From: Pseudomonadota bacterium
Lineage (GTDB): Bacteria > Pseudomonadota > Alphaproteobacteria > Rhodobacterales > Rhodobacteraceae
Length of the DNA stretch: 64,000 nt
Assembly: GCA_963205235.1 (NCBI GenBank)
Contig: CAUJIP010000116.1
Span: 1-64,000 of the forward strand
Reading direction: 5' to 3'
Shown here: positions 1-64,000 of the stretch, in pieces
How positions within the stretch are numbered: position 1 is the first letter of the stretch
How the letters are laid out: every line of letters starts with the position of its first letter
Notes under the pieces: model-generated
The model's database searches: none
What the model saw: only the letters and a program-made list of their open reading frames with translations
What the model was told of the DNA's origin: nothing
Made by a program: the position numbers and the translations under genes

Positions 1-43
1 GCGGCTTTCCACGTCTTGCCACACTGCAAGACCGAAAAGCCGC
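1..43 (-). terminator. Large stem-loop downstream of metF
   Basis: An outer 8-bp stem GCGGCTTT/AAAGCCGC (1-8 with 36-43) encloses an inner 7-bp stem GTCTTGC/GCAAGAC (13-19 with 26-32) around the loop CACACT. It lies 33 bases beyond the metF stop on the transcribed side, so it may terminate or protect the metF mRNA. The sequence beyond the hairpin lies outside the window, so a T-tract cannot be checked. Confidence 0.4.
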
Positions 44-76
44 CGAGGGAGACACCGGAAACCCCGAAGGGTGAAA

Positions 77-940
77 TCAGGCCACCTTTTCCAGCACGGT
101 CTGCGGCTGGATTCCCAAAGCGCGCACAACCTCGCGCGTCAGGTTGGGGCGGTTCAGGGTATAAAAGTGCAGGTCCTCGACCCCGCCCCGGATCAGCCGG
201 TCGCACAGAGTGACTGCTTGCGTCAGGGCCAAAAGGTCTTCACGCCCGTCGCGGGTCGCTGTCTGGAAGGCCTCATCCAGCTTCACCGGAACCTTTGCCC
301 CGCAGCGACGGGCAAAGCGCTTGGCGCCCTCCCACGACTGGATCGGGAGGATGCCGGGGATGATCGGCGCGGTGATCCCTGCCGCCGCGCAGCGGTCGCG
401 AAAGCGGAAGAAGGCATCGGCATCAAAGAAGAACTGCGTGATCGCCGAGGTCGCCCCCGCGTCGATCTTGCGCTTCAGCCAGACCACATCGGCGTTGTCG
501 TCCGTGGCATCGGGATGGGGTTCGGGATAGGCCGCCACCCTGATCTTGAACCGCCCAGTCCGCGCCAAAGCCGAAACCAGCGCCTCGGACGAGGCAAATC
601 CGCCGGGATGGGGCTCAAAACGGCTGCCCTGCGCGGGATCGCCCCGCAGTGCCAGAACTTCGGTGATCCCCGCCGCAGCAAAGGCATCCGCCGTGGCCAG
701 CGTCTCGGCCCGTGTTGCCCCGACGCAGGTCAGATGCGCCGCAACCTTCAGCCCGCAGTTCTGCTGGATCGTCGCCGCCGTCTCAAGCGTCTTGTCGCGG
801 GTCGCACCACCCGCGCCATAGGTCACCGAGACAAAGTCCGGCTGCATCGGTGCCAGGTCCTGCACCGCATCCCAAAGCCGGAAAGCGGCATCGATCGACT
901 GAGGCGGGAAGAATTCGAAAGAAATGCGGGGCTTGGTCAT
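77..940 (-). CDS. metF: Methylenetetrahydrofolate reductase
   Basis: Cytosolic FAD-dependent TIM-barrel enzyme that reduces 5,10-methylene-THF to 5-methyl-THF, the methyl donor for methionine synthesis. From ATG at 940 the product is 287 aa, the usual bacterial MetF length. Visible family blocks are FEFFPP at residues 8-13, which carries the conserved Glu, SVTYGAGG at 38-45, and LRGD at 98-101. The upstream reading frame runs on to 1024 but would enter the metR promoter; the ATG at 940 has a GGAGAC ribosome site and begins with the usual MetF N-terminus. It is divergent from metR, the classical activator arrangement. Confidence 0.95.
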   Translation of the reverse strand: MTKPRISFEFFPPQSIDAAFRLWDAVQDLAPMQPDFVSVTYGAGGATRDKTLETAATIQQNCGLKVAAHLTCVGATRAETLATADAFAAAGITEVLALRGDPAQGSRFEPHPGGFASSEALVSALARTGRFKIRVAAYPEPHPDATDDNADVVWLKRKIDAGATSAITQFFFDADAFFRFRDRCAAAGITAPIIPGILPIQSWEGAKRFARRCGAKVPVKLDEAFQTATRDGREDLLALTQAVTLCDRLIRGGVEDLHFYTLNRPNLTREVVRALGIQPQTVLEKVA

Positions 941-982
941 GGGGGGTCTCCTTCTTGCCCCCCTTGTCCCTGATTCTGTGAT

Positions 983-1006
983 GTGAGACAATTTCATAAT
1001 TCTCAC
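983..1006. promoter_or_regulatory. Candidate MetR operator in the metF-metR intergenic region
   Basis: A perfect inverted repeat GTGAGA-N12-TCTCAC lies midway between the divergent metF and metR starts, and its AT-rich centre contains AATT on both sides. LysR-type regulators such as MetR bind dyads of this kind in the shared promoter of the divergent gene. The sequence is not an exact copy of the enterobacterial MetR box, so assignment rests on position and symmetry. Confidence 0.5.
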
Positions 1007-1026
1007 CATCTTTATGAGGATCACTC

Positions 1027-1935
1027 ATGTATATCGAACTGCGCCACCTGCGGACGATCCGCGCCATCCAGCAAGCCGGGGGCCTTGCCCGTGCCGCCGA
1101 GGTGCTGAACATGACGCAATCCGCCCTTAGCCATCAGGTGAAGGGGCTTGAGGATCAGGCCGGGATGGAGCTTTTCGTTCGTCGATCCAAACCGATGCGC
1201 CTGTCTGCCGCCGGGGTGCGGATGCTGCGCGCGGCGGAACGGGTCTTGCCCGAGATTGACGCGATGGAAGAGGAATTCCGCGCCCTTCGCGCCGGCCGCA
1301 CCGGGCGGTTGCACATCGCCATCGAATGCCACGCCTGTTTCGACTGGCTGTTCCCGGTGCTGGAACTTTTCCGCCACGCCTGGCCCGAAATTGACGTAGA
1401 CATCCGCGCGGGGCTGGCCTTTGAGGCCCTGCCCGCCCTTGATCGGCAGGACGTCGATCTGGTGATCTCGTCAGATCGCGTGCCGCCGCCGGGGATCGTG
1501 TTCAACCCCCTTTTCGACTATCATCCGACCTTTGTCGCTTCGTCCCTTAACCCGTTGGCGCAGAAGACTTTCATCACGGCTGAAGATTTCCGTGACCAGG
1601 TCCTGATCACCTATCCGGTCAGCCGCGACAAGCTGGATGTGTTCACCGAAATCCTGACCCCCGCCAAGGTGGAACCCCGCGCGCAACGGACGGCGGAACT
1701 GACGGCGGTGATCCTGATGCTGGTAGGCTCGAACCGGGGTGTGGCGGTCCTGCCCGACTGGGTGATGCGCGAAGTCCGCCTGAACGCCGATTACGTGACG
1801 CGCCCTCTGGGGCCAGACCCGGTGACCAAACGCATGTTTGCCGCCACCCGCGAAGAAGATGTCGGCAAACCGCATATTGCCCATTTCTTGCGTCTGGCCC
1901 GCAGTGAGCCGGTGAAGTTGCAGCGCGATATCTAG
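1027..1935 (+). CDS. metR: LysR-family transcriptional regulator, MetR-like
   Basis: 302-aa LysR-type regulator with an N-terminal winged HTH (residues about 1-60, containing AAEVLNMTQSALSHQVKGLE) and a C-terminal effector-binding domain. MetR proteins sense homocysteine and activate methionine-synthesis genes. Divergent placement 86 bp from metF, with a dyad between the two starts, supports MetR rather than a generic LysR protein. The ATG at 1027 follows a TGAGGA ribosome site. Confidence 0.85.
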   Translation: MYIELRHLRTIRAIQQAGGLARAAEVLNMTQSALSHQVKGLEDQAGMELFVRRSKPMRLSAAGVRMLRAAERVLPEIDAMEEEFRALRAGRTGRLHIAIECHACFDWLFPVLELFRHAWPEIDVDIRAGLAFEALPALDRQDVDLVISSDRVPPPGIVFNPLFDYHPTFVASSLNPLAQKTFITAEDFRDQVLITYPVSRDKLDVFTEILTPAKVEPRAQRTAELTAVILMLVGSNRGVAVLPDWVMREVRLNADYVTRPLGPDPVTKRMFAATREEDVGKPHIAHFLRLARSEPVKLQRDI

Positions 1936-2091
1936 GGCCGAACTGCGTTCCTGTGCTGCCATCCGCACTGCGAAAGCCGGGGGATCACACCCCGGCGACA
2001 GGATTTCCTGACCCGAAAACACGAATATTTACGTTGACTTTACATTCACATAAGAAATTCTTTTGCAATGGCAGTAAGTTCGGAGGTTCCG

Positions 2092-2517
2092 ATGCGCGGA
2101 TTTCTTGCTGCGCTCGTCTTGGGCGTGGCGCTTATTCTTCCCGGTGTTGCTTCCGCCGAGCGGGTGGTTGCACGGGTTTCGATTACCGATCAGACCATGA
2201 AGGTCTATCATGAAGGGCGGCTTCTTTACACTTGGGACGTGTCAACCGCCAAGGCAGGCAAGGTCACGCCGACCGGGATCTATGAACCGGAATTCCTGTC
2301 TCGGCATCACAAGTCGCGCAAATACAACAACGCGCCGATGCCCTTTGCCATCTTCTACGACGGCGACTACGCCATCCATGGCACCGACCAGATCAAGCGT
2401 CTGGGCAAACCGGCCAGCCACGGCTGCGTGCGGCTTGACCCCCACAATGCCGAGATCCTGTTCGAGATGGTGAAGTGGGAGGGGATGGAAAACACCCGGG
2501 TCGAGATCGTGCAGTAG
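2092..2517 (+). CDS. Exported L,D-transpeptidase (YkuD family)
   Basis: 141-aa periplasmic enzyme of the ErfK/YbiS/YkuD family, which forms 3-3 peptidoglycan cross-links or anchors proteins to peptidoglycan. A signal peptide covers residues 1-22 (ending VASA). The catalytic block is complete: HGT at 96-98 and SHGCVRL at 109-115, with Cys112 as nucleophile. I chose ATG 2092 over the in-frame ATG at 2068 because GGAGG at 2082-2086 is correctly spaced and the protein then begins with the signal sequence. It is compact, essentially the catalytic domain alone with no LysM or other targeting domain. Confidence 0.88.
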   Translation: MRGFLAALVLGVALILPGVASAERVVARVSITDQTMKVYHEGRLLYTWDVSTAKAGKVTPTGIYEPEFLSRHHKSRKYNNAPMPFAIFYDGDYAIHGTDQIKRLGKPASHGCVRLDPHNAEILFEMVKWEGMENTRVEIVQ

Positions 2518-2590
2518 CGGCCCCCGCGCACCCTTTCCTTCCGGCGTGCCTGCGCTTATACGCCGGTGCCGAACCGACCGGAGTCCGCCC

Positions 2591-3376
2591 ATGCAAGGCA
2601 GTGCCAACCTGAACCTGATGATCAAGGCCGCCCGCAAGGCGGGCCGCAGCCTTGTGAAGGACTTCCGCGAGGTTGAAAACCTGCAGGTCTCGACCAAAGG
2701 TCCGGGAGATTTCGTGACCAAGGCCGACCGCGAGGCGGAACGGCTGATCAAGGAAGAACTGCTTGGCGGCCGCCCGACCTATGGCTGGCTGGGCGAGGAA
2801 ACCGGCACCACCGCCGGGGCCGACCCGACCCGTCGCTGGATCGTCGATCCCTTGGACGGAACCACGAACTTCCTGCACGGCCTGCCGCACTGGGCGGTTT
2901 CCATCGCGCTGGAGCATAAGGGCGAGATTGTCTCGGCAGTCGTCTATGACCCGGCCAAGGATGAAATGTTCTGGGCCGAAAAGGGCGCTGGCGCCTGGCT
3001 GAACGACAACCGCCGCCTGCGCGTGTCTGGCCGTCGTGCGATGCACGAGGCGGTCTTTGCGACCGGCGTGCCCTTTGGTGCCAAGTCGACCCTGCCTGCC
3101 ACGATGCAAGACCTCGCGCGCCTGATGCCCGGCTGCGCAGGCGTGCGGCGCTGGGGTGCGGCCTCGCTTGACCTCGCCTATGTCGCGGCGGGCCGCTTCG
3201 ATGGCTACTGGGAACGCGAACTTTCCGCCTGGGACGTCGCCGCCGGGGTGCTGCTGGTCAAAGAGGCTGGTGGCATGGTCGAGGGCCTGCGCAAGGGGCA
3301 GGATCCCTTGGATGGCGCGCTGATTGTTGGGAATGAAGGGCTTTTCGACGCCTTCACGGGCACGCTGCGCGGCTGA
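2591..3376 (+). CDS. suhB: Inositol-1-monophosphatase family protein (SuhB-like)
   Basis: 261-aa Mg-dependent phosphatase of the inositol monophosphatase/FBPase superfamily, cytosolic. The metal-binding signatures are intact: GEE at residues 68-70, DPLDGTT at 86-92 and WDVAAG at 214-219. SuhB-type proteins hydrolyse inositol-1-phosphate and in some bacteria also modulate ribosomal RNA antitermination; which role applies cannot be read from sequence. ATG 2591 has CGGAG seven bases upstream. It lies 73 bp after the L,D-transpeptidase gene on the same strand. Confidence 0.88.
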   Translation: MQGSANLNLMIKAARKAGRSLVKDFREVENLQVSTKGPGDFVTKADREAERLIKEELLGGRPTYGWLGEETGTTAGADPTRRWIVDPLDGTTNFLHGLPHWAVSIALEHKGEIVSAVVYDPAKDEMFWAEKGAGAWLNDNRRLRVSGRRAMHEAVFATGVPFGAKSTLPATMQDLARLMPGCAGVRRWGAASLDLAYVAAGRFDGYWERELSAWDVAAGVLLVKEAGGMVEGLRKGQDPLDGALIVGNEGLFDAFTGTLRG

Positions 3377-3382
3377 CGGGCG

Positions 3383-3449
3383 TCTCGTCGAAGACTTCGT
3401 CACTCCTCGCTGGCCGACAACCGACGAGAAGACGAAGTCGCACGAGGAG
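3383..3449. repeat. Interleaved inverted segments between convergent genes
   Basis: Three complementary segment pairs occur in the same order rather than nested: TCTCGTCG (3383-3390) with CGACGAGA (3422-3429), GACTTCGTC (3393-3401) with GACGAAGTC (3431-3439), and CTCCTCG (3403-3409) with CGAGGAG (3443-3449). The arrangement could form alternative stems or a pseudoknot. It sits between the convergent suhB and DUF1194 genes, where a bidirectional terminator would be expected, but no T-tract follows. Confidence 0.4.
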
Positions 3450-3467
3450 GAGCGGTTCAGATCAACC

Positions 3468-4157
3468 CTACCCGCGGTCCGGGTTTTCCACCGGCAAAGC
3501 GCCGATCACCGGAATTTGCAACTCACGCAACAGCTTGCGGTAGATCGCCTCGGGATAATCCTTCTGTTCGGGCGCGATCTCGACAAAGGCCCCCGGTCCC
3601 CGGATCAGTTCGGTCGCGAAATACTCCACCAGATCCGCCTCATGTTCGCCGACCGCCAACGCATTCACCGTGATCCCGGTGAAATCCTCGCGCTCATAGG
3701 TCCGCGCGACGGTGATGCCTTCGTTGTTGCGCCCGTCGCCTGCGACATCCAGCACTTTGCGCTCGCAGTCCGGGGCGTCGTACAGCAGCTCTCCGCCATA
3801 GCTCAGCGCATCGCCCAGCGCGGTGGCCAGGGGGGCTTCGGGCCGCAGGGTCAGCCGCACCCGCTCGACGGCGGCATCCAGATCGGCCTCGGTTTCCAGG
3901 GTGACCCAGGGCTGCACCAGGTCCTGGTAGCCCCTGCCGCTCCAGTAATAGATCGACAGGGCAACGTCGCCATCCGGACCGAAGATCAGCTTCCGGATTT
4001 CAGGGTTCTCCAGCGCGCGGGCAAGGCCTTCGGTCTGGATCGCATAGTCCTCAACATCGATCGACCGCGACACATCGACGGCCAGCGCCAGGGCCAGCCG
4101 ACATTCGGCAGCGGCGGGCAGGGCAAGGCAGATCAGGGGCAAGGCAAGGCGCAGCAT
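3468..4157 (-). CDS. Secreted von Willebrand factor A-like protein (DUF1194 type)
   Basis: 229-aa protein with a signal peptide at residues 1-17 (ending PAAA) followed by a vWA-like fold. The MIDAS-like stretch VDVSRSID falls near residues 27-34 and a second conserved segment, VAGDGRNNEG, near the middle. Proteins of this DUF1194-like family are common in alphaproteobacteria and have no established function; metal-dependent protein binding in the periplasm is the usual inference for the fold. ATG 4157 has GGAGG six bases upstream. It converges on suhB. Confidence 0.75.
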   Translation of the reverse strand: MLRLALPLICLALPAAAECRLALALAVDVSRSIDVEDYAIQTEGLARALENPEIRKLIFGPDGDVALSIYYWSGRGYQDLVQPWVTLETEADLDAAVERVRLTLRPEAPLATALGDALSYGGELLYDAPDCERKVLDVAGDGRNNEGITVARTYEREDFTGITVNALAVGEHEADLVEYFATELIRGPGAFVEIAPEQKDYPEAIYRKLLRELQIPVIGALPVENPDRG

Positions 4158-4224
4158 CCCATCCTCCCATGCGATGATCCTACCGCGTGACGGCGGCTGC
4201 GCATAGCCCGTGCCGGTCTCGCGG

Positions 4225-4968
4225 CTAACGGTTGCGGCGGATCAGCGGGACCGGCGAACGGGCGGTAGGAAACGCGGTTTCCGGATGCGGCGGATGCCCC
4301 TCGGTCGCGCGCCAATAGCCCCGCGCCCCACGGCGCAACCAGACCGGCAGGGTCAGGACAAGGCCCGCAAGGAACCCGCCCGCATGCGCCCAATAGGCCA
4401 CCCCGCCGCTATCCGCCGGGGTCACATAGCCCGAGAAGACCTGGATCGCCAACCAGATGCCCAGCACGATCCAGGCGCGAATGGCAAAGATGCGGAAGAA
4501 GACGACAAAGATGAACAGCACATCGACCTTGGCGCGGGGGAACATCAGAAGATAGCCCCCCATCACCCCGGCAATCGCCCCCGAGGCACCAACCATCGGC
4601 ACATCCGATCCGACATCCGGTGCCATCTGCCCAAGACCCGCCGCCACTCCGGCCAGCAGGTAGAAAAGCAGAAAGCCAAGATGCCCCATCTCGTCTTCAA
4701 GATTGTCGCCAAATATCCACAGGAACAACATGTTGCCCGCCAGATGTCCCCAGCTTGCATGCAGGAACATCGAGGTCACGAAGGTCTCGTATCCTTCGCC
4801 CGCCATGATCCGGGCGGGGACAAGGCCCCAGTCGTAGAAGAAGAAGTTCAGCAGAAAATCGGTCTTCGACGGGAAATAGGACAGGAAGACCACGACATTG
4901 ATCGCGACCAGGGCATAGGTGACAAACGGCGTGCGCCCCGAGGGGTTGTGGTCGCGGATCGGAAACAT
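4225..4968 (-). CDS. Rhomboid-family intramembrane serine protease
   Basis: 247-aa polytopic membrane protein. Rhomboid hallmarks are present: HLAGN (His75, Asn79) in an early helix, GASG with predicted nucleophile Ser129, and AHAGG with His195 as the dyad partner. About six hydrophobic segments are visible, then a polar cytosolic tail. Rhomboids cleave transmembrane substrates; the substrate here is unknown. It lies 31 bp downstream of putA on the same strand, so read-through from putA is possible, without a functional link. Confidence 0.88.
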   Translation of the reverse strand: MFPIRDHNPSGRTPFVTYALVAINVVVFLSYFPSKTDFLLNFFFYDWGLVPARIMAGEGYETFVTSMFLHASWGHLAGNMLFLWIFGDNLEDEMGHLGFLLFYLLAGVAAGLGQMAPDVGSDVPMVGASGAIAGVMGGYLLMFPRAKVDVLFIFVVFFRIFAIRAWIVLGIWLAIQVFSGYVTPADSGGVAYWAHAGGFLAGLVLTLPVWLRRGARGYWRATEGHPPHPETAFPTARSPVPLIRRNR

Positions 4969-4999
4969 GGGTCAACCCTTTCCGATCCGCCTCGTGTCG

Positions 5000-7900
5000 T
5001 CAAGCGTCGGCCACGGCAGCCAGAAGCTGGGCGTTTCCGCCCGAAGCCGTCGTGTCGATGCACAGGTGCCGCTCCAGCACCACATGCCCCCGGTCCGGCA
5101 TCCCGATCAGCGGCAGGATCGGCCCCGGCCTTGTCGCCAGCGCCTTGGCATAGGCCCGGCCATCTTCGGCCCCGCCCCACCAAACCGCCCCGGAAAAGCC
5201 TTGCAGCTTCGCCAGCGCTTCGGGCGACAGGCCCGGCGCCTCGACCGCATGGCCCCCAAGCTTGCGCACCGCCTCGGCCTGCTCCAGCGCGGCGCGGCGG
5301 CCCGGCCCAAGGCACAGAAGCGGCGCGCGGGGAACCTGCGTCAGCCGGTTCGATTCGCCGGTCGGGCCGGGCATGTCCACGGCGGTCGCCTCGGTTGTCG
5401 GCCAAGGACCGGCCAGCGCCACCTCGACCTCAGCGGGAAGGCTGCTCCCGTCATCGCCCGCCGTCCCCGCGACCGCTGCCACCGTGAACCGGGTCAGATA
5501 CTGCGGCCCGCCCGCCTTTGGCCCGGTGCCCGAAAGCCCCTCACCGCCAAAGGGTTGGCTGCCCACCACCGCGCCGATCTGGTTGCGGTTGACATAGGTG
5601 TTGCCCACCGTCAGCCCCTCGGTGATCCGCTGCACCCGGTCGTCGATGCGGCTGTGCAGGCCAAAGGTCAGCCCATACCCCGTCGCATTGACCGCCTCGA
5701 TCACAGCGTCGATCTCGGTCGCCTTGAAGGTCGCCACATGCAGGACCGGCCCGAAGATTTCGCGCGGCATATCCTGAATGCCACCGACTTTCAGAACCGT
5801 CGGCGCGATGAACGTCCCCAGCCCCGGCGCAGGCATTTCCTTCAGCACCCGCCCCTCGGCCCGGGCGGCATCCACATAGGCACGGATCCCGGCCTGCGCC
5901 TCGGCGTCGATCACCGGGCCGATATCGGTCGACAGGTGCCACGGATCGCCCAGCGCCATATCCTCCATCGCGCCGAACAGCATTTCCGTCACCGTCTCGG
6001 CCACGTCTTCCTGCACATAAAGGCACCGCAGCGCCGAACAGCGCTGGCCCGCCGACTGGAAGCTGGAGGCGATGATGTCACGCACCGCCTGTTCCGGCAG
6101 CGCGGTCGAATCCACCAGCATCGCGTTCAACCCCCCGGTTTCCGCGATCAGGGGCGCGGTCGGGTCAAGATGGTCAGCCATCGCGCGGCGGATCGCCTGC
6201 GCCGTCTCGGTCGATCCGGTGAAGGCCACGCCATTCACCCGCGCGTCGCGGGTCAGGGCCGCGCCCACCACCCCATCCCCCGGCAAAAGCTGCAGCGCCG
6301 TCGCCGGAACCCCGGCAGCCAGCAGATGATCCACCGCAAGCGCAGCAATCAGCGGCGTCTGTTCAGCCGGTTTCGCCAGCACCGCATTCCCCGCCGCCAA
6401 GGCCGCCGAAACCTGCCCGCAGAAGATCGCCAGCGGGAAGTTCCAGGGGCTGATGCAAGCGAACACACCCCGCGCGGGGTGGACCAGCGTCCCGGCACCC
6501 GCCGCATAATAGCGCAGGAAGTCCACCGCCTCGCGCAGTTCGGCCACCGCATCGGGCACGGTCTTCCCGGCCTCGCGCGCCAAAAGAGCGAAGATGCGGC
6601 CCGCGTCCGCCTCCATCCGGTCAGCGGCGCGGTTCAGCACCACGGCCCGTTCCGGCGCAGCAGCGGCCCAGGGTTCCGCCAGCCGCAGCGCGGTATCCAC
6701 GTCCGACGCGCTTGCGCTGTCCACATGCCCGACCAAAGCCCCGGTCGCCGGGTTCAGGACCGCCAACCGCGCACCGCCCGCAACGCGCCCGGCCAGCCGC
6801 GGCGCGGCGTTGATCTCGGCGGTCATATGCGGCGCGCGCGCTGTCTCGATCGCAGCCAGCACAGCCGTATCGGTCAGGTCCCAGCCTTGCGAATTCCGGC
6901 GCGGAGCGAACAGCGCTGGCCCCGTCGACAGGGCCGGGCTGGGGATCGCGGCCAACCCCTCGACCGCCGTCAGCGGGCAAGCGGCAACCACCTCGGGCGG
7001 AACCTCTTCATCGACGATCTGGTTCACGAAGCTGGAGTTCGCCCCGTTCTCCAGCAAGCGGCGCACAAGATAGGCCAGAAGGTCGCGATGCGCGCCAACC
7101 GGGGCATAGATCCGGCAGCGGGTGCCCTTGTCGGTCAGCACAATGTCATGCAGCCGCTCACCCATCCCGTGCAGGCGCTGGAATTCAAACGCCGCAGGCC
7201 CCACCCCTTGCTCGCCCGCCAGATGCAGGACAGCGGCAACCGTATGGGCGTTGTGGGTGGCAAACTGCGGATAGATCCGGTCGGTCATCGCCAAAAGCTT
7301 CCGGGCGTTTGCCAGATAGGACACATCGGTCGATTGCTTGCGGGTGAAGACCGGAAAGCTTTCCAGCCCCAGAACCTGCGCCCGCTTCACCTCGGCGTCC
7401 CAATAGGCGCCTTTCACCAGACGGATCATGATCTTGCGGTCCAGCCGTGTCGCCAGCGCATGCAGCCAGTCGATCACCGCCCCCGCGCGGCGGCCATAGG
7501 CCTGCACCACCACGCCAAAACCGTCCCAGCCCTTCAGCGCCGGGTCCGACAGCGTCGCCTCGATCACCTCCAGTGACAGGGCCAGCCGGTCAGCCTCCTC
7601 CGCATCGATGTTGAACCCCAGCCCCGCCGCCTTGGCCAGCGACGCCAAAGCGCGGACGCGGGGCACCAGTTCCTCCATCACGCGCGCGCGCTTGGCGACC
7701 TCATACCGGGGATGCAAGGCCGACAACTTGACCGAAATGCCCGGATTGGCGCGGATGTCGTCGCCCTTGGCCGCCCCGGCAATCGCCGTGATCGCCCGCG
7801 AATAGCTTAGATGATAGCGCCGCGCATCGGCCTCGGTCCGCGCCGCTTCGCCCAGCATGTCATAGCTGTAGGTATAGCCCTTGCCCTCCAGGTCCCGCGC

Positions 7901-8452
7901 GCGGTCCATCGCCTTGTCGATGGTTTCGCCCAGAACAAAGTTCCGCCCCATCTCTTTCATCGCCCGGCCCACCGCGACCCGGATCACCGGCTCGCCCAGC
8001 CGCCGCACCGCCCCGCGCAACGCGCCGACAATGCCGCCGTCGCGGTCGTCAAGAACCTTGCCGGTCAGCATCAACGCCCAGGTCGAGGCGTTGACCAGCG
8101 AAGACGCCGATTTCCCCAGATGCTTGCCCCAGTTCGACGGCGCGATCTTGTCTTCGATCAGCGCATCCATCGTCTCGGCATCGGGCACCCGCAGTAGCGC
8201 CTCGGCCAGACACATCAGCGCAATGCCTTCGTCGGTGGAAAGCCCGTATTCGGCCAGGAAAACCTCCATCAACCCCGGCTTGGCACTGGCCCGGATGCGG
8301 GTGACAAGCTCCGCCCCCGCCGCAACGATTGCGCCCCGCGCAGGCGCATCAAGCGCCGCTTCGGTCACAAGCCGATGAACCAGCGCCGCCTCGTCGGCAA
8401 GGCTGGCGGTCTGGATGACGTTCCAGGCAGAAGGGGCGGAATCGTTGGACAT
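5000..8452 (-). CDS. putA: Bifunctional proline dehydrogenase / P5C dehydrogenase
   Basis: 1150-aa enzyme oxidising L-proline to glutamate: an N-terminal FAD-dependent PRODH barrel followed by an NAD-dependent aldehyde dehydrogenase domain. ALDH landmarks are visible: FTGSTETAQ, ETGGLNA with the general-base Glu, and AGQRCSALR with the nucleophilic Cys. From ATG 8452 there is no N-terminal ribbon-helix-helix segment, so this PutA is not the self-repressing kind; control is more likely by the divergent Lrp-type PutR. The longer frame upstream of 8452 overlaps putR and is not used. Confidence 0.93.
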   Translation of the reverse strand: MSNDSAPSAWNVIQTASLADEAALVHRLVTEAALDAPARGAIVAAGAELVTRIRASAKPGLMEVFLAEYGLSTDEGIALMCLAEALLRVPDAETMDALIEDKIAPSNWGKHLGKSASSLVNASTWALMLTGKVLDDRDGGIVGALRGAVRRLGEPVIRVAVGRAMKEMGRNFVLGETIDKAMDRARDLEGKGYTYSYDMLGEAARTEADARRYHLSYSRAITAIAGAAKGDDIRANPGISVKLSALHPRYEVAKRARVMEELVPRVRALASLAKAAGLGFNIDAEEADRLALSLEVIEATLSDPALKGWDGFGVVVQAYGRRAGAVIDWLHALATRLDRKIMIRLVKGAYWDAEVKRAQVLGLESFPVFTRKQSTDVSYLANARKLLAMTDRIYPQFATHNAHTVAAVLHLAGEQGVGPAAFEFQRLHGMGERLHDIVLTDKGTRCRIYAPVGAHRDLLAYLVRRLLENGANSSFVNQIVDEEVPPEVVAACPLTAVEGLAAIPSPALSTGPALFAPRRNSQGWDLTDTAVLAAIETARAPHMTAEINAAPRLAGRVAGGARLAVLNPATGALVGHVDSASASDVDTALRLAEPWAAAAPERAVVLNRAADRMEADAGRIFALLAREAGKTVPDAVAELREAVDFLRYYAAGAGTLVHPARGVFACISPWNFPLAIFCGQVSAALAAGNAVLAKPAEQTPLIAALAVDHLLAAGVPATALQLLPGDGVVGAALTRDARVNGVAFTGSTETAQAIRRAMADHLDPTAPLIAETGGLNAMLVDSTALPEQAVRDIIASSFQSAGQRCSALRCLYVQEDVAETVTEMLFGAMEDMALGDPWHLSTDIGPVIDAEAQAGIRAYVDAARAEGRVLKEMPAPGLGTFIAPTVLKVGGIQDMPREIFGPVLHVATFKATEIDAVIEAVNATGYGLTFGLHSRIDDRVQRITEGLTVGNTYVNRNQIGAVVGSQPFGGEGLSGTGPKAGGPQYLTRFTVAAVAGTAGDDGSSLPAEVEVALAGPWPTTEATAVDMPGPTGESNRLTQVPRAPLLCLGPGRRAALEQAEAVRKLGGHAVEAPGLSPEALAKLQGFSGAVWWGGAEDGRAYAKALATRPGPILPLIGMPDRGHVVLERHLCIDTTASGGNAQLLAAVADA

Positions 8453-8555
8453 GGGACACCTCGCTTTCCGCCTAGTATATGCCGAAACTGGCAGGCTGTT
8501 TTCCTGAAGGTCTCGTGTTATGCAGGCGGAATTCTTCAAAACGACCGGAATCGCC

Positions 8556-9017
8556 ATGCCAAACGACCGCGTAGAGCTTGACCGCTTTGACCTTGCCATC
8601 CTGCGCATTCTGCAGACCGATGGCCGGATCACCGCCGTCGAACTTGCCCGCCAGATCGGACTGTCGAAATCGCCGACCCAGGCCCGGATGAAACGGCTTG
8701 AAGAGGCAGGCATCATCTCGGGCTATCGCGCGATCCTTGACCCGATCCGCATGGGACAGGCGCATGTCGCCTTTGTCGAAGTACGCCTGTCCGACACGCG
8801 CGAGGCCGCCCTGACCGCCTTCAACCGCGCAATCCTGAACGTGCCCGAAGTCGAACAATGCCATATGATGGCGTCAAACTTCGACTATCTCCTGAAGGTC
8901 CGCACGTCAGACATCCAATCCTATCGCCGCGTGCTGGGCGAGACGATCTCGACCCTGCCCCACGTCGCCTCGACCTCGACCTATGTGGCGATGGAGGCGG
9001 TAAAGGAAGTGTTCTGA
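8556..9017 (+). CDS. putR: Lrp/AsnC-family regulator, PutR-like
   Basis: 153-aa Lrp/AsnC protein with an N-terminal HTH (LDRFDLAILRILQTDGR onwards, with IGLSKSPTQARMKRLE as recognition region) and a C-terminal RAM ligand domain. Divergent placement next to putA matches PutR of alphaproteobacteria, which activates putA in response to proline. ATG 8556 gives the usual short N-terminus; an in-frame ATG at 8520 would add 12 residues and has a GAAGG site at longer spacing, so the start is not fully settled. Confidence 0.88.
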   Translation: MPNDRVELDRFDLAILRILQTDGRITAVELARQIGLSKSPTQARMKRLEEAGIISGYRAILDPIRMGQAHVAFVEVRLSDTREAALTAFNRAILNVPEVEQCHMMASNFDYLLKVRTSDIQSYRRVLGETISTLPHVASTSTYVAMEAVKEVF

Positions 9018-9119
9018 GGGGTGGGATGGGCGGAATTGCCCCACCCTGCATTGGATCGTTTTCTTGGCTGCAGGCCCGGTGGCCAATCCTTAAGAAATCG
9101 TTACCGAAAAAATTCAAGC

Positions 9120-9161
9120 CATTGATTTTAATAATATAAGTCATTTTGTCCACCGTGGACA
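9120..9161. repeat. Convergent-end element, copy 1
   Basis: CATTGATTTTA (9120-9130) is followed after 16 bp by the perfect palindrome TGTCCAC-C-GTGGACA (9147-9161). It lies between the convergent putR and nadE genes, a few bases beyond the nadE stop. A second copy with the same two-part design occurs at 25218-25260. Read on the minus strand, the hairpin then AAAA suggests a terminator-like element for nadE. Confidence 0.5.
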
Positions 9162-9172
9162 GATTGCCCACC

Positions 9173-10837
9173 CTACGCCCCGCTTTCGTCCCGCCACCAG
9201 TTCACGATCGGATAGCGCCGATCCAGCCAGAAGGCCTTTTGGGTCAGACGAACCCCCGGCGCAGACTGGAACCGCTTGTATTCTGCCAGATACAGCAGGT
9301 GCTCCACCTTCTTCACCGTGGCCCGATCAAAGCCCAGCGCGACGATTTCGGCCACCGAATTTTCCTTTTCCACCAGGCATTCCAGGATCGCATCCAGCAC
9401 CTCATAGGGCGGCAGGCTGTCATCGTCGCGCTGGTTGGCCCGCAGTTCCGCCGAAGGGGGCCTGACAATGATCGCTTCCGGGATCACCTCCCCCGCCGGA
9501 CCTTTCATCCAGCTCCGATGGTTCTCATTCCGCCAGCGCGCCGTCAGGAACATGCGGGTCTTGTACATGTCCTTGACCGGGTTGTAGCCGCCGTTCATGT
9601 CGCCATAGATCGTGCAATACCCCACCGCCATTTCCGACTTGTTGCCGGTGGTCAGCAGCATCTCGCCGAACTTGTTCGACAGGGCCATCAGCATAACCCC
9701 GCGCAGGCGGGACTGGATGTTTTCCTCGGTGATCCCCGGTTCGGTCCCCGCGAAAAGCCCCGCCAAGGCCGCCCCCACCGCCCCCTGCGCGCCCGAGATC
9801 GGGACGCTGTCATACCGGCACCCCAGCGCCTTCGCCGCCCCCGTGGCCAGGTCCAGCGACTGCTGGCTGGTGAACTCGGACGGCAGCATCACGCAGCGCA
9901 CGTTTTCCGGGCCAAGGGCATCGACCGCCATAGCCGCGACAATGGCAGAATCGATCCCGCCGGACAGGCCCAGCAGGGCTTTCTTGAACCCGGTCTTCCG
10001 CATGTAGTCGCCCAGGGCCATCACGCAGGCCCGGTAGTCTGCCTCGCCAATCGGGGGGATCTCACTGATCGCGCCCTGATCCGCCTCCCACCCCTCGGCA
10101 CCGCGCCGAAAGGTCACCATCACCTCGGTCTCGTCGAACTGCGGCAGTTGCGCCGCCAGCCGCCCGCCCCGGTTCAGCACCATGCTGGAGCCGTCGAAGA
10201 CCTGGTCATCCTGCCCGCCGACCATGTTCAGATAGACCAGCGGCAATCCCGTCTCAACGACCCGCGACACCATCAGGTTCAGCCGCAGGTTCGGCTTGCC
10301 CCGGTGATAGGGAGAGCCATTGGGGATCAACAGGATCTCTGCCCCCGTCTCGGCCAGCGTCTCGGCCACATCCGGATGCCAGGCATCCTCGCAGATCGGC
10401 GTGCCGATGCGGACGCCCTTCACCACATAGGGTCCGTGGACATCGGCCGAGGCGAAGACCCGCTTTTCATCGAAAACCGCGTCATTGGGCAAATGATGCT
10501 TCAGCACGCGGGCATGAATCCTGCCGCCTTCCAGCACATAATAGCCGTTGTAAAGCTTGCCACCCTGCCGCACCGGACCGCCGATCCCCAAGGCCGGTCC
10601 GTCGGCACATTGCGCCGCCAATCCCTCGACCGCCGCAATCGCATCGCTGACAAAGGCGGGCTTCAGGATCAGGTCCTGAGTCTGGTAGCCGGTCACGAAC
10701 ATCTCGGTCAGGGCCACCATGTCGGCCCCCGCGGTGCGGCCTTTTTCCCAAGCCTCACGCGCCCGCGCCACGTTCGCGGCAATCGCCCCGACAGTCGGAT
10801 TCAGCTGCGCCAGCATCAGTTTGAACGTATCGGACAT
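9173..10837 (-). CDS. nadE: Glutamine-dependent NAD+ synthetase
   Basis: 554-aa two-domain enzyme for the last step of NAD synthesis: deamido-NAD + glutamine + ATP to NAD. The N-terminal nitrilase-fold glutaminase shows its Glu-Lys-Cys triad in LTEMFV, VLKHHLPN and PICEDAW. The C-terminal synthetase shows the ATP-pyrophosphatase P-loop GLSGGIDSA. ATG 10837 has GGGAGC upstream and begins with the conserved nitrilase strand; the longer upstream frame lacks support. Ammonia is expected to be channelled between the domains. Confidence 0.94.
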   Translation of the reverse strand: MSDTFKLMLAQLNPTVGAIAANVARAREAWEKGRTAGADMVALTEMFVTGYQTQDLILKPAFVSDAIAAVEGLAAQCADGPALGIGGPVRQGGKLYNGYYVLEGGRIHARVLKHHLPNDAVFDEKRVFASADVHGPYVVKGVRIGTPICEDAWHPDVAETLAETGAEILLIPNGSPYHRGKPNLRLNLMVSRVVETGLPLVYLNMVGGQDDQVFDGSSMVLNRGGRLAAQLPQFDETEVMVTFRRGAEGWEADQGAISEIPPIGEADYRACVMALGDYMRKTGFKKALLGLSGGIDSAIVAAMAVDALGPENVRCVMLPSEFTSQQSLDLATGAAKALGCRYDSVPISGAQGAVGAALAGLFAGTEPGITEENIQSRLRGVMLMALSNKFGEMLLTTGNKSEMAVGYCTIYGDMNGGYNPVKDMYKTRMFLTARWRNENHRSWMKGPAGEVIPEAIIVRPPSAELRANQRDDDSLPPYEVLDAILECLVEKENSVAEIVALGFDRATVKKVEHLLYLAEYKRFQSAPGVRLTQKAFWLDRRYPIVNWWRDESGA

Positions 10838-10977
10838 CGAAAGCTCCCTTGGCTTCTGCCCTTGTAAAACGGGATCGCCGCCGATGGAACCGCCCGCTTG
10901 CGACTTCGTCTTTCCTGCATCCTTGTCACACCGAACCCCGCCCCTTACCCTGTATTCAACCACCCCGAGGAATCGCC

Positions 10978-12447
10978 ATGCGCCTTTTGACCAGTGCCCT
11001 TGTCCTGATGCTTGCCCTTCCGGTCCTGTCCCAGCCTGCCCTTGCTCAGGATGGCGAGATCATCACCAAGCAGTACGACGACGGGTCAGTCTATGAAGGT
11101 ACCTTCAAGGACGGTCGCCAGCACGGCACCGGCACCTATCGCCTGCCGTCTGGCTTTGAATACACCGGCGAATGGGTCGAGGGGGAAATCACCGGCGAGG
11201 GCACCGCGCGCTATCCCAACGGGTCGGTCTACGTGGGCACCTTCCTGAACGGTCGCCCCAATGGCAAAGGCAAGATGACCTCGGCGGATGGCAGCACCTA
11301 TGAGGGCGACTGGATCGATGCCCAGATGACCGGGACCGGGGTATCGACCCTGCCCAACGGCTCGGTCTTCGAAGGGACCTTCGTCAACGGATCGCTGAAC
11401 GGCAAGGGCAAACAGACCAACCCCTCGGGCTATACCTACGATGGCGACTGGACGATGGGCGTGAAAGAAGGTGTCGGCAAGATCACCTACCCCGATGGCG
11501 CAACTTACGAAGGCACGATGGTCAAGGGGGTTCGGTCAGGCAAGGGCGTGCTGACCACGCCGGACGGCCTGATCTACGAAGGCGACTGGGCCGAGGGCCA
11601 GATGAACGGTCAGGGCAAGCTTATCCAGCCCAACGGAGATACCTTTGAAGGCGGCTTTGCCAATGGCCTGCGCGAGGGCGATGGCACGCTGCTGCACAAG
11701 GGCGGCGATGTGTATATCGGTCGCTGGAAAGCGGACCGGCGGCATGGGCAGGGGATTTTCAGCGCCGCCGACGGCTTTCGCTACGAAGGCTCGTGGGTCG
11801 ACGGGCGGATGACCGGCACCGGGTCGATCACCTATCCCGACGGCTCGGTCTATGTCGGTGCGTTGAAGGATGACGAGCCGCAGGGACGCGGCGCAATCAC
11901 CTATCCGGACGGCGCGACCTATGACGGCGAATGGCAGGCCGGGCTGATGACCGGCAAGGGCCGCGCAACCTATACCGATGGCCGGGTCTATGAGGGCGCG
12001 TTCCTGAACGGGCAGCCCCATGGCGCGGGCACGATGACCCAGACCGACGGCTATCGCTATGAAGGCGACTGGGTCAATGGCCAGCGCGAAGGCGTCGGGG
12101 CGGCGGTCTATGCCGATGGCAGCCTGTACAAGGGCACGTTCAAGGCAGGCCTTCGCAGCGGCGATGGCGAGTTCACGACCACCGATGGCTTTCGCTATGT
12201 CGGTAATTGGGAGGCCGGGGTGATTCAAGGCAAGGGGGTCGCGACCTATCCGTCTGGGGATGTCTATGTCGGCATGTTCGTGGATGGGGTCCGGCAGGGC
12301 GAAGGCACGCTGACCTATGCCTCGGGCGAGGTTGCAACCGGCGTCTGGCAGAACGGCATTCTGACCGCACCGCCGGCACCCGCACCCGAAGCCGTGGCAC
12401 CTGCAGCCACCGAAGCGCCCGCCGCCGAAGCCCCGGCCAGCCCATAA
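10978..12447 (+). CDS. Exported MORN-repeat protein
   Basis: 489 aa: signal peptide (residues 1-24, ending ALAQ), then about 18 uninterrupted 23-residue MORN repeats of the pattern Y-G-W/F-x-G-x-x-x-G-x-G-x-x-x-P-x-G, ending in an Ala/Pro/Glu-rich tail. MORN arrays form elongated beta hairpin rods that bind proteins or membranes; no enzymatic domain is attached, so a structural or scaffolding role in the periplasm or at the surface is the reasonable inference. GAGG lies seven bases upstream of ATG 10978. It is divergent from nadE. Confidence 0.85.
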   Translation: MRLLTSALVLMLALPVLSQPALAQDGEIITKQYDDGSVYEGTFKDGRQHGTGTYRLPSGFEYTGEWVEGEITGEGTARYPNGSVYVGTFLNGRPNGKGKMTSADGSTYEGDWIDAQMTGTGVSTLPNGSVFEGTFVNGSLNGKGKQTNPSGYTYDGDWTMGVKEGVGKITYPDGATYEGTMVKGVRSGKGVLTTPDGLIYEGDWAEGQMNGQGKLIQPNGDTFEGGFANGLREGDGTLLHKGGDVYIGRWKADRRHGQGIFSAADGFRYEGSWVDGRMTGTGSITYPDGSVYVGALKDDEPQGRGAITYPDGATYDGEWQAGLMTGKGRATYTDGRVYEGAFLNGQPHGAGTMTQTDGYRYEGDWVNGQREGVGAAVYADGSLYKGTFKAGLRSGDGEFTTTDGFRYVGNWEAGVIQGKGVATYPSGDVYVGMFVDGVRQGEGTLTYASGEVATGVWQNGILTAPPAPAPEAVAPAATEAPAAEAPASP

Positions 12448-12510
12448 CCAAGTGGCTTTGCGATCAAGGCTGCATGCACCAACGCGCGGTGGCCGGTCGG
12501 GAAAAGCCCC

Positions 12511-13995
<1,485 letters not shown>

Positions 13996-14009
13996 GGTGT
14001 CTTCGCCTC

Positions 14010-15620
14010 TCACCGCACCACCCCCTGTTCGGCAGCGGTGCCAGTCTGCCCGTCTTTCGCAGCCGCGACCATATAGGCATCCAGTGCCGCGATCTCATCC
14101 GCCGTCATCCGCAAGCCAAGCTTGGTGCGCCGCCAGACCACATCTGCCGCACGCCGCGCAAATTCGTGCCGGATTTGCCAGCGCACCTCTGCCTCGGTCA
14201 GGGTGGCCCCGAAATCCCGGCCAAGGTCTGCGGCATTGGCGGCCTTGCCCAGAACAGTGGCCGCTTCCGACCCATAGGCCCGGACCAGACGTTTTGCCCA
14301 GTAATCGGACAGAAAGGCATAGCGGGCCTTCAGATCAGCGACCAGCGCGGCCACGCCGTCATGCGGAAAATCTCCCCCCGGCAAAGGCGCGCGGGCAGTC
14401 CAAAGCCCGGTTGCCTGCGGGAAATACGGCACCAGCTTCGCCAGTGCGTTTTCGGCCAGACGCCGGTGGGTGGTGATCTTGCCGCCGAAGACATTCAAGA
14501 GCGGTGCGCCATTGGCATCCAGCGACAGCACATAGTCCCGCGTTGCCGCCGTGGCCGATTTGGCCCCGTCGTCGTACAGTGGCCGCACGCCGGAATAGGT
14601 CCAGACCACATCCTGCGCCGTCACCGGCGTTGCAAAGTAGCGGCTGGCAAAGTCCAGCAGATAGTCCCGCTCGGCATCGGTGCAGGCAACCTCGCCAGGA
14701 GTGCCCTTGTGGTCCTGGTCGGTGGTGCCGATCAGGGTGAAATCCTGCTCGTAGGGAATGGCAAAGATGATCCGTCCATCGGTGCCCTGAAAGAAATAGC
14801 AGCGATCGTGGTCATAAAGCTTGCGGGTGACGATGTGCGACCCGCGAACCAGCCGAACGCTTTCGCGTGTGTCCAGATGCACGACATTGCGGACAACATC
14901 TTCGACCCACGGGCCCCCGGCATTGACCAGCGCGCGCGCATGATGGACCTGCCGACCCATCGGACCTTCGGTCACCACCTCCCACAGATCGCCCTGCCGA
15001 CTGGCCGAAGTGACGCGGGTCTGCGTCATGATTTCGGCCCCGCGTTGGGCCGCATCGCGGGCGTTCAAGGCGACAAGCCGCGAATCCTCGACCCAGCAGT
15101 CGGAATATTCATAGGCAAAGCGGAACTTCGACTGCAGCGGCCTGCCCGCCGGGTCCCGGGTCAGGTCCAGCTTCCGCGTACGCGGCAGGATCTTGCGCCC
15201 CCCAAGACTGTCGTACAGGAAAAGGCCCAACCGGATCAGCCATGCAGGCCGCCGCCCCTTCATCCACGGCATGAAACGCGACAGAAGACGCCCGGTTGGC
15301 GTGTCACCCTCGAACCGCATGTCCGGGGAATACGGCAGCACAAACCGCATCGGCCACGAGATATGGGGCATGGCCACCAGCAAGGTCTCACGCTCTTCCA
15401 GCGCCTCGCGGACCAGCCGGAATTCGAAATATTCCAGATAGCGCAAACCGCCATGGAACAGCTTGGTCGAGGCCGACGACGTGGCCTGCGCCAGATCGCC
15501 CTGTTCGGCCAGGGCTACGGTCAGACCGCGGCCCACCGCATCGCGGGCAATGGCGCACCCGTTGATGCCGCCACCGATGATGAACAGATCCGTCGGGCCG
15601 GTCCCGATTGCAGTTGACAC
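14010..15620 (-). CDS. glpD: Glycerol-3-phosphate dehydrogenase (aerobic type)
   Basis: 536-aa FAD-dependent membrane-associated dehydrogenase oxidising glycerol-3-phosphate to dihydroxyacetone phosphate and feeding electrons to quinone. The N-terminal dinucleotide-binding motif [12 protein letters not shown] is followed by the family segment [20 protein letters not shown]. The start is GTG at 15620, with AGGAG about eight bases upstream. It is first gene of glpD-glpK and divergent from glpR. Confidence 0.94.
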
Positions 15621-15674
15621 GCAAATCTCTCCTTTTGGGCCACAATAGATGACAAAAGAACAGGATTAGTCAAT

Positions 15675-15711
15675 CGAAAATATTCGTTTACGCGCGCTTT
15701 GCCAAAAAGCG
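15675..15711. promoter_or_regulatory. Candidate GlpR operators between glpD and glpR
   Basis: Two short dyads lie within 40 bp of each other in the divergent intergenic region (15621-15894): CGAA-N4-TTCG at 15675-15686 and CGCTTT-N5-AAAGCG at 15695-15711. DeoR-family GlpR repressors bind AT-rich half-sites in such positions. The match to any published GlpR consensus was not tested. The rest of the 274-bp interval shows nothing else clear. Confidence 0.35.
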
Positions 15712-15894
15712 AACACAGCTCAGTGCGAGTCATGACCTGACTGTGCAAGGTTGCGGCCCTTGGGACAAACGCGCTGTTTCGCGCAAAACTGCGGCATGAA
15801 CGCGCCGACCGGACGGGTCGAATTTTCCCGCTTGTGCCCGAAGGGTACTTTCAGGAACACTGCGCAGCAGAATTGCCGTCGGAAGGAACGGGAC

Positions 15895-16665
15895 GTGCCG
15901 CTCAGTTTTCGCCAGAACGAAATTCTCGACATCGTCCGCGCCGAAGGTCGCGTGATGGTCGACGATCTGGCGCAAAGATTTGATGTCACGCTGCAGACCA
16001 TTCGCCGTGACCTGACCGATCTTGCCGACATGGGCCACCTTGACCGCGTGCATGGTGGTGCGGTGCCAAGAACCGGGGCAACCAATCTGGGCTATGAGCA
16101 GCGCCGCAGGATGAACCAACAGGCGAAGGCAGCCATCGCCCGAACCTGCGCTGCTGCGATCCCCGAAAACTGTTCGCTGATCATGAACCTTGGCACAACC
16201 ACCGAAGCCGTCGCACAAGAGCTTCTGGCGCATCGCAATATCACCGTCGTGACCAACAACATGAACGTCGCCAATATCCTGGCCGCCAATCCGGGCTGTG
16301 AGATCATGGTCGCGGGCGGGGCGCTGCGCCGCACCGATGGGGGTCTGGTGGGCGAGTTGACCACCCAGTTCTTCGAGCAGTTCAAGGTGGACATCGCCGT
16401 GATCGGTGCCTCTGCCCTGGATCAGGACGGGGACATCCTTGACTATGACTTGGCCGAAGTCCGGGTCTCCAAGGCGATCATCCGGCAGGCGCGCAAGGTG
16501 TTTCTGGTCTGCGACGGATCAAAACTTGACCGGTCGGCCCCGGCCCGGCTGGCATCCCTGGCCGAGATCGACACCCTTTTCACCGACCGCCCGTTGCCCT
16601 CTGACCTTGCGCGAAGATGCAACGACTGGGGAACCCGCGTGGTCGTCGTGCCGGCCCTGGACTGA
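15895..16665 (+). CDS. glpR: DeoR-family repressor, GlpR-like
   Basis: 256-aa DeoR regulator with an N-terminal HTH (FRQNEILDIVRAEGRVMVDDL, recognition helix VTLQTIRRDL) and a C-terminal DeoR sensor domain of ribose-5-phosphate-isomerase-like fold (NLGTTTEAVAQEL). It is divergent from glpD-glpK, matching GlpR, which is relieved by glycerol-3-phosphate. I place the start at GTG 15895, seven bases after AAGGA; the frame extends upstream to 15751 but that part has no DeoR similarity. Confidence 0.88.
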   Translation: MPLSFRQNEILDIVRAEGRVMVDDLAQRFDVTLQTIRRDLTDLADMGHLDRVHGGAVPRTGATNLGYEQRRRMNQQAKAAIARTCAAAIPENCSLIMNLGTTTEAVAQELLAHRNITVVTNNMNVANILAANPGCEIMVAGGALRRTDGGLVGELTTQFFEQFKVDIAVIGASALDQDGDILDYDLAEVRVSKAIIRQARKVFLVCDGSKLDRSAPARLASLAEIDTLFTDRPLPSDLARRCNDWGTRVVVVPALD

Positions 16666-16785
16666 AGCCTTCCCAGGCAAATCCGTACAGACCCTTCCCA
16701 AGCCGATGGCCCGGAAGCCGGGGCGAAACAGCCCCCTTTGACCCGGTCCCGTTCTTGGTCGGAATCACCGGGATTCAGAATGTGC

Positions 16786-16801
16786 TTGCATACGTATGCT
16801 A
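16786..16801. promoter_or_regulatory. LacI-type operator 1
   Basis: TTGCATACGTATGCTA, a 16-bp palindrome with one half-site mismatch and the central CG typical of LacI-family operators. It lies 81 bp upstream of the first SnoaL-like gene and belongs to a set of four sites (see 18132, 26613, 26737). Confidence 0.75.
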
Positions 16802-16882
16802 AAGGCGTCACTTTCCGCCCAATCAAGTAGGATTGGTCTGTCCGGACGTGAGTCGTCGGCTGGACACGGCAGGGAGATGACG

Positions 16883-18043
16883 ATGACCGACAAGCCAGCC
16901 AACCAGAAGGGCAGCGAGCTTGCCCCCGCCCCGTCAGGAAAAGTGCTTCAGGTCGAACGGCACGACTTCCCCGACCTGGCGCCCCAGAACGCCAAGCGCA
17001 CCCAACCGATGCGCGGGTTCGATTCGATCTACACCGACATCGTCGACTACATCGTCCGCTGCACCCACCTGATCTGGGACGAACGCGACATCGGCCTGAT
17101 CTACAGCCACTACACCCACAACTGCGTTCTTTATGGCACCACCGGCACGCTTTACACGCGGGAAGAAGTCGTCCGCGACACTATCCAGCGGCTTGTCAGC
17201 TTTCCCGAACGCCGCGGCATGGCGACCCATGTGATCTGGAAAGGGAACGAGGATGACGGCTTCTACACCTCGCACCTTGTCACCGGAACCGGGCGGCACA
17301 GCCAGAACGGCCACCTTGGCCCGGCCACCGGGCGCATGTTCACGTCGCGCACTGTCGCGGACTGCATGATCTATGAAAACAAGAACTACCGCGAATGGGT
17401 CGTCGCCGACACCACCGCGATCCTGCAGCAATTGGGCGTCGATGTGCAGGGCTATGCCGAACGCATCGCCAAATCCGCCTTCGACAAGGGCATGGTTTCG
17501 CTGGATATCGGTGAAAATCGCCACATGATCGGCCAGTACCCGCCCGAGGCAGAGGCGGACCTTTCGCTTGCCTCGACCGACCTTGAACGCCACACGCTGC
17601 GCTGGCTGCACGATGTCTTCAACCGCAAGATGCTGGGCCAGATCGCCAAAGTCTGCGCGCCGACCGCGCAATACCACGGCCCCCTGATGGCCGAACTTTA
17701 CGGCCACGCCGCGATCATCCACCAGACTCTGGGCCTGATTGGCAGCATCCCCGACGCGGCCTTCACCGTGCACCACATCTGCTCCACTCCGTGTGAGGAA
17801 GGCGGCGAAAAGGTCGCCGTCCGCTGGATCATGGAAGGCCACCACATCGGCTATGGCATCCTGAACCACCTTGGCAGCCCGACTGGGAAACGGGTGCAGA
17901 TCATGGGCATCACCCATTTCCACTACAAGAACGGCAAGATCGTCGACGAATGGCGCGTCTATGACGAGGCGTCAGCGCTGGTCCAGGTCAAGCTGGCGCA
18001 GATGGCCGACGTCAAGGCCGCTGGCCTGATCGCCAGCCCCTGA
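16883..18043 (+). CDS. Double SnoaL-like (NTF2-fold) protein
   Basis: 386-aa protein made of two SnoaL/NTF2-like domains, roughly residues 40-200 and 225-370. Each has a WDERDIGLIYSHY-like or WLHDVFNRKMLGQI-like helix followed by the cone-shaped sheet. The fold includes isomerases, dehydratases and epoxide hydrolases, so an enzyme acting on a small hydrophobic or cyclic substrate is plausible, but the reaction is unknown. I chose ATG 16883 because AGGGA lies seven bases upstream; ATG 16877 would overlap it. Its promoter carries LacI-type operator 1. A second double-SnoaL gene lies at 28844. Confidence 0.7.
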   Translation: MTDKPANQKGSELAPAPSGKVLQVERHDFPDLAPQNAKRTQPMRGFDSIYTDIVDYIVRCTHLIWDERDIGLIYSHYTHNCVLYGTTGTLYTREEVVRDTIQRLVSFPERRGMATHVIWKGNEDDGFYTSHLVTGTGRHSQNGHLGPATGRMFTSRTVADCMIYENKNYREWVVADTTAILQQLGVDVQGYAERIAKSAFDKGMVSLDIGENRHMIGQYPPEAEADLSLASTDLERHTLRWLHDVFNRKMLGQIAKVCAPTAQYHGPLMAELYGHAAIIHQTLGLIGSIPDAAFTVHHICSTPCEEGGEKVAVRWIMEGHHIGYGILNHLGSPTGKRVQIMGITHFHYKNGKIVDEWRVYDEASALVQVKLAQMADVKAAGLIASP

Positions 18044-18066
18044 TCTACCACAGACAATCCCGACCC

Positions 18067-18094
18067 ACGGCCCGCGCCAAACGCGGGCCGTTTT
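18067..18094 (+). terminator. Rho-independent terminator
   Basis: A 10-bp stem ACGGCCCGCG/CGCGGGCCGT with loop CCAAA is followed by TTTCATTT. It separates the first SnoaL gene from the binding-protein gene, so the latter needs its own promoter, where LacI-type operator 2 lies. Confidence 0.88.
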
Positions 18095-18131
18095 CATTTC
18101 TGCCCTGCATCTCGGCCCCCTCACATAGTGT

Positions 18132-18147
18132 TTGCATTCGTATGCAA
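18132..18147. promoter_or_regulatory. LacI-type operator 2
   Basis: TTGCATTCGTATGCAA, one mismatch from the perfect palindrome. It lies between the terminator at 18067-18094 and the binding-protein gene, the expected promoter region of the ABC importer operon. Confidence 0.78.
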
Positions 18148-18249
18148 GAAGTGCTTAACCTTTGAAAGCGCGCCAGAGAGCATGAGTCTCTTGCCGCTCC
18201 AACAGGCCAACCGGCAAGCCTGCGCTTGCCCGCAGAAGGGATAACGACC

Positions 18250-19497
18250 ATGAAGCTTTCCAGAACCTTCACGGCGGGCGCTGTCAGCCTTGCCGCCTTG
18301 CTGGCCGGGGGTGTGGCCTTTGCCGAATGCGGCATCCAGGGGGCTGGCAACGTCGCCATCCTGTCGAACGACTTCGAAGCGCTGCGCATCGTCAATGGTG
18401 TGGCCATGTCCTGCGCGACCGCCGACGTGACTGTCTCGGCCAACGCCACCACCGAACACAAGAACATCCAGGGTCCCGCCCTGACCGCGAACCCGGCGGA
18501 ATATACCGTGGCGATGGTCGCCAATAACTCGATCGTGCCCTTGCTGAACGACGACCTGATCCGCCCGCTGGATGACCTTGTCGCCAAATACGGCGCCTCG
18601 CTGCAACCGAACCAGCTGATCACCATCGACGGCAAGGTCATGGCCATCGCTTTCATGGGCAACGGCCAGCATCTGTTCTACCGCAAGGACATTCTGGAAA
18701 AGGCCGGTGTCGCCGTTCCCACCAGCTATGAGGAAATGCTTGCCGCCGCCCAGGCGATCAAGGACGCCGGTCTGATGGAATACCCGCTGGCCGCCGCCGA
18801 CAAGCCCGGCTGGGACCTCGCCGCCGAATTCGTGAACATGTACCTTGGCACCGGCGACGAATTCTTTGCCCCCGGCAGCGCCGAACTGGCCATCGACAAT
18901 GACAATGGCCGCAAGGTTCTTGAAACCATGCGCGCCATGACCACCTTCATGAATCCCGACTACCTGACCTATGACGCGAACGAGATCAGCAAGGTCTGGG
19001 ATGCAGGCAATGTGGCGATGATGAACCAGTGGGGCTCGCTTGCCGGGGCCGCCATTGATCCTGCGACCGCCAATCCCGACGTTGCCGCGAACACCGGCTT
19101 TGCCCCGGCCCCGACCATCGGCGGCGGCACGATCCCGGCGGCAGCGCTGTGGTGGGATGGCTTTACCATCGCCAAGAACATCTCGGATGCCGATGCCGAA
19201 GTGTCGTTCCAGGCGATGGTCAAGGGCATCAGCCCGGAAACCGTGGCCGCGAACCCCGCCGCAGCCACCTGGCTGGTTGCAGGCTATGAACCCGGCCCGG
19301 CTGCAGTCGGTGTGATCGGCAATGCCAACGGCGGCGCGCGCGCCTATCCGATGCAGCCCTACATGGGCTTGCTGCACACCGCCCTTTCGGCTGAGCTGGC
19401 CGACTTCATCGCTGGCAAGGAAGACGCCGATCAGGCCCTTGCCGATGTGAAAGCCGCCTATGACACCGCCGCGAAAGAGGCAGGCTTCCTGAACTGA
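18250..19497 (+). CDS. ABC importer substrate-binding protein (family 1, CUT1 type)
   Basis: 415-aa periplasmic binding protein. A signal peptide covers residues 1-26 (MKLSRTF onward, ending VAFA), followed by a family-1 extracellular binding fold as in sugar or polyol CUT1 systems. No lipobox is evident. The substrate is unknown; the neighbouring catabolic genes suggest a small polyol- or amide-containing compound. ATG 18250 begins the signal peptide and follows an AAGGG site. It is first gene of the importer operon and likely repressed by the LacI protein at 22560. Confidence 0.85.
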   Translation: MKLSRTFTAGAVSLAALLAGGVAFAECGIQGAGNVAILSNDFEALRIVNGVAMSCATADVTVSANATTEHKNIQGPALTANPAEYTVAMVANNSIVPLLNDDLIRPLDDLVAKYGASLQPNQLITIDGKVMAIAFMGNGQHLFYRKDILEKAGVAVPTSYEEMLAAAQAIKDAGLMEYPLAAADKPGWDLAAEFVNMYLGTGDEFFAPGSAELAIDNDNGRKVLETMRAMTTFMNPDYLTYDANEISKVWDAGNVAMMNQWGSLAGAAIDPATANPDVAANTGFAPAPTIGGGTIPAAALWWDGFTIAKNISDADAEVSFQAMVKGISPETVAANPAAATWLVAGYEPGPAAVGVIGNANGGARAYPMQPYMGLLHTALSAELADFIAGKEDADQALADVKAAYDTAAKEAGFLN

Positions 19498-19515
19498 GGG
19501 TGCCCCCAGCGCCTT

Positions 19516-19555
19516 GCCCGGTCGCGCCTTGATGTGCGGCCGGGCTTCTTCTTCC
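19516..19555 (+). terminator. Intercistronic hairpin after the binding-protein gene
   Basis: A 10-bp stem GCCCGGTCGC/GCGGCCGGGC (19516-19525 with 19536-19545, one G-T pair) is followed by the pyrimidine-rich TTCTTCTTCC. Such hairpins after binding-protein genes act as partial terminators or 3' stabilisers and give more binding protein than permease. Confidence 0.65.
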
Positions 19556-19665
19556 GCCGGGATACGGTTTTACCGACATCTCCGCTTGCGGATCGCCGCG
19601 ATTGCCCCGCACCTTTGGGCCAAAGCTCCCTTCCCAATCCCAGCCCATGGCCAGAACACGAGGCG

Positions 19666-20580
19666 GTGCTGATCACCGTCCAGAACTGCGACCCCTTCGG
19701 ATGCACGACGCAGACCAAGGTCGACACCGAGGCGATGGCAAAACTGAACGAAGCCCAGCCGCTTGGCCAGTTCGTCGGTCTCGCCAACTACCTGAACCGC
19801 AACCACCTTGCGGTGGAGGAGATCGGCGCGATCCTTGCCGACAACAAGGGCTTCAGCGACGTGGTCTCGCGCATCTTCAACCTGCCATTCTACCGCGCAC
19901 TCAGCTTCACCTTGGTCTACTGCTTTCTGGTCACACCGCTGGCCATGGCCCTGGGCTTTGCCATCGCGCTTGCCGTCAACACCTTGCCGCGGCTTCTGAA
20001 GGGACCGGCGATCTTCATCTCGATCCTGCCGATGATCATCACGCCCCTTGTCGGGTCGCTGCTGCTGGCCTGGATGTTCAACCCGGCGGGCATCCTTGGC
20101 GCAACGCTGCAAAGCCTGACCGGCGATCCCGGCCTGTCGCTGCTTGCCTCGCCCGCTCTCGCCTGGACGGTGCTGATCTTCTACGGGGTATGGACCAACG
20201 GCCCCTTTTCCTTCGTCGTCTTCTACGCCGGCCTGCAGACCGTTCCGCATGACACCGTCGAAAGCGCCCGGATCGACGGCGCCTCAAGGTGGGAGGTCAT
20301 CCGCCACGTCATCATCCCGCACCTTGCCCCCCTCGCAACCTTCGTCGCCCTTGTGCAGCTGATGGACAACTTCCGCGTCTTTGAACCCATCGTCGGCTTT
20401 TCCGCCGAGGCAAACGCCACCTCGCTTTCATGGCTCGTCTTCAACGACCTTGTGGGTCAGGACGCGCAGCTTTTCGGCTCTGCCGCATCAACCTCGGTCA
20501 TCACCATCGTCGGTGTGCTGATCCTCTTGGCCCCCGTCCTCCGCCGCACCTGGCGTGAGTTCAACCAGAAAGCGGTGTGA
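19666..20580 (+). CDS. CUT1-type ABC importer permease, N-terminus uncertain
   Basis: MalF-like permease with five clear membrane segments and the EAA loop (ESARIDGASRWEVIRHVIIPHL) that contacts the ATPase. The usual first transmembrane helix before the VGLANY segment is not encoded in any frame: the in-frame sequence begins VLITVQNCDPFGC and the bases upstream to 19546 encode nothing hydrophobic. The open frame extends back to GTG 19534, but that codon sits inside the intercistronic hairpin. Strong coding bias begins near 19660; GTG 19666 and ATG 19735 are possible starts, both with weak ribosome sites. The gene is either N-terminally deleted or unusually short. Confidence 0.65.
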   Translation: MLITVQNCDPFGCTTQTKVDTEAMAKLNEAQPLGQFVGLANYLNRNHLAVEEIGAILADNKGFSDVVSRIFNLPFYRALSFTLVYCFLVTPLAMALGFAIALAVNTLPRLLKGPAIFISILPMIITPLVGSLLLAWMFNPAGILGATLQSLTGDPGLSLLASPALAWTVLIFYGVWTNGPFSFVVFYAGLQTVPHDTVESARIDGASRWEVIRHVIIPHLAPLATFVALVQLMDNFRVFEPIVGFSAEANATSLSWLVFNDLVGQDAQLFGSAASTSVITIVGVLILLAPVLRRTWREFNQKAV

Positions 20581-20582
20581 AG

Positions 20583-21461
20583 ATGTCTGTCGCCACCCGC
20601 CGCCCCGCCGCCCTGAACGCGCTGATCCTTGGTTTTCTGGCCATCTGGATCATCGCCGCCGCCTTCCCCTTCGCCTGGACCGTCTGGGGCAGCTTCAAGG
20701 TCGAGGCCGACTTCTTCTCGCGCCAATCCTGGTGGAGCGCGATCGAAGGCACCCGCACCCAGGCGCAGACCGGGTCGGCCTTCACGCTGGCGGGCTATGC
20801 AGGTGCCTGGGTGAAAAACGAATTCTGGAAGGCCGCGATCAACACCCTGATCGTCACCGTCTCAGTCACCCTGATCTCGCTGACCATCGGGACGCTTGGT
20901 GGCTATGCACTCGCCCGGTCGGGAAGCCGCTACGCCTTCTGGATACTGATCGCCGCCCTGATCTTCCGCGCCATGCCGCATATCACCCTCGTCTCAGGCT
21001 ACATGCTGCCGTTCTTCCAACTGAACATCTGGGGCGTCCTGCCCACCACGATCATCGTCCTTGTCGCCATCAACCAGCCCTTCACGCTCTGGATGCTGCA
21101 CAGCTTCTTCCTGTCGATTCCCAAGGACCTGGACGAAAGCGCGATGGTCGACGGCTGCACCCGGTTTCAGGCCTTCCGCATGGTGATCATCCCGGTGATG
21201 TGGCCCGGCGTCATCACCACCGGCCTGTTCAGCTTCCTCCTTGGCTACAACGACTTTGCCGTCACCTCGATGCTCCTCAGCCAGGAAAACCAGACCATGG
21301 TGCCAAAGATCGCCAGCTTCCTCGGGTCGATCCAGAATGAAGGCAACGTGATGTATGCCGTCGCCGCCGTCGTCTCGGCCACCGTGCCGCTTTTCATCCT
21401 CGTCCTCTTCTTCCAGCGCCAGATCGTTTCCGGTCTGACCGCTGGCGCCGTGAAAGGGTAA
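20583..21461 (+). CDS. CUT1-type ABC importer permease 2 (MalG-like)
   Basis: 292-aa inner-membrane permease with six predicted helices and the EAA loop DESAMVDGCTRFQAFRMVIIP. It starts at ATG 20583, just after the preceding gene's stop, or at an overlapping GTG at 20577. It partners the previous permease and the ATPase at 21465. Sequence features are intact, unlike its partner's N-terminus. Confidence 0.88.
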   Translation: MSVATRRPAALNALILGFLAIWIIAAAFPFAWTVWGSFKVEADFFSRQSWWSAIEGTRTQAQTGSAFTLAGYAGAWVKNEFWKAAINTLIVTVSVTLISLTIGTLGGYALARSGSRYAFWILIAALIFRAMPHITLVSGYMLPFFQLNIWGVLPTTIIVLVAINQPFTLWMLHSFFLSIPKDLDESAMVDGCTRFQAFRMVIIPVMWPGVITTGLFSFLLGYNDFAVTSMLLSQENQTMVPKIASFLGSIQNEGNVMYAVAAVVSATVPLFILVLFFQRQIVSGLTAGAVKG

Positions 21462-21464
21462 GCC

Positions 21465-22502
21465 ATGGCCCAGATCCGCCTTGTGAATGTCTCCAAACGC
21501 TGGGGCGCCTATGTCGGCGTCGACCGCCTCAACCTTGACATCGCCGATGCCGAATTCCTTGTCCTTCTCGGCCCCTCCGGCTGCGGCAAGACGACCACGA
21601 TGCGGATGATCGCGGGGCTTGAGGATGTGACCGAGGGCGAAATCTGGATCGGCGACCGCATGGTGAACCAACTGGAACCGAAAGACCGCGACATCTCGAT
21701 GGTCTTCCAGTCCTACGGCCTGTACCCCAACCTCACCGTCTACGAAAACATCCGCTTCCCCCTGCGCGTCCGCCGCATCCCGCAAAGCGAACACCACGAC
21801 CGCGTCATGCGCGCCGCCCAGATGGTCGAACTCGGCCCCTTCCTCGACCGCCGCCCCGCCGCCCTCTCCGGTGGCCAGCGCCAGCGCGTCGCCCTCGCCC
21901 GCGCCATTGTCCGGGAACCCAACGCCTTCCTGATGGACGAACCCCTCTCCAACCTCGACGCCAAGCTGCGGGTCAGCACCCGCGCGCAGATCAAGCACCT
22001 GCACCACACGCTTCGCCGCACCACGATCTACGTCACCCACGACCAAATCGAGGCGATGACCCTCGCCGACCGCGTCGTCGTCATGAACCACGGCGTCGTC
22101 CAGCAGCTTGGCACCCCGACCGAGATTTACGACCGCCCCGCCAACACCTTCGTCGCCTCTTTCATCGGCTCCCCCGCGATGAACCTTGTCGCGGGCGAGA
22201 TCCAGGACGGCACCTTCCGCGCCGAGGGCCTGACCGTTCCCGCAGCCGGACAAGGCCCCGTCACCCTCGGCTTCCGCGCTGAAGACGTCCGAGTGTCCCC
22301 CGAACCGGCCCAACTCACCGCCCCCGTCTACACGCTGGAGCTGCTCGGCGACGCAACTCTCGTCTCGGTCCGCATCGGCCCCGCCCTTGTCTCCATCCGC
22401 GCGCCCAAGGACTTTCGCATCGACATCGGCGCGCCCCTTCACGTCGCGATCCCGACCGAAAAGACCCACCTCTTCGACGCCAAGACCGGCACCCGGCTAT
22501 GA
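21465..22502 (+). CDS. CUT1-type ABC importer ATPase (MalK/UgpC-like)
   Basis: 345-aa ATPase. Walker A GPSGCGKTT lies near residue 36, with the signature LSGGQRQRVALARA, Walker B AFLMDEPLSNLD and the switch THDQIEAMTLADR; the C-terminal TOBE/MalK domain is present, so a regulatory contact is possible. It follows permease 2 by three bases and completes the importer operon ahead of the LacI gene. Confidence 0.92.
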   Translation: MAQIRLVNVSKRWGAYVGVDRLNLDIADAEFLVLLGPSGCGKTTTMRMIAGLEDVTEGEIWIGDRMVNQLEPKDRDISMVFQSYGLYPNLTVYENIRFPLRVRRIPQSEHHDRVMRAAQMVELGPFLDRRPAALSGGQRQRVALARAIVREPNAFLMDEPLSNLDAKLRVSTRAQIKHLHHTLRRTTIYVTHDQIEAMTLADRVVVMNHGVVQQLGTPTEIYDRPANTFVASFIGSPAMNLVAGEIQDGTFRAEGLTVPAAGQGPVTLGFRAEDVRVSPEPAQLTAPVYTLELLGDATLVSVRIGPALVSIRAPKDFRIDIGAPLHVAIPTEKTHLFDAKTGTRL

Positions 22503-22559
22503 CAGACTTGCCCGCCGCGCCGATCTCGCCCAAGACTGGCCCGGCAGGCAGGGAAAGAC

Positions 22560-23576
22560 ATGGCTGAAAAGGTAACCTCTCTCGAAGTCGCCGCTTTGGC
22601 GGGCGTCAGCCAATCCGCCGTCAGCCGGGTCTTCACCCCCGGCTCCTCGGTGTCGAAGAAGACTGCCGACAAGGTCCTTGCGGCCGCCGCCCAGCTTGGC
22701 TACCGCCCGAACGTCCTTGCCCGCGCGATGAAGTCGGGCAAGTCGCGCATCATCGGCCTCGTCGTCGCCTATCTTGAAAACTACTTCTACCCCGAGATGG
22801 TCGAACGCCTGTCGGTGGAACTGCAGAAAGTCGGCTACCACGTCCTGATCTTCCTTGCCCCGGTTTCGGTCGACAACGTCGACAAGGTGGTCAAGGAAAT
22901 CCTGGATTATCAGGTGGATGGCATCGTCCTCGCTTCGGTCTCGGTCTCGTCCGACCTTGCCGCGCGCTGCCAGTCGACCGGCATTCCCGTCGTCCTTTTC
23001 AACCGGGGCCATGCCGACAAGAACCTCTGCTCCGTCACCTCCGACAACTTTGCCGGCGGCAAGGCACTCGCCGATTACCTCTGCTCGCTTGGCCATCAGC
23101 GCATCGCCTATATCGCGGGCTTTTCCGGCGCCACCACCCAGATCGACCGCGAGGCCGGGTTCCGCCAAGGCCTCGCCGAAGCAGGTCAGGACCTCTTCGC
23201 CCGCGCCGAAGGCAACTTCGACTACCGCACCGCCCAATCCGCCGCGCGTGAGCTTTTTGCCACCACCCGCCGCCCCGATGCCGTCTTCGTCGCCAACGAC
23301 CACATGGCCTTTGCCGTGATGGACGTGCTGCGCTTCGAACTAGGCCTGCGCGTCCCCGAGGATGTCTCGGTCGTCGGTTTCGACGATGTCCCCCCCACCG
23401 CCTGGCCCGCCTACAATCTGACCACCTACCGCCAGCGCGTCGACGCAATGGTCGCCGAAACCGTCACCATGCTTCTCGCCCGCATCGATGGGGATGAGGC
23501 TGGCTCCCCCCATGTCGTCCTTGGCGGAGAGCTTGTCATCCGCGGCTCCACCCGCCGCTATGGGGACACGCGATGA
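22560..23576 (+). CDS. LacI-family transcriptional regulator
   Basis: 338-aa repressor: N-terminal HTH (VTSLEVAALAGVSQSAVSRV, residues 5-24), hinge helix PNVLARAMKSGKSRIIGL, and a periplasmic-binding-like effector domain (VVGFDDVPP near the end). The effector domain implies a sugar- or polyol-like inducer. It lies 57 bp after the importer ATPase and overlaps the small gene at 23573 by ATGA. Four matching palindromes (16786, 18132, 26613, 26737) are its likely targets. I see no such site directly before the gene itself. Confidence 0.9.
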   Translation: MAEKVTSLEVAALAGVSQSAVSRVFTPGSSVSKKTADKVLAAAAQLGYRPNVLARAMKSGKSRIIGLVVAYLENYFYPEMVERLSVELQKVGYHVLIFLAPVSVDNVDKVVKEILDYQVDGIVLASVSVSSDLAARCQSTGIPVVLFNRGHADKNLCSVTSDNFAGGKALADYLCSLGHQRIAYIAGFSGATTQIDREAGFRQGLAEAGQDLFARAEGNFDYRTAQSAARELFATTRRPDAVFVANDHMAFAVMDVLRFELGLRVPEDVSVVGFDDVPPTAWPAYNLTTYRQRVDAMVAETVTMLLARIDGDEAGSPHVVLGGELVIRGSTRRYGDTR

Positions 23577-23728
23577 AAACCGATTTCACCGAAGCTGAGT
23601 TCCGCGCCCGTCTTGCCGCCTTGGGCCTCACCCTTGACGACAAGGCCTTCGCCGCCGCCTGGGCCGGGGCGCAGCATTTGCGCGCTGAAGTCGCCCGCGT
23701 CCAGGCCTATCTCGACAAACCCGAATGA
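23573..23728 (+). CDS. Small AtzG-like protein preceding the amidase
   Basis: 51-aa protein coded between the LacI gene and the amidase, overlapping both by ATGA (23573-23576 and 23725-23728). It is mostly helical: an N-terminal TEAEFRARLAALGLTLD and a second helix AWAGAQHLRAEVARVQAYL. Small proteins of the AtzG/DUF4089 kind sit directly before amidases such as AtzE and are needed for a stable AtzE complex, resembling GatC with GatA. The position and helical pattern fit, but the sequence is short and the family call is inferred. Confidence 0.65.
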   Translation: MKTDFTEAEFRARLAALGLTLDDKAFAAAWAGAQHLRAEVARVQAYLDKPE

Positions 23729-25080
23729 CCGATCCCGCCGATCTTTCCCTGCCTGAGGGCGCCGCCATGCTGCGCAGCGGAACGCTTACCTCCCGCGCGC
23801 TGACACAGGCCGTGCTGGACCGCATCGCCGCCCGGAACCCGCGCCTCGACGCCTTCACCCGCATCGCCGCCGACGCGCTGGACCAAGCCGACCGCTCCGA
23901 CGCCCGGCTTGCCTCGGGTGAAGACCCCGGCCCCCTCTGCGGCCTCCCCATCGCGGTGAAGGACCTGATCGACGTGATGGGCCAGCCCGCCACCAGCGGC
24001 TCCCGCGTCCTTGCCGGTCGCATCGCCGACACCGACGCCCAAGCCATCGCCCGCCTCCGCGCCCAAGGGGCAGTCCTGATCGGCAAGGTGGCGACCTACG
24101 AATTCGCCATGGTCGGCCCCGACCTCACCCTTCCAAACCCGCCCGCCCGCAACCCGTGGAACACCGCCCACATCACCGGCGGCTCCTCCTCCGGCTCTGC
24201 CTCTGCCGTCGCCGGGGGCATCGTCCGCCTTGCCATCGGCACCGACACTGGCGGCTCGATCCGCTCGCCGTCCGCCTACTGCGGCTCAGTCGGCCTGAAG
24301 CCCAGCTACGACCGCACTTCCCGCGCCGGGGCCTTCCCGCTCTCCCCCAGCCTCGACCACATCGGCCCGCTCGCCGCGACGGTCGAAGAGGCCGCCCTTG
24401 CGCTGGACGCGATGACCGAAGGTGACTGGCGCCCCGCCTCCTCCCGGATCGGGCAACCCATCACCGGCCTGAGGATCGCCTACGCCCGCGACTGGTTCGC
24501 CGAAGACCCGCAGGCCAGCCCCGCCCTGATCAAGGCGATGGATGAGGCCGCCTCAACCCTCTCCCTCCTCGGCGCAGAGATCACCCTCGTAACCCTCCCC
24601 GACTATGCGCCCTATGAGGCCGCCGCCTCCATCATCCTCCACGCCGAAGCCCTCGAAGAACACCGCGCCCTGATCCATGACAACGCAGGCGACTACGGCC
24701 GTCCCACCCTGCAATGCCTCGCCTTCGGTGCCGCGCTCGACGCAGAAGACGTGGCACAGGCCCGCGCAGCCCAAACCCGCCTGACCGCCGAAATGCTGGC
24801 CGCGATGAACGGCCACGACCTGATCCTGACCGCCACGACCCTGACCCCCGCGCTCCCGTTCAGCGCCTTCGACGGCGAAAAGGCGGTCTGGACGCCCATG
24901 CGCACGATTGCCTTCAACCTGACCGGCCAACCCGCCCTGTCGCTTCCCGCCGGGTTCGAGAACGGCCTCCCCCTCGGCCTGCAACTGGTCGCAAGGCAGG
25001 GCGACGAGGACCTCCTCTGCGCTGCCGGTCACGCATTCGAGCGGGCCACGGACCATTCCGTCCAGCGCCCTCCGGTCTGA
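23725..25080 (+). CDS. Amidase-signature hydrolase (AtzE/GatA-like)
   Basis: 451-aa amidase-signature enzyme. The Ser-cis-Ser-Lys triad is visible: Lys79 in AVKDLI, Ser154 in GGSSSGS and Ser178 (nucleophile) in DTGGSIR, the last two 24 residues apart as expected. It hydrolyses an amide in an unknown substrate. Translation is coupled to the small AtzG-like gene by ATGA, which suggests an AtzE-AtzG-type complex rather than a free amidase. It is last gene of the plus-strand operon and is followed by a strong hairpin. Confidence 0.85.
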   Translation: MTDPADLSLPEGAAMLRSGTLTSRALTQAVLDRIAARNPRLDAFTRIAADALDQADRSDARLASGEDPGPLCGLPIAVKDLIDVMGQPATSGSRVLAGRIADTDAQAIARLRAQGAVLIGKVATYEFAMVGPDLTLPNPPARNPWNTAHITGGSSSGSASAVAGGIVRLAIGTDTGGSIRSPSAYCGSVGLKPSYDRTSRAGAFPLSPSLDHIGPLAATVEEAALALDAMTEGDWRPASSRIGQPITGLRIAYARDWFAEDPQASPALIKAMDEAASTLSLLGAEITLVTLPDYAPYEAAASIILHAEALEEHRALIHDNAGDYGRPTLQCLAFGAALDAEDVAQARAAQTRLTAEMLAAMNGHDLILTATTLTPALPFSAFDGEKAVWTPMRTIAFNLTGQPALSLPAGFENGLPLGLQLVARQGDEDLLCAAGHAFERATDHSVQRPPV

Positions 25081-25098
25081 AAGGCGCCTCCGGCGGGG

Positions 25099-25151
25099 GA
25101 GTATTTAGGCCAAGAGGAAGCCAAAGCCTATTCCTCTTGGCTCAAATACTC
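25099..25151. terminator. Long hairpin after the amidase gene
   Basis: Two 21-base arms (25099-25119 and 25131-25151) match at 19 positions; each holds GAGTATTT and GCCAAGAGGAA or their complements, around an 11-base loop. It lies 18 bp after the amidase stop between convergent genes and is a likely bidirectional terminator, probably a dispersed repeat type. Confidence 0.6.
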
Positions 25152-25217
25152 ACCTTGCAACGCGGGAAAAAAGCGTACGGGCAAAAGTTAAGACCACACT
25201 AACACGCAATCCCAACT

Positions 25218-25260
25218 CATTGATTTTACAGGATCCGGAAAACTGTCCACGCAGGACAGT
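25218..25260. repeat. Convergent-end element, copy 2
   Basis: CATTGATTTTA (25218-25228) is followed after 13 bp by ACTGTCC-N5-GGACAGT (25242-25260), reaching the stop codon of the minus-strand HisD-like gene. On the minus strand the hairpin is followed by TTTTCC, so it can act as that gene's terminator. It has the same design as the element at 9120-9161. Confidence 0.55.
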
Positions 25261-26555
25261 CAGCGCACCTGCATCCGGTCCAGCCGCAGCTGCGCCGCCC
25301 TGCGGTGCCCCTCCAACGTCTCCGAAGCCGCCTGCCGCGCCGCCGGGGGGGCCACCAGTTTCACCCCCTCCTCGGTCAGCCACTGATGGGTCGCGATCTT
25401 CACATAGGCCCCCACCCAGAGGCCCCCCGTATACCGCCCCGCCGCCATCGTCGGCAGGGTATGGTTCGTCCCGGAACACTTGTCCGAATAGACCACCGAT
25501 GCCAGTTCCCCGATGAACAGCGACCCATAGTTCGTGAGCTTGGCGGCCATCCCATGCGGGTCGCGGGTGTGAACCTGCAGATGCTCCGCCGCGATGAAAT
25601 CCGAGTAGGCAATCATCGCCGCCTCGTCCTCACAAACCGCGACCTCACCGTAATCCCGCCATGCCGGCGCGGCGACCGAGGCCGTCGACAACCCCTGAAG
25701 CTGCCGCTCCACTTCGACCACCACCGCCTCAGCCAGTTTCCGGTCGGTCGTGATCAACCCCACCCGCGTCCGCACGTCATGCTCGGCCTGGGCCAGAAGG
25801 TCGGTCGCGATCATCTCGACATCGCCAGTCTCGTCCGCCAGGATGTAGATTTCCGACGGCCCCGCCAGCTGGTCGATCCCCACCGGCCCGAAGACTTGCC
25901 GCTTCGCCTCGTTCACGAAGGCATTGCCCGGCCCCATGATCTTCATCACCGGCGGCACCGATTCCGTCCCGAAAGCCATCGCCGCAATCGCCTGCGCGCC
26001 GCCAATCCGGAACACCCGATCCGCGCCCGACAGATGGCAGCCCGCGACCATCGCCTGATGCGCGTTCGGGGGCAGGCAGGCGATGACCTCGGTCACCCCC
26101 GCCACCTTGGCCGGAACGATGGTCATGATCGGCGCAGACAGAAGCGGGAATCGACCACCAGGCACATAGCAGCCCACGCGGGTAATCGGGATCACCCGAT
26201 GCCCCATGTGGACGCCCGGCAGCGATTCCATCTCCAGCGGCAGGATCGTCGCCAACTGCGCCTCGGCGAACCGCCTAACGTTTGCAATCGCGAATTCCGT
26301 GTCCTTGCGGGTCTGCGGGTCGAGTGCGGCGACCGCCGCCTCCCGTTCAGCCATGCTGATCTCCAGCGCGCCAACCTCGGCCTTGTCGAACTTGGACGAA
26401 TACTCCCGAACCGCCGCATCGCCCCGCGCTTTCACGTCGGCCAAGACCCCGGCGACCAGTTCGGCGACGGGTTTGTTGTCATTCTCGGCGCTGCGGCTGG
26501 GCGATTTGACCCAGGTGACTTTTGCATGAAGGTTGGCTTCGGGCGTGGCGGACAT
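25260..26555 (-). CDS. Histidinol-dehydrogenase-family enzyme A
   Basis: 431-aa NAD- and zinc-dependent dehydrogenase of the HisD fold, which oxidises a primary alcohol through the aldehyde to the acid. Zinc and catalytic landmarks are visible: AQAEHD, AAEHLQ and the [13 protein letters not shown] block. It is not the biosynthetic HisD context; related catabolic HisD paralogues such as HpsN oxidise C3 sulfonate alcohols. I use ATG 26555, five bases after AGGAG; a second ATG abuts it at 26558. It is divergent from HisD-like gene B, with LacI-type operator 3 in its promoter. Confidence 0.85.
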
Positions 26556-26612
26556 CATGGCTCCTTTCGGCCCGGTGGCCGGGCGTGACTTATTGATCCT
26601 TTGTAGCTTGCT

Positions 26613-26628
26613 TTGCATACGTCTGCAA
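26613..26628. promoter_or_regulatory. LacI-type operator 3
   Basis: TTGCATACGTCTGCAA, one mismatch from the perfect palindrome. It lies 58 bp upstream of HisD-like gene A, in the divergent interval between the two HisD-like genes. Confidence 0.78.
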
Positions 26629-26736
26629 TTCTTGTTTCTTCCTCGCCGTCAGTCGAAAAGAAACCCTCTGCCAACCATGAACCGATCAACACCCCAGATG
26701 CCACTTGCCATTTCACCCGGTGATGATCTAAGCATA

Positions 26737-26752
26737 TTGCACACGTATTCAA
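26737..26752. promoter_or_regulatory. LacI-type operator 4
   Basis: TTGCACACGTATTCAA, two mismatches from the palindrome. It lies 11 bp upstream of HisD-like gene B and overlaps the region just before its ribosome site, so it could block transcription or initiation. Confidence 0.68.
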
Positions 26753-26763
26753 ATGAGGCTCCC

Positions 26764-28074
26764 ATGGCGATCACCTGGCTCAAGCGCGGCAAGCCCGAGG
26801 CGGAACGGGCTGCGGATGACGCCCAGGTCCGCGCCACGGTCGAAGGGGTTCTCGCCGACATTTCCGCCCGGGGCGATGCCGCCGTGCGCGACCTGTCGGT
26901 GAAGTTCGACCACTACGCCCCCCCCGCCTTCCGCCTGACTCCGTCCGAGATCGAGGCTGCGATCCAGAAGGTCTCCCCCCGCGACATCGAGGATATCCGG
27001 TTCGCCCAGGCTCAGATCCGCCACTTCGCGCTGGTCCAGCGCGCCAGCATGACGGATGTCGAGGTTGAAACTCTTCCGGGCGTCATCCTTGGCCACCGCA
27101 ACATCCCGGTCCAGTCGGTCGGCTGCTACGTCCCCGGCGGCAAGTTCCCGATGGTCGCCAGCGCCCACATGTCCGTCCTGACCGCATCGGTCGCGGGCGT
27201 GCCCCGGATCATCGCCAGCGCCCCGCCGGTCAATGGCGCCCCTCACCCCGCCATCGTCGCCGCAATGCACATGGGCGGCGCGCATGAAATCTACGTCCTC
27301 GGCGGAATGCAGGCTGTTGGTGCCATGGCGATCGGCACCGAAACGATCAAACCCGTCGACATGCTGGTCGGCCCCGGCAACGCCTATGTCGCCGAGGCCA
27401 AGCGTCAGCTTTACGGCCGCGTCGGCATCGACCTGTTCGCCGGACCGACCGAGACGATGGTCATCGCCGACGACACAGTGGATGCCGAGTTGTGCGCGAC
27501 CGACCTTCTGGGTCAGGCCGAACACGGCTACAACTCGCCCGCCGTTCTGGTGACCAACTCGCGCAAGCTGGCCGAAGCGACCCTGAAAGAAATCGACCGT
27601 CTGCTGACCATCCTGCCCACCGCCGCCACCGCTGCAGTCAGCTGGCGCGACTATGGCGAGGTGATCCTTTGCGACAACCATGACGAGATGCTGGCCGCCG
27701 CCAACGATATCGCCAGTGAACATGTGCAGGTCATGACCGACCGCGACGACTGGTATCTTCAGAACATGCATTCTTACGGTGCGCTGTTCCTTGGCCCGCG
27801 CACCAATGTTGCGAACGGCGACAAGGTGATCGGCACCAACCACACGCTGCCGACCAAGAAGGCCGGGCGCTATACCGGTGGCCTCTGGGTCGGCAAGTTT
27901 CTGAAAACCCACAGCTATCAGCGCATCACCACCGATGCCGCCGCTGCGCTGGTGGGAGAATACGGATCGCGGCTTTGCATGCTGGAAGGCTTTGTCGGCC
28001 ATGCCGAACAGTGCAATATCCGGGTCCGGCGCTATGGTGGACGAAATGTCCCCTACGGAGCCGCCGCGACATGA
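26764..28074 (+). CDS. Histidinol-dehydrogenase-family enzyme B
   Basis: 436-aa HisD-fold dehydrogenase, a paralogue of enzyme A. Landmarks are GQAEHGY, ASEHVQ and [14 protein letters not shown]. Its C-terminus ([10 protein letters not shown]) differs from that of A, so the two probably act on different steps or different substrates of one pathway. I use ATG 26764 because GAGG at 26755-26758 precedes it; the longer upstream frame crosses the divergent promoter. It begins the operon of dehydrogenase, SDR, SnoaL, bicupin, MetE-like, hydrolase and aldolase genes. Confidence 0.85.
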
Positions 28075-28835
28075 CCCTGCCCCGCACGCCCTCGTTCCGT
28101 CTGGATACCCGCCGCGCGCTGGTTGCCGGTGCCTCCTCCGGCATCGGGGCCGCTTGCGCCGTGGCGCTGGCCGAACAAGGGGCGCAGGTGACGCTTTGCG
28201 CGCGGCGGGAACCCGAACTGCGCGCGCTGGCTGCCGAAATGCGGGCCGAGGGGATGCAGGCCGACATCCTTGCGCTCGACATCACCGACATCGCGGCGGT
28301 CGAGGTGGCTTTGGCCGAACGTCCGGCCTTTGACATCCTCGTCAACTCAGCCGGTCTTGCCCGCCACTCGCCCGCGACCGAGACGACGCCGGAGGATTAC
28401 GACACCGTCACCAACCTGAACACCCGCGCGGCCTATTTCCTGACCCGGTCGGTGGCCCGGGGCCTGCTGGCGGCGGGAAAACCGGGGTCATTGATCAACA
28501 TCACCAGCCAGATGGCCCATGTCGGCGGGCCCGACCGGGCGGTCTATTCCGCCACCAAGCATGCGGTTGAAGGCATGACCAAGTCGATGGCGATCGAGTG
28601 GGGCAAGCACGGCATCCGCGTCAACACCATCGCGCCGACCTTCATCCGAACGGCACTGACCGCGCAGACCTTCGCCAACCCGGAACGCGCCGCCTGGATT
28701 GCGTCCAAGATCAAGCTGAACCGGGTGGGAGAGGTCACCGACATCATGGGCGCCGTCGCCTTCCTCGCCTCGGACGCGGCGGCGCTGATCACCGGAACCT
28801 CACTCATCGTCGATGGCGGCTGGACAGCGGACTAG
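28071..28835 (+). CDS. Short-chain dehydrogenase/reductase
   Basis: 254-aa classical SDR: cofactor motif GASSGIG at residues 20-26, NSAG near 92, and the catalytic Ser146, Tyr159 and Lys163 (YSATK). It interconverts an alcohol and a ketone using NAD(P). It overlaps HisD-like gene B by ATGA. The C-terminal [14 protein letters not shown] is typical of the family. The substrate is not identifiable from sequence alone. Confidence 0.87.
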
Positions 28836-28843
28836 GGGGACAG

Positions 28844-29818
28844 ATGGGACGCTACGCCAACCTGCCGGATTACATTCAGGGCGTGACCCGGGAAATCTGG
28901 GAAGGCCGCCAGATCGCCTTGCTGCAGCAAGCCTATGGCAAGGACATGATCGCCCGGTCGACGCTGGGCGTGATGACCGGAAATGTCGACGTGATCAACG
29001 ACACGCTCGCCAGTCTTGCCGCCTTCCCCGACCGCCAGATCTATGGCGACGACGTGATCTGGTCGGGGGAGGAGGCTTCGGGCTACCTTTCCTCGCACCG
29101 CTCGATGATCATCGGCACGCATACCGGCCACGGGGTCTTTGGCCCGCCGACTGGCAAGGTCGTGGCCGCCCGCTGCATCGCGGACTGCTATGTGCAGGAT
29201 GAGGTCATCACCGACGAATGGCTGTGCTACGACATGGGTGCGATGGTTCGGCAGCTGGGTCACAGCCCCGAGGCCTGGGCGCGGGCGTCGATTGTCCGCG
29301 AGGGCGGGCCAGAGAAGGCGCGGCGGCCCTTCACTACGGCTATTGATGTGCCCGGACCGTACACGGGGCGGGGCAACGATCATCCGCTGGGGCAGCGGCT
29401 GGCCGATATCCTGACCGGCATCATGGAGAAGGACGTGGCCGTCATCGGACGTGAGTATGACCGGGCGGTGAACGTCAGCCATGCGGGCGGCGTCACCGGC
29501 TGGGGCATCCCCTTCGCCGAAGCGCAGTGGATGCAGTTCCGCACCTGCTTTCCCGACGCGCAGTTCACCATCCACCACCAGATCGGCCGGGCCGATCCCG
29601 GCCAACCCGACCGCGCCGCAGTGCGCTGGTCGCTGGACGGCACTCACACCGGCTTTGGCCTGTTTGGTGCCCCGACCGGCGCACCCGTTCACATCATGGG
29701 CTTTACCCACGCCGAGTTCGGGCCTTGGGGACTAAGACGCGAATTCAGCCTGTGGGACGAGGTTTCCATCTGGAAGCAGATCCTTCTGGCCCACCCCGAC
29801 CACTCCTATCAAGGATAG
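28844..29818 (+). CDS. Second double SnoaL-like (NTF2-fold) protein
   Basis: 324-aa protein with two SnoaL-like domains, roughly residues 5-140 and 175-320. It has the same architecture as the protein at 16883 (shared idea of GTHTGHGVFGPPTGK and GTHTGFGLFGAPTG segments), but it sits inside the operon and lacks that protein's N-terminal extension. Residue conservation at the SnoaL cavity cannot be judged without an alignment. The start ATG 28844 follows GGGGA directly after the SDR stop. Confidence 0.7.
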   Translation: MGRYANLPDYIQGVTREIWEGRQIALLQQAYGKDMIARSTLGVMTGNVDVINDTLASLAAFPDRQIYGDDVIWSGEEASGYLSSHRSMIIGTHTGHGVFGPPTGKVVAARCIADCYVQDEVITDEWLCYDMGAMVRQLGHSPEAWARASIVREGGPEKARRPFTTAIDVPGPYTGRGNDHPLGQRLADILTGIMEKDVAVIGREYDRAVNVSHAGGVTGWGIPFAEAQWMQFRTCFPDAQFTIHHQIGRADPGQPDRAAVRWSLDGTHTGFGLFGAPTGAPVHIMGFTHAEFGPWGLRREFSLWDEVSIWKQILLAHPDHSYQG

Positions 29819-29822
29819 CAAG

Positions 29823-30791
29823 ATGACCCCTGCCGAAATGGAAACCCGCATCGTCCGCTATGGCGACTTGCGCCCCTGCAAGACCGCGTTCATCGACGCG
29901 CATACACCGGGATCGAACCGGAAGGAAAACTTCACCATCATCGGCGGTGGCGTATCTGAAAGCCCTGACCAGCATGTCCATATCGTCGACACCCCCGGCT
30001 TCAACATCGGGGCAGCAGGCCAGCCCCCCGGCTGCCGCAACTCGCTTCACACCCATCGCACGGCGGAAGTGTTCTTTGTCCTGAAAGGCCGCTGGCGGTT
30101 CTTCTGGGGCCGCTGGGGCACGGCGGGCGAGTTCATTGCCGAGGAAGGCGACATCTTCAACATCCCCACCGGCATCTTCCGGGCGTTCGAAAATGTCGGC
30201 ACCGACTATGGGATGATCATGGCGATCCTTGGCGGCGACGATGCCGGGGGCGGCGTGGTCTGGGCACCGCAGGTGATCACCGATGCCAAGGACTATGGCC
30301 TTGTGCTGGGCAAGAACGGCAAGCTTTACGATACGAAAAAAGGGCAACACCTGCCCGAAGGCGTCCCCCCTATGCCGCTCCTGACCGACGAGGAACTGAA
30401 GGCCTTCCCCGAACCCACCACAGCCGAAGTGATCCCGAACTGTGTCGCCCGCTACTGGGATCTGATGGCCCTGTCTGACCGCCAACCCGCCAAGGTGATC
30501 GGCGCGAACGGCAAGCTGCGCGACCGCCCCGGTTTCGAGGTTGAACTTCTGTCGCGCAACTCGATCCCCGACACGCCCTATACCCTGACCCGGCATGAGG
30601 TGCTGATGCCGATGCGCGGCTATTGGCGGCTGTCGTGGTCGGGCGGCACGACCGTATTGAACCCCGGCGACACTGCCGCGATCCCGCCGGGGCTGGAACA
30701 TTCGCTTGCGCCCTCGATGACCGGCGAATCCAGCCTTTACCGCGTTATTGCCACCGACGATCCGGCTGGCCTGACCGGACGGCTTTTGTGA
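29823..30791 (+). CDS. Bicupin protein
   Basis: 322-aa protein with two cupin barrels. The first carries a plausible metal site HTHRTAE (His76, His78, Glu82) followed by EVFFVLKGRWRF; the second, near residues 230-310, keeps HEVLMPMRGYWRLSW but lacks the HxH pair, so only the first barrel probably binds metal. The family includes dioxygenases, isomerases and lyases; which applies is unknown. It starts four bases after the SnoaL stop. Confidence 0.75.
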   Translation: MTPAEMETRIVRYGDLRPCKTAFIDAHTPGSNRKENFTIIGGGVSESPDQHVHIVDTPGFNIGAAGQPPGCRNSLHTHRTAEVFFVLKGRWRFFWGRWGTAGEFIAEEGDIFNIPTGIFRAFENVGTDYGMIMAILGGDDAGGGVVWAPQVITDAKDYGLVLGKNGKLYDTKKGQHLPEGVPPMPLLTDEELKAFPEPTTAEVIPNCVARYWDLMALSDRQPAKVIGANGKLRDRPGFEVELLSRNSIPDTPYTLTRHEVLMPMRGYWRLSWSGGTTVLNPGDTAAIPPGLEHSLAPSMTGESSLYRVIATDDPAGLTGRLL

Positions 30792-30799
30792 AGATCACG

Positions 30800-30843
30800 G
30801 CAAGACAAAAGCAAGACGAAAGCAAGACTGAAGCAAGACAGTT
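30800..30843 (+). repeat. Four tandem 11-bp repeats
   Basis: Four consecutive units of GCAAGAC plus four variable bases lie in the 67-bp gap between the bicupin and the MetE-like gene. They form neither a coding sequence nor a clear hairpin. A spacer or a site for a protein is possible. Confidence 0.55.
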
Positions 30844-30858
30844 CCAGACGAGGTATTC

Positions 30859-31980
30859 ATGACCCTTCTCGCCACACATGTCGGCTCGCTTCCCCGCCCG
30901 CAAGAGGTGGTGGATTTCCTGTTCACCCGCGAGAAGGGTGAGGCTTACGACCCCGCCGCCTTCGACGCCTGCATGGCGGCAGCGGTGCTGGAAAACGTCC
31001 GCCGCCAAAAGGAATCGGGCATCGACATCGTGTCTGATGGCGAGGCTTCGAAGATCAGCTACGCGACCTACGTCAAGGACCGCTACACCGGGTTTGGCGG
31101 TGACAGCCCACGGAATGCGCCCGCCGACCTCAAGTTGTTTCCCACTTTTCTGGACCGGCTGGCAAAGGAAGGCGGCACCCCGAAATACGCGCGTCCTCAA
31201 TGCGTTGGCCCGGTCGCATCCAAAGGCCAGGGCGAGTTGCAAAAGGACATCGCCAACCTGAAATCCGCGATGGCCGCGCATGGGGTGGAACGGGGCTTCA
31301 TGAACGCCGCCTCACCCGGCGTGATCAGCCTGTTCCTGCAGAACGCCCACTATGCGACGCGGGAAGACTACCTGCACGCCCTCGCCGATGCGATGCGCGA
31401 CGAATACCGCACGATCCTTGACGCGGGGTTGGACCTGCAGCTTGACTGCCCCGACCTTGCCCTGTCGCGGCACATGCTGTTCACCCATCTGACGGACACC
31501 GAATTTCTGGCCGTGGCGAACACCCATGTTCAGGCCCTGCACCACGCCTTGCAAGGCTTGGACCATGACCGCATCCGCCTGCATATCTGCTGGGGCAACT
31601 ATGAAGGCCCGCATGTCTGCGACATCGACATGGCCAAGGTCTTCCCCCTGCTGATGACGGTTCCGGCCCGCTATATCCTGTTCGAAACCGCGAACCCCCG
31701 GCACGGCCACGAATGGACCGTGTTCCGCGACCGCGCCAAGGACATTCCCGACGACAAGGTCCTGATCCCCGGCGCGGTGGACACGACGACGAACTTCGTC
31801 GAACATCCCGACCTTGTGGCGCAACGCCTTGAGCGGTTTACGAATATTCTCGGGACTGATCGCGTCATCGCCGGGTCGGACTGCGGCTTTGGCACCTTTG
31901 CAGGCTTCGGCGCGGTGGACCCAGAAATCGCATGGGCCAAGCTTGCGACGCTGAAGGAAGGGGCGCGCCGTGTGGGCTAG
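30859..31980 (+). CDS. MetE C-terminal-domain-like (cobalamin-independent methionine synthase II) protein
   Basis: 373-aa single TIM-barrel protein related to the catalytic half of MetE. Predicted zinc ligands are visible: His242 and Cys244 in LHICWG, and Cys342 in GSDCGFGT. The N-terminus VGSLPRP is diagnostic of the fold. Proteins of this type transfer or remove thiol-linked or methyl groups and are often found outside methionine synthesis; the folate-binding N-terminal half of MetE is absent. In this operon it probably handles a methyl or thiol group of the substrate, an inference from context. Confidence 0.75.
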   Translation: MTLLATHVGSLPRPQEVVDFLFTREKGEAYDPAAFDACMAAAVLENVRRQKESGIDIVSDGEASKISYATYVKDRYTGFGGDSPRNAPADLKLFPTFLDRLAKEGGTPKYARPQCVGPVASKGQGELQKDIANLKSAMAAHGVERGFMNAASPGVISLFLQNAHYATREDYLHALADAMRDEYRTILDAGLDLQLDCPDLALSRHMLFTHLTDTEFLAVANTHVQALHHALQGLDHDRIRLHICWGNYEGPHVCDIDMAKVFPLLMTVPARYILFETANPRHGHEWTVFRDRAKDIPDDKVLIPGAVDTTTNFVEHPDLVAQRLERFTNILGTDRVIAGSDCGFGTFAGFGAVDPEIAWAKLATLKEGARRVG

Positions 31981-32033
31981 GGACCAAAACTCTTCGAAGA
32001 GTTTTGAAAATTCCTTCGAAGGAATTTGGTCCC
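31980..32033 (+). promoter_or_regulatory. Branched palindromic RNA element before the hydrolase gene
   Basis: The outer stem GGGACCAAA/TTTGGTCCC (31980-31988 with 32025-32033) encloses two hairpins with UCGA tetraloops: an 8-bp stem at 31986-32005 and a 7-bp stem at 32009-32026. The 3' arm of the second hairpin contains AAGGAA, the likely ribosome site of the GTG start at 32035. The structure could hide that site. Only three A residues are shared by competing stems. Confidence 0.6.
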
Positions 32034-32034
32034 G

Positions 32035-32718
32035 GTGACGCCGATTGTCCTGATCCCCGGCATGATGTGCGACGCCCGGATGTGGGGCGGTATCGACGCC
32101 GATCTTGGCGTGGCGGTGATCCACCACCTACCGACCGAGGCCGACAGCATGGCTGCCCTCGCAGCCTTGTTTCTGAACACTGCCCCACCGACCTTTGCCC
32201 TTGCGGGCCTTTCCATGGGCGGCATCGTTGCGATGGAAGTCCTGCGCCAAGCCCCTGACCGCGTCACCCGGCTGGCCCTTCTGGACACCAACCCCCGCGC
32301 CGAAGCGCCCGAGGTTCAGGCCCGCCGCGCCCCCCAGATTGCCCGTGCCTTGGGCGGAGAGTTGGACAGCGTCCTGCGTGACGACATGAAGCCGAACTAC
32401 CTGGCCCCCGGCCCCGGCAAGCAGGTGATCCTTGATCTCTGCATGGACATGGCGCTGACCCTTGGCCCGCAAGTCTTTGCCCGTCAGTCCCGCGCCCTGC
32501 GCGACCGGCCTGACCAGCAGGCGACGCTGGCCGGTTACAAAGGCCCGGCGCTGGTGTTGATGGGCGAAGGTGATACGCTTTGCCCGCTGGACCGCCACCA
32601 GTTGATGCACAGCCTTATGCCGCAATCGCGGCTGCAGATCATCCCCGGCGCGGCGCATCTGCCGCCGCTGGAAGAACCCGCCGCCACCACCCGCGCCTTG
32701 CGCGACTGGCTTGCCTGA
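32035..32718 (+). CDS. Alpha/beta hydrolase
   Basis: 227-aa hydrolase. Key features are IVLIPGMMCDARMW at the N-terminus (oxyanion region), the nucleophile elbow GLSMGG, and PGAAHLPPLEEP near the end with the catalytic His. It hydrolyses an ester or C-C bond of unknown substrate. I choose GTG 32035 because the AAGGAA site at 32019-32024 lies ten bases upstream; TTG 32026 would be only two bases away. It is co-transcribed with the aldolase gene. Confidence 0.82.
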   Translation: MTPIVLIPGMMCDARMWGGIDADLGVAVIHHLPTEADSMAALAALFLNTAPPTFALAGLSMGGIVAMEVLRQAPDRVTRLALLDTNPRAEAPEVQARRAPQIARALGGELDSVLRDDMKPNYLAPGPGKQVILDLCMDMALTLGPQVFARQSRALRDRPDQQATLAGYKGPALVLMGEGDTLCPLDRHQLMHSLMPQSRLQIIPGAAHLPPLEEPAATTRALRDWLA

Positions 32719-32728
32719 AGGACCGCCC

Positions 32729-33514
32729 ATGCCGATCACCGATATCAAGGCCCATTTCGCCGCCGGGGGCACTGCCGTCAACGGCTGGTGCGCCATTCCG
32801 TCGCCCATCACCGCCGAGATCATGGGCCGCGCCGGGTTCGATCTGATGACCATCGACCTGCAACATGGGCTGATCGACTATCAGACGGCGCTGACCCTGC
32901 TGCAGGTTCTGCAAGGCCTTCCTGCCCCAGTCATGGTGCGCGTGCCCTGGAACGAACCGGGCGTCGTGATGAAATGCCTGGATGCAGGCTTTTCCGGGCT
33001 GATCTGCCCGATGATCAACACCGCCGAGGACGCCCGTCACCTAGTGCAATCCGCCCGCTATGCCCCGCTGGGAGGGCGGTCTTTCGGCCCGACGCGGGCG
33101 AACCTTGTGCATGGGGCGGGCTATGCCAAGGGCGCCAACAGCACAGTACCCGTCTTCGCAATGATCGAAACGCGCGAGGCGCTGGCCAACCTTGATGCCA
33201 TTCTGGCGGTCGAGGGGATCGACGGTGTCTATGTCGGCCCGTCCGACCTTGGCTTGTCGCTGGGCCATGAGCCGACCTTGGAGCCGACCGCACCCGAGGT
33301 TCTGGACGCCATCAGCACCATCGGCGCGCGGGCGCGGGCGGCAGGGCGCATCGCGGGGATCCATACCGGATCGCCCGCGATGGTGAGGGCAATGCTGGCC
33401 AAGGGCTTCCACTTCGCCTCGCTGCTGACGGACGCCCGCCTGTTCATCAGCGCCCTTTCGGTGCAACTGGCCGACGTTCGGGGAACCGGATCCAAGCTGA
33501 GCAGAGGCTACTAG
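32729..33514 (+). CDS. HpcH/HpaI-family class II aldolase
   Basis: 261-aa aldolase/citrate-lyase-family enzyme. Conserved residues of the metal-dependent aldolases are visible: FDLMTIDLQHG with the general base, MVRVPWNEP with the Arg, MIETREALAN with the metal-binding Glu, and VYVGPSDLGLSLG with the metal-binding Asp. It cleaves a 4-hydroxy-2-keto acid to pyruvate and an aldehyde. It would be the final carbon-cleavage step of the locus. ATG 32729 has AAGGA six bases upstream. Confidence 0.87.
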   Translation: MPITDIKAHFAAGGTAVNGWCAIPSPITAEIMGRAGFDLMTIDLQHGLIDYQTALTLLQVLQGLPAPVMVRVPWNEPGVVMKCLDAGFSGLICPMINTAEDARHLVQSARYAPLGGRSFGPTRANLVHGAGYAKGANSTVPVFAMIETREALANLDAILAVEGIDGVYVGPSDLGLSLGHEPTLEPTAPEVLDAISTIGARARAAGRIAGIHTGSPAMVRAMLAKGFHFASLLTDARLFISALSVQLADVRGTGSKLSRGY

Positions 33515-33636
33515 TCGGTCAGTCCAATTGCCTTATCGATCGGGCCGCGGATCGAACGGTCCGGCCATGGTCAAGAATATTCGGACCCGTTGCCGAGGCG
33601 GCAGGGCTTCGCAGCACCGACGCCGATACCGCCCGG

Positions 33637-34653
33637 TCATCCGCCCCAGGTGTCCGACAGGGTAAAGCCCAGCGGAAAGGGGTCGGTGGGATCAAGGCCG
33701 ATCTGACTGATCCCGTAGATCCAGCATTGTCCTGACACCCGGTTCCGAGTGGCCGGATACGGGCCGACGGTCGTTTCTTCGACAAGCTCGGTCGTGAACT
33801 CGCCCCCGATGATCGAGCGCGACACGATCACATCCCCCGGCTTCGCCAAGCCTTTTGAGTGCCGCGCCGCCATGTTGGAGTTGGACCCCGTCCCGCAGGG
33901 TGACCGATCCGCGCGCCCAGGACGCAAGGTGGTGCAGGTGCGCAGCGCGCCGTCAGGTTCGATGCTGCGGAACATCACGTAGGCAAGGCCGTTCAACGCG
34001 GGGGTCGTCGGGTGCGGCGCAGGTTCGATTGCGGCAATCCGGTTCCGCAGGTCTACCCCGGTCATCGCCAGCGCCCGAGCGTTTTCCGGGGCGATGGTCA
34101 AGCCGATCTGGTCCACATCGACCAGCGCATAGAACACCCCACCGAAGCAGAGGTCATAGCTTACCGCGCCCCATTCTGCCGTCTCGATCATCGCGTCCCG
34201 CCGGGCCAGGAAGGAGGGCGGCATGTCCAGCGTGACCTTCACAACCTTTCCCGCCTGACAGACCGCAGTCGCCACAACCAGCCCTGCCGCCGTGTCAAAG
34301 GTGATGCGGCTTTCCGGTTCGACCATCGGGATCATGCCGGTCTCCAGCAGCGCGGTCGTCGCGCACATCGCGTTCGATCCCGACATCGCGTGGGCCTGAT
34401 CGGGTTGCAGCACGATGAAGCCGACATCGGCGCGGGGGTCGCAGGCCGGGGTCAACAGGCAGAACGACCCTGCAGGGGCGGAGCGTGGTTCAGAGCAGAG
34501 CCAGCGGAGCAGGCTATCGTCCACCGTGTTCAGATGGTGCAGCTTTTCGGCCATCGTCGCGCCGGGGATGTTGAGAATACCCCCGGTAATCACGCGCCCG
34601 ATCTCGCCCGCGCAATGGACATCGACTGTCTGTATCGTCTTGCTCCAGCGCAT
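33637..34653 (-). CDS. Proline-racemase-family hydroxyproline epimerase, Ser/Cys type
   Basis: 338-aa protein of the proline racemase / 4-hydroxyproline epimerase family. The first catalytic Cys is replaced by Ser91 (MSGSN, residues 90-94), while Cys253 is kept in SPCGTGS. Family members with a Ser-Cys pair have been described as 3- or 4-hydroxyproline epimerases, whereas dehydratases have Cys-Thr. Downstream D-amino-acid dehydrogenase and DapA-type genes agree with conversion of trans-hydroxy-L-proline to a cis-hydroxy-D isomer. ATG 34653 has AGAGGAAC upstream. Confidence 0.8.
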   Translation of the reverse strand: MRWSKTIQTVDVHCAGEIGRVITGGILNIPGATMAEKLHHLNTVDDSLLRWLCSEPRSAPAGSFCLLTPACDPRADVGFIVLQPDQAHAMSGSNAMCATTALLETGMIPMVEPESRITFDTAAGLVVATAVCQAGKVVKVTLDMPPSFLARRDAMIETAEWGAVSYDLCFGGVFYALVDVDQIGLTIAPENARALAMTGVDLRNRIAAIEPAPHPTTPALNGLAYVMFRSIEPDGALRTCTTLRPGRADRSPCGTGSNSNMAARHSKGLAKPGDVIVSRSIIGGEFTTELVEETTVGPYPATRNRVSGQCWIYGISQIGLDPTDPFPLGFTLSDTWGG

Positions 34654-34680
34654 CGGCGTTCCTCTTGCTTGGTTTTCAGG

Positions 34681-35433
34681 TCAGCATACAGCTTGTGCGC
34701 CGGTGATTTCCACCAGCGAGCCGCACATGAAGGCGGCTTCGTCGCTGGCAAGGAAGGCGACGAGGGCGGCCACTTCCTCGGGCTTGCCGATGCGGCCGAA
34801 GGGGACCAGCTTGTCGAGGTCGGCGATGGTGCGGCCCGAGCGTTTCACCCCGGCTTCCAGCATGGGTGTGTGAATTTCGCCGGGGCAGACCGCGTTGACG
34901 CGGATCTTTTGCGGAGCGTAGTCGCGGGCGAGGTTCTGGGTAAAGCTGGCAACGGCCGCCTTGGTGACGTTGTAGGCGATGTGGTTCGGTGCGGGGAAAA
35001 GGCCCCATTGGCTGGCCGTGTTCACGATCGCCCCGCCGCCTTGCGCGATCATCGAGGGCAGTGCGGCCTGGCAAAGGTGGAACATCGCGTCGATGTTGAC
35101 GGCGAAGGACAGGTCCCAATCCTCGGCGGTCAAGGACAGAAGCGGCCCGCGCCGGTTGATGCCCGCGTTGTTGCACAACACGTCGATCCGGCCTTCCTGC
35201 GCCAGGGTGTCGGCGATGACGGCCTTGCAGCCCTCGGCCTTCGAGATATCGGCGGCAAAACCCCGCGCCTGGGCACCGGTGGCGCGAAGGGCGGCGGCGG
35301 TCGCCTCGACCCCTTCGGCATTCACGTCGGTCACGACGACCCGCGCTCCTTCGCTGGCAAAGCGTTGGGCAATGGCGGTGCCGATGCCACCTGCCGCACC
35401 GGTGACCACGACCACCTTGTCCTGAAACCGCAT
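34681..35433 (-). CDS. Short-chain dehydrogenase (hydroxyproline-type locus)
   Basis: 250-aa classical SDR: GAAGGIG near residue 12, NNAGI near 89, Tyr-Lys as YNVTK, and a C-terminal GSLVEITGAQAVC that departs from the usual GG-x-DGG ending. Probably an NAD(P)-linked oxidation of a hydroxy group. It lies between the racemase-like gene and another SDR on the same strand. The substrate is not evident. Confidence 0.83.
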   Translation of the reverse strand: MRFQDKVVVVTGAAGGIGTAIAQRFASEGARVVVTDVNAEGVEATAAALRATGAQARGFAADISKAEGCKAVIADTLAQEGRIDVLCNNAGINRRGPLLSLTAEDWDLSFAVNIDAMFHLCQAALPSMIAQGGGAIVNTASQWGLFPAPNHIAYNVTKAAVASFTQNLARDYAPQKIRVNAVCPGEIHTPMLEAGVKRSGRTIADLDKLVPFGRIGKPEEVAALVAFLASDEAAFMCGSLVEITGAQAVC

Positions 35434-35442
35434 GTCTTTCTC

Positions 35443-36198
35443 CTATCGCAGATAGCTGCCGCCGTTAACGTCAAGCACGGCCCCATTCAGCGAAACCTGA
35501 CTGGGGCGCAGGCAGAAGGCCACCAGATCGCCGATCTCGGCGGGTTCGGCCATCCGGCCCACGGGGATGCCCGCAAGGGCCGCCGCCTCGCCATGCTGGG
35601 CAATGAAGGCTTCGGCCATTTCGGTGCGAACCCAGCCGGGGGCAAGGGCCAGGGCAGTGATCCCCTCGGCCCCATGACTTTGGGCGATGGACTTTGTGAG
35701 GTTGATGAGTGCCGCCTTGGTCGCGCCATAGGCCAAGGCATTGGCGGAATAGCCGCGCTGCCCAGCCCGGCTGGCCATGTTGAGGATGCGCCCGCCACCT
35801 TGGGTGCGGAAATGCCGGATCGCGGCGCGGGTCAGGTCAACGGCGGCCAGAAGGTTCACCTGGATTTCGCGGGACCAGGTGGCGTGCCAGTCGGCCAGCG
35901 GGGCGTCGACCGATACTTCGCTGCGAATACCCGCGTTGTTGACAAGGGCGGTGATGCGGCCTGCCTGCGCCTCGGCCTCATCCCACAGACGGGTGGGGGC
36001 GAGGGGGTCGGAAAGATCGGCCGCGATGCAGAAGCCCTGCCCTCCCAGCCGGTCCAGAAGGGTGCGAGCGGCGGCCTCGTTGCAGCCGTAGTGGATGATG
36101 ACGCGCGCGCCTTCGGCGACAAGGCTGGCGCATATCGCCTGACCGATGGCGCCAGTGGCGCCGGTGACAAGAACGATCTGACCTTCAAGGGATTGCAT
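35443..36198 (-). CDS. Second short-chain dehydrogenase
   Basis: 251-aa SDR: GATGAIG near residue 12, NNAGIRSEV, catalytic YGATK and the ending GAVLDVNGGSYLR. I use ATG 36198; an in-frame GTG lies three codons upstream. It is 9 bp from the next SDR downstream and 9 bp from the D-amino-acid dehydrogenase upstream, so it is in the same transcript. The presence of two SDRs in place of a semialdehyde dehydrogenase is unusual. Confidence 0.83.
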   Translation of the reverse strand: MQSLEGQIVLVTGATGAIGQAICASLVAEGARVIIHYGCNEAAARTLLDRLGGQGFCIAADLSDPLAPTRLWDEAEAQAGRITALVNNAGIRSEVSVDAPLADWHATWSREIQVNLLAAVDLTRAAIRHFRTQGGGRILNMASRAGQRGYSANALAYGATKAALINLTKSIAQSHGAEGITALALAPGWVRTEMAEAFIAQHGEAAALAGIPVGRMAEPAEIGDLVAFCLRPSQVSLNGAVLDVNGGSYLR

Positions 36199-36207
36199 GG
36201 TCCGCAC

Positions 36208-37440
36208 CTAGAACCGGTTGACGCGATAGGGGGTCAGGTCGACCGAAGGCTTGGCCCCGGTGATCAACTCGCGCATAAGCCGCGCGGTGGTGGCGGCATA
36301 TGTCAGGCCCAGATGCCCGTGACCTGTCGCGTAGAACAGGCCCTTCGTCCGGGCACTGGCCGACAGGATCGGAATCGTATCCGGCAGCGCCGGGCGGTGG
36401 CCCATCCATTCGGTGAAATCCTCGCATTTCAGGTTCGGGAGCGCCTCTTTGGCGCGTTTGACGGTGATCTTGGACCGGCGATAGTCGGGCGGAGCGTCAA
36501 GCCCTGCCATTTCCACCGTGCCACCAACCCGGATGCCGCCTGCGGTGGGGGTGACCATGAAAGCCCGGGCGGGCCAGATGATCGAGTGCTTCATCGAAAT
36601 GCCCGGTGCCATGATCTGGGTGTGATAGCCGCGTTCCGTTTCAAGCGGGATCGGCTCGTCCAATAGTCTGGACAACCGGGCACTGAAGGCCCCGGCGCAG
36701 ATCACCACCTCGTCCGCGGGCAGTTTGCGGCCGTCTTTCAGGACAACTTCGCGGATGCGGTCGCTGCGGACAAAACCGGTGACTTCGCCCCGTTCGATCC
36801 GGCCCCCAAGGGCGGTGAACCGGTCGGCAAGGGCCAGTACCAGCTTGTAGGGATCCTTCATTGACCGGTTCTTCGGGAACAGGACGGCCATCCCGATCTT
36901 GTCCGAAAGTTCAGGCTCAAGCGCCTTGATCGCCTGACGGCCCAGCACCTCATGCGGGATGTCAAAGCGTTCGAGAATCTCGATATGGTCGCGGTCGGCC
37001 TTGAATTCGGCCTCATTCGCGTAAAGCGACAGGCAGCCTTCGTCACTGATCTGGTCGGACAGCCCACAGTCGGCAAGCAACGCCTGAGTATCTTCCAGCG
37101 ACCGGGCGCAAAGGGCCGCGCCCTGATCTTCCAGCGCGCGCAGGCGTGACGGGCGGCTGGCGGCGATGAAACGCAGGAACCACGGCACCAGCTTGAGCAT
37201 GTAGGACGGACGAACGCGGACCGGGCCTTCGGGATCAAGCATCCAGCCGGGGATCTGCTTCCAGACCGAGGGGCGCGAGGCGGGCATGAACTCGGTCACG
37301 GCGATGCTTGCCATATTGCCGAAGGACGCCCCTTTGCCGGGGGCGTCACGGTCCACAAGCACGACCTGCCGACCGCGCTTCTGAAGGTCATGGGCGATGG
37401 TAGTGCCAATGATCCCTGCCCCAATGACCACCGTGACCAT
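36208..37440 (-). CDS. FAD-dependent D-amino-acid dehydrogenase (DadA-like)
   Basis: 410-aa DAO-family flavoenzyme. The N-terminal GxGxxG is in VVIGAGIIGTTIAHDL, and FAD-fold signatures near the C-terminus include YATGHGHLGLTYA. In this context it would oxidise a cis-hydroxy-D-proline to a pyrroline carboxylate. The membrane or quinone electron acceptor cannot be deduced. It lies three bases downstream of the DapA-like gene. Confidence 0.84.
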   Translation of the reverse strand: MVTVVIGAGIIGTTIAHDLQKRGRQVVLVDRDAPGKGASFGNMASIAVTEFMPASRPSVWKQIPGWMLDPEGPVRVRPSYMLKLVPWFLRFIAASRPSRLRALEDQGAALCARSLEDTQALLADCGLSDQISDEGCLSLYANEAEFKADRDHIEILERFDIPHEVLGRQAIKALEPELSDKIGMAVLFPKNRSMKDPYKLVLALADRFTALGGRIERGEVTGFVRSDRIREVVLKDGRKLPADEVVICAGAFSARLSRLLDEPIPLETERGYHTQIMAPGISMKHSIIWPARAFMVTPTAGGIRVGGTVEMAGLDAPPDYRRSKITVKRAKEALPNLKCEDFTEWMGHRPALPDTIPILSASARTKGLFYATGHGHLGLTYAATTARLMRELITGAKPSVDLTPYRVNRF

Positions 37441-37443
37441 GGC

Positions 37444-38337
37444 TTACTTCCAGTTGATGATCGGTTGCATCGCGGCCGCGAATTCAGCCTTTTCGGCGTC
37501 GGTCAGCGGGCCGAAGGGCATGCGGCATTCACCGACCGGGTTGCCCTGCAGTTCGCAGCCGTATTTCAGCTTCTGCACGAACTTGCCTGATTCGAGCACG
37601 TTCATAGCGGGCCAGACGGCCTGCATGATCTCTTTCGCGCGGGCGTGGTTGCCGGCGCGGAAGGCGGCGTCCATCTCGCAGACTGGTTTCGCCATGCAGT
37701 TCGCGGGGCCGCAAATCCAGCTGTCGGCGCCCCAGTGCATGAAATCCCAGGCGATGTCGTCCGAGCCCGAGACCAGTTGGATCCGCCCGGCATAGCGGGT
37801 GGAAATCCCGATGGCGCGCTGCAGGACACCCGAAGATTCCTTGATGCCGATGATGCGGGGGTTATCGGCCAAGGCGTCCAGCGCCTCATACTCGATCTCG
37901 ACCCCGTCCTTGCCGGGATAGGAGTAGAGGACGATGTTCATGTCGGTCGCGTCGATCACCGCGTTGAAATGGCGGATGATTTCGGCCTGGGTCGGTTTGG
38001 TGTAGAAGGGAACGGCCAGAAGGACGGCGTCGTAGCCCAGCTCTTTCGCGCGCTTGGTGTTCGCGATGACCCCAGCTGTCGAGGGCGCGTTGGTTCCCGC
38101 GATCAGGATTTCGCCCGGCTTGGCGAAATCCTTGACGAAGCGGAGAACCTGGTCGCGTTCATCATCGCTCATCAGGTTGTATTCGCCCGACGACCCGCAG
38201 GGCACCCAGCCCGAGACCCCCGCCGCGCGGAGGGCGGTCAGGTGCGTTTCAAAGGCTTTGAAGTCGATCTGGCCCTTCGCGTCGAACGGCGTGACGAGCG
38301 CGGGCAGCACACCTTGCAGTTTCAGCATGTCATTCAT
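37444..38337 (-). CDS. DapA-family lyase, likely pyrroline-hydroxy-carboxylate deaminase
   Basis: 297-aa TIM-barrel protein of the DHDPS/NAL family. A Schiff-base Lys is in IIGIKESSG and the conserved Tyr in LYSYPGKDG. In hydroxyproline pathways a DapA relative deaminates 1-pyrroline-4-hydroxy-2-carboxylate to 2-oxoglutarate semialdehyde; the location next to an epimerase and a D-amino-acid dehydrogenase fits. The start is chosen at ATG 38337; an in-frame ATG at 38328 is also possible. No semialdehyde dehydrogenase is seen nearby. Confidence 0.78.
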   Translation of the reverse strand: MNDMLKLQGVLPALVTPFDAKGQIDFKAFETHLTALRAAGVSGWVPCGSSGEYNLMSDDERDQVLRFVKDFAKPGEILIAGTNAPSTAGVIANTKRAKELGYDAVLLAVPFYTKPTQAEIIRHFNAVIDATDMNIVLYSYPGKDGVEIEYEALDALADNPRIIGIKESSGVLQRAIGISTRYAGRIQLVSGSDDIAWDFMHWGADSWICGPANCMAKPVCEMDAAFRAGNHARAKEIMQAVWPAMNVLESGKFVQKLKYGCELQGNPVGECRMPFGPLTDAEKAEFAAAMQPIINWK

Positions 38338-38378
38338 CCCTAGTGAGTCTTCAGGCCCCATCATGCCGACACCGAGCC

Positions 38379-38411
38379 GACACGTCAAAATTAAAATGCA
38401 GCGTGTCGACA
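38379..38411. promoter_or_regulatory. Candidate GntR operator and promoter region
   Basis: A perfect 8-bp palindrome TGTCGACA (38404-38411) is combined with a wider dyad GACACG-N17-CGTGTC (38379-38407) in the 120-bp divergent region between the DapA-like gene and the GntR gene. A CATAAT -10-like hexamer (38410-38415) overlaps it. FCD-type GntR repressors bind such short palindromes. Confidence 0.5.
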
Positions 38412-38457
38412 TAATTATTGCGATCAGCTAGGGTCTGTTCGGATGAAGGAGACGAAT

Positions 38458-39171
38458 ATGGACGTGGTTCAGGACCAAAAGCGCATCAAGGGCAGTGGCG
38501 TGAAGGTCGCATATGAGACGCTGCGGACCGAAATCCTGTCCTTGGCCCTTCCGCCCGGCGCGCTGCTGGATGAAACCACGCTTGCCGACCGCTTTGGCAT
38601 GTCACGCTCTCCGGTCCGCGAGGCGCTTATCCGGTTGGCGGGGGAAGAGCTGGTCGTCACCTTGGCGAACCGGTCTACCATTGTTGCGCCGATAGACCTG
38701 CAATCTTTCCCGAAATATGTCGAGGCGCTGGACATTGCACAGCGCATGAACACCCGGCTGGCGGCGGAACTGCGGTCAGATGCCGACCTGAAGGCCATTG
38801 CAAGACAGCAGAAGGCCTTTGTCGCGGCGGTGGCAAGCGGTAGCCAACTGGCCATGTCCGAGGCGAACCGCGCCTTTCACATGGCGATTGCCGAAGCTGG
38901 AAAGAACCCCTTCCTTGCCGCCTTCTATGACCGCCTGCTGAACCAGGGACGGCGGATGCTGCACCTTCATTTCGACTATATCGAGAAGGAACACGACGGC
39001 TATCTCTTGACGGACGAGCATGACCAGATGCTGGACGCGATCCAGGCAAAGGACGTAAACCGGGCGGATGCGCTGGCCCATGCGCATACGCGGCAGTTCC
39101 AGTCCAGCTTCGTTGAGTTCCTGAAACTTAACTACTTGCAGGGAGCCCCTGCCGTGTTGGGCGCACCGTGA
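38458..39171 (+). CDS. GntR-family regulator with FCD domain
   Basis: 237-aa regulator: N-terminal winged HTH (KVAYETLRTEILSLALPPG, recognition around FGMSRSPVREALIRL) and a C-terminal all-helical FCD effector domain, whose metal-binding His and Asp residues are plausible in the D...H pattern. It is divergent from the hydroxyproline-type operon, so it is its likely repressor. I use ATG 38458, six bases after AAGGAG, rather than ATG 38443. Confidence 0.87.
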   Translation: MDVVQDQKRIKGSGVKVAYETLRTEILSLALPPGALLDETTLADRFGMSRSPVREALIRLAGEELVVTLANRSTIVAPIDLQSFPKYVEALDIAQRMNTRLAAELRSDADLKAIARQQKAFVAAVASGSQLAMSEANRAFHMAIAEAGKNPFLAAFYDRLLNQGRRMLHLHFDYIEKEHDGYLLTDEHDQMLDAIQAKDVNRADALAHAHTRQFQSSFVEFLKLNYLQGAPAVLGAP

Positions 39172-39326
39172 AGCAACTGAAACCTTGCCTTGCCGGCCAA
39201 GATTTGCACCGACACTCACCCGGCATCACTGCTTTGTCTCTTCCGCATCGCCCTTGAAGCCACCAGGCCTGCGGCCAAACCATCGGCGGGCGGCCTGCCC
39301 GGAACGCTCTGCTCGACGGAGGATGG

Positions 39327-40346
39327 TCAGCGAAACTTGGTCGGTGAGGTCCCGAAGCGGCCGCGAAATGCCTTGGAAAAGCTGCCCCGAGAAACGAAGC
39401 CGGTTGCGACCGCAACGTCAAGCATCGACATGCTGGTTTCCGACAGAAGGTCCCGGGCCTGTTCCAACCGCAGGCCCAGATAGAAGCTTTTTGGCGTATC
39501 TCCGGTCACAGCTTTGAAGGTGCGCTCCAGATGCCGGGTTGTCTTGCCGAAGATCTCGGCGAGTTCATCCTGAGCAAGCGGGGTGGCAATGTTCGCTTGC
39601 ATCGCGGTGATGACACGGGCGATGTCCGGGTGGCGGGTGGCCATAAGCGAAGTGAACACCCGCTTCTGTGTCGTTCCGGCTTCGCGACGACGCGAATGCA
39701 GGCACATTTCGGCAACCGCGTCCGCCAGTTTCGGCCCGTGGTCCTGGGCGATCACGGCCAGCATCAGATCAACCCCCGCCTCGCCCCCGGCGCAGGAAAA
39801 GTGTCTTCGGCCCATGACATAGATCTGCTGCAAGGGTTCCATGTCAAAGAGTTCGCGGAAAGCGGCCTGATTTTCCCAGTGAACGGTCGTTGCATCGCCG
39901 CCCAACAGGCCCGCGCGTGCCAGTGTATAGGCACCCGTGCAAATCGCCCCAAGGCTGCCGCCATGCCGAGAGTGTTCGCGCAGCCAGGTCAGCGCCTTGC
40001 GGTCAGCCGCATATGTCGCATCGGTGCCCGAGCAGACGATTACGGTCGTGTCCCGACCGACAGGTTGCAGGCCTTGATCCGCCTCGACCCTGATCCCGGC
40101 CGAACTTTCGGTGGGTGCGCCGTCCAGACTGACGACGCGCCAACGGTATAGCGGGCGTTGGGTAAGCTGGTTGGCAATGCGCAGGGGATCGACTGCCGAA
40201 CTGAAGGCCAGCAGCGTAAAGCGCGGGAGCGTCAGGAAGGCAAATTCGCGCGTTTTGACCGGCCCCGCCAATGCCAGATGTGCCACTCCACGCGGGATCA
40301 CGGGCTTGGCATCGGAAAAGCTGTCCGACGGGACCTGATGCGTCAT
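39327..40346 (-). CDS. GlxA-family transcriptional regulator (DJ-1/PfpI plus AraC HTH)
   Basis: 339-aa regulator: N-terminal DJ-1/PfpI-like sensor domain (about residues 30-200, SLGAICTGAYTLARAG) and C-terminal AraC-type double HTH (about residues 230-335, ending GFVSRGSFSKAFRGRFGTSP). Such GATase-1-like AraC proteins often control betaine, carnitine, arginine or sarcosine use. It overlaps the small ORF at 40343 by ATGA and lies downstream of the ABC importer genes, so it probably regulates that locus. Confidence 0.86.
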   Translation of the reverse strand: MTHQVPSDSFSDAKPVIPRGVAHLALAGPVKTREFAFLTLPRFTLLAFSSAVDPLRIANQLTQRPLYRWRVVSLDGAPTESSAGIRVEADQGLQPVGRDTTVIVCSGTDATYAADRKALTWLREHSRHGGSLGAICTGAYTLARAGLLGGDATTVHWENQAAFRELFDMEPLQQIYVMGRRHFSCAGGEAGVDLMLAVIAQDHGPKLADAVAEMCLHSRRREAGTTQKRVFTSLMATRHPDIARVITAMQANIATPLAQDELAEIFGKTTRHLERTFKAVTGDTPKSFYLGLRLEQARDLLSETSMSMLDVAVATGFVSRGSFSKAFRGRFGTSPTKFR

Positions 40347-40471
40347 CGTATCGCCCTTGAAATCCGGCTGAACAACCGTCTGAAGACCCCGCGCAGGGGT
40401 ACGCCGCGCAGTGGGACTGCATCAATCTGGCTTTGGCTCAGCCCACCGGCACCGATCAGGACATGGCTCAT
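40343..40471 (-). CDS. Small arginine-rich ORF coupled to the GlxA-type gene
   Basis: 42-aa ORF with AAGGAG nine bases before its ATG at 40471. Its stop overlaps the ATG of the GlxA-type gene (ATGA, 40343-40346). The product is hydrophobic at first (SHVLIGAGG), contains a tandem PLRGV-PLRGV, and ends RRLFSRISRAIR, which could be an amphipathic helix. No family is recognised. It could be a leader peptide controlling translation of the regulator or a small protein in its own right. Confidence 0.45.
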   Translation of the reverse strand: MSHVLIGAGGLSQSQIDAVPLRGVPLRGVFRRLFSRISRAIR

Positions 40472-40547
40472 CCGGATGCTCTCCTTGGTGTTTTCCGCCG
40501 CCAGAGGCGCAAGGCGACAACAGAAGAAATGCGCGGACATTGGCGGG

Positions 40548-41639
40548 TCAGGCTTCTGCGACGATGTGACTGTCTTCGGGTTTCCACCAGGCGAAAAGCT
40601 CTTGTCCGATTTCCAGGGACAGGTCAGCCAGTTCGTCGTGGCCTTTCTGAACGCGGATTTCCTGGCCCTGCCTGGTCTCAAGGTAAAGCGTCGCCGTGGC
40701 CCCAACGAATTCTTCCCCGATCACGCGCACCGGGACTGCGTTCGCCGAGGGTTCGGGGCGAGAGGTGCTAAGATGGGTCTTGGTGTCCAGCACCGTGACT
40801 GTTGCGGTTGAACCCGCCGGCAGTGCGACCGCGTCCTTCGCCAGTCTGAGCTTGCCCGCTGGCGTGTCCAAGTCCTGGCCCCCGGCGGCCGAGGCCGAGA
40901 CCTTGCCGCTGAAAAGGTTGGATGAGCCAAGGAAATCAGCCACGAACCGGGTGCGCGGGGTGCGATAGATTTCTTGCGGGGTGCCGATCTGTTCGATGAC
41001 GCCCCGGCTCATGATCACCACGCGGTCGGCCATGGAAAAGGCCTCGGACTGGCTGTGGGTGACGTAGACGAAGGTGATGCCGGTTTCGCGTTGCAGGTTC
41101 TTCAGCACCGACTGCATCCGCACTTTCAGCGCAGCATCCAGCGCCGACAGGGGTTCGTCGAGGAGGAGGATTTCGGGTTCGACCACCAGCGACCGGGCAA
41201 GCGCCACGCGCTGGCGCTGACCGCCCGAAAGCTGGCTGATGTTGCGTTCCGAAAACTCGCTGATCTGCATCCGGTCCAGCCAGTGTTCGGCACGTTTGCG
41301 GCGTTCGGCCTTGCCCACGCCACGCATCTTCAGCGCAAATTCCACGTTTTCGCGGACGTTCAGGAACGGGAAGAGCGCAAGGCTTTGCCAGACCATGGGC
41401 GTGTCGCGGCTCCAGGTCGGGAGGTTGTTGATCGGCTTTCCCGACAGGCGGATCACGCCTTCGGTCGGCGCCTCAAGCCCTGCCAGCATCCGCAGGGTCG
41501 TGGTCTTGCCGCAGCCGGACGAGCCCATGATCGCCAGGAACTCGCCCTTCTTGATCTCGAAATCCAGCTTCTGGACGGCGACAAAGCCGCCAAAGCGTTT
41601 CACCACGCCTTCGAAGGAAACCAGTGTGTCGCGGCTCAT
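40548..41639 (-). CDS. ABC importer ATPase (polyamine/opine type, PotA-like)
   Basis: 363-aa ATPase with Walker A GSSGCGKTT, signature LSGGQRQRVALARS, Walker B ILLLDEPLSALD, and a C-terminal TOBE domain. Together with the two permeases and a binding protein it forms a spermidine/putrescine-type importer. The substrate is not known; gene context with creatininase and creatinase suggests creatinine, creatine or another guanidino compound. ATG 41639 begins the conserved N-terminus. Confidence 0.9.
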   Translation of the reverse strand: MSRDTLVSFEGVVKRFGGFVAVQKLDFEIKKGEFLAIMGSSGCGKTTTLRMLAGLEAPTEGVIRLSGKPINNLPTWSRDTPMVWQSLALFPFLNVRENVEFALKMRGVGKAERRKRAEHWLDRMQISEFSERNISQLSGGQRQRVALARSLVVEPEILLLDEPLSALDAALKVRMQSVLKNLQRETGITFVYVTHSQSEAFSMADRVVIMSRGVIEQIGTPQEIYRTPRTRFVADFLGSSNLFSGKVSASAAGGQDLDTPAGKLRLAKDAVALPAGSTATVTVLDTKTHLSTSRPEPSANAVPVRVIGEEFVGATATLYLETRQGQEIRVQKGHDELADLSLEIGQELFAWWKPEDSHIVAEA

Positions 41640-41643
41640 GGGG

Positions 41644-42462
41644 TTACTCCTTGGCGGGCTTGGCGCTGCGACCGGACAGCAGAAGCTGCGCAAGGATCAC
41701 AAGCGTCATGGAGAGGATGAAGACAAAGGTGCCGATGGCGTTGATCCGGGGGCTGACCTGACCTTGCAGGAAGCCAAGGACCTTGACCGGCAGGGTTTCG
41801 TTCAGGCCCGACACGAACCAGGCCACGGCGAATTCGTCGAAGCTGACCGCCATCGTGATGAACAAGGCACCAAAGATCGCGGGGGCGCAGAAGGGCACGA
41901 TCACATGCCGCATCGCCTTCCATTCCGAGGCGCCAAGGTTCCAGGCGGCGGGTTCCAGCGCGGGGTCCATCTGGCTTAGGCGCAGGCGGATGATCGCCAT
42001 GGCGAAGGGCGCGCAGACGACGACATGGCTGATGATGACCGACAGCGCATTGCCCGACAGGTTGATGCGCGACAGGTAGGCGAGCATCGCAAGGCCAAGG
42101 ATGATGACCGGGATCGTCGGCGGCAGCAACGCAAGCGCCATGTAGACCTGTTTGCCCGCGAACTTGTAGCGGTAGTCGGTATAGGCCGCGCCGAAGCCGA
42201 GCGCGGTCGAGACGACGCCGACGATCACGCCGACGATCAGCGTGTTCCGGGCACCTTCCCAGACCAGCGGATCGGTCGCTACGGCGCGATACCAGTCCAG
42301 CGTCGCCTCTCCCAGCGGGATCGAGGGGAAGCGGTCGGAGTTGAAGCTGAAGACAAAGCTTGCCGCGATGGGGGCGAAGACGAAGGCATAGGCAAGGACG
42401 ATGTACAGGATCAGCGCCCAGTCGACCGCCCGGTTGCGATTCAGATCTGCAGACCCGCTCAT
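41644..42462 (-). CDS. ABC importer permease (PotC-like)
   Basis: 272-aa permease with six helices and EAA-loop motif EPAAWNLGASEWKAMRHVIVP. It overlaps the upstream permease gene by ATGA (start 42462). A long shadow frame continues upstream, but only the part from MSGSADLN is real. It belongs to the polyamine-type importer. Confidence 0.88.
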   Translation of the reverse strand: MSGSADLNRNRAVDWALILYIVLAYAFVFAPIAASFVFSFNSDRFPSIPLGEATLDWYRAVATDPLVWEGARNTLIVGVIVGVVSTALGFGAAYTDYRYKFAGKQVYMALALLPPTIPVIILGLAMLAYLSRINLSGNALSVIISHVVVCAPFAMAIIRLRLSQMDPALEPAAWNLGASEWKAMRHVIVPFCAPAIFGALFITMAVSFDEFAVAWFVSGLNETLPVKVLGFLQGQVSPRINAIGTFVFILSMTLVILAQLLLSGRSAKPAKE

Positions 42463-43304
42463 TTCGTTTTTCCCTTGTAGGCGAATTTCACAGCGGCGAA
42501 GGCGACGATCATCAGCGTGCCGATCATGGTCAGCGCGATGACGGCCGCGCGGGGCCATTGCTGGCCGGATTTCGTGGTGTCGGTGATCAGGATGGACAGC
42601 GTTGTCGGTTCGCCTCCGCCCAGGTAGACCGGGCTGACGAAGTCGCCGAACGAGAGGATGAAGCAGAACAGCCCCGCGATGACGAGGCCGGTGCGGGCCG
42701 AGGGGATGACGACGGCAAAGACCGTCCGCAGACGGCCGCAGCGCAGGTTGTGCGCTGCCTCTATCAGGGTGCGGTCGATGAAGACCAGACTGAAGAGTTG
42801 CAGCAGGACGACCAGCGGGAAGGCCAGCGTCAGATAGCCGACCATCGTGGCGCCCACGGTGTTCAGCATCTGGTAGGGGCCAAGTCCGATCCAGCCGAGA
42901 ATGACGTTGATGATGCCGTTGTCGGACAGGAATATCTGCCAGGAATAGACCCGGACCAGGTAGCTGGTGAAGAAGGGGATCACCATCAGGAAGACCGCCC
43001 AGCGGCGGGCGGTGTCCGACAGCTTGAAAGCGATGGCATAGGCGGCGGGGAAGGCGAGGACGCTGGTCAGGATCGCGGCCACCGCCGCCATTGCCAGCGT
43101 CGTGCCATAGGCCTGCCAGAACACGGCCCGGCCATACATCGTGGTCCAGTTCACCGTGTCGAAATCCGGGCTCATCACGAAGTTCTTGACGGTCCAGAAC
43201 GACAGCGCGACAAGGAACAGAAGCGGGAAGACGAAGAACAGGACCTGCCAGACCAGAAGCGGCAGCGAGAAGGTCAGACCATACAGGGAAATCGGACGTC
43301 GCAT
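42459..43304 (-). CDS. ABC importer permease (PotB-like)
   Basis: 281-aa inner-membrane permease with hydrophobic segments and EAA-type loop EAAHNLRCGRLRTVFAVVIPSA. ATG 43304 is chosen because it begins MRRPISLYGLT, the normal N-terminus; the in-frame extension to 43364 runs through the intercistronic hairpin. It pairs with the PotC-like permease. Confidence 0.88.
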   Translation of the reverse strand: MRRPISLYGLTFSLPLLVWQVLFFVFPLLFLVALSFWTVKNFVMSPDFDTVNWTTMYGRAVFWQAYGTTLAMAAVAAILTSVLAFPAAYAIAFKLSDTARRWAVFLMVIPFFTSYLVRVYSWQIFLSDNGIINVILGWIGLGPYQMLNTVGATMVGYLTLAFPLVVLLQLFSLVFIDRTLIEAAHNLRCGRLRTVFAVVIPSARTGLVIAGLFCFILSFGDFVSPVYLGGGEPTTLSILITDTTKSGQQWPRAAVIALTMIGTLMIVAFAAVKFAYKGKTK

Positions 43305-43331
43305 CGGGGGCCGCACTCCGGTGTTTGGGGC

Positions 43332-43362
43332 GCGGGCCGGCAGGGGAGCTCTGCCAGCCCGC
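43332..43362 (-). promoter_or_regulatory. Intercistronic hairpin between binding protein and permease
   Basis: A stem with GCGGGC/GCCCGC (43332-43337 with 43357-43362) and inner GCAG/CTGC separated by a 2-nt mismatch, loop GGGAGCT. No T-tract follows. Likely an mRNA-stabilising or processing hairpin that favours high expression of the binding protein. Confidence 0.5.
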
Positions 43363-43384
43363 AATACCTGGGGAATAAGCGCGA

Positions 43385-44506
43385 TCAGGCGCCCTTGTAT
43401 TCCGACCAGAAGTCGTTCCAGGTCTCAAGGTCCTGCTGGATCGGCCACTGGCGATACTGGATACGGCCCGACCGGATCAGGTCCATCGCGTTGCCCGCGT
43501 CCTTGGTCATGCCCTGACGCTTGGCTTCATCCGGGTTTTCGGCCTGCAGCACTTCCCAGCCCTTGGCGTTCGGGACAATTGCCGGGTAGGCGGCCATCTG
43601 GGCCGACTTGGCCTGACCCTTGGCCGAGGTGATGTACTGGATCCACTTCTTCGCCAAGTCCGCCTTGGCCGACCCTTTGCCGATCGAGAAGCATTCCGAC
43701 CATTGCAGACCGCCCTGTTCCGGGATGACCGACTTCACCTTGGCGCCAGACTTTTCCAGCACCCCGGTGATCCAGTCGCCGATCCCGCAGAAGGCCAGCA
43801 TCTGACCGTCGTTCAAGGACGAGAAGGTGCCACCATAGTCGAAGAACCCGCCGATCTGGCTGCGCAGGGACATGGTTTTTTCCTGCACGGCGGCCCAGGC
43901 GGCTTCGTCGATGTCATAGGGGGCGGCGTTGCCAGAGAGCAGGCTGAGCTGGCCAAGGTTCGGCAGGTGCCAGTCGAAATGCCCGACCTTGCCGGTCAGT
44001 TTCGGGTCCCAGAAGACGTTGTAGTTCGCGGCTTCCGCCTCGGTCAGGGCATCGGTGTTGTAGGCGACGCCCAAAAAGCCGAAGCGGGTGACCAGCGAGA
44101 ACAGCTTGCCATCGGCCCAGTTGCCGGGGAACTGCTGGAATTCCGGGAAATATTCGTCCAGCGCATAGTCGGCCGGGTCCAGTTCCTCGACATAGCCCGC
44201 CGCGTTCAGGGCCTGGACGTATTCTGCGTCCGACAAGATCACGTCAAAGGTGCCGGGGGGCGATTGCGAGATCAGGCCCAGCATGTTGTCGCCGCCGGTA
44301 TAGTATTTCGGGATGAACTTGACGTTGTTCTCGGCCTCGAACTCGGCAACCATATCGGGCTCGGCATGGCCATACCAGGCCAGCATGGTCAGCTCTGTCG
44401 CCTGCGCAAAGGCGCGGCGCGACAGCATCGGGGTCGCAAGGGCCGCCGCGCCCGTCGCCAGAAGCGAACGGCGGGTCAGACCCAGCGGAGAAGACATCGT
44501 TGCCAT
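43385..44506 (-). CDS. ABC importer binding protein (PotD-like, Tat-exported)
   Basis: 373-aa periplasmic protein of the spermidine/putrescine-binding family. The N-terminus has a twin-arginine signal (TRRSLLATGAAAL, residues 11-23) ending near ARRAFAQA, so Tat export is likely. The remaining sequence is the extracellular solute-binding family-1/PotD fold. It is first gene of the importer operon. The ligand is not predictable from sequence; creatine-like compounds are suggested by the neighbours. Confidence 0.86.
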   Translation of the reverse strand: MATMSSPLGLTRRSLLATGAAALATPMLSRRAFAQATELTMLAWYGHAEPDMVAEFEAENNVKFIPKYYTGGDNMLGLISQSPPGTFDVILSDAEYVQALNAAGYVEELDPADYALDEYFPEFQQFPGNWADGKLFSLVTRFGFLGVAYNTDALTEAEAANYNVFWDPKLTGKVGHFDWHLPNLGQLSLLSGNAAPYDIDEAAWAAVQEKTMSLRSQIGGFFDYGGTFSSLNDGQMLAFCGIGDWITGVLEKSGAKVKSVIPEQGGLQWSECFSIGKGSAKADLAKKWIQYITSAKGQAKSAQMAAYPAIVPNAKGWEVLQAENPDEAKRQGMTKDAGNAMDLIRSGRIQYRQWPIQQDLETWNDFWSEYKGA

Positions 44507-44626
44507 GTTTAAGTCCTGTCCTGTTGTGAAAAGCTTGTCGTGTCACGTTAGGAGATCGGGATCACCTGACAAAATGCGTTCTTGAAATCCGTTGATAAGC
44601 ATCCGTTATGCATCGACGGTTCTCTA

Positions 44627-45520
44627 TCAGTTTCGCAGCGGGGTGACGCCGGACCCCACGCTCTCCAGCGCCGCGACCAGATCGCTGACCAATTGCAGAC
44701 CGGCCACCGACAGGCGCGGGTGCTTGTAAAACATGCCCACGCGCAAGGGTTCCAGCTTGGGAAAGCCCTCATCTTCCGTCAATTGCCGCATGCCCGGTTG
44801 CAGTGTTGCCTTGGTCAACGCCGTGACGCACAGCCCGTTCTGGACTGCGTTCTGCAGGCCCGAAATCCCCGGACCGGTATAGACGATCCGCCAGCGCCGG
44901 GCGGTGCCGTCCAGCGCTTCGATCATCCGTGACCGGTAGTCGCAGCCTTCAAGATGCGCACCAAGCGGCACCGGGCGGTCATCGGCCAGCTTGAACGAAT
45001 CGGCAGCGACCCAGATCGGCTGTTCGACCCAGGCGCGCGACAGATAGGGCATCCGCTGCACGGGCATCGTGGCAACGATGATGTCCAGACTATCCGATCG
45101 CAGTTGCTGGTGAAGTTCACGGCTGAGGTCGCAGTGGATCTCCATTTCCACATCCGGGTGGCTTTGCAGAAACCCGGTCAGTGACCCTTGCAGAAAGGCC
45201 ACGGCATAATCGGTCGGCAGCCCGATCCGCAGCACGCCGTTCACATCCGAGCGGTGGAAATAGCGCACGGCCTCGTCGTTGATCCGCACCATTTCGCGGG
45301 CATAGCTTAGCAGGGCCTCGCCCGCCGGGGTGGGCTGGATCGACCGGCCTTCCTGCGACAGGAGCGGCGCGCGGATCAGGTCCTCCAGCCGCCGGATCTG
45401 CAGGCTGATCGCGGGCTGGCTGCGGCCCAGAACCGCCCCGGCCTTGGAATGCCCGCCCAGTTCCACGACCGAGATGAAGGTGCGCAGCAGGTCGGTCGGA
45501 AGGTTCGTGATCAAGGCCAT
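44627..45520 (-). CDS. LysR-family regulator near the creatininase gene
   Basis: 297-aa LysR-type regulator: N-terminal HTH (LLRTFISVVELGGHSKAGAVLGRSQPAISLQIRRLE) and a ligand-binding domain. It is divergent from creatininase by 97 bp, so it probably regulates creatininase and perhaps the importer operon that lies 120 bp downstream on its own strand. The effector is unknown. Confidence 0.87.
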   Translation of the reverse strand: MALITNLPTDLLRTFISVVELGGHSKAGAVLGRSQPAISLQIRRLEDLIRAPLLSQEGRSIQPTPAGEALLSYAREMVRINDEAVRYFHRSDVNGVLRIGLPTDYAVAFLQGSLTGFLQSHPDVEMEIHCDLSRELHQQLRSDSLDIIVATMPVQRMPYLSRAWVEQPIWVAADSFKLADDRPVPLGAHLEGCDYRSRMIEALDGTARRWRIVYTGPGISGLQNAVQNGLCVTALTKATLQPGMRQLTEDEGFPKLEPLRVGMFYKHPRLSVAGLQLVSDLVAALESVGSGVTPLRN

Positions 45521-45617
45521 GGATTTGCCCTATCAATGGAAGCATTGCTACAATCTATTTTTCTTATGCATCCAAAGCAACCTACTCTTTCAGCATCCTC
45601 ATTCCCTATGGGCCATC

Positions 45618-46394
45618 ATGAAACACACCACTGCCTTTGCCACCGAACTGACCTGGCCCGACTATCACGCCGCCGTCCGCGACGGGCAAACGCCGATCCT
45701 CATTCCCATCGGGTCGATGGAACAGCACGGCCACCACATGCCGCTTCATGTCGACGTGCTTTTGCCGACAGAATTCGCCCGCCGTGTCGCGCTGGAAACC
45801 GGGGCCCTGGTCGCGCCGCCGTTCACCTATGGCTATAAGTCGCACCAGAAATCAGGCGGGGGAAACCATCTGCCCGGCACAACCAGCCTGGACGGCGCGA
45901 CGCTTGTCGCCTCGCTGAAGGACGTGGTGAAAAGCTTTGCGATGCAGGGCGTGCGCAAAATCTGTCTGGTGAACGGGCATTTCGAGAATTCCTGGTTCAT
46001 CGTCGAAGCCATCGACCTTGCCCTGCGCGAGTTGCGCTGGGACGGGATCACCGACCTGAAGGTTGTCGTGTTGTCCTACTGGGATTTCGTCCACAAGGAG
46101 GCGATTGCGCAGTTGTATCCGGGCGGTTTTCCCGGCTGGGACGTGGAACATGGCGGGGTGCTGGAAACCTCGCTTATGCTGGCGCTGCATCCGCATCTGG
46201 TGCACCTTGACCGCGCTGTCGACCACCCGGCGGCCACGTTTCCGCCCTATGATGTCTATCCGGTCAAGCCGGAATGGACACCCTGCTCCGGCACGCTGTC
46301 CTCTCCAAAGGAGGCGTCGGTGGAAAAGGGTCATATCCTGTTGCAGGTTTGCACCGAAGGCATCGTCGGCGCGCTGCGGGCCGAGTTCGGCTGA
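45618..46394 (+). CDS. Creatininase (creatinine amidohydrolase)
   Basis: 258-aa enzyme converting creatinine to creatine. The binuclear metal site of the family is visible: Glu35 and His37 in SMEQHGHH, Asp46 in HVDVLL, and His121 with Glu123 in NGHFEN. The length agrees with the Pseudomonas enzyme. Creatininase-family proteins include mycofactocin and other amidohydrolases, but the creatinase neighbour supports this function. ATG 45618 is used rather than the longer frame because it begins the fold. Confidence 0.85.
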   Translation: MKHTTAFATELTWPDYHAAVRDGQTPILIPIGSMEQHGHHMPLHVDVLLPTEFARRVALETGALVAPPFTYGYKSHQKSGGGNHLPGTTSLDGATLVASLKDVVKSFAMQGVRKICLVNGHFENSWFIVEAIDLALRELRWDGITDLKVVVLSYWDFVHKEAIAQLYPGGFPGWDVEHGGVLETSLMLALHPHLVHLDRAVDHPAATFPPYDVYPVKPEWTPCSGTLSSPKEASVEKGHILLQVCTEGIVGALRAEFG

Positions 46395-46418
46395 ATTTTC
46401 CCTCTCCCTGTCTGACTA

Positions 46419-46449
46419 GGGGGGCCCGTTGTGGCCCCCCCGCTTTTCT
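46419..46449. terminator. Bidirectional terminator between creatininase and creatinase
   Basis: A perfect 8-bp stem GGGGGGCC/GGCCCCCC (46419-46426 with 46433-46440), loop CGTTGT, is followed on the plus strand by CGCTTTTC. It lies between convergent genes. Confidence 0.78.
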
Positions 46450-46514
46450 TGCCGAATTGTATTGCCATAAGGACGAGGGCCGGACATGCCGTCCCCGCCG
46501 CATCGCTTGTGCGG

Positions 46515-47729
46515 TCACTGACGGATGATGTTGTGGTCCGGACCAAAGGGAAAGTGGGTGATGTTCTCGGCACCCGTTTCGGTCACGATCAGAATGTCAT
46601 GCTCGCGATATCCGCCAGCACCGGGCAGGCCTTTGGGTAGCATGACCATCGGCTCCATCGACACGACCATGCCAGGTTGCAGCACAGTCTCCACGTCCTC
46701 GCGCAGATCTACCCCGGCCTCGCGCCCATAGTAATGCGACAGGACCCCGAAAGAGTGCCCATAGCCGAAGGACCGATATTTCAAGAGGCCCCATTCGCGG
46801 TACATCTGGTTCAGTTCCAGCGCGATTTCGTTGCACTTCGCGCCCGGTTTGATCAGGTCCAGACCGCGACGGTGAACGGCCACATTCTTTTGCCAGATAT
46901 CAAGACTGGCATCATCCACATGGTCGCAGAACAAAGTCCGCTCCAGCGCGGTGCAATAGCCGAAGATCATCGGGAAGGCGTTGAGCGAAAGGATATCGCC
47001 TGACTGGATCATCTTGTTGGTCACCGGGTTGTGCGCCCCATCGGTGTTGATGCCGGACTGGAACCAGGTCCAGGTGTCCATCAGTTCGACGAAGGGGAAT
47101 GAGGCCGCAATCTCGCGGATCATGGCATTGGTCGTGGCGATGGCGACCTCATGTTCCGGCACGCCCGCCTTGATTGCCCTGACGCAGGCCGCCCCGCCGA
47201 TATCACAGATCCGCGCGCCGGTTCGGATCAGCGCCTGTTCCTCCGTTGACTTGATCGCGCGCATCCACATCGACGGTTGCGCGACATCGACGAATTCCAC
47301 CCCCGGCAAAGCCGCTTCAAGAGCCATTCGGTAGTCAAGGTTGACATGGTCGAATTCAATCCCCAGCCGCCTGACCCCTGCGGTCAACTGCCGCACAGCC
47401 CGATAGAAATTGTCACGTCGCCAGTCAGAGTAGGTGACATTGCTGCCAAAGCCGCGCCGCCAGGGCTGTCCGCCGTCGATGCCGGCCGAAATGGTGGTGG
47501 CATTTCCCTGCGTGACAACCATCCCGTACTTGCGACCGAAAGAGCAGTAGAGCCAGCCGGAATAGTAATTGATGCAATGATGCGAGGTGAACAGCGCTGC
47601 ATCGACATCGTTGTCGGCCATCCATTTGCGAATGTCGTGCTGCCGCCGTTTCATTTCGGTGTCGGAGAACGGCGAATAGTCCTTGTCTCCGTTGTGCCAT
47701 TCCATGACATGAAGCATGCCGTCGGCCAT
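46515..47729 (-). CDS. Creatinase (creatine amidinohydrolase)
   Basis: 404-aa creatinase/peptidase M24-fold protein hydrolysing creatine to sarcosine and urea. Expected active-site residues are present: the His in DGAHNPVTN, the Glu in ALERTLF and the Glu in SMEPMV. The N-terminal creatinase domain (residues about 35-150) precedes the pita-bread fold. ATG 47729 has AGAGGA upstream. It converges with creatininase. Sarcosine oxidase and urease are not in the window. Confidence 0.86.
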   Translation of the reverse strand: MADGMLHVMEWHNGDKDYSPFSDTEMKRRQHDIRKWMADNDVDAALFTSHHCINYYSGWLYCSFGRKYGMVVTQGNATTISAGIDGGQPWRRGFGSNVTYSDWRRDNFYRAVRQLTAGVRRLGIEFDHVNLDYRMALEAALPGVEFVDVAQPSMWMRAIKSTEEQALIRTGARICDIGGAACVRAIKAGVPEHEVAIATTNAMIREIAASFPFVELMDTWTWFQSGINTDGAHNPVTNKMIQSGDILSLNAFPMIFGYCTALERTLFCDHVDDASLDIWQKNVAVHRRGLDLIKPGAKCNEIALELNQMYREWGLLKYRSFGYGHSFGVLSHYYGREAGVDLREDVETVLQPGMVVSMEPMVMLPKGLPGAGGYREHDILIVTETGAENITHFPFGPDHNIIRQ

Positions 47730-48093
47730 TTTCAGGTCCTCTTTCACCCGCTGAAGTCTGCAAGGACTTTACCTTTCGGCGGATCGAGCCTGAAATTTGT
47801 TCTGGTAATCCAAGGATTAGCGGCACAGTTGAAAAGGAAAGCCGGGGCGCGGACTTGACCTTGCCTGCTGTCCCCGAACTTCCATTTCGCCCGCGCCCTG
47901 ATCGCATGAATGCGTTTGCGCGGGCATGTGGTGGGAAGCGGGCCTTTATGATCCCGCCTAAAGGGCTGTTGACCACCTTGCCCCGCTGCCCGCAAACTCG
48001 CCTGACAGCGCGCTGCAATGCAGTCGTTTCCGGCATGGCCCCGTCTGCGGTTCTGTCGGGAGTTTTTGCGGCGGCTGCCGGAAAGGATACGCC
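47730..48093. other. 364-bp interval between creatinase and hyuA
   Basis: Divergent promoter region of creatinase and the hydantoinase pair. I see no convincing gene and no strong palindrome. Reading frames here lack family similarity or codon bias. AAAGGTAAAGTCC near 47760-47775 shows nothing definite. Confidence 0.4.
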
Positions 48094-50266
48094 TTGATCA
48101 CCCTTGCAGCCGATGTCGGTGGCACGTTCACCGACCTCATCCTGACCATCGGCGCCACGGAAAGCCGCCCCGCCGCAACCTTCATCGACAAAGTCTCGAC
48201 CGGGGCGCGGGGCAGCACGGCGGGGATCGAGGCAGGGATCGCCAAGATCACCGCGACTGCCGGGACTTCATTGGCCGAGGTCGAACTATTCGTCCACGGC
48301 TTCACGGTCGGCATCAACGCACTTCTGACGCGCGCCGGGGCGCGTGCCGTGCTGATCGTGCCGCAAGGTCAGGGCGACGCGCTGGAAATCGGCAACCAGA
48401 TCCGACCGCGCACCTATGCCCTGCTTCAGGACAAGCCCAGGCCGGTCGTCGCCCGCGACCATGTGATCGAGATCGACGAACGCATCGATGCCTTTGGACA
48501 GATAGCCCGCCCCCTGTCCGAGGCCGGGATCGCCCACTGCCTTGAGGCGCTGTCCCGCCTGTCACCCGAAGCGGTGGCCCTCTCGCTCAGCTTTTCGTTT
48601 CTGAACCCGGCGCATAAGCTGGCCCTTGCCGGTGCGGTCCTTGCGCGGTTTCAGGGGTTGCCGGTCTTTCTGTCGCATCCAGACCGACCCCCGCCCCGAA
48701 GAATGGCGCCGCGCCTCGACCACGGCAACGGTGGCCTATGTCGGGCCGATCCTGAACCGCTATGTCACTGGACTGCAGACCGCCCTCAAGGGCATGGGAT
48801 TTCGTGGGCGGTTCCTGCTGATGCGCTCGGACGGCGGGGTTGCGATGGTCGAGGCCGCGACCCAGAACCCCGGCCACATGCTGACATCCGGTCTGGCTGG
48901 CGGGGTGATCGCCGCCGAGGCGCTGTTGCGCCAGTCCGGACACAAGGCCGCCGTGGCGCTGGATGTGGGTGGAACTTCAGCCGACCTAGCCGCCATCCAG
49001 TCCGGACGCACCGGTGTCCGGCGCGAAAGGGTGATGGACGGTCAACCGATCCGCCTGCCGACCATCGACGTCGAGACGATCTCGAACGGCGGCGGTTCGG
49101 TTGCCTGGGTCGACGCCGGGCATGCCCTTCGCGTGGGACCCGAATCCGCCGGTTCGGTGCCGGGTCCTGCCTGCTATGCCCTTGGCGGCACGCGCCCCAC
49201 TGTCACGGATGCCGCCGTGGTGTTGGGTTGGCTGCAGCCCGAGGATTACCTTGGCGGCGAGATGACGATTGACCCGGGCCTTGCTCACAAGGCCTTGTCC
49301 GAAGCCGTGGCCCTTCCCCTTGGCATTTCCGTCGATGAAGCAGCCCTTGGCGTCATCCGCATCGCAAATGCCGCCCTGGTGCAGGCCGTACGCAAACTGG
49401 CCGTCGAACGGGGGCTGGACCTGCGCCGACATCTGCTGATTCCCGCAGGCGGGGCCGGCCCGCTTTACGGCGCGATGATCGCGCGTGATCTGGGCATGGC
49501 CGGGATTCTGGTGCCGCGCTATCCCGGCATCTTTGCCGCCGAGGGGCTTTTGGCCGCCGACCTGTGCCACCGCGACCAGATGCACTTTCACCAATCGCTG
49601 GCGGTGGTGCCCGCCGCCAAGGTCAGTCAGGGCTTTGACCGGCTGCGAAGCCGCACGGCCGCGCTGTTGCGCGCCGATGGTGTGCCTGCGCGCGGGCAGA
49701 CCTTCCGCCTGCAGGCGGAGCTGCGCCATGTCGGCCAGTGGCATGACCTGACGGTCGACATTCCCCCACGGCTAGTGCGGGGCGGGTTGGATCGGTCCGG
49801 ACTTGCCGCGCTTTTCCATCGCAAGCACAAGACGCTTTACGGCCATTCCGACCCTGCGGCCCCGATCGAATTTCGCAGCCTTGCGATCGAGGCCATTGGT
49901 CAGCTTGACCGCAACGCGCCCGGCCCGACGCAGGCCACGGCCCCCGCCACAGCCCGACACCGGGCCATCATCTTGTCCGACCCTTTGCTGCGGGAAAGGG
50001 TCCCGGTTCTGGACCGCGCCGAACTTTCCCCCGGCGACACGCGCAGCGGCCCGCTGCTTCTCCCGCAAAAGGACAGCACCACCGTTGTTTTCCCCGGTCA
50101 GCACTTGCGCGTCCTTGCTGACGGCGCGCTTTGGATCACAGAGGTGAACCCACGACCCTGTCGCCCATCGACCGCGAGGTCTTTCAGCACGAAATCGCAT
50201 CGATTGCCGAGGAGATGTCGACCGCGCTGCGCCGTGCGGCATATTCGCCGATCATCTGGGACATGA
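48094..50266 (+). pseudogene. hyuA: Frameshifted ATP-dependent hydantoinase subunit A (HyuA)
   Basis: Two overlapping reading frames together encode a hydantoinase/oxoprolinase A subunit. Frame 1 from ATG 48094 gives ITLAADVGGTFTD (ATP site) through about GLPVFLS; frame 2 resumes at TDPRPEEWRRASTT through ALDVGGTSADL to the end. The shift falls between about 48670 and 48690. Homologues are a single chain. The product would hydrolyse N-methylhydantoin or oxoproline with ATP; in this setting N-methylhydantoin from creatinine deamination is attractive. Frame 2 also runs past the hyuB start without a stop until 50266, so a second indel near 50150 is possible. The result is a pseudogene or a sequencing error. 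Confidence 0.75.
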
Positions 50267-51732
50267 TTGACTATGCCTGCGGACTGCTGGACGCCGAAGG
50301 CAATCTGATCGCCCAGGCCCCGACAATCCCGGCCCAGCTTGGCATCATGTCCACCGCCTTTCGCCACATCGCCGGGGTCATCCCGACGCTGGACTGGCGC
50401 GCTGGCGACATCATCATCTGCAACGATCCCTATGCGGGGTGCTCGCACACCCCCGACATCGTGCTGTTCTCGCCCATCCTGATCGAGGGCAAGTTGATCG
50501 CCGTCACTTCGACCGTCGCGCATCACGTCGATATCGGAGGGCCGGTGCCTGGGACCGAAAACGCCACCGCGCTTGAGGTGTATGGCGAAGGCCTGATCAT
50601 TCCTCCGGTCAAGCTTTATGATCGGGGCCGACCGGACCGCAATCTTCTGGCACTCATCGCGCGCAATCTGCGTGATCCGGCGGCGACGACGGGTGATCTG
50701 AACGCCCAGATTGCAGCATGCCGCACTGGGGAACGGCGGATTGCCGAGCTGGTTGGCAAATACGAAACCGCCGGTTTTCTGGCGCGCAAGGCCGCTGTTC
50801 TGGATCACAGCCACACCTTCATCCGCGCCACACTGGCCCCCTATCGTGGCAAGTCGGCCCAGGCCGAGATCCTGATCGAGGACGATGCGGCAACCACCGC
50901 TCCGATGAGGTTGGCCGTCCGGGTATCCATCGGCGACGGCTCTCTGGCTGCCGACTTCACCGGCACGGAGGGCCAGCGTCCAAACGGGCTGAACTGCCCC
51001 GTCGCCTCGACCATCTCGATGGCCCATTATGCGGTGCAGGCGGTCTTCGCGCCCGATCAGCTTTTGAACGACGGTTTCAACCGGGCCATCACGCTGACCC
51101 TGCCCGACGACAGCCTGATCAACCCGCGCGCACCCGCTGCGGTGTCGTGCCGCCATCTGACCGAACAGGCGGTGGCAGATGTGATGCTGAAGGCCTTGGC
51201 GCAGATCGCGCCCGACCTTTCGACAGCGGGCAGCCAGATTTCATTTCCGACCTTGGGCGTCGGCGGCTTTGACCGCCGTCACGCCGGACAACCGCGCTAT
51301 TTCGTCACCGGTGACATTCTGGGCGGCGGCATGGGGGCCGCCCGGAACCGGCCTGGTGCCAGCGGCGTCGATTGCCATGGTTCGAACTGCGCTCTTATCT
51401 CAGCCGAGATCATGGAGATGACCGGCCCGGTGCGCGTAGCCGCGACCCGGCTTGTGCCGGGCTCGGGTGGGACGGGAGCCGCTTCGGGTGGTCTGGCCAT
51501 TGAACGGGCCTATGAAGCGCTGGACGATGATCTGACAGTGTCCGGTTATCTGCAGCAGATTGGCCCCGCAACAACCCCTTGGGGCATGGAAGGCGGCGGC
51601 AGCGGTGCCCCAGCGGCTGTCTGGATCACACGAGCCGACGGTCGGGATGAGCCTTTGCCCAGCAAGTACATCGGCGTAAAGCTGAACAAGGGCGACCAAC
51701 TCTGCCTCCGTTCGGCCAGAGGGGCAGGTTGA
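50131..51732 (+). CDS. hyuB: ATP-dependent hydantoinase subunit B (HyuB), C-terminally short
   Basis: About 520-533 aa of HyuB, partner of HyuA. TLSPIDREVFQHEIASIAEEM is the family N-terminus and the protein runs intact to VKLNKGDQLCLRS, where the conserved glycine-rich GGGG-x-GDP tail is lost and the frame stops at 51732. The start is uncertain: TTG 50131 is the only near start in frame; a GTG at 50144 is in the HyuA frame. Loss of a base near 50150 would bring GTG 50144 into the hyuB frame. With hyuA broken, this pair is probably not functional. Confidence 0.7.
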   Translation: MDHRGEPTTLSPIDREVFQHEIASIAEEMSTALRRAAYSPIIWDMIDYACGLLDAEGNLIAQAPTIPAQLGIMSTAFRHIAGVIPTLDWRAGDIIICNDPYAGCSHTPDIVLFSPILIEGKLIAVTSTVAHHVDIGGPVPGTENATALEVYGEGLIIPPVKLYDRGRPDRNLLALIARNLRDPAATTGDLNAQIAACRTGERRIAELVGKYETAGFLARKAAVLDHSHTFIRATLAPYRGKSAQAEILIEDDAATTAPMRLAVRVSIGDGSLAADFTGTEGQRPNGLNCPVASTISMAHYAVQAVFAPDQLLNDGFNRAITLTLPDDSLINPRAPAAVSCRHLTEQAVADVMLKALAQIAPDLSTAGSQISFPTLGVGGFDRRHAGQPRYFVTGDILGGGMGAARNRPGASGVDCHGSNCALISAEIMEMTGPVRVAATRLVPGSGGTGAASGGLAIERAYEALDDDLTVSGYLQQIGPATTPWGMEGGGSGAPAAVWITRADGRDEPLPSKYIGVKLNKGDQLCLRSARGAG

Positions 51733-51918
51733 GGGGTGGTGCCTGAAGACACTCCCCAGCCACCTGACCGGTGATCGTGGCCGGCCAACCGGAACCTCAA
51801 CCCGTTCAAGGCATTGCTCTCCAAGCGGCTGTCGCGTTTCCTGCCAAGTGGATGGCATCTGGAATCTGCGTCCGCACCTAGGTATGCTCTGGGAGGTGCC
51901 GCAGGAGTTATGGGTTAG

Positions 51919-53853
51919 ATGATAGGATTCCGATCCATCTTTTCATGGGCCGCTTTATACAGCAAACAAATCGCACTGGTGGATATTGCTGCGGAATTCG
52001 ACCGCGATTTCTATCTGGCAAGCTACCCCGATATTGCTGTTGCAGGCGTCGATCCCCTGCAACACTTCATGAAGACCGGCTGGAAGGAGCGGCGCGATCC
52101 TGCTGCGTCCTTCTCGACCGGTTTCTATCTTGACACTTATCCCGATGTGGCAAGCGCTGGGGTGAACCCATTTCACCACTACATCCGGATCGGGCGCCGG
52201 GAACGGCGCAGCGCAGTGCCGGGGGCGGCGAAGGCCAAGCAAAACTCCGCGCCGATCTTGCAGGTGGTGAATCAAGCGGACTTCGACCGGGATTTTTATC
52301 TTGGACGCTATCCGGATGTTGCGGCCTCCGGGATCGATCCGCTGCAGCACTACATGACGCATGGCTGGAAGGAACGGCGTGATCCGGCTGCATTCTTTTC
52401 GACCGGCTACTACCTTGATACCTATCCTGACGTCGCGAAGGCGGGGGTTAACCCATTCTCACACTTCATCTCGACCGGTCGGGCCGAAGGCAGGCGGGCC
52501 CTGCACGCGCTGGGACAGAAGGCCGAGGTGCTGGCGCAGTTGAAACCCATGAAGGACCGGGTGCTGTCACTGCCGCAGCCCGAAGCCCCGAACAGCTTGC
52601 TTGACGCCTCTGCAATCCGTTCGGCGATTGACGCCAAGATGACCAGTGTCCGAAAAGACCTGATCATCGCCATTACCCATGATGATTACGCAAATATCAG
52701 CGGTGGCACGCAACTGTCGATCAGGGCTGAAGAGGCAGCGGCAATGCAGGACGGGCATTGCTACCTTGGGGTTTGGCCAACTTTGCCCTTGCCTTGCCTA
52801 TCGATGGAATCCGATCCGCTTGTCGATCTGCGTTTCAATGGTGTCCTGCTTGGAACGGCGCGCTGCACTACGCTTATTGCCGCAATGAAGGCTTGCTCGA
52901 TTGACGCAAAGCGGGTGCATCTTGTCGTGCATCTGCTTCTTGGGCACGACCCCGGCAAGATCGCTGAATTGGCGCAAACACTTGGGCTATCCAAGGCCTG
53001 GTACTGGTTGCATGACTATTTTGGACTGTGCCAAAGCTATACTTTGCGGCGCAACGACCTGGTTTATTGCGGGGCTCCGTCCCAAAACTCTGGCGCATGC
53101 GGAATCTGCGTGTATGGGCAGGATCGCCCCGCCCACCTCGGCCGGGTGCGCGCGGTGTTCGATGCTGTTGCCATGACAGTTGTCTCGCCGTCCGAGGCCG
53201 CACTTGATGTCTGGACAAAGGGAGCCGACTTCCCAGTCCATTCGACCGTCGTTCACCCGCACGGAGACCTCGCCTACGCACCGAACCCCAAGCGATCCGC
53301 AAAGGCCAGTGCCGTCCCGACCGGTACGATCAGGTCGGAACCCGTGCGTCTGGCCTTCCTGGGGGCGACTGTCGCGCACAAGGGCTGGGATGAATATCTG
53401 CACCTTGCATGCCAGCTTCGCGGAATGGCCGGGCGAGAATTCCACTACCTTGGCCACTACGACAATGTTCCAAGTTATGTCCTCAGGACCGATGCCAAAG
53501 TCACCGGCGGTGATCCGGATGCCATGCTAAGGGCGGTGCGCGCGGCCGGGATCGATGTCTTCTTGAACTGGTCTGCCTGGCCCGAGACATTTTCCTATAC
53601 GACCCTTGAGGCCATTGCTGCCGGGGCGGTCGTGCTGACAAACCAGATCTCCGGAAATGTCGCGGCACTGGTGCGCACGACCGGCAAAGGCAGGGTGTTC
53701 GCGTCGCTGGATCAGCTTGTAGACTTCGTCAGAAGTCCTGGCCTGGACCGTCTGGTGCTGGAGGCGCGGGCCGCGCGGGCCCGCGAACAGGTCTTGATCA
53801 ATCGAAGCCGCCAGACGCTTGACCTTATTGCACTCAAAGGGGCTGGTCGATGA
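51919..53853 (+). CDS. Repeat-containing glycosyltransferase
   Basis: 644-aa protein. Residues 28-97 and 123-192 are a duplicated module, each of two half-units with the pattern FDRDFYLxxYPDVAxxGVDPLQHYxxxGWKERRDPA then a similar half ending GRxEGR. The C-terminal part, about residues 320-600, is a GT-B-like glycosyltransferase: LGATVAHKGWDEY and SAWPETFSYTTLEAIAAGAVVLT, the last a typical GT4 E-x7-E-like segment. Such proteins build surface polysaccharide. No signal peptide; a cytosolic or membrane-associated enzyme. It overlaps the next gene by ATGA. Confidence 0.78.
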   Translation: MIGFRSIFSWAALYSKQIALVDIAAEFDRDFYLASYPDIAVAGVDPLQHFMKTGWKERRDPAASFSTGFYLDTYPDVASAGVNPFHHYIRIGRRERRSAVPGAAKAKQNSAPILQVVNQADFDRDFYLGRYPDVAASGIDPLQHYMTHGWKERRDPAAFFSTGYYLDTYPDVAKAGVNPFSHFISTGRAEGRRALHALGQKAEVLAQLKPMKDRVLSLPQPEAPNSLLDASAIRSAIDAKMTSVRKDLIIAITHDDYANISGGTQLSIRAEEAAAMQDGHCYLGVWPTLPLPCLSMESDPLVDLRFNGVLLGTARCTTLIAAMKACSIDAKRVHLVVHLLLGHDPGKIAELAQTLGLSKAWYWLHDYFGLCQSYTLRRNDLVYCGAPSQNSGACGICVYGQDRPAHLGRVRAVFDAVAMTVVSPSEAALDVWTKGADFPVHSTVVHPHGDLAYAPNPKRSAKASAVPTGTIRSEPVRLAFLGATVAHKGWDEYLHLACQLRGMAGREFHYLGHYDNVPSYVLRTDAKVTGGDPDAMLRAVRAAGIDVFLNWSAWPETFSYTTLEAIAAGAVVLTNQISGNVAALVRTTGKGRVFASLDQLVDFVRSPGLDRLVLEARAARAREQVLINRSRQTLDLIALKGAGR

Positions 53854-54899
53854 CCATTCATGTCTATACCAGCTTTACCTTCAGCTATCTTTCTCGCGCC
53901 AGAGTGTTGGCGGAAAGCCTGCGCAGGCACCACCCCGACTGGGTGATCTGGGCCGGGATCACCGACCTGCCGCCCGAAGGTTTGGATTTCGACATGGCTG
54001 GGGAACCCTTTGACCGTGTGCTCTGGACCCACGAGATCTTTGGCGAGACGACCGAAGGCTGGCTTTTCGGGCATGACATCGTCGAAGCTTGCACCGCCGT
54101 CAAAGGCCGCATGCTTCAGCTGTTGCTGGACGAACCGGGCTGCGAGCAGGTCTTCTATCTGGACCCCGATATTGCGGTCTTTGCCCCCCTCGACCCCATG
54201 GTCGAGGCATTGCGGACGCCTGGCAGATCAATTCTTCTGACCCCCCATCAACTGGTGCCGGACGACAGCGATCTGGCGATCCGCGACAACGAGATCGGGT
54301 CATTGGGCTATGGCGTGTTCAATCTTGGTTTCATAGCCGTTCGGGCCGATGATACCGGTCGCCGCTTTGCTGCCTGGTGGGCGGCGCGTCTGGCGAAGTG
54401 GTGCCATGATGATGTCGCAGCGGGTCTTTTCACCGACCAGAAGTGGTGCAATCTGATCCCCTGTTTCTTCGAAGGCGTGCATATCTGCCGCGACGCGGGT
54501 TGCAATGTCGCCAGCTGGAATCTTAGTCAGCGCAAGGTCACGATCACCTTGTCCGGCGATATCCTGGTGAACGGAACGCCACTTCGGTTCTACCACTTTA
54601 CCAAGATGGGACCGATCGGCGACGCCATGACCGAACGCTATGCCGGGTCCGAAACGCCGGTCTATGAAATCTGGGCCTGGTACAAGCGGGCGGTTTCACA
54701 GGCCGAAGTTGCGGCCATTCCGTCTGGCTGGTGGCATTACGGACGGTTCGAGGATGGCCGTCGGATACCCAAATCGATCCGGTTGCTGTATCGCAACCGG
54801 ACGGACCTGCAAAAAGCCTTCCCCGCGCCGCGTGCCGTAGGACAAGATTCGTTCATCGCGTGGGTCGAAGCGAACACGGACCTCAGGGCGGACCCATGA
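53850..54899 (+). CDS. Glycosyltransferase with a DxD motif
   Basis: 349-aa putative glycosyltransferase of GT-A type. A DxD-like motif is in FYLDPDIAVF near residue 108; hydrophobic strands before it (VYTSFTFSYLSRARVLAES) agree with a nucleotide-sugar fold. It is not closely assignable to a numbered family. It is coupled by ATGA to both the preceding glycosyltransferase and the following fusion gene, so the three act together on one glycan. Confidence 0.7.
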   Translation: MTIHVYTSFTFSYLSRARVLAESLRRHHPDWVIWAGITDLPPEGLDFDMAGEPFDRVLWTHEIFGETTEGWLFGHDIVEACTAVKGRMLQLLLDEPGCEQVFYLDPDIAVFAPLDPMVEALRTPGRSILLTPHQLVPDDSDLAIRDNEIGSLGYGVFNLGFIAVRADDTGRRFAAWWAARLAKWCHDDVAAGLFTDQKWCNLIPCFFEGVHICRDAGCNVASWNLSQRKVTITLSGDILVNGTPLRFYHFTKMGPIGDAMTERYAGSETPVYEIWAWYKRAVSQAEVAAIPSGWWHYGRFEDGRRIPKSIRLLYRNRTDLQKAFPAPRAVGQDSFIAWVEANTDLRADP

Positions 54900-56971
54900 T
54901 GACTGAGACGGCCTCACCAAATCCCGCGATGGGCACTGATCCTGCCGCGCACCTTGTCGTGGTCTTCCAGTTCGGCAAGGTCGCCAGCACGGCGATGGTT
55001 GATGCGCTGAATGACCATCCGGGGATCGAAGCTGTCCAGAGCCATTTCCTGGGCGATGGCGCGCTGCAAAGCATCTTCACCTCAATGCTCAACCCTGCGC
55101 TTAGCGAGTATTTCTTCTATCATCAGTCTGGCCAGCTTTTCGAGAACGTCAAGCTGACGCGAAGGATTGGCCGGATCCTGTCGGGCGACGACGACCGGAC
55201 GCGGCTTTCGGTTCTTTTGACCGTGCGCGAACCGATCGATTGGTTCCGCTCGGCCCTGATCCAGGATGCAAGAGGGCTGGGGGATGTCTTTCTGCGGACA
55301 AAGGACCGCCATGGACTTGTCGGCGACACCCTGAGTGCAATCGTTCAGCCGGCCGTCGAAGCGATCCTTGGCGAAATTGTCGAGGTCCTGACCCCGTTTG
55401 GGTCTGTCGACAGCTTCCTGGCTGATCGCCCCGGATCGATGGCAAAAATGCGCGAGCGCATGACCGACCCGTCGTTGCAAGAGCTTTTCTATGCCGCTGT
55501 GCGTCCCTTCAACTGGCATCAGCTCAATTTCGATCCGGTCTTTCACCATACGCTTGATGACTTGACGTTTCAGAACGGCCTTTGGTCGCTGCGCGCAAAA
55601 CGGTTCGACGCCCATCTTTTCCGCTATGAAGACATGGGGGCGCTCCTGCCAAACCTGTCGGCGGCGCTGGGCATTGACGATCTTGTCCTGCCGCAGCGGA
55701 ATGTCAGCGAGGGCAAGGTCTTCTCTGCCGAAATCCGAGGGGCGTTCCGGTCCGCGAATGCGCAGGCCTTGGCCCGACTTTATTCGCAGACCGACTATTC
55801 CCGCCGCTTCGGCTATGACCCGGTCGCATCGGCCCTGGGCCAACCTTCGATGCGATCCGCGCCCGAAATGCGCCCGGCCACGACACCCTTGGATACCGCA
55901 ACCGCGCCAGGCACGGACCAAACGGGCAAGCCCGAAGCCCAATCCCGCGCGGCAGCCAGCATCCTTGTCTGTCCGTCCTGCCGATCCGCAAGCTTGCCCG
56001 TCAGCGACGAGACGTTGATCTGCCCGGCCTGTGCCGCAGCCTTTCCCAAGCTTGGGACGATGCGGGACCTAAGGACTGATCGGGTCGCGGATACGGCGCT
56101 GGACCTTGAGAGCTATGATGCCCATCACGATGTCACGCTCGCCAGTGCCGAAACGCTGTTCGGCCACTATGAGGCAAGGCTGCACAGCCTTGGCCCCGGC
56201 ACAAAGGGACGGGCCCTTGAAATCGGTGCCGGAACCGGCAACCTGACGCTTGGCCTTGCGCAAAAGGCCGAGTTTTCCGAACTTTGGATCACCGACCTTT
56301 CCCCACGCTTCCTTGAGCGGCTGGTTGACCGTATCGGCAGGACCGGGTCAATCGAACGGATCAAACCCTGCCTTCTTGACGCCAATGCCCTGCCCTTTCT
56401 TGACAGCAGCTTCGACGTGATTGTCGGGCATTCGGTTCTGCACCACCTGCTCGCTTTTGAAACCACGCTGCGCGACACGTATCGCTGCCTTCGCCCAGGC
56501 GGGGCGGCGATGTTCGGCGACCCGATGATGGACAGCCACGCAATCGTCTGCATGATCGCCCGGCAGATCCTTACCCTGGCGGAGGACGGCGTCGGGCCGC
56601 CCGTCAGTGACGGCACCCGTCAGGTTCTTGAGGTCATCACACAGAGGGGCGGCCTCAAAAGCGCCAATCTCTGCGACCGCGACGCGCGAGTCTTGGACCA
56701 TGATGACAAGTATGTCTTCCCGACAGGCTTTCTGCGCGATCTTTGCCAGGACATCGGATTTTCCCATGTCGCGATCCACGCCGAACCAGGACATCGCGAC
56801 CTTGGCGGCGACATGCGTCGAAATTTCCTGGGGACCGTTCGCGGCACTCCGGCCCGGATCGAAGACCTGGATCCCTACCTGCCGCTTTTTGATGCCGTCA
56901 CCACGGCTTACACCCCAGGGATGGGCGAATATTCGATGAGCCTGTTTGCCTATCTCGAATTGGTGAAATGA
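54896..56971 (+). CDS. Sulfotransferase-like / zinc ribbon / methyltransferase fusion
   Basis: 691-aa multidomain protein. N-terminus about residues 18-330 resembles a sulfotransferase: the PAPS-binding-like FQFGKVAST at 24-32. At about 359-390 there is a zinc-ribbon-like CPSC...CPAC. From about residue 395 to the end lies a SAM methyltransferase (ALEIGAGTGNL near 441, then DxxP-like ITDLSP and a conserved HSVLHHL). The combination suggests sulfation and methylation of the same glycan. It starts at ATG 54896, overlapping the previous stop. Confidence 0.72.
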   Translation: MMTETASPNPAMGTDPAAHLVVVFQFGKVASTAMVDALNDHPGIEAVQSHFLGDGALQSIFTSMLNPALSEYFFYHQSGQLFENVKLTRRIGRILSGDDDRTRLSVLLTVREPIDWFRSALIQDARGLGDVFLRTKDRHGLVGDTLSAIVQPAVEAILGEIVEVLTPFGSVDSFLADRPGSMAKMRERMTDPSLQELFYAAVRPFNWHQLNFDPVFHHTLDDLTFQNGLWSLRAKRFDAHLFRYEDMGALLPNLSAALGIDDLVLPQRNVSEGKVFSAEIRGAFRSANAQALARLYSQTDYSRRFGYDPVASALGQPSMRSAPEMRPATTPLDTATAPGTDQTGKPEAQSRAAASILVCPSCRSASLPVSDETLICPACAAAFPKLGTMRDLRTDRVADTALDLESYDAHHDVTLASAETLFGHYEARLHSLGPGTKGRALEIGAGTGNLTLGLAQKAEFSELWITDLSPRFLERLVDRIGRTGSIERIKPCLLDANALPFLDSSFDVIVGHSVLHHLLAFETTLRDTYRCLRPGGAAMFGDPMMDSHAIVCMIARQILTLAEDGVGPPVSDGTRQVLEVITQRGGLKSANLCDRDARVLDHDDKYVFPTGFLRDLCQDIGFSHVAIHAEPGHRDLGGDMRRNFLGTVRGTPARIEDLDPYLPLFDAVTTAYTPGMGEYSMSLFAYLELVK

Positions 56972-57240
56972 CGCTGGAAGGACGCCGACCACCCCTTGGC
57001 CACCACTTGCCAAAACGCTGGGTACATATCGCCGCATTGACGGTGCAGAAGGCATAGAGCCTGCTATCCCTGCAGGCGACCGCCTTCCGACGTTCCCGAA
57101 AGCTGATCCAGCGCTGGAAGATGGCGGGCAACCGGTCGCGCCTCGGCGAGGCAGCGCGGTTCCGCCCGATTGCCTGCATCTTGGTCACTTCACCAAAAAA
57201 GGTACATATCGGCCGAAGAAATTCCACGACAGGACTTGAC
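56972..57240. other. Intergenic stretch with a direct repeat before the amide operon
   Basis: No gene with family support is visible. An 11-bp direct repeat GGTACATATCG occurs at 57021-57031 and 57201-57211 in similar surroundings (CAAAA upstream and CG downstream). The weak frames here, such as the one starting at 57121, have no recognised domain. It might be the remains of an insertion. Confidence 0.35.
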
Positions 57241-57263
57241 CACCGTAATGGCGCGCATATCGT
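57236..57263 (+). promoter_or_regulatory. Candidate sigma-70-type promoter of the amide operon
   Basis: TTGACC (57236-57241), a good -35 box, and TATCGT (57258-57263) as a -10, with 16 bp between. Transcription from here would make a leader of about 90 bases that includes the terminator at 57301-57344 before the AmiC-like gene. Confidence 0.5.
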
Positions 57264-57300
57264 CATCGGTGAAAATCGCAAAACAGTGACGTGGCATTCG

Positions 57301-57344
57301 GGCCTTGCACGCAGACGACGAACCGTCTGCGACAAGGCCTTTTT
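57301..57344 (+). terminator. Leader terminator before the AmiC-like gene
   Basis: A stem GGCCTTG/CAAGGCC (57301-57307 with 57333-57339) encloses CGCAGACG/CGTCTGCG (57310-57317 with 57324-57331) around a six-base loop ACGAAC, followed by TTTTT (57340-57344). It lies 19 bp before the AmiC-like gene, in the leader of an operon that encodes an ANTAR antiterminator, so regulated readthrough is likely. Confidence 0.75.
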
Positions 57345-57362
57345 CGTCATTGGGGAAACACA

Positions 57363-58442
57363 ATGAAACGGCAGATCAAGCTCGGTCTCCTTCTGTCACG
57401 CTCGGGCAGCTATTCGCTGATCTCCGAAGCGTGCCGTTCTGGTGCGCTGGCCGCCATTGCGCGCATCAACGGCGATCAGGACATGGACCTGAGCTTTGTG
57501 CCGGTGGAGCGCGACCCTTGCGGCAACATCGACGCCTACGGGCCATTATGTGAGGAAATCCTGCGCGACACCGGGGCGCGGCATGTGGTGGGGTGCATCA
57601 CCTCATGGAGCCGCAAAGAAGTGATCCCGACGGTGGAAAAGTTCGGCGGGACGCTGTGGTATGCCGTGCCTTACGAGGGGTTCGAGGCCTCGGACCACGT
57701 CGTCTATACCCATGCCTGCCCGAACCAGCACCTTCTGCCGCTGCTTGACTGGGTGATGCCAACGCATGGACGGCGGGCCTATCTGACCGGGTCGAACTAC
57801 ATTTGGGGCTGGGAAATGAACCGTCTGGCGCGTGAGAGGATCACCGCAGCAGGGGGCGAGGTCACGGGCGAACGCTATCTGCCGATTGGATCACGCGACG
57901 TTGGGCGGATGATTGAAGAGCTGCGGTTCGCGCGGCCTGACTTCATCCTCAACTCGCTGATCGGGCCGTCATCCTATGAATTCATGGCCGCCTATCGCGC
58001 CTTGGGGTTGGAGGACCCGGCTTTCCAGCCGGAAACCTGCCCTGTCTTGTCATGCAATCTGACGGAATGTGAACTGCCCGCGCTTGGCCAGGCGGCCGAG
58101 GGATTGGTGGCGGCGGGCCCCTATTTCCGCGGCGTGTCGGGTTGGCCGGGGGCGGGAAGCTTTGGGTCATCGCACGAGGCGGCGGCGTTTTCGGCGGTAA
58201 TGGAACTTGCGCGGCTTTTGGCCGGGCGCGAAGGGGCCGAGAACTGGCCCTTGTCGCAGCTTTTGGCAGGCCAGGGCGGGATTGTGGACCCCGACACACA
58301 TCATACTGTGCTGCCGGTGAACATCGCACGGGTCGAGGATGGGGCGTTCCGGGTGTTGAAACGGCAAGAGGCGGTTGCGGGGGATCCCTACCTTACACGC
58401 AGCCGATCGGCACCGACGCCCGTCTTGAGGGTGGTGTCATGA
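57363..58442 (+). CDS. amiC: AmiC-like amide-sensing regulator
   Basis: 359-aa protein of the periplasmic-binding-protein-like fold with no signal peptide: MKRQIKLGLLLSRSGSYSLISEACRSG. AmiC-type proteins stay in the cytoplasm, bind amides and control the AmiR antiterminator by holding or releasing it. The ATG at 57363 follows GGGGA and lies after the terminator; the longer frame from 57291 passes through the hairpin and is not used. It overlaps the ANTAR gene by ATGA. It could also be a urea- or branched-chain-amino-acid-type sensor. Confidence 0.82.
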   Translation: MKRQIKLGLLLSRSGSYSLISEACRSGALAAIARINGDQDMDLSFVPVERDPCGNIDAYGPLCEEILRDTGARHVVGCITSWSRKEVIPTVEKFGGTLWYAVPYEGFEASDHVVYTHACPNQHLLPLLDWVMPTHGRRAYLTGSNYIWGWEMNRLARERITAAGGEVTGERYLPIGSRDVGRMIEELRFARPDFILNSLIGPSSYEFMAAYRALGLEDPAFQPETCPVLSCNLTECELPALGQAAEGLVAAGPYFRGVSGWPGAGSFGSSHEAAAFSAVMELARLLAGREGAENWPLSQLLAGQGGIVDPDTHHTVLPVNIARVEDGAFRVLKRQEAVAGDPYLTRSRSAPTPVLRVVS

Positions 58443-59041
58443 AGCGCCGCACGATCCGCATTCCGAACCTTGGCGGCGCGCAGGCGATCATCCTGCATCG
58501 CCCGCACCCGACCGTACAGGCGCTGACCCGGCAACTGACGGCCATCGGGTTGCAGGTGACGCAGGCCTGGCCGGAACTGGGACCGGAAGCTTTGGCCGCC
58601 GACTATATCTTCTTTGACGCCGACATGAGCCATGACGGGATGTTCCCGTGGGAGGTGGGTCAACCGCCGATCCCGATGATCGCGCTGATTGGCTCCGAAG
58701 CTCCGGGCCGGATCGAATGGTCGCTGAAGGCGGGCTCGCATGCACAGCTTCTGAAGCCTGTGGGGGACAGCGGCGCCTATTCGGCACTTCTTATCGCGCG
58801 GGATGCGTTTGACGCGCAAAAGGCCTTGTCTGCGGAAATCGCAGACCTGCGGCGGCGGCTGGAGGACCGGCAGACCGTTGTGCGCGCGGTTACCCTGCTG
58901 GCCGCGCGGGGCAAGTCTGATGCCGAGGCCTATGCGCAGCTGCGGCAGATGGCGATGGCCTGGCGGATCAGTTTCGAGGAAGCAGCGTTGCGGATCGTTG
59001 CAGCGCAAGGGGGGCCGGATGACCGATCTGAGCGCGGTTGA
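58439..59041 (+). CDS. amiR: ANTAR-domain antiterminator (AmiR-like)
   Basis: 200-aa regulator. A degenerate receiver-like N-terminal region (AIILHRPHPTVQALTRQL) is followed by a coiled coil (DAQKALSAEIADLRRRLEDRQ) and a C-terminal ANTAR three-helix bundle (RAVTLLAARGKSDAEAYAQLR...). ANTAR proteins bind RNA hairpins with hexaloops and prevent termination. It starts by ATGA overlap with the AmiC-like gene and overlaps the next gene by 23 bp, so it is translated as part of the operon. Confidence 0.85.
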   Translation: MKRRTIRIPNLGGAQAIILHRPHPTVQALTRQLTAIGLQVTQAWPELGPEALAADYIFFDADMSHDGMFPWEVGQPPIPMIALIGSEAPGRIEWSLKAGSHAQLLKPVGDSGAYSALLIARDAFDAQKALSAEIADLRRRLEDRQTVVRAVTLLAARGKSDAEAYAQLRQMAMAWRISFEEAALRIVAAQGGPDDRSERG

Positions 59042-59900
59042 AACCCCTCCGCTAGGCGCGCTGGCGCGGCTGACGCAGCGCAAGACCGCGCTGGTCGGGC
59101 TGGTCATCATTGCGCTGGTCGTTTCCGGGGCGGTCTTTGCCCCCTGGGTCGCGCCGTTCGATCCGAACGACCAGATGTTCGACGGCCTGACGCTGGAAGG
59201 CGCGCCTATGCCGCCGGATGGGAAGTTCTGGATGGGGACGGACCTCCTGGGCCGCGATCTGTTTAGCCGTCTTCTTTACGGCGCGCAGACATCGCTGATC
59301 ATCGGGGTCGTGGCGAACGGGCTGGCGCTGCTGATCGGCACGCTGGTCGGCATCACCGCCGGGTTCTTCCGAGGCTGGATCGGCGGCATCCTGATGCGCT
59401 TCACCGATCTGATGATGGCCTTCCCGGCGCTGTTGCTGGCAATCTGTCTGGCCGCGATCTTCGAGCCGTCGCTGTGGATTGTGGCCCTGGTCATCGCCTT
59501 GGTGAACTGGGTCCAGACCGCCCGAGTGATCTATACCGAGACCTCGTCGCTGGCGACGCGCGACTTCATCGCCGCCGAACGAACGTTGGGGGCAAGCACC
59601 TCGCGCATCCTTTTCCGCCATATCCTGCCGCATCTTCTGCCGACGATCATTGTCTGGGGTACGCTGGGGATATCGACCACGGTCCTTTTGGAGGCAACGC
59701 TCTCGTTCCTTGGTATCGGCGTCCAACCCCCGACCGCAAGCTGGGGCAACATCATCTTTGAAAACCAGACCTACTTCCAATCCGCCCCTTGGCTGGTCTT
59801 CATCCCCGGCGCGGCAATCATCCTGCTGGCGCTGGCCTTCAATCTGGTCGGCGACGCACTGCGCGACGTGCTGGACCCTACGCAGCGGGGGCGCGACTAG
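59019..59900 (+). CDS. ABC importer permease (DppC/OppC-like)
   Basis: 293-aa permease of the peptide/nickel family, six helices, with loop AERTLGASTSRILFRHILPH. ATG 59019 overlaps the preceding gene by 23 bp. It partners the permease at 59901. Order C before B is unusual for Dpp systems, where B usually precedes C. Confidence 0.88.
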   Translation: MTDLSAVETPPLGALARLTQRKTALVGLVIIALVVSGAVFAPWVAPFDPNDQMFDGLTLEGAPMPPDGKFWMGTDLLGRDLFSRLLYGAQTSLIIGVVANGLALLIGTLVGITAGFFRGWIGGILMRFTDLMMAFPALLLAICLAAIFEPSLWIVALVIALVNWVQTARVIYTETSSLATRDFIAAERTLGASTSRILFRHILPHLLPTIIVWGTLGISTTVLLEATLSFLGIGVQPPTASWGNIIFENQTYFQSAPWLVFIPGAAIILLALAFNLVGDALRDVLDPTQRGRD

Positions 59901-60821
59901 ATGGCCGCCTACCTTCTCCGCCGCCTGATTCAGTCCGCGCTGATCCTTCTGGGCGTCAGCTTTATCACCTTCTTCTTGCTTTACGTCCTGCCCGCTGACC
60001 CCGTCCGCCAGATCGCGGGCCGGTCGGCAACTGCCGAAACGGTCGAGAATATCCGTGAACAACTGGGCCTCGATAAGCCCTTCATCGTGCAATACGCCCG
60101 CTACCTTGGCGCGCTGGTGCAGGGCGACATGGGCCGCAGCTATCTGCAGAAGACCGAAGTTGCCGAACTGATCCAGTCGCGCCTGCCCGCCACGCTTCTT
60201 CTGATGGCCGGGGCGATCTTCTGCGAACTGGTGCTGGGCCTGACCATGGGCATCGTCGCAGCCTTGTGGCGCGGCAAGGCACTGGACCAGACGCTGATGG
60301 TCACATCCTTCGTCACAGTCTCGGCCCCGCAGTTCGTGGTAAGTCTGCTTCTTTTGTACATCTTCGCAGTAAAGCTGGGCTGGTTCCCAATCGGGGGTTA
60401 CGGGACCTTTGCCCACCTTGTCCTGCCCGCCGTGACCTTGGGCATCCTTGGGTCCGGCTGGTATTCCCGCATGATGCGGTCAAGCATGGTCGACGTCCTG
60501 CGCGCCGACTATATCCGCACCGCCCGCGCCAAGGGACTGACCCGCGCCCGGATCGTTCTGCGCCATGCGCTGCCAAATGCGATCCTGCCGGTCATTGCGA
60601 TGATCGGGATCGACATCGGCGTTTTCATGGGCGGGATCGTCGTCGTTGAATCCGTCTTTGGCTGGCCCGGCATCGGGCAACTGGCCTGGCAGGCGATCCA
60701 GCGCGTCGACATTCCGATAATCATGGGCGTCACGCTGGTTTCAGCCTTCGCCATCGTTCTTGGCAACCTTCTGGCCGACCTAGTCGCGCCCCTGATCGAC
60801 CCCAGAATCCGCCTTCGCTAA
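59901..60821 (+). CDS. ABC importer permease (DppB/OppB-like)
   Basis: 306-aa permease. Typical N-terminus YLLRRLIQSALILLGVSFITFFLLYVLPADPV, then EAA-like loop RTARAKGLTRARIVLRHALPNA. It starts one base after the DppC-like stop. Its product makes the other half of the transmembrane channel. Confidence 0.9.
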   Translation: MAAYLLRRLIQSALILLGVSFITFFLLYVLPADPVRQIAGRSATAETVENIREQLGLDKPFIVQYARYLGALVQGDMGRSYLQKTEVAELIQSRLPATLLLMAGAIFCELVLGLTMGIVAALWRGKALDQTLMVTSFVTVSAPQFVVSLLLLYIFAVKLGWFPIGGYGTFAHLVLPAVTLGILGSGWYSRMMRSSMVDVLRADYIRTARAKGLTRARIVLRHALPNAILPVIAMIGIDIGVFMGGIVVVESVFGWPGIGQLAWQAIQRVDIPIIMGVTLVSAFAIVLGNLLADLVAPLIDPRIRLR

Positions 60822-60839
60822 CCCAACAGGAGAGAGACA

Positions 60840-62453
60840 ATGAAGAAACTGCTCGCTTCCACCGCCGTCGTGCTGGCCCTTGCCCTGCCCGTACTGGCGC
60901 AGGACTATACCCCGGACGCCAACGCCAAGCCCGGCGGGACGATCACCATCACCTACAAGGACGATGTGGCCACGTTGGACCCCGCCATCGGCTATGACTG
61001 GCAGAACTGGTCGATGATCAAGTCGCTGTTCGACGGGCTGATGGATTACGTTCCCGGCACCACGACGCTGCGGCCGGGCTTGGCGGAAAGCTATGAGATT
61101 TCGCCGGATGGCCTGGTCTATACCTTCAAGCTTCGCGCCGGGGTCAAGTTCCACAACGGACGCGAGATGACGGCCGAGGATGTGAAATACTCTCTTGACC
61201 GCGTGACCAACCCCGAAACACAAAGCCCCGGTGCGGGGTTCTTCGGGTCTATCGCCGGGTTTGAAAATGCCGGCCCGGGTGGCCTGTCGGGCGTTGAAGT
61301 GGTCGATCCTTTGACCGTGAAGATCACCCTCTCTCGCCCCGACGCCACTTTCCTGCATGTCATGGCGCTGAACTTTGCCAGCGTGGTGCCGAAAGAGGCG
61401 GTTGACGAAGCCGGGGCAGATTTCGGCAAGAAGCCGGTCGGGACCGGGGCCTACAAGCTTGCGGAATGGACGCTTGGGCAGCGGCTGGTGTTCGAAAAGA
61501 ACGCCGACTACTGGCGGCCCGGTGTGCCGTTCCTGGACAGCATCGTGTTCGAGGTCGGGCAAGAGCCTGTCGTCGCCCTGCTTCGCTTGCAGAACGGCGA
61601 GGTTGACGTCCCCGGCGATGGCATTCCGCCCGCCAAGTTCACCGAGGTGATGAGCGACCCCGCCCAGGCCGAGCGGGTGGTGATCGGTGGCCAGCTTCAC
61701 ACCGGCTATATCACGCTGAACGTCGGGATTGCGCCCTTCGACAAGGTCGAAGTTCGCAAGGCGATCAACATGGCGATCAACAAGGACCGGATCGTCCAGA
61801 TCATCAACGGTCGTGCGGTTCCGGCGACCCAGCCGCTGCCACCCTCGATGCCCGGTTATACCGAGGGTTACGCGGGCTATGCCTATGATCCCGAGGGTGC
61901 GAAGGCACTTTTGGCCGAGGCCGGGTTGGCCGACGGCTTCGAGACCGAGCTTTACGTGATGAACACGGACCCGAACCCGCGGATTGCCCAAGCGATCCAG
62001 CAGGACCTTGCAGCCATCGGGATCACAGCGACCATCCAGAACCTTGCATCAGCCAACGTGATCGAGGCGGGCGGCGCAGGCACGGCTCCGATGATCTGGT
62101 CGGGCGGCATGGGCTGGATCGCCGACTTCCCCGATCCGTCCAACTTCTACGGCCCGATCCTGGGCTGCGCCGGGGCGGCCCCCGGTGGGTGGAACTGGTC
62201 CAAGTTCTGCGACGAGGGCCTGGATGCCAAGGCGGTCGCCGCCGACAGCATGTTCGACCCGACGAAATCCGCCGAACGGCTGGCTGCTTGGTCCGATGTC
62301 TATATGGGCGTGATGGAACAGGCGCCCTGGGTCCCGGTCTTCAACGAAGAACGCTATACGATGAAATCGGAACGGATGGGCGGTGAGGACGCGCTTTACG
62401 TCGATCCGGTCTCGATCCCGGTCAACTATGACTACGTCTGGGTCAAACAGTAA
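60840..62453 (+). CDS. ABC importer binding protein (family 5)
   Basis: 537-aa family-5 extracellular solute-binding protein (DppA/OppA fold). Signal peptide MKKLLASTAVVLALALPVLA covers residues 1-20, followed by a classical fold, for example GGTITITYKDDVATLDPAIGYDW. AGGAG lies seven bases before ATG 60840. In this operon the ligand is more likely a small amide or urea-like compound than a peptide. The following fmdA overlaps its stop by TAATG. Confidence 0.9.
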   Translation: MKKLLASTAVVLALALPVLAQDYTPDANAKPGGTITITYKDDVATLDPAIGYDWQNWSMIKSLFDGLMDYVPGTTTLRPGLAESYEISPDGLVYTFKLRAGVKFHNGREMTAEDVKYSLDRVTNPETQSPGAGFFGSIAGFENAGPGGLSGVEVVDPLTVKITLSRPDATFLHVMALNFASVVPKEAVDEAGADFGKKPVGTGAYKLAEWTLGQRLVFEKNADYWRPGVPFLDSIVFEVGQEPVVALLRLQNGEVDVPGDGIPPAKFTEVMSDPAQAERVVIGGQLHTGYITLNVGIAPFDKVEVRKAINMAINKDRIVQIINGRAVPATQPLPPSMPGYTEGYAGYAYDPEGAKALLAEAGLADGFETELYVMNTDPNPRIAQAIQQDLAAIGITATIQNLASANVIEAGGAGTAPMIWSGGMGWIADFPDPSNFYGPILGCAGAAPGGWNWSKFCDEGLDAKAVAADSMFDPTKSAERLAAWSDVYMGVMEQAPWVPVFNEERYTMKSERMGGEDALYVDPVSIPVNYDYVWVKQ

Positions 62454-63408
62454 TGTGCAAGGCCTGCGACTATACGATCCACGGCGCGCAGCACCATTTC
62501 GGCTGGGACAATTCCCTGCCGCCCGCGCTGCGCGTCGCTCCGGGCTCGACCATCGAGTTCCATTGCCATGATTCCTCGGCGGGCCAGCTTGGCCCGTCGT
62601 CGACCCTGCAAAGCGTGGTCGACCTCGACTTCGGCAAGATCAACCCGGTGTCTGGGCCAATCTACGTTGACGGGGCAAAGCCGGGCGACGTGCTGAAGGT
62701 GACGCTGGAAGGCTTCGCGCCCAAGGTGTTCGACGGCAAGGGCTTTGGCTGGACGGCGAACATCCCCGGCTTTGGCCTTCTTGCCGACCAGTTCACTGAC
62801 CCGGCTTTGTGCCTGTGGTCCTATGACCCTGGCAGCATGGAGCCAGCACTTTGGGGCAAATCGGCAAAGGTGCCGTTGAAGCCCTTCTCCGGCACCATCG
62901 GCAACGCCCCGGCTGAGGCTGGCCTGCACTCCGTCGTCCCACCGCGTCGGGTGGGCGGTAACCTCGATATCCGCGACTTGACCGCCGGCGTGACCCTCTA
63001 CCTGCCGGTGGAGGTGGAGGGGGCCCTCTTCAGCGTGGGTGATACCCATGCCGCGCAGGGGGATGGCGAGGTGTGCGGTACGGCGATTGAATCGCCGATG
63101 AACGTCGTCCTGACGCTGGATCTGGTCAAGAACCAGCCCCTGAAGACCCCGCGCTTCACCACGCCGGGGCCAGTGACGCGGCATCTGGATGCCAAGGGGT
63201 ACGAGGCGACGACGGGGATCGGACCCGACCTGATGACCGCCGCGCGCGACGCGGTGGCGGGCATGGTCGATCTTCTGACCCGTCAGCAGGGCATCTCGGC
63301 AGTTGACGCCTACATGCTGTGTTCGGTCTGCGGCGACCTGCGCATCTCGGAAATCGTCGACATGCCGAACTGGGTCGTCAGCTTCTACTTCCCCAGGGTC
63401 GTCTTCGA

Positions 63409-63412
<4 letters not shown>
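62453..63412 (+). CDS. fmdA: Acetamidase/formamidase family enzyme
   Basis: 319-aa FmdA/AmdA-type amidase, which hydrolyses formamide or acetamide to ammonia and the acid. It belongs to the acetamidase/formamidase fold, a distinct family from nitrilase-type AmiE. Conserved features include VDLDFGKINPVSGPIYVDGA, IGNAPAEAG and SVGDTHAAQGDGEVCGTAIE. The start ATG 62453 overlaps the binding-protein stop and the end overlaps the next gene by ATGA. AmiC/AmiR upstream suggests induction by amides. Confidence 0.88.

Positions 63413-64000
<588 letters not shown>

Follow-up and report, generated by a model that had tools for sequence, protein, structure and literature searches.

In the 64,000-nucleotide stretch of Rhodobacteraceae DNA analysed here (the window), about sixteen genes at positions 16786-33514 may form a single LacI-controlled locus for the import and breakdown of one family of sugar-like compounds, with an amide side module, an explanation of the whole to which we give roughly even chances. 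We read it best as a non-phosphorylative pathway in which a sugar or sugar acid is oxidised and finally split by a retro-aldol reaction. The initial annotation had recognised no pathway in the locus, and we likewise found no published description of it in the open-licence PubMed Central literature, the operator core sequence included, although absence there weighs little.

The locus is held together by candidate operators. A pattern scan of the window for the near-palindrome TTGCATACGTATGCAA gave four matches with at most three mismatches, whereas 100 dinucleotide shuffles averaged 0.03 and never exceeded one; the four palindromes of the initial annotation are thus in place, and the motif is not equally frequent at random. 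With gene starts of our own choosing (SnoaL1 at 16877; the longest SnoaL1 and HisD1 open reading frames would start inside an operator), O1 (TTGCATACGTATGCTA, 16786..16801, one mismatch) lies 75 bp upstream of SnoaL1 and O2 (TTGCATTCGTATGCAA, 18132..18147, one mismatch) 102 bp upstream of the binding protein gene (18250). O3 (TTGCATACGTCTGCAA, 26613..26628, one mismatch) and O4 (TTGCACACGTATTCAA, 26737..26752, two mismatches) sit between the divergent starts of HisD1 (26558, minus strand) and HisD2 (26764), 54 bp upstream of the former and 11 bp upstream of the latter. The rest of the genome (3,790,373 bases in 131 contigs were scanned) holds only two further places within three mismatches, each with three, so that the motif is almost unique there; the reversed pattern matches once genome-wide. 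A sigma-70 scan of the region returned 0 promoter-like sites compared with 2.4 in shuffles. Terminator-like hairpins lie on the plus strand 3' of SnoaL1 (18067..18091) and between the binding protein and permease genes (19516..19545), but the number of hairpins in the region, eight, carries no meaning because shuffles gave more (11.4).

The single LacI regulator expected within the locus is indeed encoded there (22560..23576, plus strand), with a helix-turn-helix (PF00356) and a periplasmic-binding-type effector domain (PF13377), both above cut-off, and the recognition helix VSQSAVSR. Among 104 LacI hits sharing 45% identity or more, 98 keep this helix, overlapping loci being counted twice (in the LacI and HisD alignments some loci of one genome entered twice, for example L027/L028 and L066). 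Where motif searches and neighbourhood comparison in related genomes had been proposed, both gene block and motif recur: of the 63 loci whose LacI reaches 45% identity, 48 have the operator (86 sites, where Markov shuffles gave 1.2) and the other 15 have none within three mismatches. Exact TTGCAWWCGWWTGCAA occurs at 55 sites in 43 of 198 family genomes, with none for the reversed control. Thirty loci around 34 exact sites comprised 23 with this cluster or its transporter part, two with a cupin, one with a SnoaL gene and four that are unrelated; sites beside unrelated genes (L185, L191, L192, L196) yielded no further plausible regulon member. Of 11 loci with a lone cupin gene, 8 have the operator at a distance of 34-120 bp upstream of it and three have none within three mismatches, and clustering the neighbours of 11 lone roseobacter cupin genes gave no partner common to more than two loci. 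Klebsiella, Pantoea and two Novosphingobium plasmids have operators too, as do four genomes from another class whose LacI is 46-48% identical; the Alloyangia cluster L133 and L234 lack one within three mismatches, and nine loci with a divergent cupin and no HisD gene have none.

Overall, cluster, LacI gene and operators co-occur in Rhodobacteraceae, rhizobia, sphingomonads and Enterobacterales. This recurrence, the mostly conserved helix and the operators of the lone cupins argue for one LacI regulon. Should the operators instead belong to another regulator, with the local LacI acting on something else, this would account for the four unrelated loci among the 30 and for the sites in 13 of 17 loci whose fetched stretch has no LacI (8 of these 13 being lone cupins). 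The latter also suggest simply that the regulator gene is not always next door, and since the LacI gene accompanies the operators in more than one class, its helix conserved, we consider a different regulator very improbable.

The genes behind these operators agree with Pfam and NCBIfam as initially listed, except that the 51-aa 'AtzG' (23573..23728, plus strand) is AtzG-like by position and size only and matches no AtzG model. A CUT1 ABC importer is complete and encoded on the plus strand: a binding protein (18250..19497), permeases A (19666..20580) and B (20583..21461), both PF00528, and one ATPase of MalK/UgpC type (21465..22502; PF00005, PF17912 and PF08402). The binding protein has no Pfam hit and resembles sugar-binding proteins weakly (5iai scores best, E 7.5e-10), and the solved binding proteins are too distant to point to a ligand. 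SnoaL1 (16877..18043, plus strand, 388 aa) carries its SnoaL domain in the C-terminal half (PF07366 at residues 240-370, E 9e-25); close orthologues, sharing 64-85% identity, occur in 10 of the 198 family genomes, the window's own not counted, and 9 of these 10 show the operator in the stretches read. The amidase-signature hydrolase (23725..25080, plus strand) matches PF01425 at E 2.5e-95, and SnoaL2 (28844..29818, plus strand) is a tandem SnoaL protein with two stretches of PF07366 (E 2e-17).

The comparison of relatives separates a core from an accessory set. Scanning one genome per species located the cupin marker at no fewer than 537 places; the best 80 of these and the plasmid matches include marine roseobacters, rhizobia and sphingomonads, and enterobacteria have more distant versions. 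Our sample of 84 related loci comprises those best 80 cupin matches and four chosen plasmids, several loci being cut by contig ends, and its counts lean to close relatives because 80 are best matches. In this sample (best 80 of at least 537, plus four plasmids; set identity thresholds), HisD2 and SDR are each present in 62 loci and LacI in 63, whereas the amidase is present in 14, HisD1 in 17 and both in 13. Klebsiella carries a minimal core set, with neither amidase nor SnoaL in 25 kb of the Klebsiella michiganensis version, and the Paracoccus alcaliphilus and Octadecabacter versions have no amidase gene in the stretches read. Judged from these comparisons, the conserved core is the importer, LacI, SDR, one dehydrogenase of HisD type, a cupin of two domains, an alpha/beta hydrolase and an aldolase that is either HpcH or RraA, and the amidase and second HisD protein form an accessory module; an amide is therefore not required as the core substrate. 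The initial annotation had made amide cleavage a core step, which in that form finds no support, with the amidase in 14 of 84 loci and absent from the Klebsiella michiganensis stretch. A single linear route for breaking down a sugar- or polyol-like amide, with amide cleavage as an indispensable step, would fit the presence of an amidase-signature enzyme, the position of SnoaL1, of HisD1 and of the amidase unit behind the same operators in the window, and the small partner gene beside the amidase in 8 of the 84 loci (best 80 of at least 537, plus four plasmids); given the rarity of the amidase relative to HisD2 and SDR and the versions lacking it, we regard this as unlikely.

Oxidation would fall to two HisD-family dehydrogenases, HisD1 (25260..26558, minus strand, accessory, motif GRFPL) and HisD2 (26764..28074, plus strand, core, motif GKFPM), both of PF00815 and both passing TIGR00069, and to a core SDR oxidoreductase (28071..28835, plus strand, PF13561). 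HisD2-type rows show GK[FY]P[ML] in 95 of 97 and HisD1-type rows GR[FY]P[LI] in 22 of 24, the rest being unreadable. The portion of PMC11382572 available gives GRY[AS]H as the substrate motif of HpsN and GSAPL as the substrate-loop motif of HisD. GSAPL is absent from both window proteins, and equally from solved HisD 4g07 (GTASY) and a HisD-like gene on C80 (GLASY). The locus might be suspected of serving sulfonate breakdown in the manner of the dihydroxypropanesulfonate (hpsN) pathway, in that the DHPS dehydrogenases 8wwe and 8v35 are the closest matches with solved structures for HisD1 and HisD2 and an SDR of HpsO's Pfam family (PF13561) adjoins HisD2. However, GRY[AS]H, with its sulfonate-binding His, is missing from both window proteins and from all readable rows of both types, the 16 cluster proteins include no HpsP-type Pfam hit and no sulfolyase, and the genome has an HpsN-type gene elsewhere (C5, motif GRYSH), which together make a sulfonate role extremely improbable.

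For the core bicupin (29823..30791, plus strand), an AlphaFold model from 25 close sequences reached a pLDDT of 57.3; a more diverse alignment raised this to 88.3 and gave a two-cupin fold of the quercetin dioxygenase / oxalate decarboxylase type. Fold matches tie between dioxygenases, a decarboxylase and seed globulins, and the predicted fold points to no single reaction. H76, H78 and E82 are invariant in 19 rows and Arg120 stands at the place of the fourth ligand; under the three-His-one-Glu ligand scheme that we presume to apply, the site departs from that of quercetin dioxygenase. The MetE-like protein (30859..31980, plus strand) scores 81.2 bits against the MetE equivalog, below the 406 required, and keeps the zinc residues HxC, E and C, which are conserved in 7 of 7 aligned sequences; it and the many SnoaL proteins have no place in our scheme. 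Next to it lies the core alpha/beta hydrolase, which is PcaD-like (32026..32718, plus strand).

The core aldolase of the HpcH/HpaI type (32729..33514, plus strand) belongs to the PF03328 class II pyruvate aldolase family and is 43% identical to SwHKA, the crystallised hydroxyketoacid aldolase of Sphingomonas (Rhizorhabdus) wittichii RW1 (PDB 6r62). Swit_5035 of RW1 is identical to 6r62 over 250 residues and is the HpcH in an RW1 gene order of SDR, hydrolase, HpcH and cupin. The available portions of the SwHKA literature report conversion of hydroxypyruvate, favoured by the aromatic residue Phe210, and state no physiological role; those of a review describe additions by 'HpcH1 S. wittichii', which we take to be SwHKA, to D- or L-glyceraldehyde and D-erythrose. 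At the Phe210 position the window protein has a His (His212), as do 11 of 11 distinct orthologues above 55% identity, and because His replaces the hydroxypyruvate-favouring Phe, pyruvate may be the real product. The initially sketched cleavage to pyruvate is made less certain by the RW1 aldolase, which also uses hydroxypyruvate, and by RraA being commoner than HpcH: among the 84 loci (best 80 of at least 537, plus four plasmids), 36 have RraA only, 10 HpcH only and one both.

The RW1 operon lies near aromatic-degradation genes, and the locus could be read as a pathway for aromatic or phenolic compounds in which the cupin is a ring-cleaving dioxygenase acting with the PcaD-like hydrolase and the HpcH aldolase. 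Such a role is quite unlikely in view of the CUT1 importer and LacI regulator. The same cupin-hydrolase-aldolase trio is also found beside oxo-tetronate genes, of which those of V. pelagius pass NCBIfam cut-offs; Novosphingobium has glycoside hydrolase genes about 3 kb from the SnoaL gene, separated from it by an antiporter and a carrier; a protein related to L-fuconolactonase, far below cut-off, lies beside a roseobacter version; and for the cupin fold the scores of seed globulins and oxalate decarboxylase roughly equal those of dioxygenases. Homarine and ascorbate pathways were considered and set aside.

Returning to the carbohydrate route, the comparisons show the operators, their association with LacI and which genes are core or accessory; we infer transcription units, step order, reactions, substrate and repression rather than activation as follows. 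The LacI-type protein (22560) would bind the four copies of the 16-bp operator as a repressor of four units: SnoaL1; binding protein, importer, LacI and amidase; HisD1; and HisD2 to the aldolase. A neutral or acidic carbohydrate would be taken up, SDR and HisD2 would oxidise a secondary alcohol and a CH2OH next to CHOH to a keto acid or lactone, the hydrolase would open an ester or lactone (or a C-C bond), and the bicupin would isomerise or oxidatively cleave an enediol intermediate. The SwHKA-like HpcH, or RraA in many relatives, would then split a 4-hydroxy-2-oxo acid into hydroxypyruvate or pyruvate and an aldehyde. SnoaL1, the small partner, the amidase and HisD1 may extend this to an amide-bearing relative of the substrate. 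From the pathway originally sketched, the carbohydrate-type importer, the LacI-linked catabolic locus and the retro-aldol-type enzyme are retained, and core amide cleavage is not.

Taken further, with a little under even confidence, the locus would represent a widespread, undescribed oxidative, non-phosphorylative carbohydrate pathway with one conserved LacI-operator pair, two new HisD subfamilies (GKFPM and GRFPL) oxidising alcohols to acids, a cupin whose metal site is reduced, an SwHKA-type aldolase releasing hydroxypyruvate or pyruvate, interchangeable ends (either HpcH or RraA; either HisD/SDR or OtnI/K/C) and a side module for amide cleavage. The recurrence of the same operator and genes in many soil, plant and marine bacteria looks like that of a real pathway, and with the cupin marker at 537 places or more, a common environmental compound is probably degraded by an unnamed route. 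If so, crystallised SwHKA would gain a biological role and the two HisD subfamilies functions, annotations of these proteins such as 'histidinol dehydrogenase' or 'methionine synthase' would be put right, and the compact Klebsiella version would offer an easy way to the substrate.

Several known systems resemble parts of the locus. With LacI-regulated CUT1 sugar operons it shares importer layout, regulator family and a palindrome with a central CG, but a Pfam scan of its 16 cluster proteins shows neither kinase nor glycosidase. As in the AtzG-AtzE pair, a small protein gene directly precedes that of an amidase-signature enzyme, although the amidase scores 277.8 bits against the AtzE equivalog cut-off of 461 and its partner lacks an AtzG match. 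HisD1 and HisD2 share with HpsN and HisD the family PF00815, the Glu-His pair of catalysis and Gln, His and Asp as Zn ligands, by the residue roles in the available portion of PMC11382572; they differ in the five-residue substrate motif, and in 22 of 24 HisD1 rows, the other two being unreadable, Ala replaces the His ligand contributed between subunits. The SwHKA gene forms the same trio together with a hydrolase and a cupin gene, an SDR gene being added, but its product has the aromatic Phe210 in place of His, and 29 kb of RW1 hold no HisD or LacI of the window type. Finally, tetronate catabolism (OtnI, OtnK, OtnC) differs in that the window has HisD2 and SDR instead of any Otn family among its 16 cluster proteins, yet its genes adjoin the same cupin-hydrolase-aldolase trio, and the V. 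pelagius TRAP permease of Otn type is 70% identical to one in a HisD-type locus (L235).

The four copies (O1–O4) of the 16-bp near-palindromic operator in the locus at 16786–33514 lie where the initial annotation had placed them, against 0.03 expected by chance: SnoaL1 and the importer binding protein are each preceded by one, and the other two sit between the divergent HisD1 and HisD2 genes. A terminator-like hairpin stands after SnoaL1 and another after the binding protein. Judged from spacing and these hairpins, the locus is likely to comprise four units: SnoaL1 alone; the binding protein, permeases, ATPase, LacI (22560–23576), the small partner and the amidase; HisD1; and HisD2 through to the aldolase. 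A hydroxyproline-type group (33637–38412, minus strand; GntR regulator at 38443) adjoins the locus, with trans-3-hydroxyproline dehydratase-like, D-amino-acid dehydrogenase-like and DapA-like proteins and two SDRs, none reaching its NCBIfam equivalog cut-off and one SDR exceeding a broad subfamily cut-off.

Among 198 family genomes, SnoaL1 relatives of some kind (E up to 0.001) occur in 92, and close orthologues (64–85% identity) in 10, the window's own not counted. Recognisable versions of the cluster surround the close orthologue in nine of these; in the tenth (L042), the contig spans 4.4 kb and carries only SnoaL1 and the binding protein. The operator (up to three mismatches) is likewise seen in nine of the ten, with none in the 32 kb read of G163. 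A scan of named genomes returned at least 537 cupin relatives, the best 80 of which, with four plasmid records, form a set of 84 loci. Because many of these end at contig or fetched-stretch edges, gene counts at the set thresholds are lower bounds: LacI in 63, HisD2 and SDR in 62 each, hydrolase in 51, SnoaL2 in 50, MetE-like in 47, ATPase in 39, RraA in 37, HisD1 in 17, amidase in 14 and HpcH in 11.

Operator sites (up to three mismatches) are found in 48 of the 63 loci with a LacI of at least 45% identity, totalling 86 against 1.2 in Markov-shuffled copies, and in two of four loci with a weaker LacI. They also occur in 13 of the 17 loci whose fetched stretch lacks a LacI, most of which are explained by lone cupins carrying the operator: in eleven roseobacter loci the cupin is the sole cluster gene within the flank retrieved, with the operator 34–120 bp upstream in eight and absent in three. 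Genome G001 has the cluster on one contig (C5, cupin-free over the 20 kb examined), a lone cupin with an operator on another (C6) and a second cupin on a third (C10, no operator within the fetched flank), a layout that a trans-acting regulator would predict. Of 104 LacI matches of at least 45% identity, 98 have the helix VSQSAVSR, and LacI proteins of 34–48% identity accompany operators in Novosphingobium, Klebsiella, Pantoea and genomes of other classes (L235, L238–L241).

By our own count, the exact degenerate pattern occurs at 55 sites in 43 of the 198 family genomes, where the reversed pattern has no match. The 30 loci examined around 34 of these sites comprise 23 with this cluster or its transporter part, two with a cupin, one with a SnoaL gene and four with unrelated genes. 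An exact operator-type site at L196:9972 is close to the beginning of what reads, from the sequence itself, as an alpha-glucosidase ORF followed by importer-like ORFs, possibly a similar site of another LacI regulator. No operator was matched in nine HisD-free loci with divergent cupins (L135, L138, L139, L141, L143, L144, L237, L242 and L243); L133 and L234, with HisD and LacI and no site, run against the pattern. In the window's own 3.79-Mb genome, a whole-genome scan gave only two further matches, each with three mismatches. The proposal of one LacI–operator regulon is strongly upheld, and we consider it highly probable.

The Klebsiella michiganensis K5-3 version comprises LacI, hisD, SDR, an MFS carrier, hydrolase, HpcH aldolase and cupin, and the 25 kb examined there contain neither SnoaL nor amidase genes; that of Pantoea dispersa has in addition two SnoaL genes, an amidase and a further hisD. 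Amidase and HisD1 occur jointly in 13 of the 84 loci. HisD1 lacks the amidase in four, three ending at or near HisD1 and the fourth (Novosphingobium) having a more distant amidase; the amidase lacks HisD1 only in L047 (Sinorhizobium medicae). The amide would belong to a side module (amidase in at least 14 loci against at least 62 for HisD2), so that the amido-polyol proposed initially may be among the substrates of this strain, as a class, rather than of the whole system.

The earlier gene list agrees with Pfam and NCBIfam, except that 'AtzG' for the 51-aa small partner rests on position: it matches no AtzG model, the amidase scores 277.8 bits against the AtzE cut-off of 461, and a similar gene is present in at least 8 of the 84 loci. 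Literature searches found no published description of the locus. We hypothesize that SDR and HisD2 would oxidize the substrate, followed by ring or ester opening, a cupin step and a retro-aldol end. The MetE-like protein (30859–31980), which retains its zinc residues and scores far under methionine-synthase cut-offs, and the SnoaL proteins fall outside this scheme; SnoaL-type ('ester cyclase' or NTF2) genes number four or five per cluster in L048, L131 and L134.

HpcH and RraA mostly substitute for one another (10 loci with HpcH only, 36 with RraA only, one with both). Four annotated plasmids combine the cupin–hydrolase–aldolase trio with otnK, of tetronate catabolism, and a class II aldolase gene, three of them also with an isomerase gene, and in L242 the trio is joined by the full set of three otn genes. 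Scoring of otn-type proteins covered those of V. pelagius, whose kinase, decarboxylase and isomerase pass NCBIfam equivalog cut-offs. A TRAP permease in L235, a HisD-type locus with operators, shares 70% identity with its V. pelagius counterpart, a hint that both versions may use a related substrate. A plasmid typed as conjugative carries the gene for SwHKA, the crystallized HpcH-type aldolase and biocatalyst of Sphingomonas (Rhizorhabdus) wittichii RW1 (L141:13228–13980), with genes for a cupin, a hydrolase and an SDR beside it, which suggests where the natural role of SwHKA may be sought. Paracoccus alcaliphilus carries a second hisD (L048:33208–34521) with the GRYAH motif of HpsN, the DHPS-3-dehydrogenase; its neighbours are a taurine-type importer and a gene for a sulfate exporter. 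At the position of HpsN's inter-subunit zinc His, HisD1 (25260–26558) and its orthologues have Ala: 22 of 24 rows read LEGHRRA or LEGHQKA and two are unreadable, whereas the remaining readable residues are kept.
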